In this document: positions 1 through 46,422 of the stretch, in pieces
Layout of the letters: each line of letters begins with the position of its first letter
How positions within the stretch are numbered: position 1 is the first letter of the stretch
Virus record (IMG/VR): IMGVR_UViG_3300032462_000014
Coordinates: 1-46,422 of that record
Length of the DNA stretch: 46,422 nt
Strand: one strand, 5' to 3'
Source of the DNA: a virus
Made by a program: the position numbers and the translations under genes
Notes under the pieces: generated by a model
What the model was told of the DNA's origin: nothing
Databases searched by the model: none
Seen by the model: the letters and a program-made list of their open reading frames with translations, nothing else

Positions 1-69
1 GAAAATTTCAACATTACCTTTTCCTTTAAGGATCAAATTATATTGTTCTTGTAAAGTTTTTTGTTTCAT
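1..69 (-). CDS. Partial conserved phage protein, possible head core/scaffold (N-terminus only)
   Basis: The first 23 codons are visible; the gene runs off the left edge. It begins MKQKTLQEQYNLILKGKGN, a short helical segment followed by a KGKGN motif that I associate, from memory only, with small proteins beside the portal in marine T4-like phages. Its ATG overlaps the TGA of the upstream gene in an ATGA arrangement, so the two are probably translationally coupled. In T4 the genes after the portal encode prohead core and protease proteins. That position, not the sequence, is the reason for the guess. Confidence 0.55.
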   Translation of the reverse strand, partial: MKQKTLQEQYNLILKGKGNVEIF

Positions 70-929
70 AGGTTGTTTATTTTAAAAAGCTCTTCCATTA
101 AATTCTGATATTGTAGTAAATTAACTAAATGGTTATTAGTTATTTTCTCTTTAGAATTAACTTCTTGGAGAAGTTTTGATATTTCTTTTATTTTTATTTT
201 TAATGTTGGGTCTTTAACTTTAAATATTTCTTTTTTTAAGGAAGTTTTCAGTTCTAAAATCTCTTTATTATAAAAATCTTTAAGTTTAGAAGAATTATCT
301 ACAGATTCTATAAACTCCCTTAATATTTCTTTTTGTTTAGAGTTTAATGATGAATATTTAGTATTAAATTTCTCTAATAAAACATGGTATGTAAGAATTC
401 TTAAATCTTTATCATAGGTTCTAAACTCAGACATTACATCGGTTTTGATTTTCCCTTTATTTATTTCTTTGGTAGAAGTAAGATATTCTAGTACTAGTAT
501 TTTGTTATCTATTATCTGAGTGGGGAGAACTTTATTGGAGGTATTGTAGATTTCAAATAAAGTATAAAAGGAAGCTAGTTCCTTATAGTTAGAGATGTTA
601 GACTTAAATAATTCATCTACATCATAGATTTCCTTCAATTCCTTTATAAGGTTATATTTTTCTTTTCTTAACTTAGTTCTATTGAGACTTTTTGAAGCTT
701 TTAATATAGTATCTATTACCGTAGAAGCTTTACCTTCACTAAGGTTTTTATATTTAGATAGTATTTCATATAATTTATATTCCTTACCCAACTCTGTATT
801 AGAGAAGTATTTTTTTAATAGAGGAAGGGATTTTGATTTTACCCCTGAGATAGTATCTGATGTTATTTTTTTCGTTAATAACTCAAATAGAATTCCTGTA
901 TTTTTAAATTTAGAATGTTTTATATTCAT
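66..929 (-). CDS. Conserved phage protein downstream of portal, unknown function
   Basis: A 287-aa lysine-rich, largely helical protein with no signal peptide, membrane segment or catalytic motif that I recognise. The N-terminus contains KNTGILFELLTKKITSD and the middle NYKELASFYTLFEIYN, segments that look conserved in portal-adjacent proteins of marine T4-like phages. It lies between the portal gene and another short-headed gene, overlapping the latter by 4 nt. A late-type motif is found 12-22 nt upstream of its ATG. By synteny with T4 (gp20 followed by gp67, gp68, gp21, gp22) a role in prohead assembly is plausible, but the sequence does not show it. Confidence 0.75.
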   Translation of the reverse strand: MNIKHSKFKNTGILFELLTKKITSDTISGVKSKSLPLLKKYFSNTELGKEYKLYEILSKYKNLSEGKASTVIDTILKASKSLNRTKLRKEKYNLIKELKEIYDVDELFKSNISNYKELASFYTLFEIYNTSNKVLPTQIIDNKILVLEYLTSTKEINKGKIKTDVMSEFRTYDKDLRILTYHVLLEKFNTKYSSLNSKQKEILREFIESVDNSSKLKDFYNKEILELKTSLKKEIFKVKDPTLKIKIKEISKLLQEVNSKEKITNNHLVNLLQYQNLMEELFKINNL

Positions 930-940
930 TTCTATAGTTT

Positions 941-955
941 CTTATAAATATGTAA
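941..955 (-). promoter_or_regulatory. Late-promoter-type motif
   Basis: The coding strand reads ACATATTTATAAGAAA, a variant of the recurring ATATTTATAATAAA motif. It sits just upstream of the 287-aa gene and overlaps the 3' end of the portal gene. Confidence 0.45.
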
Positions 956-964
956 AAGAGGATG

Positions 965-2869
965 TTATTTAATATTAGATTCATCTAAAAGCGGAGACGT
1001 ATCTTCGGGAGATTCAACTAACAAACGAGTTTTTTCTTGAGGGATTAACTCTAAAGTATCCTTGTAAGATAAATAATGGGATGTTTGTGATTCTAAAGCT
1101 AATGGAGATCCACCTTTGGGTTTATATTTTAATGGTGATTTTTCATTATTATAATCATTTTTCATCCCTTTCGAACCTAATCTATCATTCCCAAAATTGT
1201 CGGCTTGAGTATTTCGTTTAGTTTCACTATTCTTAGGTCTACCTAAAGTTTCAGATTTGTTTTCATCATATCCCGGAGGAACGGATCCCGGAACCATTCT
1301 TCCTGGACCATACAGACTAGCCAGATCATGAGGAGTACCATAAGATTTTCCTGTTTCTAGGGGATCATTACCTTCAGATTCAATTTGAGCCAATCTAAAT
1401 TTACGATGTGAGTCCTGCATAATCAAATCTCTATATTCATCATATTGATCCTCACTCAAATGGAAAATATGTTCATAAATAAAGTCAGTAGGGAATAAGT
1501 TTTGTTCTATCATGCTAGCAGCTAACTCTACCTTAGATTTTAATAATTCTATTCTCTCTTGATCATATATTATTGATGGGGTAGTTAATGAAATTTCAAA
1601 GTTTCCTAAATTCTCATCTCTATATCCTTGCGTGTATAAATGAATAATAGCTATTTTATACAATTCAGAAATAGTTATTCTTTGGATCCTTTCTATTGTT
1701 CTAGCGAATCTAATATCTTGGGCTGCCAATGTAGCTTTACCATCAGTATTTTCATCATATCCCATGAAAGCTTTAGGTACTTTTAAAGCCGCGAATAATT
1801 TGTCTCTAAAATATTCTACGTCTACTATCCCATCCCATTGCATCCCTTGAGCCGTATCTATTTTTGTTGATGAGTCATTTCCCCTTACGGGGATGTAATA
1901 ATCTTCTAGTAGGTTTTGAAGATTGAATCTTAAATTATAATCTCCAGTTTCTGGATTTATATGGGGAGTTCGTTTCATAGTAGAAACTGTTTTTTCCATA
2001 AAAGCATCTACCTCATTTGGAGGGATTGATCCTACATTTAAATAAAATATTCTTTTTTCTGGTGCTCTTACTATCCTATGGATTAACATAGCATCCTCCA
2101 TTAGTGTATATTGTTTAAATAATTTTCTTGCAGGTTCTATATAAGAACGGCCATAAGGTAAATAATTAACATCCGCAAGTAGTCTAAAGTGAGCAATTTC
2201 GTAATTATCAAATAAATTGTCGGTTGAACCATTATCCTTTGAAGGTTTATAGTTATAGGAAGTATTGGGGCCTTCGGGACTATATCTAAATTGAATTTTG
2301 GTAGGGTTTTCTCTATCTCTTCCTTCTAATCTCTCTATATTAAATGCGGTATAAGGTATTACATTATATACTCCAAATTTTTCAGCAATTTCTAATTTTA
2401 GGAAAAAGTCTCCATATTTACACATATTTCTTATCCAAGGCCATAAATTGAATTCTATGTTTAAAACATCATAGAATAAATTATATAAGATTTTTTGAAT
2501 ATCTTCATCGGTAGATTTTATTTGTAGCACCTCCCCCATATCATTTTTTAAAGTAGATTCATCTGCTATAATATCTAAAGCAGAAGCTACTATTGCATCT
2601 GTATCCATAGAATCATAATCTGAATATAGTTGTGTTCTTATATTCTGGTGGTTTTGGTGGAGTTGATTTCCATATATTGAAGTACCATTTCCTGATGTAA
2701 ATACTTTGTTGAATCTATCGATTACAGTATTAGTAGCTACTTGGCCTGATTGTTGTATTTGGTTTATGTCAAATACTTTTAATTGATTTTCCCCATTATT
2801 TCTTATGATAACATCAGTAGAGAATAATCTTCTAAGTCTTGAGAATAAATCTTTTTTTATAGGATCCAT
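965..2869 (-). CDS. 20: Portal vertex protein (T4 gp20-like)
   Basis: A 634-aa protein that would form the dodecameric portal at the head vertex, the channel for DNA packaging and the attachment site for the neck. The diagnostic part is the gp20 core. A segment DAIVASALDIIADESTLKND (about residues 90-110) corresponds to the gp20 helix preceding the wing. It is followed by NLWPWIRNMCKYGDFFLKLE, PYTAFNIERLEGR and IHRIVRAPEKRIFYLNVG. The last 120 residues are polar and low-complexity (LGRPKNSETKRNTQADN), probably a flexible tail. T4 gp20 is about 520 aa, so this is somewhat longer. The terminase gene lies 28 nt upstream in the same operon, as expected for a packaging module. Confidence 0.95.
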   Translation of the reverse strand: MDPIKKDLFSRLRRLFSTDVIIRNNGENQLKVFDINQIQQSGQVATNTVIDRFNKVFTSGNGTSIYGNQLHQNHQNIRTQLYSDYDSMDTDAIVASALDIIADESTLKNDMGEVLQIKSTDEDIQKILYNLFYDVLNIEFNLWPWIRNMCKYGDFFLKLEIAEKFGVYNVIPYTAFNIERLEGRDRENPTKIQFRYSPEGPNTSYNYKPSKDNGSTDNLFDNYEIAHFRLLADVNYLPYGRSYIEPARKLFKQYTLMEDAMLIHRIVRAPEKRIFYLNVGSIPPNEVDAFMEKTVSTMKRTPHINPETGDYNLRFNLQNLLEDYYIPVRGNDSSTKIDTAQGMQWDGIVDVEYFRDKLFAALKVPKAFMGYDENTDGKATLAAQDIRFARTIERIQRITISELYKIAIIHLYTQGYRDENLGNFEISLTTPSIIYDQERIELLKSKVELAASMIEQNLFPTDFIYEHIFHLSEDQYDEYRDLIMQDSHRKFRLAQIESEGNDPLETGKSYGTPHDLASLYGPGRMVPGSVPPGYDENKSETLGRPKNSETKRNTQADNFGNDRLGSKGMKNDYNNEKSPLKYKPKGGSPLALESQTSHYLSYKDTLELIPQEKTRLLVESPEDTSPLLDESNIK

Positions 2870-2897
2870 TTTTAATTTTGATTTTAATTTTAGTTTT

Positions 2898-4475
2898 TTA
2901 TAACAACCATTTAAGGTCTATATTATGTTCACCTATCTGGGATTTATAGGGGTTTGGGGTATTGGAATTAATAAAACCTCCAGTATATGTGGTTTTATTG
3001 GTTCTAATAGAATTTAAAGTAGCCTTAGCCATATCTAACCCCTGTTGTTGAAATCTTAATGATGTATCTCTTAAAAACATACCTATAGCATAAGATATGA
3101 CCAAATCATCGTTGTTCCCCGTTCTAGCTTGAGGCTTCCCATTTTTCCATATAAATACTTTCATTTCACCTAATAATCTTCTAGACCTTATAATAGTGCC
3201 TCCATCTTTAACACATTCGACAAATTTACTTATACATAAAGGACGAGTTCTGGTGGACATTGTAAACCCAGGAACCATATCAGAACTAGAGTCATAGGAT
3301 CTTAAATAAGATTCAGATGTAAGTTTCTCTCCTTTAGGGGAATAGTATAAATTTTTATAATTTAACTCTAATACAGTTTCAATAGTAGCCCAACCTACAT
3401 TAGCATTTTCTATTACTAATAAAGCGTTATTATATTCAGTACCTAAAGAAGTTACAAAATGTCCTAACTCTTTAGGGGAAAGTCTTCCCCTATATTCGGC
3501 TACTTGGGTATTTGTCTCTATATCTATAACATGAGCTGCCGAATTATCCTTCCCATCTCCTCGGGCTACATCAACTAATATTATGTAGTCTTTAGAGTAA
3601 TCAGGATATTCCCATATCCACAAATCCTTAGTAGCCCCTCTATATTCTATGGGGTCTTTTATAGTTTCTTTTTCTATTATTTCAAGGAACTCCGCAATGA
3701 AAACCGTGTCTCCAGAGTTATTAAAGTCACAATCACATTCTTGGGCGGCGGTTTTTTCTCCTAACAGATCATCTTGTTCATCTCTCCAAGTTTGGTTTCT
3801 TTCAGGATGGACAAACCAAGGGAGTTTGATGGGTAAAAATTTACCTGTTCCCTTCTTTTGACCTTGTACAGCATCTTCCCACATATCGGAAAACCAATTT
3901 CCTATCCCATTTGGGGTTGATAAAACTATACATCCTCCCCCGGTAGCTAGAGTTTGTTGAGCCGACCCCCAAGTTTCTTCTATATTATCTATAAAAGCAG
4001 CCTCATCTATTACTAGTAGAGATACAGCTTCAGATCGGGCGGAATCGCTGTTTGATGATTTGGCTTGGATTTTGGATCCATTAGATAGTCTAAGGGATAA
4101 TTTATTGTTTTCTACAGAGTCTACTTTCAACCATGAAGGAAGGTTTTCCCACATAAATTGAACTTTAGTTACTAAGTTTTTTGCTGTTATTTGTGTAGTT
4201 GCTAGGGCCAGTATATTTTTATCTTTATGGAAAGTCATTAACCATAAACTATAACCTGATATTAGGGTGGAGATTCCTAATTGTCTTGATTTTAAAATAA
4301 AAACATAAGGGTTATCTTTTACTAAATTTAGAGCTTTTTCTTGGAATGGATATAAACCAAACTTAATACGACCCGCTTGAGGATGTTGAATATAGCAGTA
4401 TTTTTTCATGAAATGGGTCGGATCTTTCGCACATTTCAAATATTCCTCTCGTATGGCTCTCTTTATATCACTCAT
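2898..4475 (-). CDS. 17: Terminase large subunit (T4 gp17-like)
   Basis: A 525-aa DNA-packaging motor. The ATPase half has a gp17-type Walker A, SRQLGIST (residues 63-70), with Ile where T4 has Lys, and a Walker B LLVIDEAAF (D157, E158). Coupling segment LSTPNGIGNWF follows near 186-195. The RNase-H-like nuclease half starts at VDVARGDGKDNSA (D302 a probable metal ligand) and continues with LVIENANVGW. The length is slightly below the 610 aa of T4 gp17. It lies between a duplicated acidic/basic protein and the portal gene. The P-loop variant lacks the canonical GKT lysine, which in large terminases can be supplied by the conserved arginine/lysine earlier in the loop; this is a family-level inference. 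Confidence 0.95.
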   Translation of the reverse strand: MSDIKRAIREEYLKCAKDPTHFMKKYCYIQHPQAGRIKFGLYPFQEKALNLVKDNPYVFILKSRQLGISTLISGYSLWLMTFHKDKNILALATTQITAKNLVTKVQFMWENLPSWLKVDSVENNKLSLRLSNGSKIQAKSSNSDSARSEAVSLLVIDEAAFIDNIEETWGSAQQTLATGGGCIVLSTPNGIGNWFSDMWEDAVQGQKKGTGKFLPIKLPWFVHPERNQTWRDEQDDLLGEKTAAQECDCDFNNSGDTVFIAEFLEIIEKETIKDPIEYRGATKDLWIWEYPDYSKDYIILVDVARGDGKDNSAAHVIDIETNTQVAEYRGRLSPKELGHFVTSLGTEYNNALLVIENANVGWATIETVLELNYKNLYYSPKGEKLTSESYLRSYDSSSDMVPGFTMSTRTRPLCISKFVECVKDGGTIIRSRRLLGEMKVFIWKNGKPQARTGNNDDLVISYAIGMFLRDTSLRFQQQGLDMAKATLNSIRTNKTTYTGGFINSNTPNPYKSQIGEHNIDLKWLL

Positions 4476-4484
4476 AGAGGTTTT

Positions 4485-5402
4485 TTATAGAGAACCTTCT
4501 AACTTCTTCTTGGTTTTGGTTAGATCCTTTAGCTGGTTTAAGTATTTTTCTTTTTTATCCCCTTCAGAACTTTTATATAGTTTAGCTATTTTCTTCATTT
4601 TTTCTACCGCAGATTGGAGTTGTAAAGCGGTATTTGAAGTGGAATCCTTTTTGAAATCTTTCTTTGTTGGTTCTTTTTCGAATTCAGAAGAATCATCATC
4701 TTTATCTGCTTTATAATAGTTATCTTCTATTTCTTCACCCCCATCGTCTTGGTTTTTCTTTTTCCTACCTTCAAACCTCAAAGCTGTAGCTATTTTCCTC
4801 ATTTTTTCTACCGCAGATTGGAGTTGTAAAGCGGTATTTGAAGTGGAATCCTTTTTGAAATCTTTCTTTGTTGGTTTTTTTTCGAATTCAGAAGAATCAT
4901 CATCTTTATCTGCTTTATAATAGTTATCTTCTATTTCTTCACCCCCATCGTCTTGGTTTTTCTTTTTCCTACCTTCAAACCTCAAAGCTGTACCGGCACC
5001 GGCACCCATATCTTGGAGCAATTTAACAAGTTTGTCTAAGAAAGGTTTGGATTTTTTTCCTGCTCTTACTATAGCTTTTATTAATTCGTTCTCATCCGTT
5101 ATCTCTGGACCGTGTGTTTCTTCAATGTTTATATCTTTGGTAATTTTTGAAGTTTTTTCAAGTTCCTTATTTAATTCTTTTTGGTTTATTACTTCTTCTT
5201 TGGTAGCTTCTTCTAAATCATATTTACCTTCTCCAAATTTACCTTTTATCCTATTCATTATACCCTCTATAGCTGTAAAAGAATCATATGGGCTGTATCC
5301 ATTACGTATAGCTATTTTTTGGATAAATTTTATTACTATTTGTTCTAAAGAACCATTAATATTGGATTCTTTGATGGAAGATTTTTTGGAAAGATGTTTC
5401 AT
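4485..5402 (-). CDS. Structural-module protein with 68-aa tandem duplication, possible small terminase
   Basis: A 305-aa very charged protein immediately upstream of the large terminase gene. Residues 1-120 are helical (GSLEQIVIKFIQKIAIRNGY). The rest contains two nearly identical 68-aa units, each with RFEGRKKKNQDDGGEEIED, an acidic DKDDDSSEFEK run, a lysine patch and a helix LQLQSAVEKM. I see only two amino-acid differences (R/K and K/E). In T4 the gene before 17 is 16, the small terminase, but nothing here is recognisably gp16-like, so that role is only positional. The duplicated units alternate acidic and basic stretches and are probably disordered apart from the helix. Confidence 0.75.
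   Translation of the reverse strand: MKHLSKKSSIKESNINGSLEQIVIKFIQKIAIRNGYSPYDSFTAIEGIMNRIKGKFGEGKYDLEEATKEEVINQKELNKELEKTSKITKDINIEETHGPEITDENELIKAIVRAGKKSKPFLDKLVKLLQDMGAGAGTALRFEGRKKKNQDDGGEEIEDNYYKADKDDDSSEFEKKPTKKDFKKDSTSNTALQLQSAVEKMRKIATALRFEGRKKKNQDDGGEEIEDNYYKADKDDDSSEFEKEPTKKDFKKDSTSNTALQLQSAVEKMKKIAKLYKSSEGDKKEKYLNQLKDLTKTKKKLEGSL
4585..4992 (-). repeat. 204-bp in-frame tandem duplication
   Basis: Two head-to-tail copies, 4585-4788 and 4789-4992, in the gene before the terminase. By eye they differ at two positions (TTCTTC/TTCCTC and GGTTCT/GGTTTT). The period is a multiple of three, so the reading frame is kept. The near-identity implies a recent event. Confidence 0.92.
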
Positions 5403-5423
5403 AGTTTATTGTAAAAATTAAAG

Positions 5424-5439
5424 TTTATTATAAATATTA
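5424..5439 (-). promoter_or_regulatory. Late-promoter-type motif before terminase operon
   Basis: The coding strand reads TAATATTTATAATAAA, ending 22 nt before the ATG of the 305-aa gene that heads the terminase-portal operon. Confidence 0.55.
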
Positions 5440-5967
5440 CAGAGAGAGTGCATGTTTAATAGAAGATATTCTATCCTCCATACTTCCTTCTATCTTATAG
5501 AAGTTTTTGATTCGGTGTTTGTATATGTTGATTATCCTTTGGATGCTATGGTCTATTTCTTCCCTATATTCAGCATCAGTTTCCCTGACTCCATTATCTT
5601 CTATATTTACCCCTTCAGGTGAAACATAAAATATATAATCATATTCAGATATGAGATTTTTAGCCATTATACAAAAATCGTCCTTATCATTTGGAGGGAT
5701 TGATTTGGATAGAAGGGAAAATGCCATTACATCTATAATAGTTCTATCGGTAATTATGTTTTCTTCAAGAAGTTCCCTTGACCTTTCTGCGGCAAATATT
5801 ATTTGTCCTTTAAGGGTTGAGTCTGTATTTAAGGGTATTCCTAAATCCCTTAAATATTTAGATCTTTCTGTTGTGAATTTATAATGAGAAAATTCTGGGA
5901 GTGATTTTAATTCATTCACCAATGAAGTTTTCCCTACAGAAACTGTTCCACAAAATCCTATTTTCAT
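5437..5967 (-). CDS. P-loop NTPase/kinase, AAA_28 (NadR-like) family
   Basis: A 176-aa protein with an N-terminal P-loop GTVSVGKTS (residues 7-15), the signature of small nucleoside or nucleotide kinases of the AAA_28 group (kinase domain of NadR, Ttd14). A downstream segment, ERSRELLEENIITDRTIIDV, carries the DR pair usual in the Walker B/lid region. YIFYVSPEGVNIEDNGVRET resembles the family's substrate and lid loop. The substrate cannot be read from the sequence: ribosylnicotinamide, deoxynucleosides or a phage-specific target are all possible. It is followed after 3 nt by no overlap with the small gene upstream, and lies in the same strand run. Confidence 0.8.
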   Translation of the reverse strand: MKIGFCGTVSVGKTSLVNELKSLPEFSHYKFTTERSKYLRDLGIPLNTDSTLKGQIIFAAERSRELLEENIITDRTIIDVMAFSLLSKSIPPNDKDDFCIMAKNLISEYDYIFYVSPEGVNIEDNGVRETDAEYREEIDHSIQRIINIYKHRIKNFYKIEGSMEDRISSIKHALSL

Positions 5968-5970
5968 TAT

Positions 5971-6195
5971 TTATACATTTTGACAATAAATGATAAAGTC
6001 ATCTATTACTTCTTTACCATGAGAATTTAAACCTGTTTTATAGGATTCTAAGGTAAGTATAGAATTTTTAGACTCCAAAAGTAAAGGTTTAATATCTAAC
6101 AGAATAGATTCGTTTATGGATAATTGGTCTAAAGTATCCCCTGAATATGATATGCTATCATTTATATAATCTTCTATATGATCCGAGTATTTCAT
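5971..6195 (-). CDS. Small hypothetical protein
   Basis: A 74-aa acidic protein (starts MKYSDHIEDYIND, ends DDFIIYCQNV). No family recognised. The ATG lies 38 nt inside the end of the upstream DUF6884-like gene, and the stop is 3 nt before the ATG of the NTPase gene, so the three genes look like one transcription unit. The close packing is the main support that it is expressed. Confidence 0.6.
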   Translation of the reverse strand: MKYSDHIEDYINDSISYSGDTLDQLSINESILLDIKPLLLESKNSILTLESYKTGLNSHGKEVIDDFIIYCQNV

Positions 6196-6649
6196 TTAAT
6201 AAGGTAGTTAGTTTGATGAATGTTTCTTTTATTTGAGAATTAAGCCATTGGAGTCTTTCTCCCATCCTTTTCCCTTCCATAGGTTTCTCAATATTTTTTT
6301 CAGGGATGTATAAAGTTAGGGGTTTTATATATTCACTCCCCACAAGAAATATAAATTTATCTTTTTTTAAATCTATACCTTTTTTTATCATTTGGGATGC
6401 TACTTTTTTACCCCACTTCTCTTTTTCTTCTTTAGACATATCCTTTAAAGTAAGATCATAAGGGCCTAATTTCATATCATATGGAACCAAATGATGTTTA
6501 GCAGATAATATAAACTTTTTATTAGGTTTCAAAGACTCACCATAAGCCAAAGTTTTTTGAAACATTGGGGATGGGGAATATAAATCTACAGCTTTAGATA
6601 CTTTGTCTAGTTTAGATTTAGTACAACTTAATAATACAATTCGGGCCAT
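6158..6649 (-). CDS. DUF6884-like protein
   Basis: A 163-aa protein beginning ARIVLLSCTKSKLD, followed by LYSPSPMFQKTLAYGES, FILSAKHHLVPYD and FLVGSEYIKPL. The order CSKxK ... YxSxxF ... LSAKHxLxxxD is what I know from DUF6884, a family common in phages and mobile elements and distantly related to YaaA or TGT-linked proteins. No enzymatic activity is firmly known to me. It heads a small operon with a late-type motif immediately upstream. Confidence 0.65.
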   Translation of the reverse strand: MARIVLLSCTKSKLDKVSKAVDLYSPSPMFQKTLAYGESLKPNKKFILSAKHHLVPYDMKLGPYDLTLKDMSKEEKEKWGKKVASQMIKKGIDLKKDKFIFLVGSEYIKPLTLYIPEKNIEKPMEGKRMGERLQWLNSQIKETFIKLTTLLNEILGSYRRLYK

Positions 6650-6655
6650 ATGTTT

Positions 6656-6671
6656 TTATTATAAATATATT
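6656..6671 (-). promoter_or_regulatory. Late-promoter-type motif
   Basis: The coding strand reads ATATATTTATAATAAAAA, about 7 nt before the ATG of the DUF6884-like gene. Confidence 0.5.
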
Positions 6672-6873
6672 AAGATACTTTTTCAATCAAATTCATAAAA
6701 GTCTTCATAATTTGAACTTCATTTATGAATAACTCTACATTAATCCCTCTAACCCCAACACAAACTGTTGGGGTTTTGTTTGTAGTTAAATTTTTATTTA
6801 ATCCACTTAGAAAAACCCCATAAAAGGGTTCTTCCTTTATTGACCGTTTACCAGCTTGAATTATTTCTTCCAA
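6670..6873 (-). CDS. Short protein resembling the N-terminus of a DUF2201-type metallopeptidase, possibly truncated
   Basis: A 67-aa protein. The segment EEPFYGVFLSGLNK followed by PTVCVGVRGINVELFIN resembles the opening of phage/bacterial putative metallopeptidases (DUF2201 N-terminal type: PFxGxxLxxL ... PTxxVxxxxxxLxxN). Those proteins continue into an HExxH zinc site, but this one stops before it and no HExxH follows in the next gene. It could be a shortened, inactive remnant or an independent small protein. The coding region contains a perfect 10-bp inverted repeat (6751-6775). The assignment rests on a short stretch. Confidence 0.5.
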   Translation of the reverse strand: MEEIIQAGKRSIKEEPFYGVFLSGLNKNLTTNKTPTVCVGVRGINVELFINEVQIMKTFMNLIEKVS

Positions 6874-6884
6874 ACCATATAGAT

Positions 6885-7148
6885 TTAGTTTCTGGTATCA
6901 GACAACTTGCCTTTCATAGATGAATTTTTGTAGTAAGGCAAACCCTCTCTTTGAGATCTTGCTTCTTTCCATTCATCTTTAGTTTTTTGAAGGCCATAGA
7001 GATAATATTCAGCTTTCTTGCTGTTTCCTTCAGGGGTCAAAGCGGGGCCATCCCATCTGTGAAGTTTTCCATCCCAGATATAAGCTATAGTCCCATCTGC
7101 TTTTCTTAATTTCCTACTTTGAGGGAATGGTGTTCTTTCCTGTGTCAT
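6885..7148 (-). CDS. Hypothetical protein with HRWDGPA motif
   Basis: An 87-aa protein starting MTQERTPFPQSRK. The open frame extends 11 codons further upstream, but the -10 box of a promoter (7170-7177) overlaps that extension, so translation can only start at the ATG at 7148. The middle has WDGKLHRWDGPALTPEG and then YYLYGLQKTKDEW, the WDGxxHRxDGPA ... WxxxG pattern of short phage and bacterial proteins resembling toxin-antitoxin or MORN-like repeats. Function unknown. It has its own early-type promoter and lies in a cluster of small accessory genes, which suggests early expression. Confidence 0.75.
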   Translation of the reverse strand: MTQERTPFPQSRKLRKADGTIAYIWDGKLHRWDGPALTPEGNSKKAEYYLYGLQKTKDEWKEARSQREGLPYYKNSSMKGKLSDTRN

Positions 7149-7169
7149 ATATACATTTTTGATTATACA

Positions 7170-7201
7170 TAAATATAACATCCTTTCCCCGGGAGGCCAA
7201 A
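7170..7201 (-). promoter_or_regulatory. Early-type promoter P1 (TTTGG-19-TATATTTA)
   Basis: On the coding strand TTTGG (7201-7197) is followed by exactly 19 nt and TATATTTA (7177-7170). The flanks CTGTTTGGC and GGATGT just before the -10 box recur in the other copies. The layout matches the Bacteroidetes housekeeping promoter (TTTG, then TAnnTTTG). It serves the 87-aa gene. Confidence 0.75.
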
Positions 7202-7217
7202 CAGGGGGGGAAATTTG

Positions 7218-8570
7218 TTATATATCCTTTAATATTGATTCGGCTGAGTAAATACCTTGGCTCCCACTAACCGTAATACCCCTAGCAGATAAAGCATCAC
7301 CAACGAAATGAATATTAGGATATTTAGTTAAGGATAAATCTTTATAGCTGACCAAAGGTTCAGGAGAAAGATATTTGACCTCTGGCATGTATATCCCATA
7401 GTCATTCCCTAAGGTTGGGAATACTTCTTTCATATCTTCTATAAATCCCTCAATGTAAAGGGCATAGTCTCCTAAAGCATCATATAAAGGCTGGATTGAA
7501 TTAACCACATTACATTTTAAATATTCCCCTTCTGAATTTTTGGAAGGTTGGCGGTTGTTGTTGGGGGAATAAAATGAACCCATTCCTTTATTTTGGAGAG
7601 TTTTTACAGCAGTTCTGGAATACTCAAAGGGGTTTTCTATGTTTTGAATTTCCATCAATATCCCAAAATTAGTCATATTATTACGATGAGCTTCATCTTT
7701 TTTGGCATGTCCATTATAAGAATGATCCCCGTATGTTTCTTCTATGGCTATATAAGCTGCGTTGTTGTTCGTACAAAAAGTTCTTAACGAAACTCCTTTA
7801 TCTTCAAATTTTCTATATAATTTGAAATCATAACTAATATCAATTAACTTTTGGAAATGATGTTGAGGTGCCTCAAAACGGATCCCTATTTGTACTGATT
7901 TAGGTTCAGTTGGTAGGTCGTATTTTTCTGCTAATTTTTTTCCAAAGTCTATGCCGGATTTACCTACACCAAATATAAGTGTATCGTATTTTAATATCAC
8001 ATTATTGGCCCATTTCATACCTTCGGGTAAGCTCTCACTATCCATTTTTGCTGTTTTAGGATAATATACTTTATTATTTTCAAAATCAATATCCGTTACT
8101 TTAGTCTCCCATTCAAAGTGGACACCTTTTCCAACTAAATAATCATACCAGTTCTTTGCAATTTCAGATAAGTAATCTGTCCCTATATGCCAAACAGGAA
8201 ATAACCTTAAACCAAAATAAGGTTTAATGAAATCAGGTTCTGTTTCTGGGTTTGAACAATGGACTTCTTTAGGGTTAGGGTGGAATCGTTTGAAATTATT
8301 TATCACCTGATCCATCAATTCCATTGCTTTTTCTTCACCACAATATTTAGATAGTTGACCTCCTATTGAAGTATGATAAGTTAATTTACCATCACTCCAA
8401 CCTCCAGCTCCTAACATACCTTCCATTACCTCACTAGGTAACCTATCATATGGGCCTTTACCCATATCTATTATGGTTATTAGTTCCCCCGGGTAACCAT
8501 TATCTATTAATTTAGTGGCAGCATTGATTCCTGAGACTCCGGCTCCTACAATTACTATTTTTTTATCCAT
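7218..8570 (-). CDS. FAD-dependent oxidoreductase/dehydrogenase (COG2509-like)
   Basis: A 450-aa protein with an N-terminal Rossmann FAD motif IVIVGAGVSGINAA (GxGxxG, residues 9-14) and a C-terminal FAD signature NIHFVGDALSARGITVSGSQ, both typical of the uncharacterised FAD-dependent dehydrogenases grouped as COG2509. Between them are LGAGGWSDGKLTYHT and a second nucleotide-contact segment, YDTLIFGVGKSGIDFGKKLA. The full length fits an intact enzyme. It is unusual in a phage. The reaction is unknown, with a reductase acting on a host metabolite or tRNA/cofactor precursor possible. It lies alone between small unknown genes with a heptamer repeat in its leader and has no early or late motif. 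Confidence 0.85.
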   Translation of the reverse strand: MDKKIVIVGAGVSGINAATKLIDNGYPGELITIIDMGKGPYDRLPSEVMEGMLGAGGWSDGKLTYHTSIGGQLSKYCGEEKAMELMDQVINNFKRFHPNPKEVHCSNPETEPDFIKPYFGLRLFPVWHIGTDYLSEIAKNWYDYLVGKGVHFEWETKVTDIDFENNKVYYPKTAKMDSESLPEGMKWANNVILKYDTLIFGVGKSGIDFGKKLAEKYDLPTEPKSVQIGIRFEAPQHHFQKLIDISYDFKLYRKFEDKGVSLRTFCTNNNAAYIAIEETYGDHSYNGHAKKDEAHRNNMTNFGILMEIQNIENPFEYSRTAVKTLQNKGMGSFYSPNNNRQPSKNSEGEYLKCNVVNSIQPLYDALGDYALYIEGFIEDMKEVFPTLGNDYGIYMPEVKYLSPEPLVSYKDLSLTKYPNIHFVGDALSARGITVSGSQGIYSAESILKDI

Positions 8571-8594
8571 TATTTATTATTTATTATTTATTAA
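8571..8594 (-). repeat. Heptanucleotide tandem repeat in leader
   Basis: Three units of TATTTAT on the plus strand directly abut the ATG of the FAD enzyme gene. On the coding strand this gives AATAAATAATAAATAATA. No other promoter-like motif is seen between this gene and its upstream neighbour, so the repeat may be the AT-rich translation leader. Confidence 0.6.
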
Positions 8595-8632
8595 TATACG
8601 AAAAAAAAATGTGGTCTCCAAATTCTGATTTT

Positions 8633-9550
8633 TTATTTTATTATATCTGATATTATGTCTTGTAATATAGTATGAACTTCTTTACCTTTGATTAATGATT
8701 TAATTGTATATAATCCCCCTTTAATATAACTAGCACTTTTAATATATTTTATTCCATCTCCCCCGGCTTGTCCTGCCATCAATAATATTACAATGGCATA
8801 TAAAACATCAGATATATTTTTTTTATATTTTTCATTCTTAGTAAACAAACCAACTACTTTTTTTATTGGGGCCTTAAAGGCTTGTTCATTCTTATGAGTG
8901 AAATGTTCTATTTTTTTAGCGGCCTCTTCCCCCTTTCCAAAATTATGTTTAGCAAATTGGTTTTTAGCAAACTTAGACAGCATATGGGCTACCGTGTTAG
9001 ATAGAAGAATATAACCTAAAATTCCTATTAAAGATTCATTAAGATCTTTTTTACCTTCTAATTCTTTTTTGATAGCATCCGCTAATTCATCTCCTAAGTC
9101 AGCAAATTCATCTCCTAAGTCAGCAAATTCATTTTCTCTTTCGAATTGTAGGGGTTGAATTCCATTTATGTTCGAAGGGGTGTGTTTCATATTTTTAACA
9201 CTTAGGGAACCCCCCTCAAGGTTAGAAAACATTTCATGTAAACATTTTTTAATTTTATTTTTTTCAAAATCTTTATATGAAGATAAATTTAAATCTCTAT
9301 TTTCTAAAACTTTTTTATTTTTCCCTCCTACATCAAGTAAACCTCTAGAATATAAATATCGTGCTTCATCTATCATTTTTAGATACTCATATTTAGACAT
9401 ATGACCTTTATATGAGGTTAACGGTAAATTAGCGCCTATATAACGCTTAAGTGTAGGGGTCAATATTATGGGTGAAATCAGATTTTCATTTAAAGAAATC
9501 GCATACTTTTTAATGGAGCAGGGACCACATTTATGATTATTATTGCACAT
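8633..9550 (-). CDS. Hypothetical, possibly virion-associated protein
   Basis: A 305-aa protein of no recognised family. The N-terminus carries cysteines at 2, 8 and 11 (MCNNNHKCGPCSIKK), which could bind metal. A middle acidic stretch contains the 7-aa unit ADLGDEF repeated in tandem. The C-terminal half has two hydrophobic helices (ESLIGILGYILLSNTVAHML and VLYAIVILLMAGQAGGDG) separated by a basic region, so it may contact membrane or be an internal head protein. It is tightly linked (1 nt) to the gene upstream and belongs to the block of capsid-neighbour proteins preceding the fusion enzyme. Confidence 0.7.
   Translation of the reverse strand: MCNNNHKCGPCSIKKYAISLNENLISPIILTPTLKRYIGANLPLTSYKGHMSKYEYLKMIDEARYLYSRGLLDVGGKNKKVLENRDLNLSSYKDFEKNKIKKCLHEMFSNLEGGSLSVKNMKHTPSNINGIQPLQFERENEFADLGDEFADLGDELADAIKKELEGKKDLNESLIGILGYILLSNTVAHMLSKFAKNQFAKHNFGKGEEAAKKIEHFTHKNEQAFKAPIKKVVGLFTKNEKYKKNISDVLYAIVILLMAGQAGGDGIKYIKSASYIKGGLYTIKSLIKGKEVHTILQDIISDIIK
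9081..9122 (-). repeat. 21-bp in-frame tandem repeat
   Basis: Two adjoining 21-bp units (9081-9101 and 9102-9122, one mismatch) plus part of a third encode (L/E)ADLGDE-type units. Confidence 0.85.
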
Positions 9551-9551
9551 A

Positions 9552-10649
9552 TTATTTCATTATTTCTTTATAGGTCAATTCTATCTTATTTCCTGATAAA
9601 TCTCCTTTAGGGTACACCTGCTTTTTAGGAACTACTGTAGCTCTTAAACCTCCAGTAATATTCCTTGTAGAATCATGTCTTATATTTAATAATGGTTCCA
9701 AATCATACTCTTCTATATCTACCATATTTTCTAACACTTTGGAAACCTCAACATATATTGTATCTCCTTTTAGGGTGAAATCTTGAGGTGAATAGGTTTT
9801 ATATATAACTACAGAATTATCTGACCCGAATATTATTAATTCTTCTTCAGATTCAGGTAAATCCAATACTATTACTCCTGAAACTTTGCTTTTTGTTTCT
9901 TTATTATACATAGTATATATTCCTTTCTTTTTATTCCCTAACTTATCTAGGAAAGGTTTGAAAGTTAATTGTGGGGCAAATCCTCCATTTTGGATTTTGG
10001 TGAATAATGCATTTACTAATTCTCTATATCTAGAGTCTGAACTTTCCCAGAAACCTGCATTGTCTTTTTTTATTGATATAGGATAATCTTTTTTACCTTT
10101 TAATATTATATCTGCTTTTTTACCTCCTTGAGTATCATAACCCACACTTTCTACTTTATTGATATTTTTAACAGTATAAGTTTTATTTTCCCCTTTAAAT
10201 TTTATAGTTTTAGGACCATCCTCTAAATATTTATTTAATTCATCTACTATGATGTCTTCATTTCCTGTACCCGCAGAAGATCTGCCTTGAGAGTTATCAG
10301 GTTTAACTACAAAAGTAACGGTTTTATATTTTATGGCTCCTGTTGAAGATCCTGGGGCGTTAGGGTCAAAGTTAAAATCTTTTAATTTAGAGATTTTTTC
10401 AATATAATCAAACCTTTCGGTTCTGGGAACTAATATTTTATATTTCTTAGAAGAAATTTTAGCGAAATTTTCATCCCCAAACCCAATTTTTGATTTTAGA
10501 ATTTGTATAGCATTATACATATCATCTTCTTTTAACATACCTTCTATTAATGAATTAAATAAGTTAATGTCTTCAGGGGATGAGGGGTCTAAATATCCTT
10601 TGGGGAATTTATAACCGTACTTTCGTATTAGTTTTTCTATTATTTCCAT
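9552..10649 (-). CDS. Hypothetical protein with PD-(D/E)XK-like nuclease signature
   Basis: A 365-aa protein. Near residues 175-200 it has GGKKADIILKGKKDYPISIKK, an Asp followed after a beta-hairpin by a S-I-K-K strand, the arrangement of the D...(D/E)xK metal site of restriction-like nucleases. FWESSDSRYRELVNALF follows. N-terminal to it is GNEDIIVDELNKYL, which could supply the upstream acidic residue. I do not know a characterised member. An endonuclease in virions or near the capsid genes would be unexpected. It overlaps its upstream gene by 1 nt and is clearly in one operon with it. The nuclease call is motif-based only. Confidence 0.7.
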   Translation of the reverse strand: MEIIEKLIRKYGYKFPKGYLDPSSPEDINLFNSLIEGMLKEDDMYNAIQILKSKIGFGDENFAKISSKKYKILVPRTERFDYIEKISKLKDFNFDPNAPGSSTGAIKYKTVTFVVKPDNSQGRSSAGTGNEDIIVDELNKYLEDGPKTIKFKGENKTYTVKNINKVESVGYDTQGGKKADIILKGKKDYPISIKKDNAGFWESSDSRYRELVNALFTKIQNGGFAPQLTFKPFLDKLGNKKKGIYTMYNKETKSKVSGVIVLDLPESEEELIIFGSDNSVVIYKTYSPQDFTLKGDTIYVEVSKVLENMVDIEEYDLEPLLNIRHDSTRNITGGLRATVVPKKQVYPKGDLSGNKIELTYKEIMK

Positions 10650-11488
10650 TAAAACCGCATTCCATCAATAATATTTTCTATTTGATCTTTTAGATCTTCC
10701 ATATAAGAAATTATATCTGATTTTTGATCTCCAGCCAAAGCATAGGCGCCTCTTCTGGCGTTTTTGATTTCGTAATCTAACTTAGCTACGGAAGATGTAA
10801 AACCCAATAATCCCAAATCTTCAAAATATTCTTCTTTCCAACCATCATTTGAATATGATTCCTCTTCAAAGTTATCATCAGGTCCTTGTCCTTTATAGAC
10901 TTCTAATATTAGTTTTTTTAGTTTAGATTTTTTCATTTTTGTTTCTTGTATTTCTTCGGGTTCAATATCAAAGTTATCATCAGGTCCTTGTCCCTTATAG
11001 ACTTCTAATATTAGTTTTTTTAGTTTAGATTTTTTCATTTTTGTTTCTTGTATTTCTTCGGGTTCAATATCATCGATTTCTACATCTTCTGTTTCTTCAG
11101 GTTCATCTAAAGGTTCAGTTTCTTCTTTTGCCCCATATCTTAATATTCGGGAGATGGCTTCTACCGCTCTATGCTCCTCTGGTAGATTTAATAAATAATA
11201 TTTTTTACCTTCTATTTGAGCTATCCAACTTCTACCATTATATACTAAGTAAAAACTTTGATCGTTTTTTAGATTAATTCTAAATGTAGTAGGTTTTGGA
11301 GAAACCCAGTCTATAGAATCTAGAAAGCTATTAAAATCTAAAGATAACAAATCTACAATTATCTTTTTTAATTCTGGGAATTTAGTTATTTCATCATATT
11401 CTATAGAACTGTCATCTACCTTTTTTATATCTTTTAAGATAGTAGGGATTATAGATTTGACTTTAGATTTTAATTCTTCCTTGTTCAT
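10649..11488 (-). CDS. Hypothetical protein with 34-aa tandem duplication
   Basis: A 279-aa acidic protein. Residues 1-120 form a compact-looking domain (FRINLKNDQSFYLVYNGRSW, IEGKKYYLLNLPEEHRA). This is followed by a glutamate-rich linker, then two copies of a 34-aa unit with IEPEEIQETKMKKSKLKKL and a GQGPDDNF tail. The unit contains the same KKSxLKxLIxE peptide found at the N-termini of several neighbouring proteins. The final 70 residues are helical. Unknown function; location suggests a head-associated or packaged protein. Confidence 0.75.
   Translation of the reverse strand: MNKEELKSKVKSIIPTILKDIKKVDDSSIEYDEITKFPELKKIIVDLLSLDFNSFLDSIDWVSPKPTTFRINLKNDQSFYLVYNGRSWIAQIEGKKYYLLNLPEEHRAVEAISRILRYGAKEETEPLDEPEETEDVEIDDIEPEEIQETKMKKSKLKKLILEVYKGQGPDDNFDIEPEEIQETKMKKSKLKKLILEVYKGQGPDDNFEEESYSNDGWKEEYFEDLGLLGFTSSVAKLDYEIKNARRGAYALAGDQKSDIISYMEDLKDQIENIIDGMRF
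10868..11071 (-). repeat. 102-bp in-frame tandem duplication
   Basis: Copies at 10868-10969 and 10970-11071 differ, by eye, at one position (GTCCTTT/GTCCCTT). The period is 34 codons, so the frame is preserved. Confidence 0.92.
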
Positions 11489-11489
11489 T

Positions 11490-11696
11490 TTATTGTAATA
11501 AATCGGTTAGAGACCCTATTAGGAGATCTATTTGATTATTTATTTTAGGAGTAGAAAATTTTTCAGATTTGAAGTTTTGTAACCTTATAATCGTTCTATT
11601 TACTTCCTCCTTCATTTCCTTTTTAGGGGAGTCTCTTTTTTCATGTTGGGGGTTCAGAGATTCTCTAATTATATTTTTTAATTCGGATTTTTTTAT
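11490..11696 (-). CDS. Small basic protein with probable ATA start
   Basis: A 68-aa reading frame: start (ATA) then KKSELKNIIRESLNPQ, ending LIGSLTDLLQ. It fills the gap between two genes and stops 1 nt before the next ATG. The frame has the same KKSxLKxIIxE N-terminal peptide that follows Met in neighbouring proteins, but the codon in the Met position is ATA. That ATA overlaps the TAA stop of the upstream gene as ATAA, the exact geometry of the common ATGA overlap, so coupled initiation at ATA is likely. The alternative is an internal ATG at about codon 28, which would discard the conserved peptide. Function unknown. Confidence 0.6.
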   Translation of the reverse strand: MKKSELKNIIRESLNPQHEKRDSPKKEMKEEVNRTIIRLQNFKSEKFSTPKINNQIDLLIGSLTDLLQ

Positions 11697-11848
11697 TTGT
11701 GGTTTCTTTTAAAATCAGCAGATAGTTGCTTTATTTTAGTAGCAGCAGCTCTACACCTTTGTTTTGCAACCGCTGTTGATTTTTCTATTTCTGTTTCTAT
11801 TAATATGATTTGTTCTTTAATTCCTTCTAATAATTCTTTAGTTTCCAT
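11693..11848 (-). CDS. Small basic protein, histone-like tail pattern
   Basis: A 51-aa gene that starts METKELLEGIKEQI and ends KQLSADFKRNHK. The second half, VAKQRCRAAATKIKQLSADF, resembles the small basic proteins with an RxRxATxKxxxLxxxF pattern that occur widely in marine T4-like phages next to structural genes. They are suspected to bind DNA or be packaged, but I know of no proof. It is placed between the acidic 192-aa gene (25 nt) and the ATA-start gene (ATAA overlap). Confidence 0.7.
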   Translation of the reverse strand: METKELLEGIKEQIILIETEIEKSTAVAKQRCRAAATKIKQLSADFKRNHK

Positions 11849-11873
11849 AATTGTTTTTTATTTTTATAATTGT

Positions 11874-12452
11874 TTATTTTATTATTCCTGCTATTACTTG
11901 CATTCTTCTTTTGAAGTCAGATTCTTGCAGTCTTTCGGATTCGGTGATTTCTCTATTTCTTCTCCTTTCCCTCTCTTTAGCAAAGTCTTCATTTGGATAT
12001 TCTGTATTTATAAAGGGGGTTGATTTATTTAATTCATTATCATAAGGGGTATCATCTATATTCAAATTGTCTCTAGGAGATCCTACTTCTTTTACAACAT
12101 GCTGTCTGGTGAAAAAGGTTAATGAGTTACCTATTTGTTTAGTTAACTTGTCATCTCCTAATTGCCTAGCTCCTTCTAAAGCGGCTTCTAGATTGTTTTG
12201 TATATCACCTGATATTCCAGAAAGTTCTGTTTCCGCATCTTGGTATATGTGCATTTTGTCACCCCCTCCTTCTAAATCGTAAAAATTCTCTAAATCTTCG
12301 ATTTCTTCATCATCCTTGATTTCTTCATCTTCAACTTCTTCTTCCTCTTCCTCTTTATCCTTTTTCTTAGTTTCCATAAGTTTAGAATAAAAAGCTTCCT
12401 TAAGGTATGGGGGTTTAACTGGTAATTTTTTTACTGTTTTTTTCATTTTCAA
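11874..12452 (-). CDS. Acidic hypothetical protein
   Basis: A 192-aa protein with a basic N-terminus (MKMKKTVKKLPVKPP), a very acidic run rich in E and D at residues 30-60, and a basic arginine-rich C-terminal helix (AKERERRRNREITESER, then FKRRMQVIAGIIK). No family recognised. The charge layout and location beside KKSxLKxLI proteins suggest a core or head-internal protein. A late-type motif is immediately upstream. Confidence 0.7.
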   Translation of the reverse strand: MKMKKTVKKLPVKPPYLKEAFYSKLMETKKKDKEEEEEEVEDEEIKDDEEIEDLENFYDLEGGGDKMHIYQDAETELSGISGDIQNNLEAALEGARQLGDDKLTKQIGNSLTFFTRQHVVKEVGSPRDNLNIDDTPYDNELNKSTPFINTEYPNEDFAKERERRRNREITESERLQESDFKRRMQVIAGIIK

Positions 12453-12457
12453 TTTCG

Positions 12458-12473
12458 TTTATTATAAATATTA
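12458..12473 (-). promoter_or_regulatory. Late-promoter-type motif
   Basis: The coding strand reads TAATATTTATAATAAA, ending about 5 nt upstream of the CGAAATTGAAA leader of the acidic 192-aa gene. Confidence 0.55.
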
Positions 12474-12483
12474 AATCCTACGT

Positions 12484-12783
12484 TTAAGATACATCCATCT
12501 CATCTTCATCGGCTTCAAACCCTTTAGATCTTAAAGAATTTATAATTTCTTCAGAGTTGTATTTGTCCCCTACTCCCCCTTCAACCTCAATCCCTATCCT
12601 TTTTAGGAAAGCATTCGTTTCGTCTTTGTTTAAAGTTTTTCTTTCTCCGTTTTTTAGGTAAAAGTATGCTTTATAAAAACGTGACCCTGGATAAGTATAA
12701 GATATCAAGATTCTTTTGATTTTTATAGCATCCCTTAGAGATAATTCTTCCTTTATTAATTTTTTTAGTTCAAATTTTTTCAT
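12484..12783 (-). CDS. Small hypothetical protein with KKxxLKKLIKEE N-terminus
   Basis: A 99-aa protein starting MKKFELKKLIKEELSLRD, the peptide shared with neighbours. The middle has YKAYFYLKNGERKTLNKDE, a likely beta-hairpin, and the C-terminus is acidic. Its ATG overlaps the stop of the zinc-ribbon gene by 4 nt (ATGA). No known family; probably a structural or packaged accessory protein. Confidence 0.72.
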   Translation of the reverse strand: MKKFELKKLIKEELSLRDAIKIKRILISYTYPGSRFYKAYFYLKNGERKTLNKDETNAFLKRIGIEVEGGVGDKYNSEEIINSLRSKGFEADEDEMDVS

Positions 12784-13340
12784 TTTTTTAATTTTTCTAA
12801 GTTTTCTATAGTTTTGTTAAGACTATCTAATATTTTTTCTTTATCTACCCCACCAATCCAATTTTCTAAATCTCCATTTTCGGAGATGAAGGAATTGGAA
12901 GTTTCATTTATTTGTTCTAAAACCCAATTTTTATATCCTTTAATAAAACCTTCTAAATCAGCATTATGGATATTTTTTTCATATTGAACATATAGACCTG
13001 CCTTTTTTAAGTCATGTTCAAAATCAATAACACAGTCAAAACACATTTTATGTACTTTATAATAATCAGGGTCGAACCTCTTTTTCATCAGGTTAGTACA
13101 GTTAGGGCAAAATAAAGGTGGAATATTTAAGGCCCTTGCCTTATCTAATTTAGTTATGTTTTGTTTTATTCCTTCTTTTATAGTCCATTTCCTTCCATCT
13201 TCTTCCCAAATGTCTCCTTCAGAATAGAATTCTTTTGGTTTACTGTATCCTGAACTTGATCCTGTTTTCTCTTCAGATTTACCTTGGATGAGATTTCTCA
13301 TCCTTTGAACTTCCTTTTTATTAAATTCTTTTTTTAACAT
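12780..13340 (-). CDS. Zinc-ribbon protein
   Basis: A 186-aa protein with a four-cysteine zinc site: CPNC (C78, C81) and CFDC (C100, C103), separated by a basic/aromatic loop FDPDYYKVHKM. Before it is EDGRKWTIKEGIKQNITKLD, and after it a long helix. Proteins of this layout occur in marine T4-like phages as hypothetical proteins. A nucleic-acid-binding role is possible but not shown. It overlaps the fusion gene upstream by 1 nt and the 99-aa gene by 4 nt. Confidence 0.8.
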   Translation of the reverse strand: MLKKEFNKKEVQRMRNLIQGKSEEKTGSSSGYSKPKEFYSEGDIWEEDGRKWTIKEGIKQNITKLDKARALNIPPLFCPNCTNLMKKRFDPDYYKVHKMCFDCVIDFEHDLKKAGLYVQYEKNIHNADLEGFIKGYKNWVLEQINETSNSFISENGDLENWIGGVDKEKILDSLNKTIENLEKLKK

Positions 13341-15556
13341 TATAATCCTAATTCTTTTAATTCCTTAATAGTTTGGGTCGTTGATTTAAATAATATACCA
13401 ATACCCCCGGCCTTATTCCAATTTATTATGGTTTCCTCCCTATCATCGATTAATATATCATTGGAGGTTAATTTAGGTTTTATTAAATGTTTTTCCTTAG
13501 CAGGTTTCATATTCATTTTAGGTTTTGAAGGGAAAAGACCTTTGTTAACCCATATATCTAACCAAGCTTTTTTACCTTCTACTGATTGTTCTTTGATAGA
13601 AGGAGCAGTAAGAAGTTCATAATTATATTTAGATACAAACTTAATTAATTTTTTAGCTTCAGGCAGGGGAGGAATTCCTTTCCAGAACACCATTTTATTA
13701 GGACCTTCATCTATAAAATCCCAAAAAGCTTTAACCCCAAATTCATCTCTATAATCCCCAGGACTTATACCTTGAGATAATTCAGTAAATCTTCCATCAA
13801 AATCTGCTATTACCCCATCCATATCAACATATATCATAGGGTTATCCAATTTAAAAGATTCAAATAAAGGCAAAGATAAAGATTTAGATCTAGTTCTCCA
13901 TTTGGAAAGTATTTTATCCTTTTGCAAAGAAGTGAGTTCTTGGTCTTCTAGATAAGCATCAATAACATCCTTCATTGGTTTTTTTGATTTTTTAGCTTGA
14001 GTATACATCCCATATAACATAGCATCTATCTCTGTAGGTAAAGTGAAATATTTCCAATATGGATTTTTTCCTGTTTCTATTTTATCTCTAAGATCATTGT
14101 CTTTGTCTAAGTCAAAATCTTTGGATGGGGTTTTATTAAGACCATCCTGAGTAAGATGTTCTATTTCATGTCTAAGTATGTCAGAGACTGCATAGGATAC
14201 TTTTTCCCATATTTGGGGGAAATCTTCTTTGGGGACTTTAAAAATAAGTTGGATTTTGGCAGGTTTTGAAGCAAATGATCCACCTTCATCATAAAATTCA
14301 TATGATTTAGTATTTAGGGATGCTTCTAGATTGAATTTTAACCCTGATTCTTCAACTTTAAATTTTAGTTTAGAAAGTTGATTACCTTCTTCAACATCAT
14401 ACTTCCAACCTTTAATTACCTGGTTAGTAAGTTTGGTTACTAGACTATCATATTTACCTTCCTTTAAGTTTATTACTTCGTGGAAAAAAGATATTGCTTT
14501 TTCATTCAAACCAAATATGTCTTTTGATTCCTTTACATCCCAATTCTTATTAACGGTTTCTAAATCTCCTTTTTCCGTTTGAGATAACAGTTCATCATAG
14601 GAAATAGATTCATTTAAACTATCAGTCCAATTTCTAAAATTCATATTTCCATTTAAATATGCTTCTTTTTCTAATTCCACTAAACCCTCATCTTCGTTAG
14701 TGTTGGTTGTTTGTATATTACCTAATCGGTTTTCTAAATCTTGCAAATAATGAATAATCTCATGGGAATAAGATCTAATTAAATCTTTAGGATGTCTTCC
14801 TTCAGTATATAAAACTATAGTTTGATTTGTAGGATCATAATAAGCAGTTTTTCCAAAGAAATCTTTTGCGTTTTTTACATCTCCATGTTTGAATATAACT
14901 TTAGGGAGGGTTTTGATTTCTGGATGTTTATTTAAGAACCATTTAGTGAGGGATTTTATTTGGGATTTATAGTCTATCTCTTTAGAGTAAGTAGCATCCT
15001 CGTTTAGTTCCTCTAGGGTTTTGTTATCTAGAATATTAAATATTTCTTCCTTTTCATTCTCAGATAATTCGCTAGGTAAATATTTTGAAAATTCTTCAAT
15101 ACCTTGTTTTAATGCCTTTCTAGCATTTGATCCGCTCATACTTCCATCTGGGGTTGATATTATCTTGAGAACCATATTAGGGTATTTTGAATCTATATTT
15201 TTGGTTCTCTGTTTAATATCCAATTCGTCATCTTCCCTACCCTCTCTACTCCCTATAACAAAATATATTAGGCCTTGGGGGTTGTTTTTTGCTAGTCTTA
15301 ATATTTCCCCTATAGGGGCATGGGCGGGGATAAGTTTTACTTTAGAAGGGAGATATTTTAAATATATTTCCCATATTTTTATAGATAATTCTTGAGATAT
15401 ACCACCCCTTTCTCCACCCCCAACATAAATTATAAACTCACCAACGTTTGGGAGTGCTTCTAATGCTTTTTTAACTACAGAAAGATGGCCTGCGGTTGGA
15501 GGTTTGAAGGACCCTCCAAAAACTGCTGTAGGGTTCTTTTGAGTTGGTGAAGTCAT
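13340..15556 (-). CDS. Four-part fusion: nucleotidyltransferase, two HExxH metallopeptidase-like regions, HAD phosphatase
   Basis: A 738-aa protein joining several modules. Residues 10-150: cytidylyltransferase-like fold with GGSFKPPTAGH (H24) and the closing SGSNARKAL motif, as in NMN/PPAT-type enzymes. Residues 215-300: zinc-peptidase-like HEIIH (265-269) with a later Glu-rich LVELEKEAY. Residues 355-525: a second HEIEH (463-467), with PTEIDAMLYG providing a likely third ligand. Residues 573-738: HAD hydrolase with IYVDMDGVIADFDG (D578, D580) and a C-terminal DILIDDREETI (motif IV). The modules are linked in one intact frame. It follows a kinase gene with ATGA overlap. The order suggests nucleotide end-processing combined with protein processing, but substrates are unknown. 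Confidence 0.85.
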   Translation of the reverse strand: MTSPTQKNPTAVFGGSFKPPTAGHLSVVKKALEALPNVGEFIIYVGGGERGGISQELSIKIWEIYLKYLPSKVKLIPAHAPIGEILRLAKNNPQGLIYFVIGSREGREDDELDIKQRTKNIDSKYPNMVLKIISTPDGSMSGSNARKALKQGIEEFSKYLPSELSENEKEEIFNILDNKTLEELNEDATYSKEIDYKSQIKSLTKWFLNKHPEIKTLPKVIFKHGDVKNAKDFFGKTAYYDPTNQTIVLYTEGRHPKDLIRSYSHEIIHYLQDLENRLGNIQTTNTNEDEGLVELEKEAYLNGNMNFRNWTDSLNESISYDELLSQTEKGDLETVNKNWDVKESKDIFGLNEKAISFFHEVINLKEGKYDSLVTKLTNQVIKGWKYDVEEGNQLSKLKFKVEESGLKFNLEASLNTKSYEFYDEGGSFASKPAKIQLIFKVPKEDFPQIWEKVSYAVSDILRHEIEHLTQDGLNKTPSKDFDLDKDNDLRDKIETGKNPYWKYFTLPTEIDAMLYGMYTQAKKSKKPMKDVIDAYLEDQELTSLQKDKILSKWRTRSKSLSLPLFESFKLDNPMIYVDMDGVIADFDGRFTELSQGISPGDYRDEFGVKAFWDFIDEGPNKMVFWKGIPPLPEAKKLIKFVSKYNYELLTAPSIKEQSVEGKKAWLDIWVNKGLFPSKPKMNMKPAKEKHLIKPKLTSNDILIDDREETIINWNKAGGIGILFKSTTQTIKELKELGL

Positions 15557-16350
15557 TTTAAAAATTGGTTTATTTTAGATTGGGCTTCTTCTTTTGATAC
15601 GGAAGAAGCAATTATATTTTGAGTTTTGTCTGATTGAAGAAATGATTGGAGATCTTTATTCAGTTTTTCTTTATTCTTTTCGTCTCTTAACTTTTCTTTA
15701 TCTGTTTTATCCCTCCCATCTCGGGGAATGAAGGGGTATATATAATTTTTTAAAATATCTTCTACAGACTTCATAGTTTCTTTTTTTCCTAAATTGGAAA
15801 CAGACACAAAATTGGAGAATGATTTTTTATATATAGGAAAGTTTTCTGAAACTTTTAACCATGTTTGGAGGATTGAGGAGGGAACTAAACTCCTATCTTT
15901 TCCTTTACTTTTTTCAAATCGATTTTGGTTTCTCTTTAGGGATGTTTCTAGGTCTGTATAGACATATAACATCATAACATCATATCCGGATTCTTGAAGT
16001 TTATTTTTTAATTCTAATGTTGGTTCTGATGATGAAGAGGTTCCGTCTAATATGAAAGACTCCTTGTTTGCTATTATTTTAGGCAATTGTTCTTGTTTGA
16101 GTTTTTTTGAAGCATTTTGCATGGCTTTCATAAATTTACTCCTATCTTTAGCACTGGTATCTTTTTGATTGAGTGAAAAATTTTCTATTTTGGATAAAGC
16201 TAAAATATTATCATCAACATTTAGTATAGTTAATCCTTTTAAATCCAAATCTTGTAAAATAGAACCTTTTCCTGAACCTGGAGCCCCCGCAAGAATGAGG
16301 GCTTTAGGATTGGAAAGGGATTCTTTTAAAAGCTGAATTAACGATATCAT
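15553..16350 (-). CDS. P-loop kinase (AAA_33/zeta-toxin-like)
   Basis: A 265-aa protein with the P-loop AGAPGSGKGS (K28), a DGTSSSSEPTLELKNKL region corresponding to the Walker B and acceptor side, and YVYTDLETSLKRNQNR, the lid arginine segment usual in AAA_33 kinases. The C-terminal 50 residues are lysine-rich and probably disordered. Its stop overlaps the start of the fusion protein (ATGA), so the two are co-translated. It could phosphorylate a nucleotide, an RNA end or a small molecule used by the fused phosphatase/transferase; this is inference. Confidence 0.82.
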   Translation of the reverse strand: MISLIQLLKESLSNPKALILAGAPGSGKGSILQDLDLKGLTILNVDDNILALSKIENFSLNQKDTSAKDRSKFMKAMQNASKKLKQEQLPKIIANKESFILDGTSSSSEPTLELKNKLQESGYDVMMLYVYTDLETSLKRNQNRFEKSKGKDRSLVPSSILQTWLKVSENFPIYKKSFSNFVSVSNLGKKETMKSVEDILKNYIYPFIPRDGRDKTDKEKLRDEKNKEKLNKDLQSFLQSDKTQNIIASSVSKEEAQSKINQFLK

Positions 16351-16363
16351 TGTTTATGGTTTT

Positions 16364-16377
16364 TGTTATAAATATAT
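16364..16377 (-). promoter_or_regulatory. Late-promoter-type motif
   Basis: The coding strand reads ATATATTTATAACAAAAA, upstream of the P-loop kinase gene at 16350. Confidence 0.5.
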
Positions 16378-16402
16378 TAAACAAATTGAGGATATATTAA
16401 AT

Positions 16403-17173
16403 TCAAGTAATCCTTTTAGCTGAAGTTTTGGAGCTGTTAGTAATAGGTTTTGGGTTTGGGTTTTCAAGGTCAAATAATTTCTTTACAGTTAAATAAATAT
16501 CAAAATTTTCTTCTTGTGATCTAGAAGATTCATACATTTCCCAACCTTTTCCTTGCATTTTACCTACCGAAGCCTTTCTTTTGTTAGAGTTTAACCATAA
16601 CACTCCTGATCTTTTGGGTTTTATACCATAACATTCCTCATAACATTGGCTGTAGGCTGAAGTTTGTAGATCATATGTTATTTGAAGGTGGTTTGAGGTT
16701 TTATAATCTATAATCCATAATTCATGATCTATTTCACATACCATATCGCAAGTTCCTGCTATTTTATATTTATCTGAAAATAAATGTACTTCTGTTTCTA
16801 TTAAAGTAGGTTTATATAATTCCCACCATTCAACAAACCTTATAAACATATTCCAGGAATCTATAGGATATTTTAACTCATCATTTTTTAATAAGGTTAA
16901 TTCTTCCCCATCCAAATATTTTTCTATCATCTCATGAACCTGGGTTCCTCTTTTTCCTGCTTCCTTTACTATATGATTAGCTGAATATCCTACTTTTTTT
17001 AACCAATCTTCAAAATATATTCCCTTTGGATAGTATGATAATATATGAGTAATACTAGGATAATATAAACCATTTCGTCTATAAAACCTTGAATCAGGCA
17101 TGGTTATTTGTTTAGAATCTGGGGAGATTTCTAATACCCTATTATAGGATTTTTTTATTAATTTACTTTTCAT
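16403..17173 (-). CDS. RecB/Cas4-like PD-(D/E)XK exonuclease
   Basis: A 256-aa nuclease. Motifs in order: RGTQVHEMIEKYL (His of the RecB-like first motif, about 75-88), AGTCDMVCEIDHELWIIDYKT (D and DxK catalytic site), and DLQTSAYSQCYEECYG, the QxxxY closing motif of PDDEXK_1/AddB-type enzymes. Such nucleases act in DNA end processing and recombination. The start overlaps the primase gene by 4 nt, giving a primase-nuclease pair driven from the early promoter at 18.13-18.16 kb. The C-terminus is short and basic. Confidence 0.85.
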   Translation of the reverse strand: MKSKLIKKSYNRVLEISPDSKQITMPDSRFYRRNGLYYPSITHILSYYPKGIYFEDWLKKVGYSANHIVKEAGKRGTQVHEMIEKYLDGEELTLLKNDELKYPIDSWNMFIRFVEWWELYKPTLIETEVHLFSDKYKIAGTCDMVCEIDHELWIIDYKTSNHLQITYDLQTSAYSQCYEECYGIKPKRSGVLWLNSNKRKASVGKMQGKGWEMYESSRSQEENFDIYLTVKKLFDLENPNPKPITNSSKTSAKRIT

Positions 17174-18120
17174 AGTATTTGTATCTGTCTTTTTAATAAC
17201 CCTGACATAGATAATGGGGGAGTTTTTTGTATTATATGGGTAAAATGACGAAAACCTAACTTAGATGGGTCTTTTTCATTTATGTCTACTATATATACTT
17301 CTTTACCCATTTTCATAAAATATTCAGCATGTACTAGACAATGTTTTAAAGCATCTTTATCTAGAGCCAAATATATTTGTTTTACATCAGAAGTAATTAT
17401 TTTTTTTATTAAGGAATCTTGGATTTTATTACTTAACAAAGGGATAGCATTTCTCTTAATAGCCATAGCATCAAAAAATCCTTCACATAATATTATAGGT
17501 AAATCCCAATTTATAAACAAATCGAAAGCTATAATATCTCTGGAAATCTTAGGGTTAAGATAAGGGAGAAATTTATTATTCATAAAGGATCTACCAGTAA
17601 AATAATTAAGTTCTCCTAGGGAGTTATATGAAGGGATAATTATTCTATTAGCATATTCCCCATATTCACAATATCCTATATTATGTTTATCAATATCCTC
17701 CTGAGTTATATTTCTTTCTTTTAGATAATTGAAAGCATGCCTCATTATTAAATCCCTAGGGGTTTTGAAATTTTTAAATTCTTTAGGGAGAGATAAAGAA
17801 TATTCTACCATATCCGGTAGAGAGGAATATAGGTTTGGTGATGATTTGGATGTTAGGTTTTTAAGCTCTAGCCTTAATTTCTTTTCTACTTTTAAGGATT
17901 TGAATAGATTTTCAATTTTAGTCCCTTTAAACCCATGTTTTAGAGAACCACATACCCAACAACTATATTGTCCTGTAGTAATATTTACTTCTAATTTATT
18001 CTTTATAGGATGGCAAAAGTTAGGACATTTAAATGAATAATTCCCTCCATTTTTCTTATATCCTGGACCTAATACTCTAGTTAATAAATTTAAAACAAGT
18101 TCTTCATTCATATAAGACAT
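17170..18120 (-). CDS. DNA primase (DnaG-like)
   Basis: A 316-aa protein with an N-terminal CHC2-like zinc site: C32, C36/H37, C54, C57 in FKCPNFCHP and YSCWVCGS. The central region has NIGYCEYGEYANRIIIPSYN, as in the DnaG core, and a TOPRIM fold: PIILCEGFFDAMAIKRNA (catalytic Glu) and IYLALDKDALKHC (DxD). It makes primers for lagging-strand synthesis. It is shorter than bacterial DnaG and has no helicase-interaction domain. It has a near-perfect early-type promoter 9 nt upstream of its ATG and is followed by the nuclease, both inserted within a structural-gene run. Confidence 0.9.
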   Translation of the reverse strand: MSYMNEELVLNLLTRVLGPGYKKNGGNYSFKCPNFCHPIKNKLEVNITTGQYSCWVCGSLKHGFKGTKIENLFKSLKVEKKLRLELKNLTSKSSPNLYSSLPDMVEYSLSLPKEFKNFKTPRDLIMRHAFNYLKERNITQEDIDKHNIGYCEYGEYANRIIIPSYNSLGELNYFTGRSFMNNKFLPYLNPKISRDIIAFDLFINWDLPIILCEGFFDAMAIKRNAIPLLSNKIQDSLIKKIITSDVKQIYLALDKDALKHCLVHAEYFMKMGKEVYIVDINEKDPSKLGFRHFTHIIQKTPPLSMSGLLKRQIQIL

Positions 18121-18128
18121 TTAATATT

Positions 18129-18160
18129 AAAATATAACATCAAAATTTAGGGAAAACAAA
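18129..18160 (-). promoter_or_regulatory. Early-type promoter P2 before primase
   Basis: Coding strand TTTGT (18160-18156), 19 nt, TATATTTT (18136-18129), with GATGT before the -10 box as in the other copies. It lies exactly between the GIY-YIG stop and the primase start. Confidence 0.7.
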
Positions 18161-18601
18161 TTATAGAATAATATCCCTGTAAAAGAATCTTCCTTGGATA
18201 GAATCATTATAATATTGTTCAGGATATTCTATAACTGAATTCGAAAATAAGGCTTTGTTTTCAAAATATGTTAATTGTTTTTTAGTATAATGGACTGAAA
18301 TGATGGTCTTTATTATATCATCCCCCTTTTCTATGTCTTTGAGAAGACCTTTATGAGAACCACAATAAGTTTTCCAATCAGATTCTTTTCTGTTTTGTTT
18401 GAATTTTATAGGGCGGCCTTTAGAACCTTGAAGTTCTTTAAGTTCTTTTTTCCCTAATTTCATTTTTCGGTTAAAAAATAGCACTTTCTTTCCTATATAA
18501 ATCTTACCATTAGATAGGTTTTTTATTTTATAAATAAACCCATAAACCTCTTCAGGGAAGTCCTCTATTGATTTAAAATTAACACCTTCAAATACCCACA
18601 T
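18161..18601 (-). CDS. GIY-YIG-like endonuclease/phage protein
   Basis: A 146-aa protein. The N-terminal half has YGFIYKIKNLSNGKIYIGKK, a GIY-YIG-type pair of strands (GFIYKI and IYIGKK), followed by a basic helix and by KTYCGSHKGLLKDIEKGDD, then QLTYFENKALF with a Glu in the usual metal position. Similar small proteins are found scattered in phage genomes. They are often assumed to be homing or free-standing nucleases, but this has not been shown for this type. It ends just before P2 and shares a TAATG-type junction with the preceding structural gene. Confidence 0.65.
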   Translation of the reverse strand: MWVFEGVNFKSIEDFPEEVYGFIYKIKNLSNGKIYIGKKVLFFNRKMKLGKKELKELQGSKGRPIKFKQNRKESDWKTYCGSHKGLLKDIEKGDDIIKTIISVHYTKKQLTYFENKALFSNSVIEYPEQYYNDSIQGRFFYRDIIL

Positions 18602-19527
18602 TATATGTCAAAGTTTATTATTATATTGGTATCTATGTCTTGAGATTTTGGTAAAGGTTGAGATAATTTACCTACGGCTATAAGTTCAGAATTTCTATTA
18701 TATAGCCCTATAGTAGTTATATAAGGTGAAAATGAAGAACCTGTAACAAAACCATAATACTCATTAGTATCATTAACTAGTAAAGAAGGATTCTGTGAGT
18801 AATTAAACTCATTAGCTCTTATTGAACATTGGTATTGGTTCTCATATAACGTAATTGTTGATGAAAAAGACATAGTAATAGCCTCTAAATACGAAGATGT
18901 ATTATATACTCTATCTCCTATCTCTCTACTGTTTATATTTCCTATAGGGAGAATTACTAAACCATGGGAATAAAAAATATTACCTGATTTAAGGTTGGAG
19001 CTTAAAGAATTTAAAACATTTCCCTCACCATCATCATACAGAGAACTAGAAGCTAAATTATTATCTATCAAAGCAAAGCTGGAAGGGACAATATTTTCTC
19101 CAAATAATCTTTGAGGAATAGAAACCACTGTTTGGTTATAGGTAGAAGATGATGAAAGAGTTCTAGATTGGGTTATATCTGTTTGTAAGTAATTATCATA
19201 TCTGGGAGCATTTACTTCACCATAATATTTGTCATCTTTAACAAAATATCCAGGTATTAATGAAGGTAAAGGAACTTCATCCCCTCTACTAGAAGACCTA
19301 TAATTGGAATAATATAATTGCTTTACTCCATTCCATAATGAATATTTATCATATTCTAAAGATAAACCTGAAGAACTAACCCCATAAGATCCCGGGTTTT
19401 CTATAGCGAAAATATTAATCCCCACATCACTCCCTGTAATCTCATTTCCGTAAAAAATGAATTCTTTATTTACTTCAAAGGGAGTTATAGTTACATCATT
19501 AGTATTGAATTGTTTATAAGCACTCAT
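18601..19527 (-). CDS. Tail/adhesin structural protein, paralog A
   Basis: A 308-aa protein rich in Ser, Tyr and Asn, typical of beta-rich phage fibre or baseplate proteins. The start is MSAYKQFNTNDVTITPF. The C-terminus, YITTIGLYNRNSELIAVGKL, is almost the same as in the next gene, YITTIGLYNSNQELLAVAKL, so the two are paralogs. The middle has a conserved EYNYSQNPS-like element, also shared. They belong to the late structural operon that continues from the 2067-aa protein. Confidence 0.75.
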   Translation of the reverse strand: MSAYKQFNTNDVTITPFEVNKEFIFYGNEITGSDVGINIFAIENPGSYGVSSSGLSLEYDKYSLWNGVKQLYYSNYRSSSRGDEVPLPSLIPGYFVKDDKYYGEVNAPRYDNYLQTDITQSRTLSSSSTYNQTVVSIPQRLFGENIVPSSFALIDNNLASSSLYDDGEGNVLNSLSSNLKSGNIFYSHGLVILPIGNINSREIGDRVYNTSSYLEAITMSFSSTITLYENQYQCSIRANEFNYSQNPSLLVNDTNEYYGFVTGSSFSPYITTIGLYNRNSELIAVGKLSQPLPKSQDIDTNIIINFDI

Positions 19528-19543
19528 CTAATGTTGTTGTAGG

Positions 19544-20557
19544 TTAAAATGTTAATTTCGCTCTAATCAATAGCTCTCTAGTAAAGTCTTTTAATAAAGG
19601 TCTTGAAAGTTTAGCTACGGCTAGAAGTTCTTGATTTGAATTATATAATCCTATGGTAGTTATATAAGTTTGAGGGTTGTCTATAAAAGAGTTATATAAT
19701 ATAGTTCCAGTTGAACCCGATATGAATGAAGGGTTTGTAGAGTAATTATATTCATTATTTCTACCTCTCACAAATATATAATCTGAAGATAATGTTTCTT
19801 TACTGTTAAGAGTAAATTCACCAGAGGCATTTAAGGCTTCATATAAAAGTTGAGGGTTATTATTGTTAGTATTTGAATTTCTCAAAGTACTTAAACCAAC
19901 ACCTCCGGCGGCAATAGAACCATTTAAAGCTTCTCCACTTAATATAATTAAGCCTACATCTGGTAATAACCAACCGTAAGAACCTGAATTTATAGTCCAA
20001 CCATTATTATTAACTCCAGTATAAATTGTTCCTGATGATCCCGATACTATATTATATCTTCTTCCCGCGTCTGTAAATACAGCACTTCCATTGAGAGAGC
20101 TATCATCTGTAAGAGATATTTCATTTGCGGAACCAGAGAGTTTTAATGTCATGGTTCCGGGTAATATTGATTCTTTGTATCCTGCTCTCTCTATGGGTAA
20201 AGCATAAAAATATCCAGATGTTTGGTTTCCAAATACAAAGCTAGAATTTTCATCCCCTAAGACTAAGGTTCTATATTGACCATAATTGGTTTTTGAAGGG
20301 GAAGCCCCATTAACTGCGGCGTTATAAAGACTACTTCCACTACCCTGAGAATCACAATAAGCTATACTAAATTGGCTTAATCCTTCTGTTCCTACTGTAG
20401 CATAAATGTTATAGTAGAATCTTCCGGTATTACTAGCCTCCTGAGTGGAGGATGTAAAGAATGAAGTTAATGTTGGGGAGTTTCCCTCCCATACTGTTGT
20501 AGTTATAGGTTCAGAGGCTATTAATAAATCTCTAGGGTCAAATTGGGTAAATGCCAT
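19544..20557 (-). CDS. Tail/adhesin structural protein, paralog B
   Basis: A 337-aa Ser/Asn/Tyr-rich protein, starting MAFTQFDPRDLLIASEP. It shares the ending YITTIGLYNSNQELLAVAKL and the NEYNYSTNPSFISGS segment with the neighbouring 308-aa protein. The remainder has diverged, as usual for exposed adhesin parts. No catalytic motif. Probably part of the distal tail or a fibre-associated component. Confidence 0.75.
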   Translation of the reverse strand: MAFTQFDPRDLLIASEPITTTVWEGNSPTLTSFFTSSTQEASNTGRFYYNIYATVGTEGLSQFSIAYCDSQGSGSSLYNAAVNGASPSKTNYGQYRTLVLGDENSSFVFGNQTSGYFYALPIERAGYKESILPGTMTLKLSGSANEISLTDDSSLNGSAVFTDAGRRYNIVSGSSGTIYTGVNNNGWTINSGSYGWLLPDVGLIILSGEALNGSIAAGGVGLSTLRNSNTNNNNPQLLYEALNASGEFTLNSKETLSSDYIFVRGRNNEYNYSTNPSFISGSTGTILYNSFIDNPQTYITTIGLYNSNQELLAVAKLSRPLLKDFTRELLIRAKLTF

Positions 20558-20575
20558 ATTGTTATTTGTTTTTTA

Positions 20576-21259
20576 TTATGAAACTGTTTGGGTTGTGATT
20601 TTAGATATAGTAATTGGGATTTGAAGTCTAGCCCCACTATCTCTACCTATTACAGTTAAAGTACTATATAAAGAAGTGTCACTCCCAAATAAACTATTAA
20701 CCCCAGTAGCTATAAGAGTTAAAGAAGTTCCTATAACAGCTCTAGAAATATTAGTTCCTATGGTTGATGAAGATTGGATTTGAGAATTATCCGTGGCTTT
20801 TCTTCCTATATTAACTCCTGTTCCTGTGATAGTGCTAAATAATCTAGCGTCTCCTACTATAAATTGATATCCTGAAGATTCATGAGTTGAATTATTTCCT
20901 AAATATGAAAGTGTTTGAGGTGTAATAGTTTTTTCTGAAGTTTGGAGCATAGTAATATTACCCTGACCAATAGATAAAGTAGGCATTTTTGAAGTCCCTC
21001 TAGGTAAAGTAGTAAGTTTATACTTCATTATCTGATTCTCATCGGGGAATGCTTCCAATAAAGGCATATTTTCTATGGCTTCTCCATAATATGCTGATCC
21101 TGAGGGATGTGTAGGGTTGAATAGAGTATAGTCTATTTCATCATCTGATAATGCGAATTGAGTAATTTTAAAAGTTCCATCACCTCTAGCCAGAAGTTCT
21201 CTTCCTTTTTTTGTTAATATCGCGTCTACAGTTATGAGTTGATTGTTAAGATAGCCCAT
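20576..21259 (-). CDS. Virion structural protein, conserved in marine T4-like phages
   Basis: A 227-aa protein. The N-terminus MGYLNNQLITVDAILTKKGR continues into GDGTFKITQFALSDDEIDY, a combination often seen in structural proteins of marine T4-like phages next to the large fibre or LamG gene. The rest is beta-rich with no catalytic motif. It has a late-type motif 23-36 nt upstream and starts the block of three small tail proteins. Confidence 0.8.
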   Translation of the reverse strand: MGYLNNQLITVDAILTKKGRELLARGDGTFKITQFALSDDEIDYTLFNPTHPSGSAYYGEAIENMPLLEAFPDENQIMKYKLTTLPRGTSKMPTLSIGQGNITMLQTSEKTITPQTLSYLGNNSTHESSGYQFIVGDARLFSTITGTGVNIGRKATDNSQIQSSSTIGTNISRAVIGTSLTLIATGVNSLFGSDTSLYSTLTVIGRDSGARLQIPITISKITTQTVS

Positions 21260-21281
21260 GAATTTTTTATTTAATTGTTAA

Positions 21282-21295
21282 TTTATTATAAATAT
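21282..21295 (-). promoter_or_regulatory. Late-promoter-type motif
   Basis: The coding strand reads GCATATTTATAATAAAT upstream of the 227-aa structural gene. Confidence 0.55.
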
Positions 21296-21310
21296 GCGTT
21301 TTTGTTTTTT

Positions 21311-24300
21311 TCAACCAAATGAATTTTTCTCTTTTAATATATCAATTAAACCTTGTATATTATTCTTTTGTGTTATAGAGAAATCATTTGGTATTATAAA
21401 TCCTCCCCCTGTTATATTATTATTACCTAATACTCCTTGGGGGGGTGTTTGGTATATTATTATTCTATTATCTTTTTCTTCTCTTCTTCTGATAATAATG
21501 TTATCTATTTCCCCATTTGCTATGTTTAAGGTTGAAGGATCAGGAGATACATTTATTTTATTGAATAAGGAAGAAGAATGTATAGTGTTTGTAGGGTTGG
21601 TAGGGCTGGAACCTGAATATTGGTATAGAGATCCTACCCCATCTTCACTTGATACTGAAGTTACTATGAATTCTTGAGTTATATGAGGCTGTTTAGCGCT
21701 CCCCCCCATTGGGAGATAAGTAATTTGTATTTCATCATTCTGTTTTATGATAAAAGGTAAAAGTTGGGTAGAATATCCAGCAATACTAGAAGAAGAAAAA
21801 TTAAAGGTATGATAATTTTTATAATCCCCTTTTGAAGTTGAGAGAGATAATGAACTGTTTATAGGAAAACCTAATATATACCCTTCACCTAAAGAATAAG
21901 TTGTAGGTTGGTTTAACTCTAATACTGTATTAATAGAATTGATTAGACCTAATCCTGGACCATAAAAACTACATACTTCTCCTGTGGTGATATTTAATGA
22001 TTGAGATACTTTTATATTACTTCCCCCTAATATAAAGCTATTGCTTGAGGTTATTAATAAGGGACCGTAAACTGTATTACCTATGGTATAACTTAATTCA
22101 AATCTATAAGTTTCTTGGAAGGATGAAGTCGTAAAGGACATTGCAGGGCTTGAATTAGGGAAATTATTAGGGGAAGGACCATATAGTCCTGTAGTAGTAG
22201 CCCCAATAATGTTATACTGTATTCCCCCTTGGAAAATTTTAGATTTTTTCTCTTTTAAAGTACTATAATTAATACTACTTGATATGTTAGAATCATATAA
22301 AATTAAAGAATCTCTATTTTTCTCAAACGCGCTGCTTACTATTTGCAAGAAATCTGAATTCCCTTTTGTTTTTAATGTAGGTGTGTTTATTTTAAAATTT
22401 GTAACGTTTATATCTTCTTGTGGTGATTCTATTAGGGTATCGATTTCAAAAATATAAGTTCCTTCTAGAGCTAAATTTGAATATGAACTTTTAAAGTGAG
22501 CAAAATATCTAGGGTAGGAATTTATAACAGATTCATTTCCATAAGAAACATCTCCATCCCAACTTCCACTATCACCATTTATAAAGGAGATTGATGAAGA
22601 TCGGGGGGTATAATAATTATAATTTACACTTTTAAGCTTAGACCCTAAATATCGAGGTTGGGTGAAGGACTTCTGATGATAGTTACTATCTGGAGTCTCT
22701 ACTCTAGAGGCTTTATTTTGTTTTATGAGATTTAGGTTAGAAGGAAGATGCATACCCGATTGATATTCTATAGATTGGATATGTTTACTTTTTCTTATCC
22801 CTTCATCATTATTAAGGAGGGCGTTGAAGTCTGAATTTGAAAATATAAAGTCTGAAGGAAGAATAGGAGAGAAGTTATAAAGCACGTTGGATGTTGTGGT
22901 TAAAGAGAAATCTGAAGATCCACTGTTTATTCTTCCATCAATATTATATTGGAAATATGTATTAGTATCGTCTGTGCTTTCTCCTTGGGATTCTATTAAA
23001 TTATATTCATTATTTATGATAGATCCAGATAAGTTATATACCCCTTGAGATTGAGGGGTTCCATTATAATCTAAAGTTATTTGAAAGGTAGGGTTATTTG
23101 CTAAAGTATTAATATTATTAATAGTATCTCCCCCATTAAGACTTAACCTATTGAATATGAAAGAGGTAGGGATCCATTTAGCTATATCACTCCCTGAATT
23201 AAAGTATGTTAGGGGGTACATATTTACACTCGCCGTCCCTATATTATATATATTTTTAATATGGAAATCTCTTTGGGTTTTAAATGATCCTAAATATAAA
23301 GTTTTGGAGGCAAAACCACCTGAAGGAGTAACCAAACTAAAACTTGATCTGAAAAGTCTTCTATCTTTTTGATATTTGAATATTCTGTATTGTTTCGTAT
23401 TTTGAACCCATAATTTATCATCTGTTGGGATGCCTAATAAGGAAGATGCTATTTTACCTGAAGAGGGGGTTCCCGGGAGGTAGGGGTCTACATTTCCTGT
23501 TTCTAAATCAAAATAAAAATAAGGTGCTCTTACATTTTGGGGGTATTTCTTTTCATTAGGGTATAAATAATCCCCCCATCCGGGAATTGTAGGGTTATCT
23601 CTTCCATCTAGAGTTTCAGGTTTGTTTTTTGTCCAAAGAGCTATTGAAGCTAAAGAATAAGTAGGGGCGGTGCGTGCTAAATATAAAGATAGTATTACAG
23701 CATCTGTTTCTGGTGGGGGATTATTTGTCATTAATTCTTCTATCTCTAAAGCTGACGTATAATCACTACTCACGTAATAATGGATATCTACTGAATATGA
23801 AGGGTAATTTATACTTGAAGTTATTAGAGTATGATAGAATATAGGTTCACCTTTAAAGGAAGAATATGGGTTATTAAAGAGAGATTGGGTTGTTATAGGA
23901 AGTTCAGTTCCTTCATATTCTCCATTATAAAATTCTTTTTGTGTATCTTCAATTTTTTCTATTATTCCTATAGGCGTATGTTGGGATGAAGTATAAGATT
24001 GATTAAATGAAGGATTATTATAAGGATTTAATACCCCCCCAGGGCCTTCAGTAAAGGAATAAATTTCTGTAGGAGGGATTGAGGCTGTTATTTCAATATT
24101 TTTAAATGATATAGATTCATTCATCGATGAAGACGAATTAGTTGCCACCTTAGTATTTATAGTAAATTGGGTGGGGTGGACTCTATTTCTTTCTAATAAA
24201 TGTTGTTTAATTATTATACCAGTATTAACTTTAGTTCTGGCGGGGGTATAGGCTTTTATTGAAGAAAATAAGGAATTATCATAATATTTGATAAGACGTA

Positions 24301-27300
24301 TATAGTCCTGTAAATTACCTTTTGAGTATTTTTTAAAGTATTCCTTGGCTATTACTCTAAGTTGAGGGTAAAATACTGAACCTGTAGTCATGAATCTAGG
24401 ATCTCCTAAAGTATCTGATATAAAGTTATATCCAAGAGATTGGATAATATCATCATTCACTTCATCTTGAGGGGAGAATCCTACCTCTAACATCGTTGTA
24501 TCTTCTACATAACTCCTACTTACTTGATAATCTTGTTGTATAGAAGTTTCTCTAGATAATAGATTTCCATAATATGGATTATTCTTTATTTGGATTTTAT
24601 TTGAAATCTTATTATTAACCCCAGAAGAAGGTTGGTTCATAAAATAAACCTCAACATTAGAAGTACTTAAATCCCCACTAGAAGTTAATTCTGAAGTTAA
24701 TGAATACCCTGATGTTACTACTCCATCATATATGAAAGAGCCTGTAATTAAAGAAGGAACTTCATTATATGTAGAAGGATGTGATGAAGAATAGTATGTA
24801 GTACTAACCCCTGAAGGTAAAGTGAATTTAGTTTCAAGTTCGTTTCCTAAAGGGGCTCTAAAAGCCAACATATCAAAAGAACTTTCTGGACCTGTAACAG
24901 AATTACCTTCTATAGATTCAGGGTTCATTACAAAACTATTAAAAGAATTTCCGTTCAGAGGTTTTGTGTAATATCTAAGTTCTTGGAAAGATCCTGTGAA
25001 TTGTACCCCTGAGACATTTAATATTTTAGTAGTACCTTTTATTTGAGTACCATCTTTCCCTCCACCTAACAATAAACCTACACCAGCACCAGAAGATGTA
25101 GATTCAAACATGGTATTATATAATTGAGCCCCCGCATCAGAACTACCTGTAATTATGAAACTAGCAGAAGCTTGGAATCCTAAAGAATTTCCATCAGAAC
25201 CATTATATTGTTTATTTTTAGCATATAAAGTATAAGTAATATCATTAGCACTACCTTTAGTAGTAGCTCCTTCTCGTTTCAATAATACACTCCACCATCC
25301 CTTATCGAAGAAGGGTAAATAAATATCATCACTTTCTATAAAATTCCCACTATTATCCCCTAATACAAAATTTAAAGTTCCATATTCACCGTAAGGGTTT
25401 GAACCTGTACCTTGATAGTTCCCTAAAGATTGAGTTGCATAATTTAAAGTTATACCAAAACCACATCCATCAGAAGTTGAAGAATTTAAGTTAGATATTA
25501 AAGATTGAGTGAAATGAGATTCATCAGGAATTCCTAAAGTTTGAAATCTAAAAGCTATAGATGAAGGTACATTTCTTTCCCCTTTAAGGAATGAACTATA
25601 AGTTTCTTCCCATGGGGTTATTAAAGTATAATATGAAGCATTAGAATTAGTTTTAAAAGCATAACTAAATCTGTTATACCAATCATCATAATCATTGTCA
25701 TTATCTTTATTCTTACCTCCGAATTCATTTATTCTAAGAATAGTATTAGGTATTCCCCAAACGTTTATAAGCTGTCTTAACCCCGAAATTGTACCTTTTT
25801 TCTTTATTAAATATGAAAGGTTATGATAAAGACGTTTTAAAATTTCTTTATTTATTTTATCTAAAGCGTAAGGAAATGATTGGATTATATTAGGGGTACT
25901 TCCACTTACATTTACGGCTATATAATCATTTATAAATTCACTCCCCGTGGAGGGGGCATAATATCCATCATTTTCCCCTATTAACCCTATGAAATTATCT
26001 GTATTTTTTGATGTGACTGAAGTAAATCCTAAACTGTCTATAGCATCTTTTATTAACCCTAAAGGAAGACCTTGGTCTAGATTGTTAGTTGTATTATATC
26101 TTTCACTTAAAGCTTTAGTATACATCCAAACTTCATCAAAATGTTGACCTACCATATTAGAAAATTCTATATATTGGTTATTGTCATCATTGTCTCTTAT
26201 AAATTCTGGTATTGTATAATATAACCAGTTTTGGTTTTTATTATCATAAAGAGATGCTGATAAAATATATCCTCCATAATATTGATGGTTTTCTATATCA
26301 TTTCCCATCCAGGTTAACACTTGGGTACTTCCTGTATTTAAAAGAGTATAGGGGTAATTAGACCCAGTTTTAGGATATGAAAATGAAGAACTGTTATAAT
26401 ATTGATAGTATTCAAAATCATCAAAGTTCTTTATAGTATTTTCTATCCTAGAATAAAAAGAATTTATTGTAGGAGAAGAGGAAGTTGTTGAGGTTAATAG
26501 GCTAATTTGATCCTCCCAACCTTGTATATTTGATACTTTTTTATAAAAATTATTTATTCTTGATTTAGCAGAAGAAAAGTTAACAAACTCATTGAAAGTA
26601 CCATATGAATAATTAGGGGTGATTTTAACCCCCTCATCTTTTAATATTTTTAAGAGGTTGAATTTTGAAGCTGAAGAATTGGTTTCCATCAAATCATTTT
26701 CTGATTTCAATTCAGTTGATGGGTTCTGTTTAGCTTTGAAATCAAGGTTTGTGTTTGGGCCTTGTAAATATGTTATATTTTTTCGTTGTGAGGGGTCTGT
26801 AGATAGAAATGTAACTTCATAAGCTTTACTCTCACCTACTTTTATAACTACATTAAGTTCATCTTTAACATTATAGTTTGAGGGAAGGGGTTGGTATAAT
26901 TTAACTATAACTTTCCCATCATCTTCATTTCCTACATAATCTATATTAATACCTATAGAATAATTATTATCCCCTAAATTAAGATAAAACTCATCAAAAT
27001 AAGGACTTAAACCTTTTAAAACTTGGGAACCAGATTGAATATTTTCTAATTCTTCCTTCAGGGTTTTTACTAAAGGAATTATATTCTTTGAATTTATATA
27101 ATTACTCTTTAAAGATACCTCTGTTCTATCCGAAGATATTTCGTTTATATAATATTTTTTGTCTTGAGATGATCCTAATTTATATTTAATGAAATTATAA
27201 ACCCCATAAAGTTTACCTCTATCGAATCCCAATCTAGATAAATCATAGTCAGGAGATACTATTATAGAATTGGTATTGGTTTTTCCCTTTATGCTAGTAT

Positions 27301-27514
27301 TAGAACCATCAACCGACCAACCTGTATATGAATAGTCTGAGTGTAGGGTTTCTTTGTTAGAATCATAAACATGAAATTCCATAGTATCTTCCCCTGGATC
27401 ATAAGACCCTTCCAATTCATAGTTCGGAATTAGGGTTTGATCAATATTATTAAAACCCCCTTTAGATAAAAGATAGGGATTAATAGTATTTATTGAAGAA
27501 GAAATATTATTCAT
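21311..27514 (-). CDS. Giant adhesin-like virion protein with LamG-like region
   Basis: A 2067-aa protein, the longest gene here. Ser, Asn and Tyr dominate. Around residues 560-600 is GTISGLRQLINVWGIPNTIL, a helix-loop often seen in such phage proteins. Residues 645-850 look like a concanavalin/LamG jelly-roll: SSIAFRFQTLGIPDESHF at the start and VSGVQFTGSFQELRYYTKPL at the end. The C-terminal 700 residues are a mosaic of short beta segments without a clear family. Probably a large baseplate- or fibre-attached adhesin contacting the host surface. Its start is 7 nt into the end of the 121-aa gene, and it follows gp6 and DNRLRE-like genes in one operon. Confidence 0.85.
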   Translation of the reverse strand: MNNISSSINTINPYLLSKGGFNNIDQTLIPNYELEGSYDPGEDTMEFHVYDSNKETLHSDYSYTGWSVDGSNTSIKGKTNTNSIIVSPDYDLSRLGFDRGKLYGVYNFIKYKLGSSQDKKYYINEISSDRTEVSLKSNYINSKNIIPLVKTLKEELENIQSGSQVLKGLSPYFDEFYLNLGDNNYSIGINIDYVGNEDDGKVIVKLYQPLPSNYNVKDELNVVIKVGESKAYEVTFLSTDPSQRKNITYLQGPNTNLDFKAKQNPSTELKSENDLMETNSSASKFNLLKILKDEGVKITPNYSYGTFNEFVNFSSAKSRINNFYKKVSNIQGWEDQISLLTSTTSSSPTINSFYSRIENTIKNFDDFEYYQYYNSSSFSYPKTGSNYPYTLLNTGSTQVLTWMGNDIENHQYYGGYILSASLYDNKNQNWLYYTIPEFIRDNDDNNQYIEFSNMVGQHFDEVWMYTKALSERYNTTNNLDQGLPLGLIKDAIDSLGFTSVTSKNTDNFIGLIGENDGYYAPSTGSEFINDYIAVNVSGSTPNIIQSFPYALDKINKEILKRLYHNLSYLIKKKGTISGLRQLINVWGIPNTILRINEFGGKNKDNDNDYDDWYNRFSYAFKTNSNASYYTLITPWEETYSSFLKGERNVPSSIAFRFQTLGIPDESHFTQSLISNLNSSTSDGCGFGITLNYATQSLGNYQGTGSNPYGEYGTLNFVLGDNSGNFIESDDIYLPFFDKGWWSVLLKREGATTKGSANDITYTLYAKNKQYNGSDGNSLGFQASASFIITGSSDAGAQLYNTMFESTSSGAGVGLLLGGGKDGTQIKGTTKILNVSGVQFTGSFQELRYYTKPLNGNSFNSFVMNPESIEGNSVTGPESSFDMLAFRAPLGNELETKFTLPSGVSTTYYSSSHPSTYNEVPSLITGSFIYDGVVTSGYSLTSELTSSGDLSTSNVEVYFMNQPSSGVNNKISNKIQIKNNPYYGNLLSRETSIQQDYQVSRSYVEDTTMLEVGFSPQDEVNDDIIQSLGYNFISDTLGDPRFMTTGSVFYPQLRVIAKEYFKKYSKGNLQDYIRLIKYYDNSLFSSIKAYTPARTKVNTGIIIKQHLLERNRVHPTQFTINTKVATNSSSSMNESISFKNIEITASIPPTEIYSFTEGPGGVLNPYNNPSFNQSYTSSQHTPIGIIEKIEDTQKEFYNGEYEGTELPITTQSLFNNPYSSFKGEPIFYHTLITSSINYPSYSVDIHYYVSSDYTSALEIEELMTNNPPPETDAVILSLYLARTAPTYSLASIALWTKNKPETLDGRDNPTIPGWGDYLYPNEKKYPQNVRAPYFYFDLETGNVDPYLPGTPSSGKIASSLLGIPTDDKLWVQNTKQYRIFKYQKDRRLFRSSFSLVTPSGGFASKTLYLGSFKTQRDFHIKNIYNIGTASVNMYPLTYFNSGSDIAKWIPTSFIFNRLSLNGGDTINNINTLANNPTFQITLDYNGTPQSQGVYNLSGSIINNEYNLIESQGESTDDTNTYFQYNIDGRINSGSSDFSLTTTSNVLYNFSPILPSDFIFSNSDFNALLNNDEGIRKSKHIQSIEYQSGMHLPSNLNLIKQNKASRVETPDSNYHQKSFTQPRYLGSKLKSVNYNYYTPRSSSISFINGDSGSWDGDVSYGNESVINSYPRYFAHFKSSYSNLALEGTYIFEIDTLIESPQEDINVTNFKINTPTLKTKGNSDFLQIVSSAFEKNRDSLILYDSNISSSINYSTLKEKKSKIFQGGIQYNIIGATTTGLYGPSPNNFPNSSPAMSFTTSSFQETYRFELSYTIGNTVYGPLLITSSNSFILGGSNIKVSQSLNITTGEVCSFYGPGLGLINSINTVLELNQPTTYSLGEGYILGFPINSSLSLSTSKGDYKNYHTFNFSSSSIAGYSTQLLPFIIKQNDEIQITYLPMGGSAKQPHITQEFIVTSVSSEDGVGSLYQYSGSSPTNPTNTIHSSSLFNKINVSPDPSTLNIANGEIDNIIIRRREEKDNRIIIYQTPPQGVLGNNNITGGGFIIPNDFSITQKNNIQGLIDILKEKNSFG

Positions 27515-27872
27515 TGTTTATTATAGTATTAGTAAATTCCTCTATTAAGGATGCAGTTTCTTTTCTTAGTTCTAAGTTTTCATTTCTTAAATTATCTATT
27601 TCTTCTAAAAGGGCGTTAATTTCATCTTGGTTTGGGGTGAAATCTATATGTTCAGTACTTTCTTTTACCAAATATTCGTGTGAATTATTATCCCCATATT
27701 TAGGGATCTCGAAAAAGAGCTTGTTATATAAGGTAAAAAAGTCCTCTACGTTAGCCAAGTTGACATCGAAAAAATTAGGGTCTTTAACTTCCTTTAACTC
27801 TTTAAATGAAGCATCTACTGTCTTATAGAATTTTGATTTATCAAAAACGTTTCTATTTAATTTTATATCCAT
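27507..27872 (-). CDS. Small helical protein, possible adhesin chaperone
   Basis: A 121-aa acidic protein with a C-terminal coiled-coil (INALLEEIDNLRNENLELRK). No family recognised. It overlaps the ATG of the giant adhesin by 8 nt and lies between it and the DNRLRE-like protein. By position it may be an assembly helper or short tail component, but this is inference. Confidence 0.65.
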   Translation of the reverse strand: MDIKLNRNVFDKSKFYKTVDASFKELKEVKDPNFFDVNLANVEDFFTLYNKLFFEIPKYGDNNSHEYLVKESTEHIDFTPNQDEINALLEEIDNLRNENLELRKETASLIEEFTNTIINNE

Positions 27873-27873
27873 A

Positions 27874-29010
27874 TCACTTTTCTATTTTAAATCTAATATC
27901 TTCATTAAAAGTTTTTGTTACTCCATCTAATGTAGTCTTTATCAGTATTGTATATTCTCTATAAGGTTCTAACCCATCCATATAAACATCAAAATAACTA
28001 GATACAGGATCTGAGCTTATTTTGGTATATAAATTATCAAATTCTACAACAAATTCATTAGTCCCAGTATCTTTTATAGCATACCAAGATGAATTACCTG
28101 GTAAGTAATAATTTTGAGAATAGAAAGAAGAGGTTGAAAAAGTTCTTGTTGGGTATTTTGGAGTTGCAGATACTCTAAATCTAACTATATCTTCCATATA
28201 GTATACTTTTTCATTATTATATATAGAAATAAAGGATTGAGGATCACTTAAAATTGTTTGAGTAGATGAACCAGTATTAAAGGAGTAATCATCCCATCTA
28301 AATTCTAGTTCTGGTGGGTAAATAGTATGTGTATCTATTGAGAAATAACGCATAATTACGTCATTATTTAAATTGTCTATGAATTCATCACTATCTCGTT
28401 GTTTTATTAAGAATCCTTGGTTTAACACGCCATCTGAAGGATTAATAGAATTACTATACCATGTTTGGACTGTTGTAGTTACATCTACTTTTATATCTTT
28501 CTCATCAGAATAAGAAAAGCTTTGGGTTTGTACTAAGTTCAACCCTAAATTAGATCCTGTATACCAGTTTCCTCCTCCAGGAAGAGAAGTTTGGAATGAA
28601 GAAGTCACATATTCTGGTAAACTTGAAGTAGGCCATAGAGAGGACCCTTGATAATCTAAATACCTCCAACTAACACCATTAGTTACTTGAGGGGAATCCC
28701 CAAATTGACCCGTACCCATACCCCAATCCCCCGATATTGGATAGAAATATAGTTTTTTATCTAAATTCAAACCCGTTAATAAGGCCATTTTGTTTTTCAA
28801 ATAAACAACAGAGGAAGATGAATTGATTTTATTATCTATAATACCTACAATCTCCTCCGTTGAAAATTTTATTAAATACCTGCTAACTTGAGGATATGAA
28901 TCTCCCATATAAGTTGAAGCTTCCAATATAGGATCTAACCCTGAATTAGCATCAGGATATTGGGTGTATAATGTAGCATCCTTTTCAGGAAAGATCTTGT
29001 AAATTGCCAT
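27874..29010 (-). CDS. DNRLRE-like domain structural protein
   Basis: A 378-aa beta-rich protein. The opening IYKIFPEKDATLYTQYP followed by SRYLIKFSTEE resembles DNRLRE-type domains (an Asp-Ala-xx-Tyr start and an RxLIKF strand), which are found in secreted and phage tail proteins and bind surface polysaccharides in some cases. A second half, VVEFDNLYTKISSDP and DVYMDGLEPYREYTILIKT, looks like a fibronectin-type strand pair. It lies between gp6 and the giant adhesin, so it is likely part of the tail tip. Confidence 0.75.
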   Translation of the reverse strand: MAIYKIFPEKDATLYTQYPDANSGLDPILEASTYMGDSYPQVSRYLIKFSTEEIVGIIDNKINSSSSVVYLKNKMALLTGLNLDKKLYFYPISGDWGMGTGQFGDSPQVTNGVSWRYLDYQGSSLWPTSSLPEYVTSSFQTSLPGGGNWYTGSNLGLNLVQTQSFSYSDEKDIKVDVTTTVQTWYSNSINPSDGVLNQGFLIKQRDSDEFIDNLNNDVIMRYFSIDTHTIYPPELEFRWDDYSFNTGSSTQTILSDPQSFISIYNNEKVYYMEDIVRFRVSATPKYPTRTFSTSSFYSQNYYLPGNSSWYAIKDTGTNEFVVEFDNLYTKISSDPVSSYFDVYMDGLEPYREYTILIKTTLDGVTKTFNEDIRFKIEK

Positions 29011-29026
29011 TTAAATGTTTTATGTT

Positions 29027-30889
29027 TTAAAAATTAACTATCCTTCCCTTTATATCATTATTAGGAAACTTCACTTCAAATATCATAGGGTCTATTGAAG
29101 GGTAAACCACACCATCTATAGCCGCTCCCTTAATATCATATGCAAAATTACTATAACCTAAAACTTCTTCTGTTAAATTGTGGATTTCAACTAATTTTAC
29201 AGTTTGAACCCCTTCTACTTTATCTAAAAGAACATATAAGTCTCTCAATATTATAGGTTCATTTATTTGCCATTTATCTATTTGGAAATGTTCTTGAACT
29301 CTGTCTATACATTTAGTAAGTACTTCACTATTGTTATAAGATGGGAGGGTAATTATATTAAAATTTATACCTATATTAATAATAAAGGCATCTTTAATTC
29401 TAATAGAATCATTTATCATTCTATATTCTGATAGATATGTTTTTAAGTTGTTTTTAATTAAAGGTGAAGCTATTCTTAAGTTCTTATTATTATCAAAAGT
29501 CAGGATATAGAGATCTAGGACAGTAGGAAGTTCTCCCAACTGGTAGTCTCCTACTTTACTTTGAGCGGTAAAAGCTTTAGCTATAGAACCTAAGTTTGAA
29601 GGCATAGATAAAGCCCTAATTAAATAATCTGAAGTAGTTACACTTCTTAATTGATTTTGGAAATTTCCTAAAGCCTTAACTTTTAAATCCTCAATGGTAT
29701 CTCCATCAGACCCCCCATCTGCTGCTAGGGCATTATTAGATGCTAAAGAATTGAATGTTATGTCAGCTAATGAAGAGTTAGATAAATTAGGATTATTAAA
29801 GGTAATATTGCTAGTATCCAACACTGATAGAGAACCAGCCTCAACGTTGGAGGTGATTCCTCCCCCTGTAAGATATCTAACAGTTAATGTTATGTTAGAA
29901 GGTGATATTCCATAAGTTTTAGTATACATGAAATTCAATGGAGAGAATGCTGTGGTTAATTTGTCTTTCTCAAAAGGAAGTCCTAAACCTACATTATCAG
30001 GGTTTGGGGTGATTTCCTCATCACTATCCATAAAGGATCCTGCTCCAAATTGGATTTCTAAAGTAGTTGGATTTATAAATCTAGAGGCAAATCTCCTTTG
30101 GGTTTGTTTTAGCTGTAATATATAAGGGGATGATGGATCGGAAGTATATAGAGGATCATTTACGTTTGTATTTCTTATATAATCAAATACACTTTCTTGG
30201 GCCAAGTTTGGTACTTCATACCAAGTATTTCCTTCACTATCCACAGCATCTAATATTCCTATTATGTTGGAAGCATTTAGGGTCCTACTATCAAATTTAA
30301 CTGGAGAGTTAAAGGAAAATGTAGTTGTATTAATAGTAGAAGAAATAGATTTCCTTGTTTTCTTTAATAAGAAAGATGTAGGATCATCTCCTGATATTTC
30401 ATATATAGTAGTTTCCGTAGGGTCGAAAGAAGAAGATGAGGAAAAATCTAAAGGATCCTCAATTATAAATTTAATGTTAGAGTTTGAATTTGAAGATATT
30501 TGAGTGTTTTGAGGGATAGTAAGACAATATGAAAAGTCTGGTACGTAAGAAGAAGCACTTAATATAGAAGGTAATGTTTGGTAAAAGTCTACATCTACAG
30601 AAGAGGCTGTAGTAGTTTTCGGTTTATATCCTAAAAATTGAGACATTTGATATACATTTTCTATTTGTCTAGAATGTTGTATAAATGTTTCTTGAATTTG
30701 GTTATCTAGGTAAAAAGATAAAACATCCCCTACATAAGAAGCCATCTCTATAAATAACATCCCCGTTGATGAGGGGGAAAAATCATTATAAGTATCAGAA
30801 AAATATGTTTTTGAATACTCTATTAAGGAATTCTTAAAACTGTTAAAGTCTTTATTTATATATTTTATGTCTTTAGTAGAATTTGCCAT
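29027..30889 (-). CDS. 6: Baseplate wedge protein (T4 gp6-like)
   Basis: A 620-aa protein (T4 gp6: about 660). The N-terminus contains INKDFNSFKNSLIEYSKTYF and FSPSSTGMLFIEMASYVGDV, the two hallmarks of gp6-type baseplate J proteins in marine T4-like phages. It continues with QSRQIENVYQMSQFLGYKP-type sequence, GGGITSNVEAGSL in the middle, and SMPSNLGSIAKAFTAQ near residue 435. It forms the wedge ring that surrounds the hub. The gp25-like gene is 1 nt upstream, the usual pair order in T4-like genomes. Confidence 0.93.
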   Translation of the reverse strand: MANSTKDIKYINKDFNSFKNSLIEYSKTYFSDTYNDFSPSSTGMLFIEMASYVGDVLSFYLDNQIQETFIQHSRQIENVYQMSQFLGYKPKTTTASSVDVDFYQTLPSILSASSYVPDFSYCLTIPQNTQISSNSNSNIKFIIEDPLDFSSSSSFDPTETTIYEISGDDPTSFLLKKTRKSISSTINTTTFSFNSPVKFDSRTLNASNIIGILDAVDSEGNTWYEVPNLAQESVFDYIRNTNVNDPLYTSDPSSPYILQLKQTQRRFASRFINPTTLEIQFGAGSFMDSDEEITPNPDNVGLGLPFEKDKLTTAFSPLNFMYTKTYGISPSNITLTVRYLTGGGITSNVEAGSLSVLDTSNITFNNPNLSNSSLADITFNSLASNNALAADGGSDGDTIEDLKVKALGNFQNQLRSVTTSDYLIRALSMPSNLGSIAKAFTAQSKVGDYQLGELPTVLDLYILTFDNNKNLRIASPLIKNNLKTYLSEYRMINDSIRIKDAFIINIGINFNIITLPSYNNSEVLTKCIDRVQEHFQIDKWQINEPIILRDLYVLLDKVEGVQTVKLVEIHNLTEEVLGYSNFAYDIKGAAIDGVVYPSIDPMIFEVKFPNNDIKGRIVNF

Positions 30890-30890
30890 T

Positions 30891-31298
30891 TTATTTTAAA
30901 ACGATATTAAATGAATCTTTTACATCCAACCTAGAGATTTGGTAATCTAATCTAAATTCAATTGTATTAAAATTTGGGGAATTATTAAATGCTATTTTTT
31001 CTATTATAACGTCGGGGAAATATCTCCTTATATCTTCTTGAATTCTTTCCTTTAATTCGTCTGTAGTATAATCTGTTATGTTTTCAAACAGTAAAGTTTT
31101 TAAATCAGAACCAAAATTAGGGTTAAATACTCTTTCTCTTTTATTAGTTAATAAGTAATTAATCAAATTAGCTTTGGTTTGGTCCTTGGTTTGGTAAGTA
31201 GTATTAAAAACGGCATTCCCGTTTAAAGGGAAGCCAAAACCTATCCCTTTATGTAGAAAAGTATCTATTGGATATTTATTAGGTAAAAGCTGAGCCAT
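30891..31298 (-). CDS. 25: Baseplate wedge protein (T4 gp25/GPW-like)
   Basis: A 135-aa protein with the gp25/GPW fold pattern: GFGFPLNGNAVFN at the start, then NLINYLLTNKRERVFNPNFG, which contains the conserved RERxxxPxxG, and EDIRRYFPDVIIEKIAF in the last third. It is a lysozyme-like (non-enzymatic) baseplate part that links sheath and wedge. It overlaps the upstream 105-aa gene by 1 nt and is followed by gp6. Confidence 0.93.
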   Translation of the reverse strand: MAQLLPNKYPIDTFLHKGIGFGFPLNGNAVFNTTYQTKDQTKANLINYLLTNKRERVFNPNFGSDLKTLLFENITDYTTDELKERIQEDIRRYFPDVIIEKIAFNNSPNFNTIEFRLDYQISRLDVKDSFNIVLK

Positions 31299-31615
31299 TA
31301 TTTCCCAATAAGTTGTTTAATTACATCCATACTTACCTCGCCTGAAGGTAAAGTCCCATTTATTATATCCATCCCTCCTAAGGGAGAGAATTGTGGAAGA
31401 TCCTTAGTAGTTAAAGATATTTCTGTTTGATCTATCATATCTAGATATAATTTTCTCTTTTCAGATTCAGTTAAGGTTGATTTGCTGATTTCTTTTTTTT
31501 CATTAATAGGGGCCTTTCCTTGGGATAAGGCCTCAATAAGGAAAGTTTTAATTTCCTCTTGAAAAGCTTCTTTAACCGCTTCTTTAATTATTTTTTTAAA
31601 AGTTTTTGTTTTCAT
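31298..31615 (-). CDS. Small protein with KKIIKEAVKE-type N-terminus
   Basis: A 105-aa protein. The N-terminus MKTKTFKKIIKEAVKEAFQE is another form of the lysine-rich amphipathic peptide present in proteins near 11-13 kb. The last third, FSPLGGMDIINGTLPSGE, is hydrophobic with glycine. The late-type motif lies only a few bases before its ATG. Unknown function, next to gp25. Confidence 0.7.
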   Translation of the reverse strand: MKTKTFKKIIKEAVKEAFQEEIKTFLIEALSQGKAPINEKKEISKSTLTESEKRKLYLDMIDQTEISLTTKDLPQFSPLGGMDIINGTLPSGEVSMDVIKQLIGK

Positions 31616-31630
31616 TTGTTATAAATATTA
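31616..31630 (-). promoter_or_regulatory. Late-promoter-type motif abutting a start codon
   Basis: The coding strand reads TTAATATTTATAACAA directly followed by ATG; read as a promoter it leaves almost no leader. Confidence 0.5.
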
Positions 31631-31643
31631 AGTAATTAAATTT

Positions 31644-33440
31644 TTAAATAGGAAGAGATAGCCAATTAATATAATTATTTAAATAAAACTGGAAGGATTG
31701 GGATGAAATATTTAAATTTAAATCCTCTACCTTATCCCATTTATATAAAGAATCATCCCAAGTGAAAACTCTCTTTCTTATTTCATAGAATAAAACACCG
31801 CCTAATTCTTCATAAGTTATTACTGTTTGGTTGTTTTCCCCAAAATCATTAAAAGGATATAAATTAGGAGTATATGTAACCCATTCATTATTTTGGAATT
31901 GATATAAATATGTAGTATTAGGAATAGGTCTTATTTCATCTACAAATCCAGGAACACCAAAAGGAACATAAGCATTTAAAGGAATAACTCCAGTTTCAGC
32001 CAATACCCTCCCATCAGATAAAATACGAAATTCACCTACTATAAAAATATTATTTACTAGTAAAGCATTATATCCAGAAATCCCAATACTATTATATATT
32101 TTTTTAAAGGATAACATCCATCTACTTAAAGTTGAATTCCAAAGATATCTTCTTATTTCTAGATTTATATTATTATTTACATTTATAGAAGATTCTAAAA
32201 CCTCATATGTCTCTTTAATTTCCCCTTCATATTCACCTGGAAAACTGAATGGATAGTTTGAAGGAGGTATTGTATAATTACCCCCGGAAAGTATTACAGA
32301 TTCTTCCCAACTGTTGTGGGATTCATTTATTATATCTTCTAATTCAAATGGAGTTTGAGGGTATGCTAAAGATTTGTCTATAAGATCCCACTTCTTAGTA
32401 AAAATATCAAATTTATATTTTCTTAAAGTAACTGTATAAGATTGGGGGTTTTCTGTAGTTATGTTAGTATTAGAAACGTTATAGTTACTGATGGTATTTA
32501 TTATTTGATATAGTTGTCTTATTTCTAAAGCTGAAGTTCCAGGGGTAGTAAAGGGAAAATAAAAATTTAAATCACCCTCGAAACTTTGATCAACTAACTC
32601 ATAATCGGTTATAGAATCTATCATAAATTTGATCTCGTTAACTAGAACTTCTAATGTTGTAGAATATGAATAGGTTCCTTCTAAAGTATTATATACTATT
32701 TCATTGGGGTCTTTCTTTCCTTCGACTCTTCTGGATAATAAATTTAAAGGATTATTATCATTGGTTTGTAATGTAATTTTATATCCTTTATAAATTAGGG
32801 GATCATAAGTATTAGGTTGGAGTTTTTCTTCAAGTATGTTACTATGAATTATATTTAAATCTTCTGAAGGAAATAGGTTACTTTGGGCTGTTATATTTCC
32901 TATCTCTTCTATTAGTTCTAATTTTTCATCTTCTGATAGGGAAATAGCTAATTCAGAAATACATTTATCTAATAGTATGTCTAATTGTTGCAGTTTAGAG
33001 GTTATATTATTTACTGATTGAGATATTTCTTTTAAAACCGTTGGGATGATATTTATAGTTCCTTTTCCGCTTTTTATTAAGTCTCCTAGTTTATCTAAAG
33101 CGTCCGCCAATATTGTTATTACGTTAATAGGAATACCCACACCAGCAACCGCCACAGGAACGGGGATTGATTTTATTACTTTTATAGCTATATCTACTGA
33201 AGTTATTAAGGTCTTCGCTGTAGTAGATGTTTTATTTAAGTTTGATGTTATAGAAGTAATATTAGATAGGGATGATTGTATTTGGTTTTTTTGTTTTACT
33301 ATCCTTAATAATACATCTTTGATTGGGCAACTATCTTGAAACTTGTTTAAAATATCATCTATAGCTATATCAAATCTTTCAGTACTTTTTATTACTTTAG
33401 ATATACTATTAATTACTATTTTGGATAAGAGTATAGACAT
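31644..33440 (-). CDS. Baseplate/tail structural protein, unknown family
   Basis: A 598-aa protein. Residues 1-190 are helical with an Ala/Val/Ile-rich stretch (PVPVAVAGVGIPINVITILA) and Asn-Thr-Ser heptads. Residues 200-598 are beta-rich with three loosely repeated motifs of the type R-aromatic-x-W/F ... W (RKYKFDIFTKKWDL, RRYLWNSTLSRWML, RKRVFTWDDSLYKW). It is adjacent (1 nt) to the gp5-like gene and upstream of gp25 and gp6. Position and composition suggest a hub or fibre-attachment component. No catalytic site seen. Confidence 0.75.
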   Translation of the reverse strand: MSILLSKIVINSISKVIKSTERFDIAIDDILNKFQDSCPIKDVLLRIVKQKNQIQSSLSNITSITSNLNKTSTTAKTLITSVDIAIKVIKSIPVPVAVAGVGIPINVITILADALDKLGDLIKSGKGTINIIPTVLKEISQSVNNITSKLQQLDILLDKCISELAISLSEDEKLELIEEIGNITAQSNLFPSEDLNIIHSNILEEKLQPNTYDPLIYKGYKITLQTNDNNPLNLLSRRVEGKKDPNEIVYNTLEGTYSYSTTLEVLVNEIKFMIDSITDYELVDQSFEGDLNFYFPFTTPGTSALEIRQLYQIINTISNYNVSNTNITTENPQSYTVTLRKYKFDIFTKKWDLIDKSLAYPQTPFELEDIINESHNSWEESVILSGGNYTIPPSNYPFSFPGEYEGEIKETYEVLESSINVNNNINLEIRRYLWNSTLSRWMLSFKKIYNSIGISGYNALLVNNIFIVGEFRILSDGRVLAETGVIPLNAYVPFGVPGFVDEIRPIPNTTYLYQFQNNEWVTYTPNLYPFNDFGENNQTVITYEELGGVLFYEIRKRVFTWDDSLYKWDKVEDLNLNISSQSFQFYLNNYINWLSLPI

Positions 33441-34666
33441 TATTTAGATTTACTTACTTTTGATTTATAAGTTTCTAATTTATTAATCATATTTTGAGCT
33501 TTTACCCCTAATTTAATAGCAGGGGCGGGTATTGAAGCGTTAACAACATTAGGAGGACCTGCACCTATAGGGGTAGATAAAGCATTACTTATAGATACTA
33601 TCCCTTTAAGAACTTCTTTTAAGTCCTTAAAAAACTTATCCCCCAATATCATAGATTCAGTAGCGTCCTTAGACCCTAATAATACCTTTTTAGAATTGAC
33701 TATATGTAATGGGGAATCTATATTTACACTCTTTATTGAGTTTAAATTTATAGACTCATATGAAGAAAATAATATTGAATCTTTTTTAGCATTTATTAAG
33801 ATTCTATCACTATTTATTATTACCTGTTCTTTATTAAATTCTGATGGTTTAATAGGAGGGTTTTTATATGAAGAATAGTCATTGCTAACTACTTCTATTG
33901 GGATTTTTTGGGTTGAAGTAAACCAAATACTAGATCCATTTTTATTTATATCCTCAATTTGAGGTACCCATGGGGAGGATGATTCTTTATATTGTTTATT
34001 TTTTATAATAGTTATAGGATCTCCATTTTCCCCTTCTGAAGACCAATAGTTTATTATGTTTTTTCCTTTTACAGTAGACCCAAATCTTATACTTTGACCC
34101 CATCTCCCTTCATATATTATATCTCCTTCGTAAGGGTAGGAATTTCTTATATCATCCTTTTCTTTAAAGCTTTCACCAAGAAATATGTTACTACTATTCC
34201 CTACAATTTTATTAAAAGACCCTAATGCCGTTTGTTCATAATCAGAAGAAGGGGAATTATAAACCCCATGGATGGGGTCTGGTATTGCGTTATGATGGGA
34301 GCTGTTCCATATGTTTATAGGATGAAAATAGTAGTAAGAACCATCATTAACATCCCTTTGAATATTATTGTTAGGTAAAGATATTACATAAACTGTTTCA
34401 TTTATTAATGGATAATTTTTTATATTAGGAAATAAAGGTTTGGCGAAAGAATTAGAAGTAAGATCTTTAGATGGGTTTGGGGAGTTTAAACTAGAAAAAA
34501 ATATAGCCCCTAAAGAATCCCATCCACCATAATCGTTAAAAATTTCTGGATGGGTCTTATCATTTAAAAAAACATATCTAACCCTAGCAGAGAAAATTCC
34601 TAATGGTGGGGTTTTTATTCCCTTCTCATGTAGTAAACTCCCTAAACCATAAATAGACTTTTTCAT
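33440..34666 (-). CDS. 5: Baseplate hub protein (gp5-like, OB-fold N-terminal domain)
   Basis: A 408-aa protein. After IYGLGSLLHEKGIKTPPLGI the segment IFSARVRYVFLND and later NYPLINETVYVISLPNNN fit the OB-fold strand pairs of gp5/VgrG-type hubs, and YYYFHPINIWNSSHHNAIP continues the pattern used in T4-like phages. No lysozyme catalytic domain can be recognised, so unlike T4 gp5 it probably lacks the fused muramidase. The C-terminus is helical (KLGVKAQNMINKLETYKSK) rather than the classic beta-helix. Confident as hub-like, less so for the exact fold. Confidence 0.75.
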   Translation of the reverse strand: MKKSIYGLGSLLHEKGIKTPPLGIFSARVRYVFLNDKTHPEIFNDYGGWDSLGAIFFSSLNSPNPSKDLTSNSFAKPLFPNIKNYPLINETVYVISLPNNNIQRDVNDGSYYYFHPINIWNSSHHNAIPDPIHGVYNSPSSDYEQTALGSFNKIVGNSSNIFLGESFKEKDDIRNSYPYEGDIIYEGRWGQSIRFGSTVKGKNIINYWSSEGENGDPITIIKNKQYKESSSPWVPQIEDINKNGSSIWFTSTQKIPIEVVSNDYSSYKNPPIKPSEFNKEQVIINSDRILINAKKDSILFSSYESINLNSIKSVNIDSPLHIVNSKKVLLGSKDATESMILGDKFFKDLKEVLKGIVSISNALSTPIGAGPPNVVNASIPAPAIKLGVKAQNMINKLETYKSKVSKSK

Positions 34667-34667
34667 T

Positions 34668-35006
34668 TTACTTGGATGGGGGGGAAAGTTTCTCTAATTC
34701 CTCCATTAACTGTTCTTTTTCTTCTTCAGATAATGAGAAATCAGATTCTGAAGATGCATTTTGGAATGCTTTTTGTATTATCCCTGCCATTTTAAGGAGG
34801 GCATCATCATTTTTTACCCCTATATCCATATAATCTTTTATTAAGGGGACTAGGAGGGTAGCATCTCCTATGTCTTGCATAAGGGGTTTTAGTTGGTTGA
34901 TTAAGGTAGTAACTTGGGATTGTCTAGCTTTTTGGTTATTGTAGATTTCCTCTAATAAACCCCCAAAGGTTTTATTTTTAAATAATTTTTTTCCTAATAT
35001 ATCCAT
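34668..35006 (-). CDS. Small helical protein of the baseplate operon
   Basis: A 112-aa protein, mostly helical (LLEEIYNNQKARQSQVTTLI) with an acidic C-terminus (SLSEEEKEQLMEELEKL). No family recognised. It begins the baseplate operon, with a late-type motif 16-29 nt upstream, and ends 1 nt before the hub gene. It may be an assembly factor. Confidence 0.72.
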   Translation of the reverse strand: MDILGKKLFKNKTFGGLLEEIYNNQKARQSQVTTLINQLKPLMQDIGDATLLVPLIKDYMDIGVKNDDALLKMAGIIQKAFQNASSESDFSLSEEEKEQLMEELEKLSPPSK

Positions 35007-35021
35007 AACATTCTATATTTT

Positions 35022-35035
35022 GTTTATAAATATAT
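35022..35035 (-). promoter_or_regulatory. Late-promoter-type motif before baseplate operon
   Basis: The coding strand reads TATATATTTATAAACAAAA upstream of the 112-aa gene and hence of the hub, gp25 and gp6 genes. Confidence 0.55.
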
Positions 35036-35042
35036 AACTTTA

Positions 35043-36008
35043 TTAAAGGAAATAATCATTCTCCCTATAGAACTCATATTTTTCTTTAAATAGGGTATGG
35101 AGTTTTTTAGCTATTTTAGTAATTTTAGGGGCGGGAACATCTATTTTTTCCCTAATATTAATATATAATGCTTTTTTATTAAAAATATCTATGTTATGTC
35201 TAAACCTAAACAGATCTAAAATTGCGTCTGCTATAATAGCTTCTTCTAATTTAGGAAATATGGTATATATTTTTTTAGTACAATATAAAATATATTCATC
35301 TATAAAAACTGATAGGAGATCATTTTCTACATATTCTGAAGTGAGGGTAGGAGAAAGGTAATGATTTTCATTAAAATTCATTGTTTTTTCTTCTATTTCT
35401 TTAACTAAATCTTCAGTAACTAAGGAATCATCATCCGAGGAATTATTGATTGTGTTAAAAGATATGTTTTTTATTTTTGAAGCATAATTTTGTTTATTAT
35501 ATGCTATCAACCATCTTTTTATTATAGTCCCAAAATAAGAATAAGCTTTGGGGGGTGTTAGTTTCTGTAATTCTATGAAACATTCAGGGGATACTGTGAG
35601 ATCAATAATAAAAACATCAATATCCTCTTGGGAAATTATATCTCTATCCCCTATAAAAGAACAAAAATCCCCAGAATAGGATTCATTAAATTTTTTGGTG
35701 ATGGTTTTTAGGATACGATCTTGGATATTCTGTTTATGACTATATAAGTGAATCTTAGTAAGAAGAACTGTTATTATCTCATGTTGCAGGTCTTCTAAAT
35801 TACTTACTTTAGTGTTATAGAATTTAAAGGTATGGATTATATTTTCTGTAAGCTTGAAAAAAGGATAGTGTATGCTTTCCTGATATATTTTACTTTTCTT
35901 AGCTTTACTCTTGGTGTTATTATAATCTATAATAGCCCTTTCTGTAGCTTCTGTAAAATATCTTCTTTTTTGTTTCTTACTTTTTTCTTGTCTTATTATA
36001 TAATCCAT
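35043..36008 (-). CDS. 55: Late-transcription sigma factor (T4 gp55-like)
   Basis: A 321-aa protein. The opening YFTEATERAIIDYNNTKSKA is the region 1/2 start typical of gp55-type phage sigma factors in marine T4-like phages (YFTEETExAIxxYN). It is followed by IHYPFFKLTENIIHTFKFY and LQHEIITVLLTKIHLYS, matching the sigma region 2 helices, and by KAYSYFGTIIKRWLIAYN, the conserved core/promoter recognition helix. It is longer than T4 gp55 (185 aa), with an extra C-terminal helical part. It would guide host RNA polymerase to late promoters. It precedes the baseplate operon, whose upstream motif is a candidate target. Confidence 0.8.
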   Translation of the reverse strand: MDYIIRQEKSKKQKRRYFTEATERAIIDYNNTKSKAKKSKIYQESIHYPFFKLTENIIHTFKFYNTKVSNLEDLQHEIITVLLTKIHLYSHKQNIQDRILKTITKKFNESYSGDFCSFIGDRDIISQEDIDVFIIDLTVSPECFIELQKLTPPKAYSYFGTIIKRWLIAYNKQNYASKIKNISFNTINNSSDDDSLVTEDLVKEIEEKTMNFNENHYLSPTLTSEYVENDLLSVFIDEYILYCTKKIYTIFPKLEEAIIADAILDLFRFRHNIDIFNKKALYINIREKIDVPAPKITKIAKKLHTLFKEKYEFYRENDYFL

Positions 36009-36018
36009 GAATGTTTTT

Positions 36019-36300
36019 TTACTTAAGGGTGAAATTGTTGAGTAAAGATTGTATATCTTTAAGTTGTTTAAAGAAAAAACCTACTTCATCATCAGATTCG
36101 AAAGCACCTTTAGCACCCACCTTGTTTAATTCCTGGTTAGAAATTTCTATTATTTTAGATATCTCTGAGAGGTATATTAAATATCCCCTTAATACTCTCT
36201 CCTGAGATTCTATTTTTCTTAATGAATTTATATTAACAAAAATAGAAATTAACGAGATAACACTTAAAATTACTATAGTTACAATTATTTCTGTACTCAT
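36019..36300 (-). CDS. Small membrane protein
   Basis: A 93-aa protein with one N-terminal transmembrane helix (IIVTIVILSVISLISIFVNI, residues 5-24) followed by a cytoplasmic helical part of basic and acidic segments. No family recognised. Its ATG overlaps the stop of the HD gene by 4 nt and it ends 10 nt before the sigma gene. It could be a holin-like or membrane-anchored regulator, but this is not supported by more than the topology. Confidence 0.7.
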   Translation of the reverse strand: MSTEIIVTIVILSVISLISIFVNINSLRKIESQERVLRGYLIYLSEISKIIEISNQELNKVGAKGAFESDDEVGFFFKQLKDIQSLLNNFTLK

Positions 36301-37082
36301 ATACTATCAAATATATCTTTTAAACCTTGACTTTTTATAGACCCTAGAGCTTTAGACTTCATAGGGGTTTTCTTTTTGTCTAAGGTAGGGGAGATAGATG
36401 AGGGCTCCAAATTCGAATTAGAGGAATCCTTATTTAATTTAGGAAGCCATTCCATTTCAAATTCTATTCTCGCGGCCATTAAATCAGCTTGATGGAGGAT
36501 GAAGGGAATAGAAGTTCTAGGTTTAGTTTCTGCATTCCAACCCATCAGATATTTTTTATTAGCTTCATCATATAACCCATCATGAGTCTGTATAGCTAAC
36601 ATTTCATTAAAAGTATAAGGGATATTATTGGATTGAAGGAGGAATAGAGATCTATCGGGTACTGAAGCGAAAGATACTTTATTATTAAACATATAGTCTT
36701 CTCCTAACTTATCTTTCCTCCATTGATCAGTTTGAGGGATGTATGAAGCGTTTGATTCATCTCCTATTTTTCCTAAATCATGATTGATTGCAGAGAATAT
36801 TAGTTCTTCATAAGTGAATGTAGTCATATCACAACCAAAAGATTCCCACACCTTATACAAGGCCATAGATCCTTTAATAACATTATTTACATGATAGATA
36901 TAACCTCCCGGGAAAGCTGAATGATATTCTTTCTTATTAGCCGCTGGATATAATATTATTCTATCTTCATAAGATTTATAGAAAAGTAATAATTTTTCCT
37001 TTCTAGGTTCTGAGATATATGTTTCTATATATTCTAAGAATTCGTTCCAATTATGTAGAATTTGTTCTGGAGTTAATTTCAT
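36297..37082 (-). CDS. HD-domain phosphohydrolase
   Basis: A 261-aa protein with the HD signature: GGYIYHVNNVI (H64), then SAINHDLGKIGDE (H101-D102), a later THDG (about 165-170) and a closing HQADLMAARIEFE (Asp), the four metal-ligand positions of HD enzymes. It may hydrolyse a nucleotide or a cyclic-nucleotide/ppGpp-like signal, as many phage HD proteins are suspected to do; the substrate cannot be told from the sequence. The last 50 residues (SSNSNLEPSSISPTL ...) are low-complexity. It lies in an early/middle-type position between the small coiled gene and the membrane protein. Confidence 0.85.
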   Translation of the reverse strand: MKLTPEQILHNWNEFLEYIETYISEPRKEKLLLFYKSYEDRIILYPAANKKEYHSAFPGGYIYHVNNVIKGSMALYKVWESFGCDMTTFTYEELIFSAINHDLGKIGDESNASYIPQTDQWRKDKLGEDYMFNNKVSFASVPDRSLFLLQSNNIPYTFNEMLAIQTHDGLYDEANKKYLMGWNAETKPRTSIPFILHQADLMAARIEFEMEWLPKLNKDSSNSNLEPSSISPTLDKKKTPMKSKALGSIKSQGLKDIFDSI

Positions 37083-37108
37083 TATTTTTTATTTTTATAT
37101 AATTATTT

Positions 37109-37285
37109 TCAGAATGATGGGGGTAAATCTCTATAGATTAGAATTTTTAAATCATTTATAGTAGAATAAAGAGTTTCATATTCTTTCTTATCCTGTTCAC
37201 TATGATTTGATAGAGCATATTTTAGATATTTCATCTTATATTCTATCTGATCAAATCTTTTTTCTATTAATTCCTTATTCTTCAT
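37109..37285 (-). CDS. Small helical protein
   Basis: A 58-aa gene: MKNKELIEKRFDQIEYKMKY, then SEQDKKEYETLYSTINDLK, ending RDLPPSF. It reads as one amphipathic coiled-coil with heptad spacing. It fills the gap between the HD gene and the 124-aa gene. No family known. The codon composition and fit in the gap support it. Confidence 0.65.
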   Translation of the reverse strand: MKNKELIEKRFDQIEYKMKYLKYALSNHSEQDKKEYETLYSTINDLKILIYRDLPPSF

Positions 37286-37353
37286 ATTATTTTTATTTCC
37301 TTATTTTGAGAAGTTATCAAGGATATCTTTGGAAGCCAAACTATAATTTAAAT

Positions 37354-37728
37354 TCAGCGAAGAATTTTTATAATTTTATAAATACTCCCACATTTCTCAT
37401 ATTCCTCCCGCTTTTCAAAATAAGAAAGGATTTGTTCTAGGGACCTTTTGAAAGAAGGTTTTCCGAATTTTTTTAGAGCTAAAATATGATATGGATTAAC
37501 AACTTCAAACCTCTCAATATATTTCAGACATAGGTTATATACTAATATTTCTTTCTGTTCACTATCAAACCCCCCACCTTTAATTTTAACTTTAAGGATG
37601 GTGGGATAGTTTTTTAATAGTTTAATGACTAAATTCATCCAATATATAGGATTATCCTCTATATCCCCAGAAGGGAAATTTTTTAGAGGATCCTCTACAT
37701 AATCCATATTTAGTTTTTCTTTATCCAT
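37354..37728 (-). CDS. Hypothetical protein
   Basis: A 124-aa mostly helical, basic protein (NPIYWMNLVIKLLKNYP; KPSFKRSLEQILSYFEKRE). No family recognised. The late-type motif abuts its ATG, giving nearly no leader; an alternative start at the internal Met8 (MDYVEDPLKN) would leave a normal leader length. Alone between two early-type genes. Confidence 0.65.
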   Translation of the reverse strand: MDKEKLNMDYVEDPLKNFPSGDIEDNPIYWMNLVIKLLKNYPTILKVKIKGGGFDSEQKEILVYNLCLKYIERFEVVNPYHILALKKFGKPSFKRSLEQILSYFEKREEYEKCGSIYKIIKILR

Positions 37729-37741
37729 TTATTATAAATAT
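37729..37741 (-). promoter_or_regulatory. Late-promoter-type motif abutting a start codon
   Basis: The coding strand reads CATATTTATAATAA directly before ATG of the 124-aa gene. Confidence 0.5.
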
Positions 37742-37745
37742 GGAT

Positions 37746-38123
37746 TTAAATTTTTCTGTTTTCCTTAAAATATCTCCTCAGATCCCATTTATATTTTTCA
37801 GCTATTGTTTCAGCTTCTATTTCTTGGGGGTGGTCTTCGTAACCATATTCTTCTAAAAGTTCATTATAGACCCACATATCTTGAAGGTAATGAATATATT
37901 CATGAATAACAGTATCACATATATTTATTAAAGACCCTCTAGGATTTATTATCATAGTATTTATAGGTCCATCATATATTCCTTGATAAACACCATACTT
38001 ATCCTTCCCTTTCCTTATCCTAATCTTCAACTCCTCATCAATAAATTCAGACTCCCCAAATTTAATCTTACACCACTTAACCATTAAGGTTATATCTTTT
38101 CTTCCTAACGAGGATTTTCCCAT
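37746..38123 (-). CDS. Putative zinc metallopeptidase (HExxH)
   Basis: A 125-aa protein with NICDTVIHEYIHYLQD (H74, E75, H78) and, 20-25 residues on, HPQEIEAETIAEK, whose Glu is the probable third ligand. The layout resembles short phage SprT-like/WLM-like proteins. Only one domain, so a peptidase or metal-binding adaptor. It has its own early-type promoter at 38.15-38.18 kb. Confidence 0.75.
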   Translation of the reverse strand: MGKSSLGRKDITLMVKWCKIKFGESEFIDEELKIRIRKGKDKYGVYQGIYDGPINTMIINPRGSLINICDTVIHEYIHYLQDMWVYNELLEEYGYEDHPQEIEAETIAEKYKWDLRRYFKENRKI

Positions 38124-38145
38124 ATAAAAAATTTAATTATTACTA

Positions 38146-38177
38146 TAAATATAAGTAAAAAAATTTGAGAGGCCAAA
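38146..38177 (-). promoter_or_regulatory. Early-type promoter P3
   Basis: Coding strand TTTGG (38177-38173), 19 nt, TATATTTA (38153-38146), serving the metallopeptidase gene. It differs from the rest in lacking GATGT before the -10 box. The -10 region TATATTTATAGTAATAA also overlaps a late-like motif. Confidence 0.65.
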
Positions 38178-38333
38178 CCTGTTTTTGGTGGATATGTTAT
38201 AACATAAACATAATGTTAAATATCAACATAAAATCCCGCCCTTTAACGGTGAATTAGGCCGTTATAGCGGCTACCTATATAGGTTCGATAATATATGCGA
38301 GGAAGTAGAGGTAGTGGTTTAAATCGAGGATTT
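38178..38333. ncRNA. Structured intergenic region, possible small RNA
   Basis: No gene is visible in about 155 bases between the P3 promoter and the stop at 38334. The plus strand shows a perfect 14-bp palindrome TATGTTATAACATA (38193-38206), a GCCGTTATAGCGGC hairpin (about 38258-38271), CCTATATAGG (38274-38283), the pair CTACCT ... AGGTAG (38271-38276 / 38309-38314), and possible closing ends AAAATCC / GGATTTT (about 38230 / 38328). It is richer in G and C than its surroundings. The strand and the existence of a transcript are not shown; it is not a recognisable tRNA. Confidence 0.35.
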
Positions 38334-38738
38334 TTAATATATAACCCCCAAGGAATTCAATGTCTCAATGTTTAAACCCCCCACAGGAAGGCCTTGATCC
38401 TTCTGATATTTTAGGAGAGCGGCTCTTGTTGAAGGCCCTAACATTCTGTCTGCCCCTCCTGAACCTAAATCAAACCCATTAGAAATTAAGGCCCTTTGAA
38501 TGTTCCCAATTGTTCCTATTGTTAATTTATCTTCACAAAGGACTTCTCTCCATTCCGTATATGATCCCTCTTTAACCATAACACTATCTATAACCGTTTC
38601 ATATTGGCTGGGGATATAACATTTGGGGTAACATTTTCCTATTTCAGGGTTAAATGTATTCTCCTCATTAAAAGGATTGATCTGGGAGAACAATCCTGTA
38701 TTAATTATTAACAGTATATATAAGAAAAAATATTTCAT
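38334..38738 (-). CDS. Secreted peptidoglycan-binding-like protein
   Basis: A 134-aa protein with a signal peptide (MKYFFLYILLIINTGLFSQ, cleavage after Q as is usual in Bacteroidetes). It is followed by IGKCYPKCYIPSQYETV, a segment I know from peptidoglycan-binding/OmpA-type surface proteins of flavobacteria. The C-terminus, IGNIQRALISNGFDL and then GPSTRAALLKYQKDQGLP, is a PG_binding_1 domain. It likely acts in the periplasm or cell wall, for lysis timing or exclusion of competing phages. It lies in an early-type gene area. Confidence 0.85.
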   Translation of the reverse strand: MKYFFLYILLIINTGLFSQINPFNEENTFNPEIGKCYPKCYIPSQYETVIDSVMVKEGSYTEWREVLCEDKLTIGTIGNIQRALISNGFDLGSGGADRMLGPSTRAALLKYQKDQGLPVGGLNIETLNSLGVIY

Positions 38739-38844
38739 GATTTTTTAATCTTTTTAGCTTTGGTATTTGCTTTTCACTAGTTTCAATATTAGGGATTTTT
38801 TCCTTTAAATTTTTTATTATACATATTAGGGTTTTATTACTAAT

Positions 38845-39639
38845 TTAATTTTTAACATAAGACATAGCTAAAGCAAACAAATCAGTATTTACTTTGATGT
38901 CCTGGTTGAAGTTCTTGATTTTTCTTGCTTTCCTGACTTTAGTCCCTGCAATGTATTGGAAATCTCCTTCAATTAATTTTTCTTGAACTATATTAAATAC
39001 CCTCCATAAATCATTTCCCTTATCTTCTTTTCTGACGGGGTCAACTAAATCCATATAGTTAATAGATATTCTCTTAAGATCATCTTTTTTGAATCTTATT
39101 TCAAGAGCTTCTTTAGCAAACTTTACAATTTGGTCTTGGTTCAATTCTGCCTGTTTCATCCTATTCATTGATTCTACAGTTAAGGGAAGATTTTCTACCA
39201 TCTCATGAATCTCTTTTTGTAATTCCTCAAAAGAATATCCCATATGTCTTATTTTTACATCCCCAAACTTTTCAGTAGCTATAACTAAACCATTGGAACA
39301 AATTAACCTAAAAAGCCCGGGGGTGAAAGTGAAAGCATTTTTACCATCATGAGAATTAGTAAGGAGAATTTGAGGGAAAACATCATCCCCATCTTCCCCT
39401 GTTATTACTATATCCTCATTCCTAAAAATAACTAAATGTTTTTGAAACCCAATCCCTACCCTAGATTTAACTTGTTTAACTTCATTCACCCCCCATCCAA
39501 GGGTTTTCATATCATCTATAACTTTTATGGTGGGGATATGAGTATAATGTTTAGACACACCTTCAGATGGTTCCTTTGTAAAGATTGAAGGAGCCATAAT
39601 TAACATTTGGGTTGGAGTAAGAAATTTTTGAGTTTTCAT
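38845..39639 (-). CDS. DUF932-like protein
   Basis: A 264-aa protein with the DUF932 pattern: NSHDGKNAFTFTPGLFRLIC and SNGLVIATEKFGDVKIRHMG at the centre, and an N-terminal IPTIKVIDDMKTLGWGVNEV. The family is widespread in phages and plasmids; its job is not established to my knowledge. The early-type promoter P4 is upstream. Beyond the stop, 47 more sense codons continue in the same frame to 38701. Confidence 0.85.
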   Translation of the reverse strand: MKTQKFLTPTQMLIMAPSIFTKEPSEGVSKHYTHIPTIKVIDDMKTLGWGVNEVKQVKSRVGIGFQKHLVIFRNEDIVITGEDGDDVFPQILLTNSHDGKNAFTFTPGLFRLICSNGLVIATEKFGDVKIRHMGYSFEELQKEIHEMVENLPLTVESMNRMKQAELNQDQIVKFAKEALEIRFKKDDLKRISINYMDLVDPVRKEDKGNDLWRVFNIVQEKLIEGDFQYIAGTKVRKARKIKNFNQDIKVNTDLFALAMSYVKN

Positions 39640-39662
39640 AAGTTTAAGATTTTATATATACC

Positions 39663-39694
39663 TAAATATAACATCCTTATCCGTGATGGCCAAA
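39663..39694 (-). promoter_or_regulatory. Early-type promoter P4
   Basis: Coding strand TTTGG (39694-39690), 19 nt, TATATTTA (39670-39663) with GGATGT before the -10 box; serves the DUF932-like gene. Confidence 0.75.
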
Positions 39695-39717
39695 TTGAGG
39701 TTTACGTTATAAATGGT

Positions 39718-39744
39718 AAAGGACCCCATTTTTTGGGGTCCTTT
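39718..39744 (-). terminator. Strong hairpin terminator, possibly bidirectional
   Basis: AAAGGACCCCA and TGGGGTCCTTT form an 11-bp perfect stem with a loop of five T. It lies 46 nt after the lipoprotein gene stop and before P4. The better T-run is on the plus strand, so for the minus strand the termination signal is weaker; it may insulate two units. Confidence 0.75.
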
Positions 39745-39789
39745 TTTATCTCTTCAATAAATGATGTTTTTTGTTTTGGTTCCCTTATG

Positions 39790-40854
39790 TTAATAAGGGT
39801 TACTTATTACACCAGCCCCACCATTTGACTTAAATGTAATTTTGGTAAATTGAGATATCGGTAAGTTCACAAGCTGTCCATTATTTATTCCTTGACAAAA
39901 TAATGATGAGATATTTGTTGTGTTACCTATTTCATACCCTTGCATATCAGAATTTAGTAAAGTAAAAGATGTGTTAACTCCCTGATAGTTTATTGTAACG
40001 GGTTCTGCTTCAAGAACAGATTCTTGGAATATTTGAGTTACATCTGGAGGATATGATTGTAGATAACCTGTACCAGTAAATACTGATTGTGATGATCCTT
40101 CTCCTATCCTTATAAAGCAATACCTTTTGAATCTTAAAGTATCCCCTAAATTATGGATTGCCTCACATTCTAGAGTCCATAAAGCTCCAGAATAAAGCCT
40201 ATTTTGGGTGTCTTTGAAAGGGTTAATATCCCACGTTCCTATATTTCCTATATTAGGATTCCCAAACACTTTGAAATTTCCATACCCCTGGATGTTATTA
40301 GTTGTTAATGTTTGAATTAAAGTTTCACCAGTTATTGTAACCGATTGTCCTATTAGACCATTATCTATAACATAGATCCAATTCAAGTTTTCGTTACCTA
40401 TTTTAGTAAATATTATTACGGAATAATTACGATCTTGATAAGGTGTATCATACCAGTAAGCATAGTATTTCTGTCCTGATATAGTATCCATAGCACCCCT
40501 CAACTGTCCATTAGGTTTCCCTCCAAAAATCATATTTGAGAGAGTGAGTGGGTCTTGTGGGGATGAATATATTATATAAGGATAATATTGTCCAAACCCA
40601 TCATAATAATCTGCTATATTTGTGTCTAGAAGCGTTAGGGCTTTTTCCCCTTCATTCCAATCCCAATCATATAGATCTATGGGTCTGTTCCTTTCTGATG
40701 TCTCAATGAATGTTTGGTCTTGATTTGGAATGTTGGATGATTTTTCACATCCAAAAGTTCCGGTCATGACCATAACCATGAATATAAATATTCCAGTTAT
40801 TATGGTTGTTCTTTGAGGTTTAAAAACCCCATCTTTATTTTCAAAAATGTTCAT
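39790..40854 (-). CDS. Phage-encoded lipoprotein
   Basis: A 354-aa protein. Residues 17-36 form a hydrophobic helix (TIITGIFIFMVMVMTGTFGC) ending in a lipobox-like TFGC, so Cys36 would be lipidated after signal peptidase II cleavage. The mature part begins EKSSNIPNQDQ, acidic/polar after the cysteine as in surface-sorted Bacteroidetes lipoproteins. The rest (ALTLLDTNIADYYDGFGQYY, IGNENLNWIYVIDNG) is beta-rich and unlike known enzymes. Possible roles are superinfection exclusion or receptor masking. The strong terminator follows it, and it sits with a membrane protein upstream. Confidence 0.8.
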   Translation of the reverse strand: MNIFENKDGVFKPQRTTIITGIFIFMVMVMTGTFGCEKSSNIPNQDQTFIETSERNRPIDLYDWDWNEGEKALTLLDTNIADYYDGFGQYYPYIIYSSPQDPLTLSNMIFGGKPNGQLRGAMDTISGQKYYAYWYDTPYQDRNYSVIIFTKIGNENLNWIYVIDNGLIGQSVTITGETLIQTLTTNNIQGYGNFKVFGNPNIGNIGTWDINPFKDTQNRLYSGALWTLECEAIHNLGDTLRFKRYCFIRIGEGSSQSVFTGTGYLQSYPPDVTQIFQESVLEAEPVTINYQGVNTSFTLLNSDMQGYEIGNTTNISSLFCQGINNGQLVNLPISQFTKITFKSNGGAGVISNPY

Positions 40855-40870
40855 TTGTTTTATTTATTTA

Positions 40871-41200
40871 TTAATTGTAACAGGGTAAGATAACCTCCCC
40901 TAGATTTTCAGTTTGTATCTTAATTTGGAGTTTGTATTTATCATCAATTTGAATTGAATCATATCCCACAAACCCACCGTATATTTCTAGATAAGTATCA
41001 CAATCATAGAAATATATTACTTTATTGTTTTTCTTGTTAGTATGCAATATTGAAGTTTTATTACACAATTCTTCAATTTCATATTCATACCCTTCAATAG
41101 AATCATCCTCTTGTAAGGTAGAAAAATAATATAAGAATAAGGAAATGGCTATTAACCATAAAATGCACCCCTTAATTATATATCCTATTTCTTCCTTCAT
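40871..41200 (-). CDS. Small membrane-anchored protein
   Basis: A 109-aa protein with one transmembrane helix near the N-terminus (IIKGCILWLIAISLFLYYF, residues 8-26) and an outside domain of about 80 residues with three cysteines and beta pattern. No family recognised. It overlaps the 41-aa gene upstream by 4 nt (ATGA) and lies 16 nt before the lipoprotein gene, so the two are possibly coexpressed envelope proteins. Confidence 0.75.
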   Translation of the reverse strand: MKEEIGYIIKGCILWLIAISLFLYYFSTLQEDDSIEGYEYEIEELCNKTSILHTNKKNNKVIYFYDCDTYLEIYGGFVGYDSIQIDDKYKLQIKIQTENLGEVILPCYN

Positions 41201-41322
41201 TTAGGTTTATGTTTGTCCTTTCTAGAATATTTCTTTTTATTCTTATAAGGTGGGGGAGTCCTTAAAGCATTCCTCCACTCCTCAAGTGTCAATTCTCTAA
41301 TTTTTAAAGTTTTATCTTCCAT
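41197..41322 (-). CDS. Small basic protein
   Basis: A 41-aa gene: MEDKTLKIRELTLEEWRNAL, then a basic, proline-rich tail RTPPPYKNKKKYSRKDKHK. Start and stop overlap the neighbouring genes (11 nt before, 4 nt after), which is the phage pattern and supports it. Unknown function. Confidence 0.65.
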   Translation of the reverse strand: MEDKTLKIRELTLEEWRNALRTPPPYKNKKKYSRKDKHKPK

Positions 41323-41548
41323 AACCTACGGGTTGAAATGGTTTTACTCTCTGAATGAAATCCATCAACATATTATGTTGAAGATGATGTATATGAAAGG
41401 AATTTGATTCTTGATAAAAGAAGGCACATTCCCTCAACCTTCCATAGCTCTTCTGTCTTAAAACTATTATGAGTTCTTCTTTAATAGAATCATAATTTAT
41501 GTATTTTAGACTATATCCAGCTCCTATATCTTCAATCCTATTTACCAT
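41312..41548 (-). CDS. Small hypothetical protein
   Basis: A 78-aa protein (VNRIEDIGAGYSLKYINYDS; FFYQESNSFHIHHLQHNMLM). No family recognised with certainty. The early-type promoter P5 is 18 nt upstream; it heads the operon with the 41-aa, membrane and lipoprotein genes. Confidence 0.7.
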   Translation of the reverse strand: MVNRIEDIGAGYSLKYINYDSIKEELIIVLRQKSYGRLRECAFFYQESNSFHIHHLQHNMLMDFIQRVKPFQPVGYGR

Positions 41549-41565
41549 ATTTTTTATTTAATACG

Positions 41566-41597
41566 TAAATATAACATCAATTTTTGGGGAAACCAAA
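41566..41597 (-). promoter_or_regulatory. Early-type promoter P5
   Basis: Coding strand TTTGG (41597-41593), 19 nt, TATATTTA (41573-41566), with CCCTG before the -35 box and GATGT before the -10 box; serves the 41.3-kb small gene operon. Confidence 0.75.
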
Positions 41598-41605
41598 CAG
41601 GGTTT

Positions 41606-42532
41606 TTATCCTAACCAAACATCACCAACTTTAGGGAACTCGGTTCTGAGGATTTTCCTGTTAATTTCATATGGGAAAGTATCAAGATAAATAGTAACAT
41701 TTCTCAATTTTTTGAATGACCACCAAGGGGTATTATCAACAATTTTAATAATAGTGACAGTATTAACTTCCTCATTTTTATTTACCCATTCTCCTAGAGG
41801 TGTCAATTTACCTTCATGTATAAGACCAACGGGAGATATTGATTCCATTAATTGAACCCCCATAATGTCTTTATTCCTTAATTTTTCGATTATCCTATCC
41901 CATAAAGCAATAGTTCTAGGATAAAAGTCAGTTTTATCTCCAACCGTTGATGTATTAATTCCACTTTCAATTATAACTAAAGATTGTTCCCATTTAGAAG
42001 TTTCATCAAAATAATCTAATGAAATGTCAGGTTTAGACCAATCTTGGTATACATGGAGGTCAATTCTAGCCTCCTGGCTTATGTTGGCCCTTAAATAATC
42101 ATTCCATCTAGATCTATACTTACCGGATGCTTGGGTATTCCTTACAAACTCACCACAATATATTTCATTATAACCAAATTGGAATTCCTTACTTCTTTTT
42201 ATATAAACTAAGCAATCTTTTTCTGACGTGTTAGGGTCTTTACTTTTTTTAAAGGCATGAAACCCTTCCTCATTCCCATACCTTACCCCTAGTATCTCAA
42301 TCCCAAACCCTTCATATCTCTTAATCTCAGCCAATTCATCTTTTGGGGTTCTAGCTAAACATACAGAATAGATTATAGGTTTTCCTAAAACCGCTAGTTC
42401 TTGTAATTGTTTATCAGTGGCGAAGTTTTTAGGATCTCTAGTCCAAGTCCCACCATTACATAGATATTTGATTAGGGATAAATACCAAGTAGTTATATTT
42501 ATATTTCCTCTTAAAGGGGCATTAACAATCAT
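41606..42532 (-). CDS. TIM-barrel glycoside hydrolase-like protein
   Basis: A 308-aa protein. The pattern of alternating strands and helices with GYNEIYCGEFVRN (Glu after strand 4) and SLVIIESGINTS (Glu at the strand 7 end) resembles clan-A glycoside hydrolases. Other strands are ELAVLGKPIIYSVCLAR, GFGIEILGVRYG and MGVQLMESISPVGLIHEG. No signal peptide. The late-type motif is just upstream. It may act on a surface or intracellular sugar polymer, or be inactive. The fold call rests on a motif pattern only. Confidence 0.5.
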   Translation of the reverse strand: MIVNAPLRGNINITTWYLSLIKYLCNGGTWTRDPKNFATDKQLQELAVLGKPIIYSVCLARTPKDELAEIKRYEGFGIEILGVRYGNEEGFHAFKKSKDPNTSEKDCLVYIKRSKEFQFGYNEIYCGEFVRNTQASGKYRSRWNDYLRANISQEARIDLHVYQDWSKPDISLDYFDETSKWEQSLVIIESGINTSTVGDKTDFYPRTIALWDRIIEKLRNKDIMGVQLMESISPVGLIHEGKLTPLGEWVNKNEEVNTVTIIKIVDNTPWWSFKKLRNVTIYLDTFPYEINRKILRTEFPKVGDVWLG

Positions 42533-42547
42533 ATTATTTTTTTTTTT

Positions 42548-42562
42548 ATTTATTATAAATAT
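42548..42562 (-). promoter_or_regulatory. Late-promoter-type motif
   Basis: The coding strand reads TCATATTTATAATAAAT upstream of the TIM-barrel-like gene, with a run of A between. Confidence 0.5.
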
Positions 42563-42730
42563 GAAAATTAGAAGGGAAGATTGAGAAATTTATAATCTAT
42601 TTTCTCTTATAGATACCGAGGGAATTCACAATCATATTTTATTATAAATAATAGGATTGCTAGTTTTAGTATAGATCTTCACTATATAATTTATCAGTAT
42701 AAGATCTATCTTCTCCAAATAATTGATCAT
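42563..42730. other. Intergenic region with second late-type motif and repeated AGATCT elements
   Basis: I see no convincing gene in this stretch. It holds a second TATTATTTATAATAAAA motif (42637-42652, coding strand) and a repeated AGTATA(A)GATCT element (42669-42680 and 42698-42710). A 32-aa frame (42632-42730) exists but lies across the motif and has no other support. Confidence 0.5.
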
Positions 42731-42970
42731 TTAAAATATTTTAATTATTTGGTTTTCCTTAGTAAGGATGTTAATTTTAAAGTAATTATCCAAGGATTGT
42801 ATAAAATTAACCATATGGCCCCTCTGATTCAAAAACTCTATTATAAATGAAAACTTATCCCCTTCCAACTCCCCACCTTCACTTATAAAAAGATTCCAAA
42901 CCAAATTATTAAAATCTAAACAAAATCTCATTTGTATATAATTATCTCTTGACGTTTTTAATTCCTTCAT
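42731..42970 (-). CDS. Small hypothetical protein
   Basis: A 79-aa protein (MKELKTSRDNYIQMRFCLDF ... EFLNQRGHMVNFIQSLDNYF). No family recognised. Its ATG overlaps the kinase gene stop by 4 nt, so it is in the RNA-repair operon. Confidence 0.68.
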   Translation of the reverse strand: MKELKTSRDNYIQMRFCLDFNNLVWNLFISEGGELEGDKFSFIIEFLNQRGHMVNFIQSLDNYFKINILTKENQIIKIF

Positions 42971-43380
42971 AATATTCTAGTAAAATTGTCATACATTCTT
43001 CTGATTACTTTTTCTCCTACAGGATTTTCTCTACCTAAATCTCTTTTGATAGCTTCCTCCACTTCTATATCAAATATTTTGTATTCAACATCTCCTAATA
43101 TACTACAAAACTCAACTAATTGATTTAAGTATTTCTTATTACAGTTTGTTTGATCTACTATAACATCGTAACCATAGGCTATAGCAGTAATAATGCTAGA
43201 ATTTACTAGGTCTGTAACTAGTTTTTCTAATATAGAATCCCCCATGGGTATTGCTTTTAACATCAAACGAAATCCATCTCTAGAGATCCTAACATAACTT
43301 TCATTTTCTTGTACAAACTTTTTTGACCAAGTAGTTTTACCGGATCCTGGTATTCCAATAGTTAATATAACTTTTTTCAT
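42967..43380 (-). CDS. pnk: Polynucleotide 5'-kinase, kinase domain only (T4 Pnk-like)
   Basis: A 137-aa protein matching the kinase half of T4 polynucleotide kinase: P-loop GIPGSGKTTW (9-18), ISRDGFR (the NRDDYR-like catalytic segment), DQTNCNKKYLNQL (the DTNxN region), KIFDIEVEEAIKRDLGREN and VIRRMYDNF. The C-terminal phosphatase domain of T4 Pnk is missing. It would phosphorylate 5'-OH RNA ends left by ribonucleases. The RNA ligase gene follows upstream with 4 nt overlap, giving a kinase-ligase unit for tRNA repair. A HAD phosphatase that could remove 3'-phosphates is in the 13.3-15.6-kb fusion. Confidence 0.88.
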   Translation of the reverse strand: MKKVILTIGIPGSGKTTWSKKFVQENESYVRISRDGFRLMLKAIPMGDSILEKLVTDLVNSSIITAIAYGYDVIVDQTNCNKKYLNQLVEFCSILGDVEYKIFDIEVEEAIKRDLGRENPVGEKVIRRMYDNFTRIL

Positions 43381-44438
43381 AATATTCGGTGTTTAGGTTT
43401 TATTGTTTTCCAGATTATATCTTTATAATCTTTTTTATCTAACATCCTGAATAATATTACAGGATATTTCTTCTTACTGGCTTGGAATGCAAATTCTTTC
43501 CTATCATCCTCTCCAGTTTTAAGTATCACCTCCATATAATCCAACCAAGACGTCATGTTTATCATCTTAGTTTTATTCTCCAAGCCCCTTTCAAAATCCT
43601 TTATCTTATCATAAATCTCATCAGGAACATCTTTCAATATATCCTCTACTTTACCTCCATCTTTCAGTATTTCCCATATTGAAAGTGTAGATAGATTTGT
43701 CATCACTTTATGTAGTCTTATGTAGTCTTCAAACTTAATCTTGACTCTATAATCGTCTTTAAACCTTAAAACATATCCTTCCTTGTTTTTAAAATTATGG
43801 GATTTCAAATTCATATATTCACTTTCTATGAAATTGGCCTTTCCCTTTCTAGTATCCAAATAATATTTTAAAGGAACATTCTCCATAAGTGTATTTCTGA
43901 ATAACGGTCCATTCATCTCATCATAACCTAAAAAGGCAGTTATAAACTTACACATTTCTTCCTCATATAAGACAACTATTCTATTGTCTTTATATATTAT
44001 TTCAAATATATAAGTAAATGTAGTATCAAAATCTGATTCTTTAAAGTTTTCCCACATCCATTTTTCAGCCCATTTGGCCTGATCAGATTCAAATGATCCT
44101 CTTGTTGCAAATATCCATTGTCCTTGATACCAAAACATCATACCCATACTACCATCAAGTTTCTCTTGAATGATATAAGGTTGATTACAAATCATATTCA
44201 TAACTTCTGGTGAATTTGCTATTTCTTCATAGTTGAAAAATTTATCAAAGGATTTAGCAATAAAATCTCCCTTAGTATTGGTCACTAATCCCCTACATTT
44301 TAATAGAAGGGGTGTCCATTCTCTTGAAAACTGTACCTGTTCAGTATAATTCCATATAACCAAATCTAAAGTTGGATGTGTTTGACATCTAACCTTTCCT
44401 TGGTCTAGTAATTCATTGAGTTCTTTGATACAATTCAT
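43377..44438 (-). CDS. RNA ligase, Rnl1-type
   Basis: A 353-aa nucleotidyltransferase. Motif I is YIIQEKLDGSMGMMF with K93 as the nucleophile. Upstream is LLKCRGLVTN (a substrate arginine), then IFATRGSF (motif Ia/III region), TYIFEIIYKDNRIVV (motif IIIa), NKEGYVLRFKDDY (motif IV), and VKIKFEDYIRLH (motif V with two lysines). These are the features of T4 Rnl1-type ligases that reseal cut tRNA anticodon loops. Adjacent to the 5'-kinase with an ATGA overlap. Confidence 0.9.
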   Translation of the reverse strand: MNCIKELNELLDQGKVRCQTHPTLDLVIWNYTEQVQFSREWTPLLLKCRGLVTNTKGDFIAKSFDKFFNYEEIANSPEVMNMICNQPYIIQEKLDGSMGMMFWYQGQWIFATRGSFESDQAKWAEKWMWENFKESDFDTTFTYIFEIIYKDNRIVVLYEEEMCKFITAFLGYDEMNGPLFRNTLMENVPLKYYLDTRKGKANFIESEYMNLKSHNFKNKEGYVLRFKDDYRVKIKFEDYIRLHKVMTNLSTLSIWEILKDGGKVEDILKDVPDEIYDKIKDFERGLENKTKMINMTSWLDYMEVILKTGEDDRKEFAFQASKKKYPVILFRMLDKKDYKDIIWKTIKPKHRIL

Positions 44439-44510
44439 TTTTCTAAAAATTTACCGTTCCTCCCTGTATAGTATTTAAAACAAAAGTTGTATTTGTATGA
44501 TTTTTTGTTT

Positions 44511-45560
44511 TCAGTATAATACAATTTTCTCCATCAACATTTGTCTTGCTCGAGTTGAGACTTCCTTCTGAACTTCAGATGGTGTCAAATTAGAGGCCCC
44601 CAAAACATCAATTTCTTCTGTGAATATATCATCTTTTATCCATTTCAAAAACTCACCAGTTTTCTTTATATCTAATTCAGGATTTGATTCCTGAATGGCT
44701 TGATTTACCCTATTAATGGTAACAGAGTAATTAACGAAATCAGCAACAGCCCCCATAACTTCCGGATCAACCTCAGCTAAGGTTTTAACTTTGGAAACAG
44801 AATGTTTTTCACCTTTTACCTTGAATTTGTAAACCCTACCGTTCCATTTACCCGTCCAAACAATCCCTTCCCCTATTCCTTTTACTCCTAATTTTAAGGC
44901 TACAGGACATTGTTCTTCAACCTTATTGATTAACTCAACAAGTTCATTTGTTGCTAACTTAGGATTAACAAAATCAATCTCCATACTATAGACAGGAAAG
45001 TCATAAATTGAAAAGACATTTTGATGTCTATAGGACCATGTTATTGTAGAGTTTAAAATTTCTCTTACATCTACCCACTCATTATCCTCTTTCTCTGAAT
45101 TATGTGCAATTTTAATTCCAAAGATAAAGAAGGATTTTGAAATACTGGAAATTCCTACTCCTTTTTGAATACCTTCACCTGCCCACTCACCATAAACTAT
45201 TAAAGTATCATCCTCTTGAAGTGATAATTTATCATGAATTTCAATCATAAGATCCTTAAAGAATTCCTTGGTCTCCCCTAACAATATAAAAGATGTAAAA
45301 CCAAAATGAGATCCACCATCCCCTTTCTTTATAACACGATTTCTAGTTTGAATTGCAATACCATCTTTAGGAGAATATCTCACGGAAGCATTTGTCCCAT
45401 GTAACTTAACTGTACCTTCAAATAATATTTTTGGAAGGACAGGATTGGGATTGTAAATAATTTCTCCATGTTCATCCTTACCTTCGTAAGATGCATGTTT
45501 ATTGACATTAAAAACTATGTTTCTAAACTGTTCAACCTTTGGGAATTTTATTGTATTCAT
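44511..45560 (-). CDS. RNA ligase, Rnl2-type
   Basis: A 349-aa nucleotidyltransferase. Motif I is FEGTVKLHGTNASVRY (K52), followed by AIQTRNRVIKKGDGGSHFGF (motif Ia/III), LIVYGEWAGEGIQKGVG (motif III), SFFIFGIKI (IIIa), GEGIVWTGKW (motif IV) and VYKFKVKGEKHSVSKVK (motif V). This is the Rnl2 pattern, which seals nicks in double-stranded RNA. The C-terminal 100 residues are helical, as in T4 Rnl2. It lies 72 nt upstream of the Rnl1-type gene, so both ligases are in one region. Confidence 0.92.
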   Translation of the reverse strand: MNTIKFPKVEQFRNIVFNVNKHASYEGKDEHGEIIYNPNPVLPKILFEGTVKLHGTNASVRYSPKDGIAIQTRNRVIKKGDGGSHFGFTSFILLGETKEFFKDLMIEIHDKLSLQEDDTLIVYGEWAGEGIQKGVGISSISKSFFIFGIKIAHNSEKEDNEWVDVREILNSTITWSYRHQNVFSIYDFPVYSMEIDFVNPKLATNELVELINKVEEQCPVALKLGVKGIGEGIVWTGKWNGRVYKFKVKGEKHSVSKVKTLAEVDPEVMGAVADFVNYSVTINRVNQAIQESNPELDIKKTGEFLKWIKDDIFTEEIDVLGASNLTPSEVQKEVSTRARQMLMEKIVLY

Positions 45561-45569
45561 GTTCTTTAA

Positions 45570-45704
45570 TTATTTTTTAAGGTTCTTAGTTTCTTCTTTT
45601 AATTTAACATAGAACTCCTTTGATTTAATTTGGAAATACGTTTCCATATCTTTTCCCCTCCATCTTTCTTTTAGGATGTCTAATACTCTGTTCATGTTTT
45701 TCAT
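45570..45704 (-). CDS. Small basic protein
   Basis: A 44-aa gene: MKNMNRVLDILKERWRGKDM then a lysine-rich helix ending LKEETKNLKK. The early-type promoter P6 ends 8 nt before its ATG, giving a very short leader. It begins a unit leading into the RNA ligases. No family recognised. Confidence 0.65.
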   Translation of the reverse strand: MKNMNRVLDILKERWRGKDMETYFQIKSKEFYVKLKEETKNLKK

Positions 45705-45711
45705 TTATATC

Positions 45712-45743
45712 TAAATATAACATCTCTATCTTGGGGAGCCAAA
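45712..45743 (-). promoter_or_regulatory. Early-type promoter P6 before RNA ligase unit
   Basis: Coding strand TTTGG (45743-45739), 19 nt, TATATTTA (45719-45712), with CCCCTG before the -35 box and GATGT before the -10 box. Confidence 0.75.
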
Positions 45744-45754
45744 CAGGGGTTCTT

Positions 45755-46366
45755 TCATACCCACCATCCAGGAATTTTATATGCCATGTAATTGAATAAA
45801 ACACGTTTTGCCTTTTCATGTAAACTCATACTCATATGAAATGCAATATTTTCACATTCCTCCGGAGTGAATTCCTCTCCAACCCTGTTGGTCTTTAATT
45901 TAGCCTTTCTATATTCATTAGGGTACAATTTAAAGTACTCTGGGAATTTATGTCCTGTTATCTCAGATTCACATCTATAAAATTTCTCCATTCTATCTCC
46001 CCTCTTTTCCTCAAACTCGGTCCATAAAAATGCAGATTCATGGTAATCAAGATACTCCAGATTATAGAATTCATCATCAACCTTTTTTAAGAGTTCGATG
46101 ACAACTTTCATACTTTTGCTTTCTTCTTCCCAATATTCGATTATCTTACTTCCTTTTTCTGACATATATACTTCCATGTCAGTAATATTTTTTATGAGAA
46201 TTTTATAAATCCCATTATTATCCCAAGGTCGTAACTTCCACAACAAGGGGATCCATGTCATTATCCTCCATATACTTTTAAAGAATTCTCTAATGGGATA
46301 CCATATATCATATAATATATCGTATAGTTTTTTTCCTATTACACTTCTCTTCTTTTGTGATCTCAT
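45755..46366 (-). CDS. Hypothetical protein
   Basis: A 203-aa protein. The N-terminal 45 residues are basic with hydrophobic, Trp-rich stretches (YDILYDIWYPIREFFKSIWR, then IMTWIPLLWKL), possibly membrane-interacting. The rest is acidic/helical with YHESAFLWTEFEEKRG and TPEECENIAFHMSMSLHEK. No family recognised. It ends just upstream of the P6 -35 box. Confidence 0.68.
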   Translation of the reverse strand: MRSQKKRSVIGKKLYDILYDIWYPIREFFKSIWRIMTWIPLLWKLRPWDNNGIYKILIKNITDMEVYMSEKGSKIIEYWEEESKSMKVVIELLKKVDDEFYNLEYLDYHESAFLWTEFEEKRGDRMEKFYRCESEITGHKFPEYFKLYPNEYRKAKLKTNRVGEEFTPEECENIAFHMSMSLHEKAKRVLFNYMAYKIPGWWV

Positions 46367-46369
46367 TTT

Positions 46370-46422
46370 TTATGCTTTTTTAAATTGTTCCTCATTGAAT
46401 TTTGTATCCGCAAGTACAAACC
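46370..46422 (-). CDS. Partial gene, C-terminus only
   Basis: The last 17 codons of a minus-strand frame (FVLADTKFNEEQFKKA, then TAA). The rest is beyond the right edge. The alternative frame ending at 46364 also stays open, so the frame choice is an inference from the natural-looking sequence. No function can be given. Confidence 0.45.
   Translation of the reverse strand, partial: FVLADTKFNEEQFKKA

Follow-up and report, generated by a model that had tools for sequence, protein, structure and literature searches.

Genomic context of the window

The 46,422-nt stretch of viral DNA analysed here (hereafter referred to as the window) matches a 142,110-bp viral contig exactly over positions 95284-141705, has a GC content of 31%, and carries nearly all of its genes on the minus strand. 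It contains six putative early promoters, a set of late-type boxes, and a gene for a candidate sigma-family protein (Table 1), with the primase and RNA ligase genes identified by PHROG. By its terminase, portal, baseplate, and primase genes, the parent contig groups with T4-like myoviruses, and members of PHROG 223 and 168 (sliding clamp and clamp loader) are also encoded in it. The nearest isolate found was Flavobacterium phage vB_FspM_immuto (Immutovirus; hereafter immuto), with a terminase (TerL) 57% identical. A nucleotide search of phage records with a 25-kb portion of the window returned no match. Immuto resembles the window lineage in gene set, promoter spacing, the TATATTTA element, and the late box, but differs in its -33 element (AGTTGC) and extended -7 element (TTCN). 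Our literature search found no paper on the promoters of Flavobacterium phages, immuto included.

Several other features were observed. The proteins encoded at 4485-5402 and 10649-11488 both have direct repeats, dozens of residues in length, within their sequence, and the 450-aa protein of 7218-8570 has an N-terminal motif like that of FAD/NAD-binding oxidoreductases, which is unusual for a phage structural region. Microcystis phage Mel-JY01 (PP395634.1) shares with the Flavobacterium-type phages a terminase (50%), a gp55-like gene, and enrichment of TATATTTA and TATTTATA; its stated host, or a possible host shift, merits verification.

Table 1. Putative promoter sites and the candidate sigma-family gene, in window coordinates
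Feature	Position	Strand	Context
Putative early promoter, TTTGG-N19-TATATTTA	7170-7201	-	followed by small gene 6885-7148
Putative early promoter, weakest (TTTGT/TATATTTT)	18129-18160	-	followed by DNA primase gene 17170-18120, ATG 8 nt away
Putative early promoter overlapping late-type box (TATATTTATA)	38146-38177	-	followed by gene 37746-38123, weak metalloprotease match
Putative early promoter	39663-39694	-	followed by DUF932-like gene 38845-39639
Putative early promoter	41566-41597	-	followed by ORFan 41312-41548
Putative early promoter	45712-45743	-	followed by 44-aa ORF 45570-45704 and RNA ligase gene 44511-45560
Probable gp55-like member of the sigma family; candidate factor for the late promoters	35043-36008	-	Pfam, hhalign, Foldseek
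Late-type box	938-951	-	before gene 66-929; 1 mismatch
Late-type box	5424-5437	-	before gene 4485-5402
Late-type box	6655-6668	-	before gene 6158-6649
Late-type box	12458-12471	-	before gene 11874-12452
Late-type box	16362-16375	-	before gene 15553-16350
Late-type box	21282-21295	-	before gene 20576-21259
Late-type box	31615-31628	-	before gene 31298-31615; next gene gp25-like baseplate wedge
Late-type box	35025-35032	-	before gene 34668-35006
Late-type box	37728-37741	-	before gene 37354-37728
Late-type box	42549-42562	-	before gene 41606-42532

Six sites with a fixed spacer

The initial annotation had described six promoters sharing an identical 19-bp spacer. All six sites are present where stated; they lie on the minus strand, as do nearly all window genes, and the pattern TTTGK-N19-TATATTTW has exactly these 6 matches in the window, compared with 0.13 expected; none of 100 dinucleotide shuffles reached 6, and a reversed-pattern control gave no match in the window. 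A weight matrix built from three other phages only (G002, G006, and G008) recovered 6/6 sites with scores of 12.6 to 45, while the top score in shuffled windows with the full matrix was 1.3. The whole-genome scan that had been proposed was run with such a matrix and detected 26 minus-strand sites in the parent contig (G001), along with one weak plus-strand match. The fixed-spacer class is therefore real, but the six sites are only its in-window fraction, and the main early-promoter cluster of the parent contig lies outside the window.

The conservation beyond the two boxes that had been noticed earlier was also seen, in the form of GTTTGGCYY upstream and of GATGT ahead of the -7 box, the latter in five of the six sites (the exception being 38146-38177). 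A further claim, that four sites have a common flank, needed correction: three sites (7170, 41566, and 45712) carry CTGTTTGG exactly, and the 38146 site reads CAGGTTTGG. The gaps from TATATTTA to the ATG are 7, 17, 23, 22, 8, and 21 nt over the six sites, in minus-strand order. Orthologs of the 7170 site are early in G002 and G008 and an early and late overlap in G006; those of the 39663 site are early too in G002 and immuto, and the immuto primase gene is likewise of the early type. Just before the 39663 promoter, at 39700-39760, lies a strong inverted repeat (GGACCCC/GGGGTCC with T/A runs), which is likely a bidirectional terminator judging from its sequence.

Conservation of the early motif among relatives

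We compared four near-complete genomes of the lineage (G001, the parent contig; G002; G006; and G008), with immuto as the fifth. The motif GTTTGGCYY...GATGT-TATATTTA occurs at 26-40 sites in each of the four, and its spacing is strict: TTTGG-Nn-TATATTT has 19, 24, 32, and 26 matches at n = 19 in G001, G002, G006, and G008, respectively, and 0-2 per genome at the remaining spacings in the range 12-29. A leave-one-genome-out matrix applied to G001 returned the six window sites and 20 others on the same strand. The aligned consensus reads GTTTGGC(T/C)T...GATGTTATATTTA and is followed by an A-rich, C-poor leader. Immuto has the sister form GTTG-N20-TATATTTAGGTATC, for which GTTG-Nn-TAT[AC]TTTA gave 29 matches at n = 20, two at 21, and none elsewhere. 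The spacers themselves vary widely, and both boxes and the distance between them are fixed. The sites are strand-specific and lie 7-23 nt ahead of the ATG with a short A-rich leader; upstream of genes in the five phages, TATATTTA was counted 145 times in the sense and 13 times in the antisense direction. Taken together, these sites very probably represent promoters of a single class, as judged from their sequence and arrangement.

A relative of the window-lineage terminase was found in 13 of 30 motif-bearing contigs, including all those of at least 100 kb, the contigs lacking one being mostly short fragments. We also considered whether TATATTTA is common to Bacteroidota phages and rejected this idea, as four unrelated Bacteroidota phages had no enrichment (0 vs 3).

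A second, late-type class and a gp55-like candidate

A second class of sites is represented by ATATTTATAATAAA. Allowing up to one mismatch, the window has 13 copies of it on its minus strand, and 14 when both strands are counted (1.2 expected). Its TATTTATA box lies upstream of genes 94 times in sense and 16 times in antisense over the five genomes, and no -33 element or upstream conservation was detected over 128 sites. These boxes stand ahead of the sheath, tube, baseplate hub, and head-tail adaptor genes, and in immuto ahead of the terminase, portal, sheath, tube, hub, and tape measure genes. Given that a late box also precedes some non-structural genes, such as ribonucleotide reductase, the early/late division is a strong tendency and not a rule. 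The two classes can also merge: TATATTTATA joins an early -7 box to a late TATTTATA box shifted two bases downstream, and eleven such overlaps were found (the 38146 site and 10 in G001, G002, G006, and immuto), so that one site could serve both phases.

The late box of phage T4 is TATAAATA, and the window-lineage box TATTTATA differs from it while agreeing at 6/8 positions. In both systems an 8-bp box with no upstream element and with A/T-rich DNA downstream precedes structural genes, and a clamp is encoded in both, along with a candidate gp55-like protein in the window lineage. The lack of a conserved upstream element in T4 late promoters has been documented (PMC2988020).

The gp55-like protein is probably a sigma factor, on the evidence of remote sequence and predicted-structure similarity. 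Relatives of ORF 35043-36008 occur in many contigs, and Pfam Sigma70_r2 matched 10 of 31 aligned relatives (best 5e-5; below the curated cut-off in the relatives). In G002, G006, and G007 the sole region-2 match lies inside the relative of this ORF, and across six relatives no other sigma region-2 match and no multisubunit polymerase match were found. With hhalign, the short-form profile gave a remote match to several T4-type gp55s (E = 2.5e-5, probability 75%), whereas the long-form profile against T4 gp55 alone gave nothing. Single-sequence and first profile searches against PDB sequences returned chance matches only, and in Foldseek searches with predicted structures most of the named top matches were sigma factors, none at E ≤ 0.001. 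Compared with T4 gp55, the window-lineage protein is longer and has a helical C-terminal part. It also carries an insert of ~65 residues (about 88-152) after the region-2-like part, which is absent from many relatives, immuto included.

Genes behind the early sites

In the parent contig, the early motif precedes the genes for DNA polymerase, helicase, sliding clamp, clamp loader, primase, and a DUF932-like protein, as well as many small ORFans. Early sites cluster in small-ORFan stretches in each genome, which for the phage of the window lie mostly outside it, and most tiny ORFans of the immuto cluster carry the motif. The class of a gene tends to be kept: G002-G008 reciprocal best hits preserved it for both early (p = 2e-8) and late genes (p = 1e-9), and only 3 early/late swaps were seen among reciprocal best hits in ten genome pairs, which are not mutually independent. 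Among immuto structural genes, by their deposited names, nine are late and one is early (Fisher p = 0.004), the single exception being an overlapping early/late site. On these sequence-based patterns, the sites are likely to be early rather than late. Some sites of the early class may nevertheless belong to a second wave, given that T4 replication genes are of the middle class.

Comparison with host promoters and a model for early transcription

The agreement with the Bacteroidetes housekeeping promoter that had been suggested at first held for part of the motif. Like the sigma-ABfr promoter (TTTG / TAnnTTTG), the phage class has TTTG at -33 (in 6/6 window sites) and a TAnnTTT core at a similar distance; unlike it, the phage class has A and not G at -5, a fixed and not a variable spacer, and the additional GTTTGGCYY and GATGT. 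Of 100 distinct sites, 96% have A at -5, as do 29/29 immuto sites. In F. johnsoniae this position is an almost invariant G (PMC6847099); the promoters behind that figure were picked by the motif, and weaker forms may thus be under-counted. The spacer of Bacteroidota host promoters is of variable length (PMC7366714), and TAHHTTTG upstream of Flavobacteriaceae genes (112 sense vs 59 antisense) showed a spread of 18-23 in spacing. In the five phages the same host-type box was found upstream of genes 7 times in sense vs 26 in antisense, and TTTG-N20-TATATTTA was at chance level in eight host-family genomes (40 vs 46 in the control, over 31.4 Mb). The A-5 and this chance-level layout suggest that the promoter is not simply the host consensus; instead, its general layout is that of the host, but G-5 and the loose spacing are missing.

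We consider it reasonably likely, from the sequence comparisons, that the six sites belong to the early promoters of this lineage, read by the host polymerase before a gp55-like switch to the late boxes. They would form the early promoter class of T4-like myoviruses infecting Flavobacterium-type Bacteroidota, each with GTTTGGCYY at -33 and TATATTTA at -7, separated by a fixed spacer that ends in GATGT. On entry, host RNA polymerase with its primary sigma of the sigma-ABfr type would read these sites, and it is fairly likely, on the same comparisons, that it does so unaided. Transcription is predicted to start 4-7 nt past TATATTTA, giving short leaders; if these began 4-5 nt beyond the -7 box, which is where F. 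johnsoniae transcripts start (PMC6847099), they would be about 3-19 nt long. The fixed spacing and extra conserved bases may turn the sites into strong competitors, as with T4 early promoters, and they would drive small take-over genes and replication genes. Later, the phage gp55-like sigma would redirect the host polymerase to the ATATTTATAATAAA boxes before the structural genes. T4 early promoters are likewise present in dozens per genome before small take-over genes, with conservation beyond the boxes and no phage factor obviously needed. They differ in sigma class and sequence, and in that the replication genes of the window lineage belong to the same class. The extended consensus of T4 early promoters is of the same kind (PMC2988021).

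The same comparisons could also be read as signs of a phage-specific factor, be it an activator, a virion-delivered protein, or a polymerase modification, with the class being middle-like or a private early one; we regard this as possible but unlikely. The replacement of host G-5 by A, the near absence of host-type boxes from the phages, the chance-level layout in host-family genomes, the lack of TATATTTA enrichment in unrelated Bacteroidota phages, and the extension of the motif by GTTTGGCYY and GATGT beyond host promoters all suit such a factor. Against it, the core still matches TAnnTTT plus TTTG, and no second class was found that could be the true immediate-early promoter, most tiny ORFans of the immuto cluster carrying the TATATTTA class. 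T4 middle promoters carry a MotA box at -30, and T4 encodes MotA and AsiA; no match to either protein was found in six relatives, although these searches are uninformative because the control was silent too. In its strict form, the proposal makes TATATTTA the mark of a promoter type private to this phage lineage and closed to host polymerase unless a phage-delivered factor or modification is present, with A-5 and the rigid spacer as the discriminating features. This seems to us doubtful; if true, phage and host promoters would be told apart in infected Flavobacterium cells from the first minutes onwards.

Terminator-like hairpins in the spacers

A hairpin with a T-rich tail was found in the spacers of 8 of 40 sites in G006, 10 of 38 in G008, and 7 of 30 in immuto, in each case above all 100 column shuffles. 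In immuto, for example, AAAGAGTTGCTAGCGCAGCTCTTTTTTCG-TATATTTA shows how termination of one transcript and initiation of the next could be combined in a single stretch. Terminator-like spacer hairpins were noted, for instance, at positions 64498, 67961, and 70242 of the immuto record, and some of the hairpins have UUCG-type loops. The window's own genome does not follow a general rule of terminators within promoters: 1 of its 26 sites has such a hairpin, as in shuffles.

T4-like phages reportedly carry PeSLs, which are composite promoter-terminator cassettes. The hairpin-bearing sites of G006, G008, and immuto resemble these in combining an early promoter with a terminator hairpin, but the combination is not enriched in the window's own genome and the hairpin lies inside the -33/-7 spacer. 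If such cassettes were mobile, their copying could account for the conservation more than selection for polymerase contacts, and it would fit the placement of sites in small-ORFan clusters, often starting within ~20 nt of the preceding stop codon. We consider this improbable, as the window's own genome is at chance and copying alone does not give varied spacers with fixed boxes and spacing; a cassette may, moreover, still be a promoter. An operator or RNA element in place of a promoter is very improbable: the long conserved core and the inverted-repeat character of some spacers would suit one, but the sites combine two host-promoter-type boxes at fixed spacing with strand specificity, a position shortly before the ATG, and a short A-rich leader. 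A chance pattern in AT-rich DNA, for which the low GC content of the window might speak, is refuted by the shuffles and by the repetition of the pattern in five genomes.

Implications for Flavobacterium-type phages

Reading the sites as early promoters used by the host polymerase, together with the late-type boxes, would allow early and late genes to be mapped across whole genomes, in a testable way, for the mostly uncharacterised Flavobacterium-type phages. In this map, the early class would mark those ORFans that are likely to be take-over proteins. The swap of G-5 for A and the rigid spacer raise the question of how the unusual Bacteroidota sigma picks phage promoters, and the early class may offer strong promoter parts for Bacteroidota of this type.
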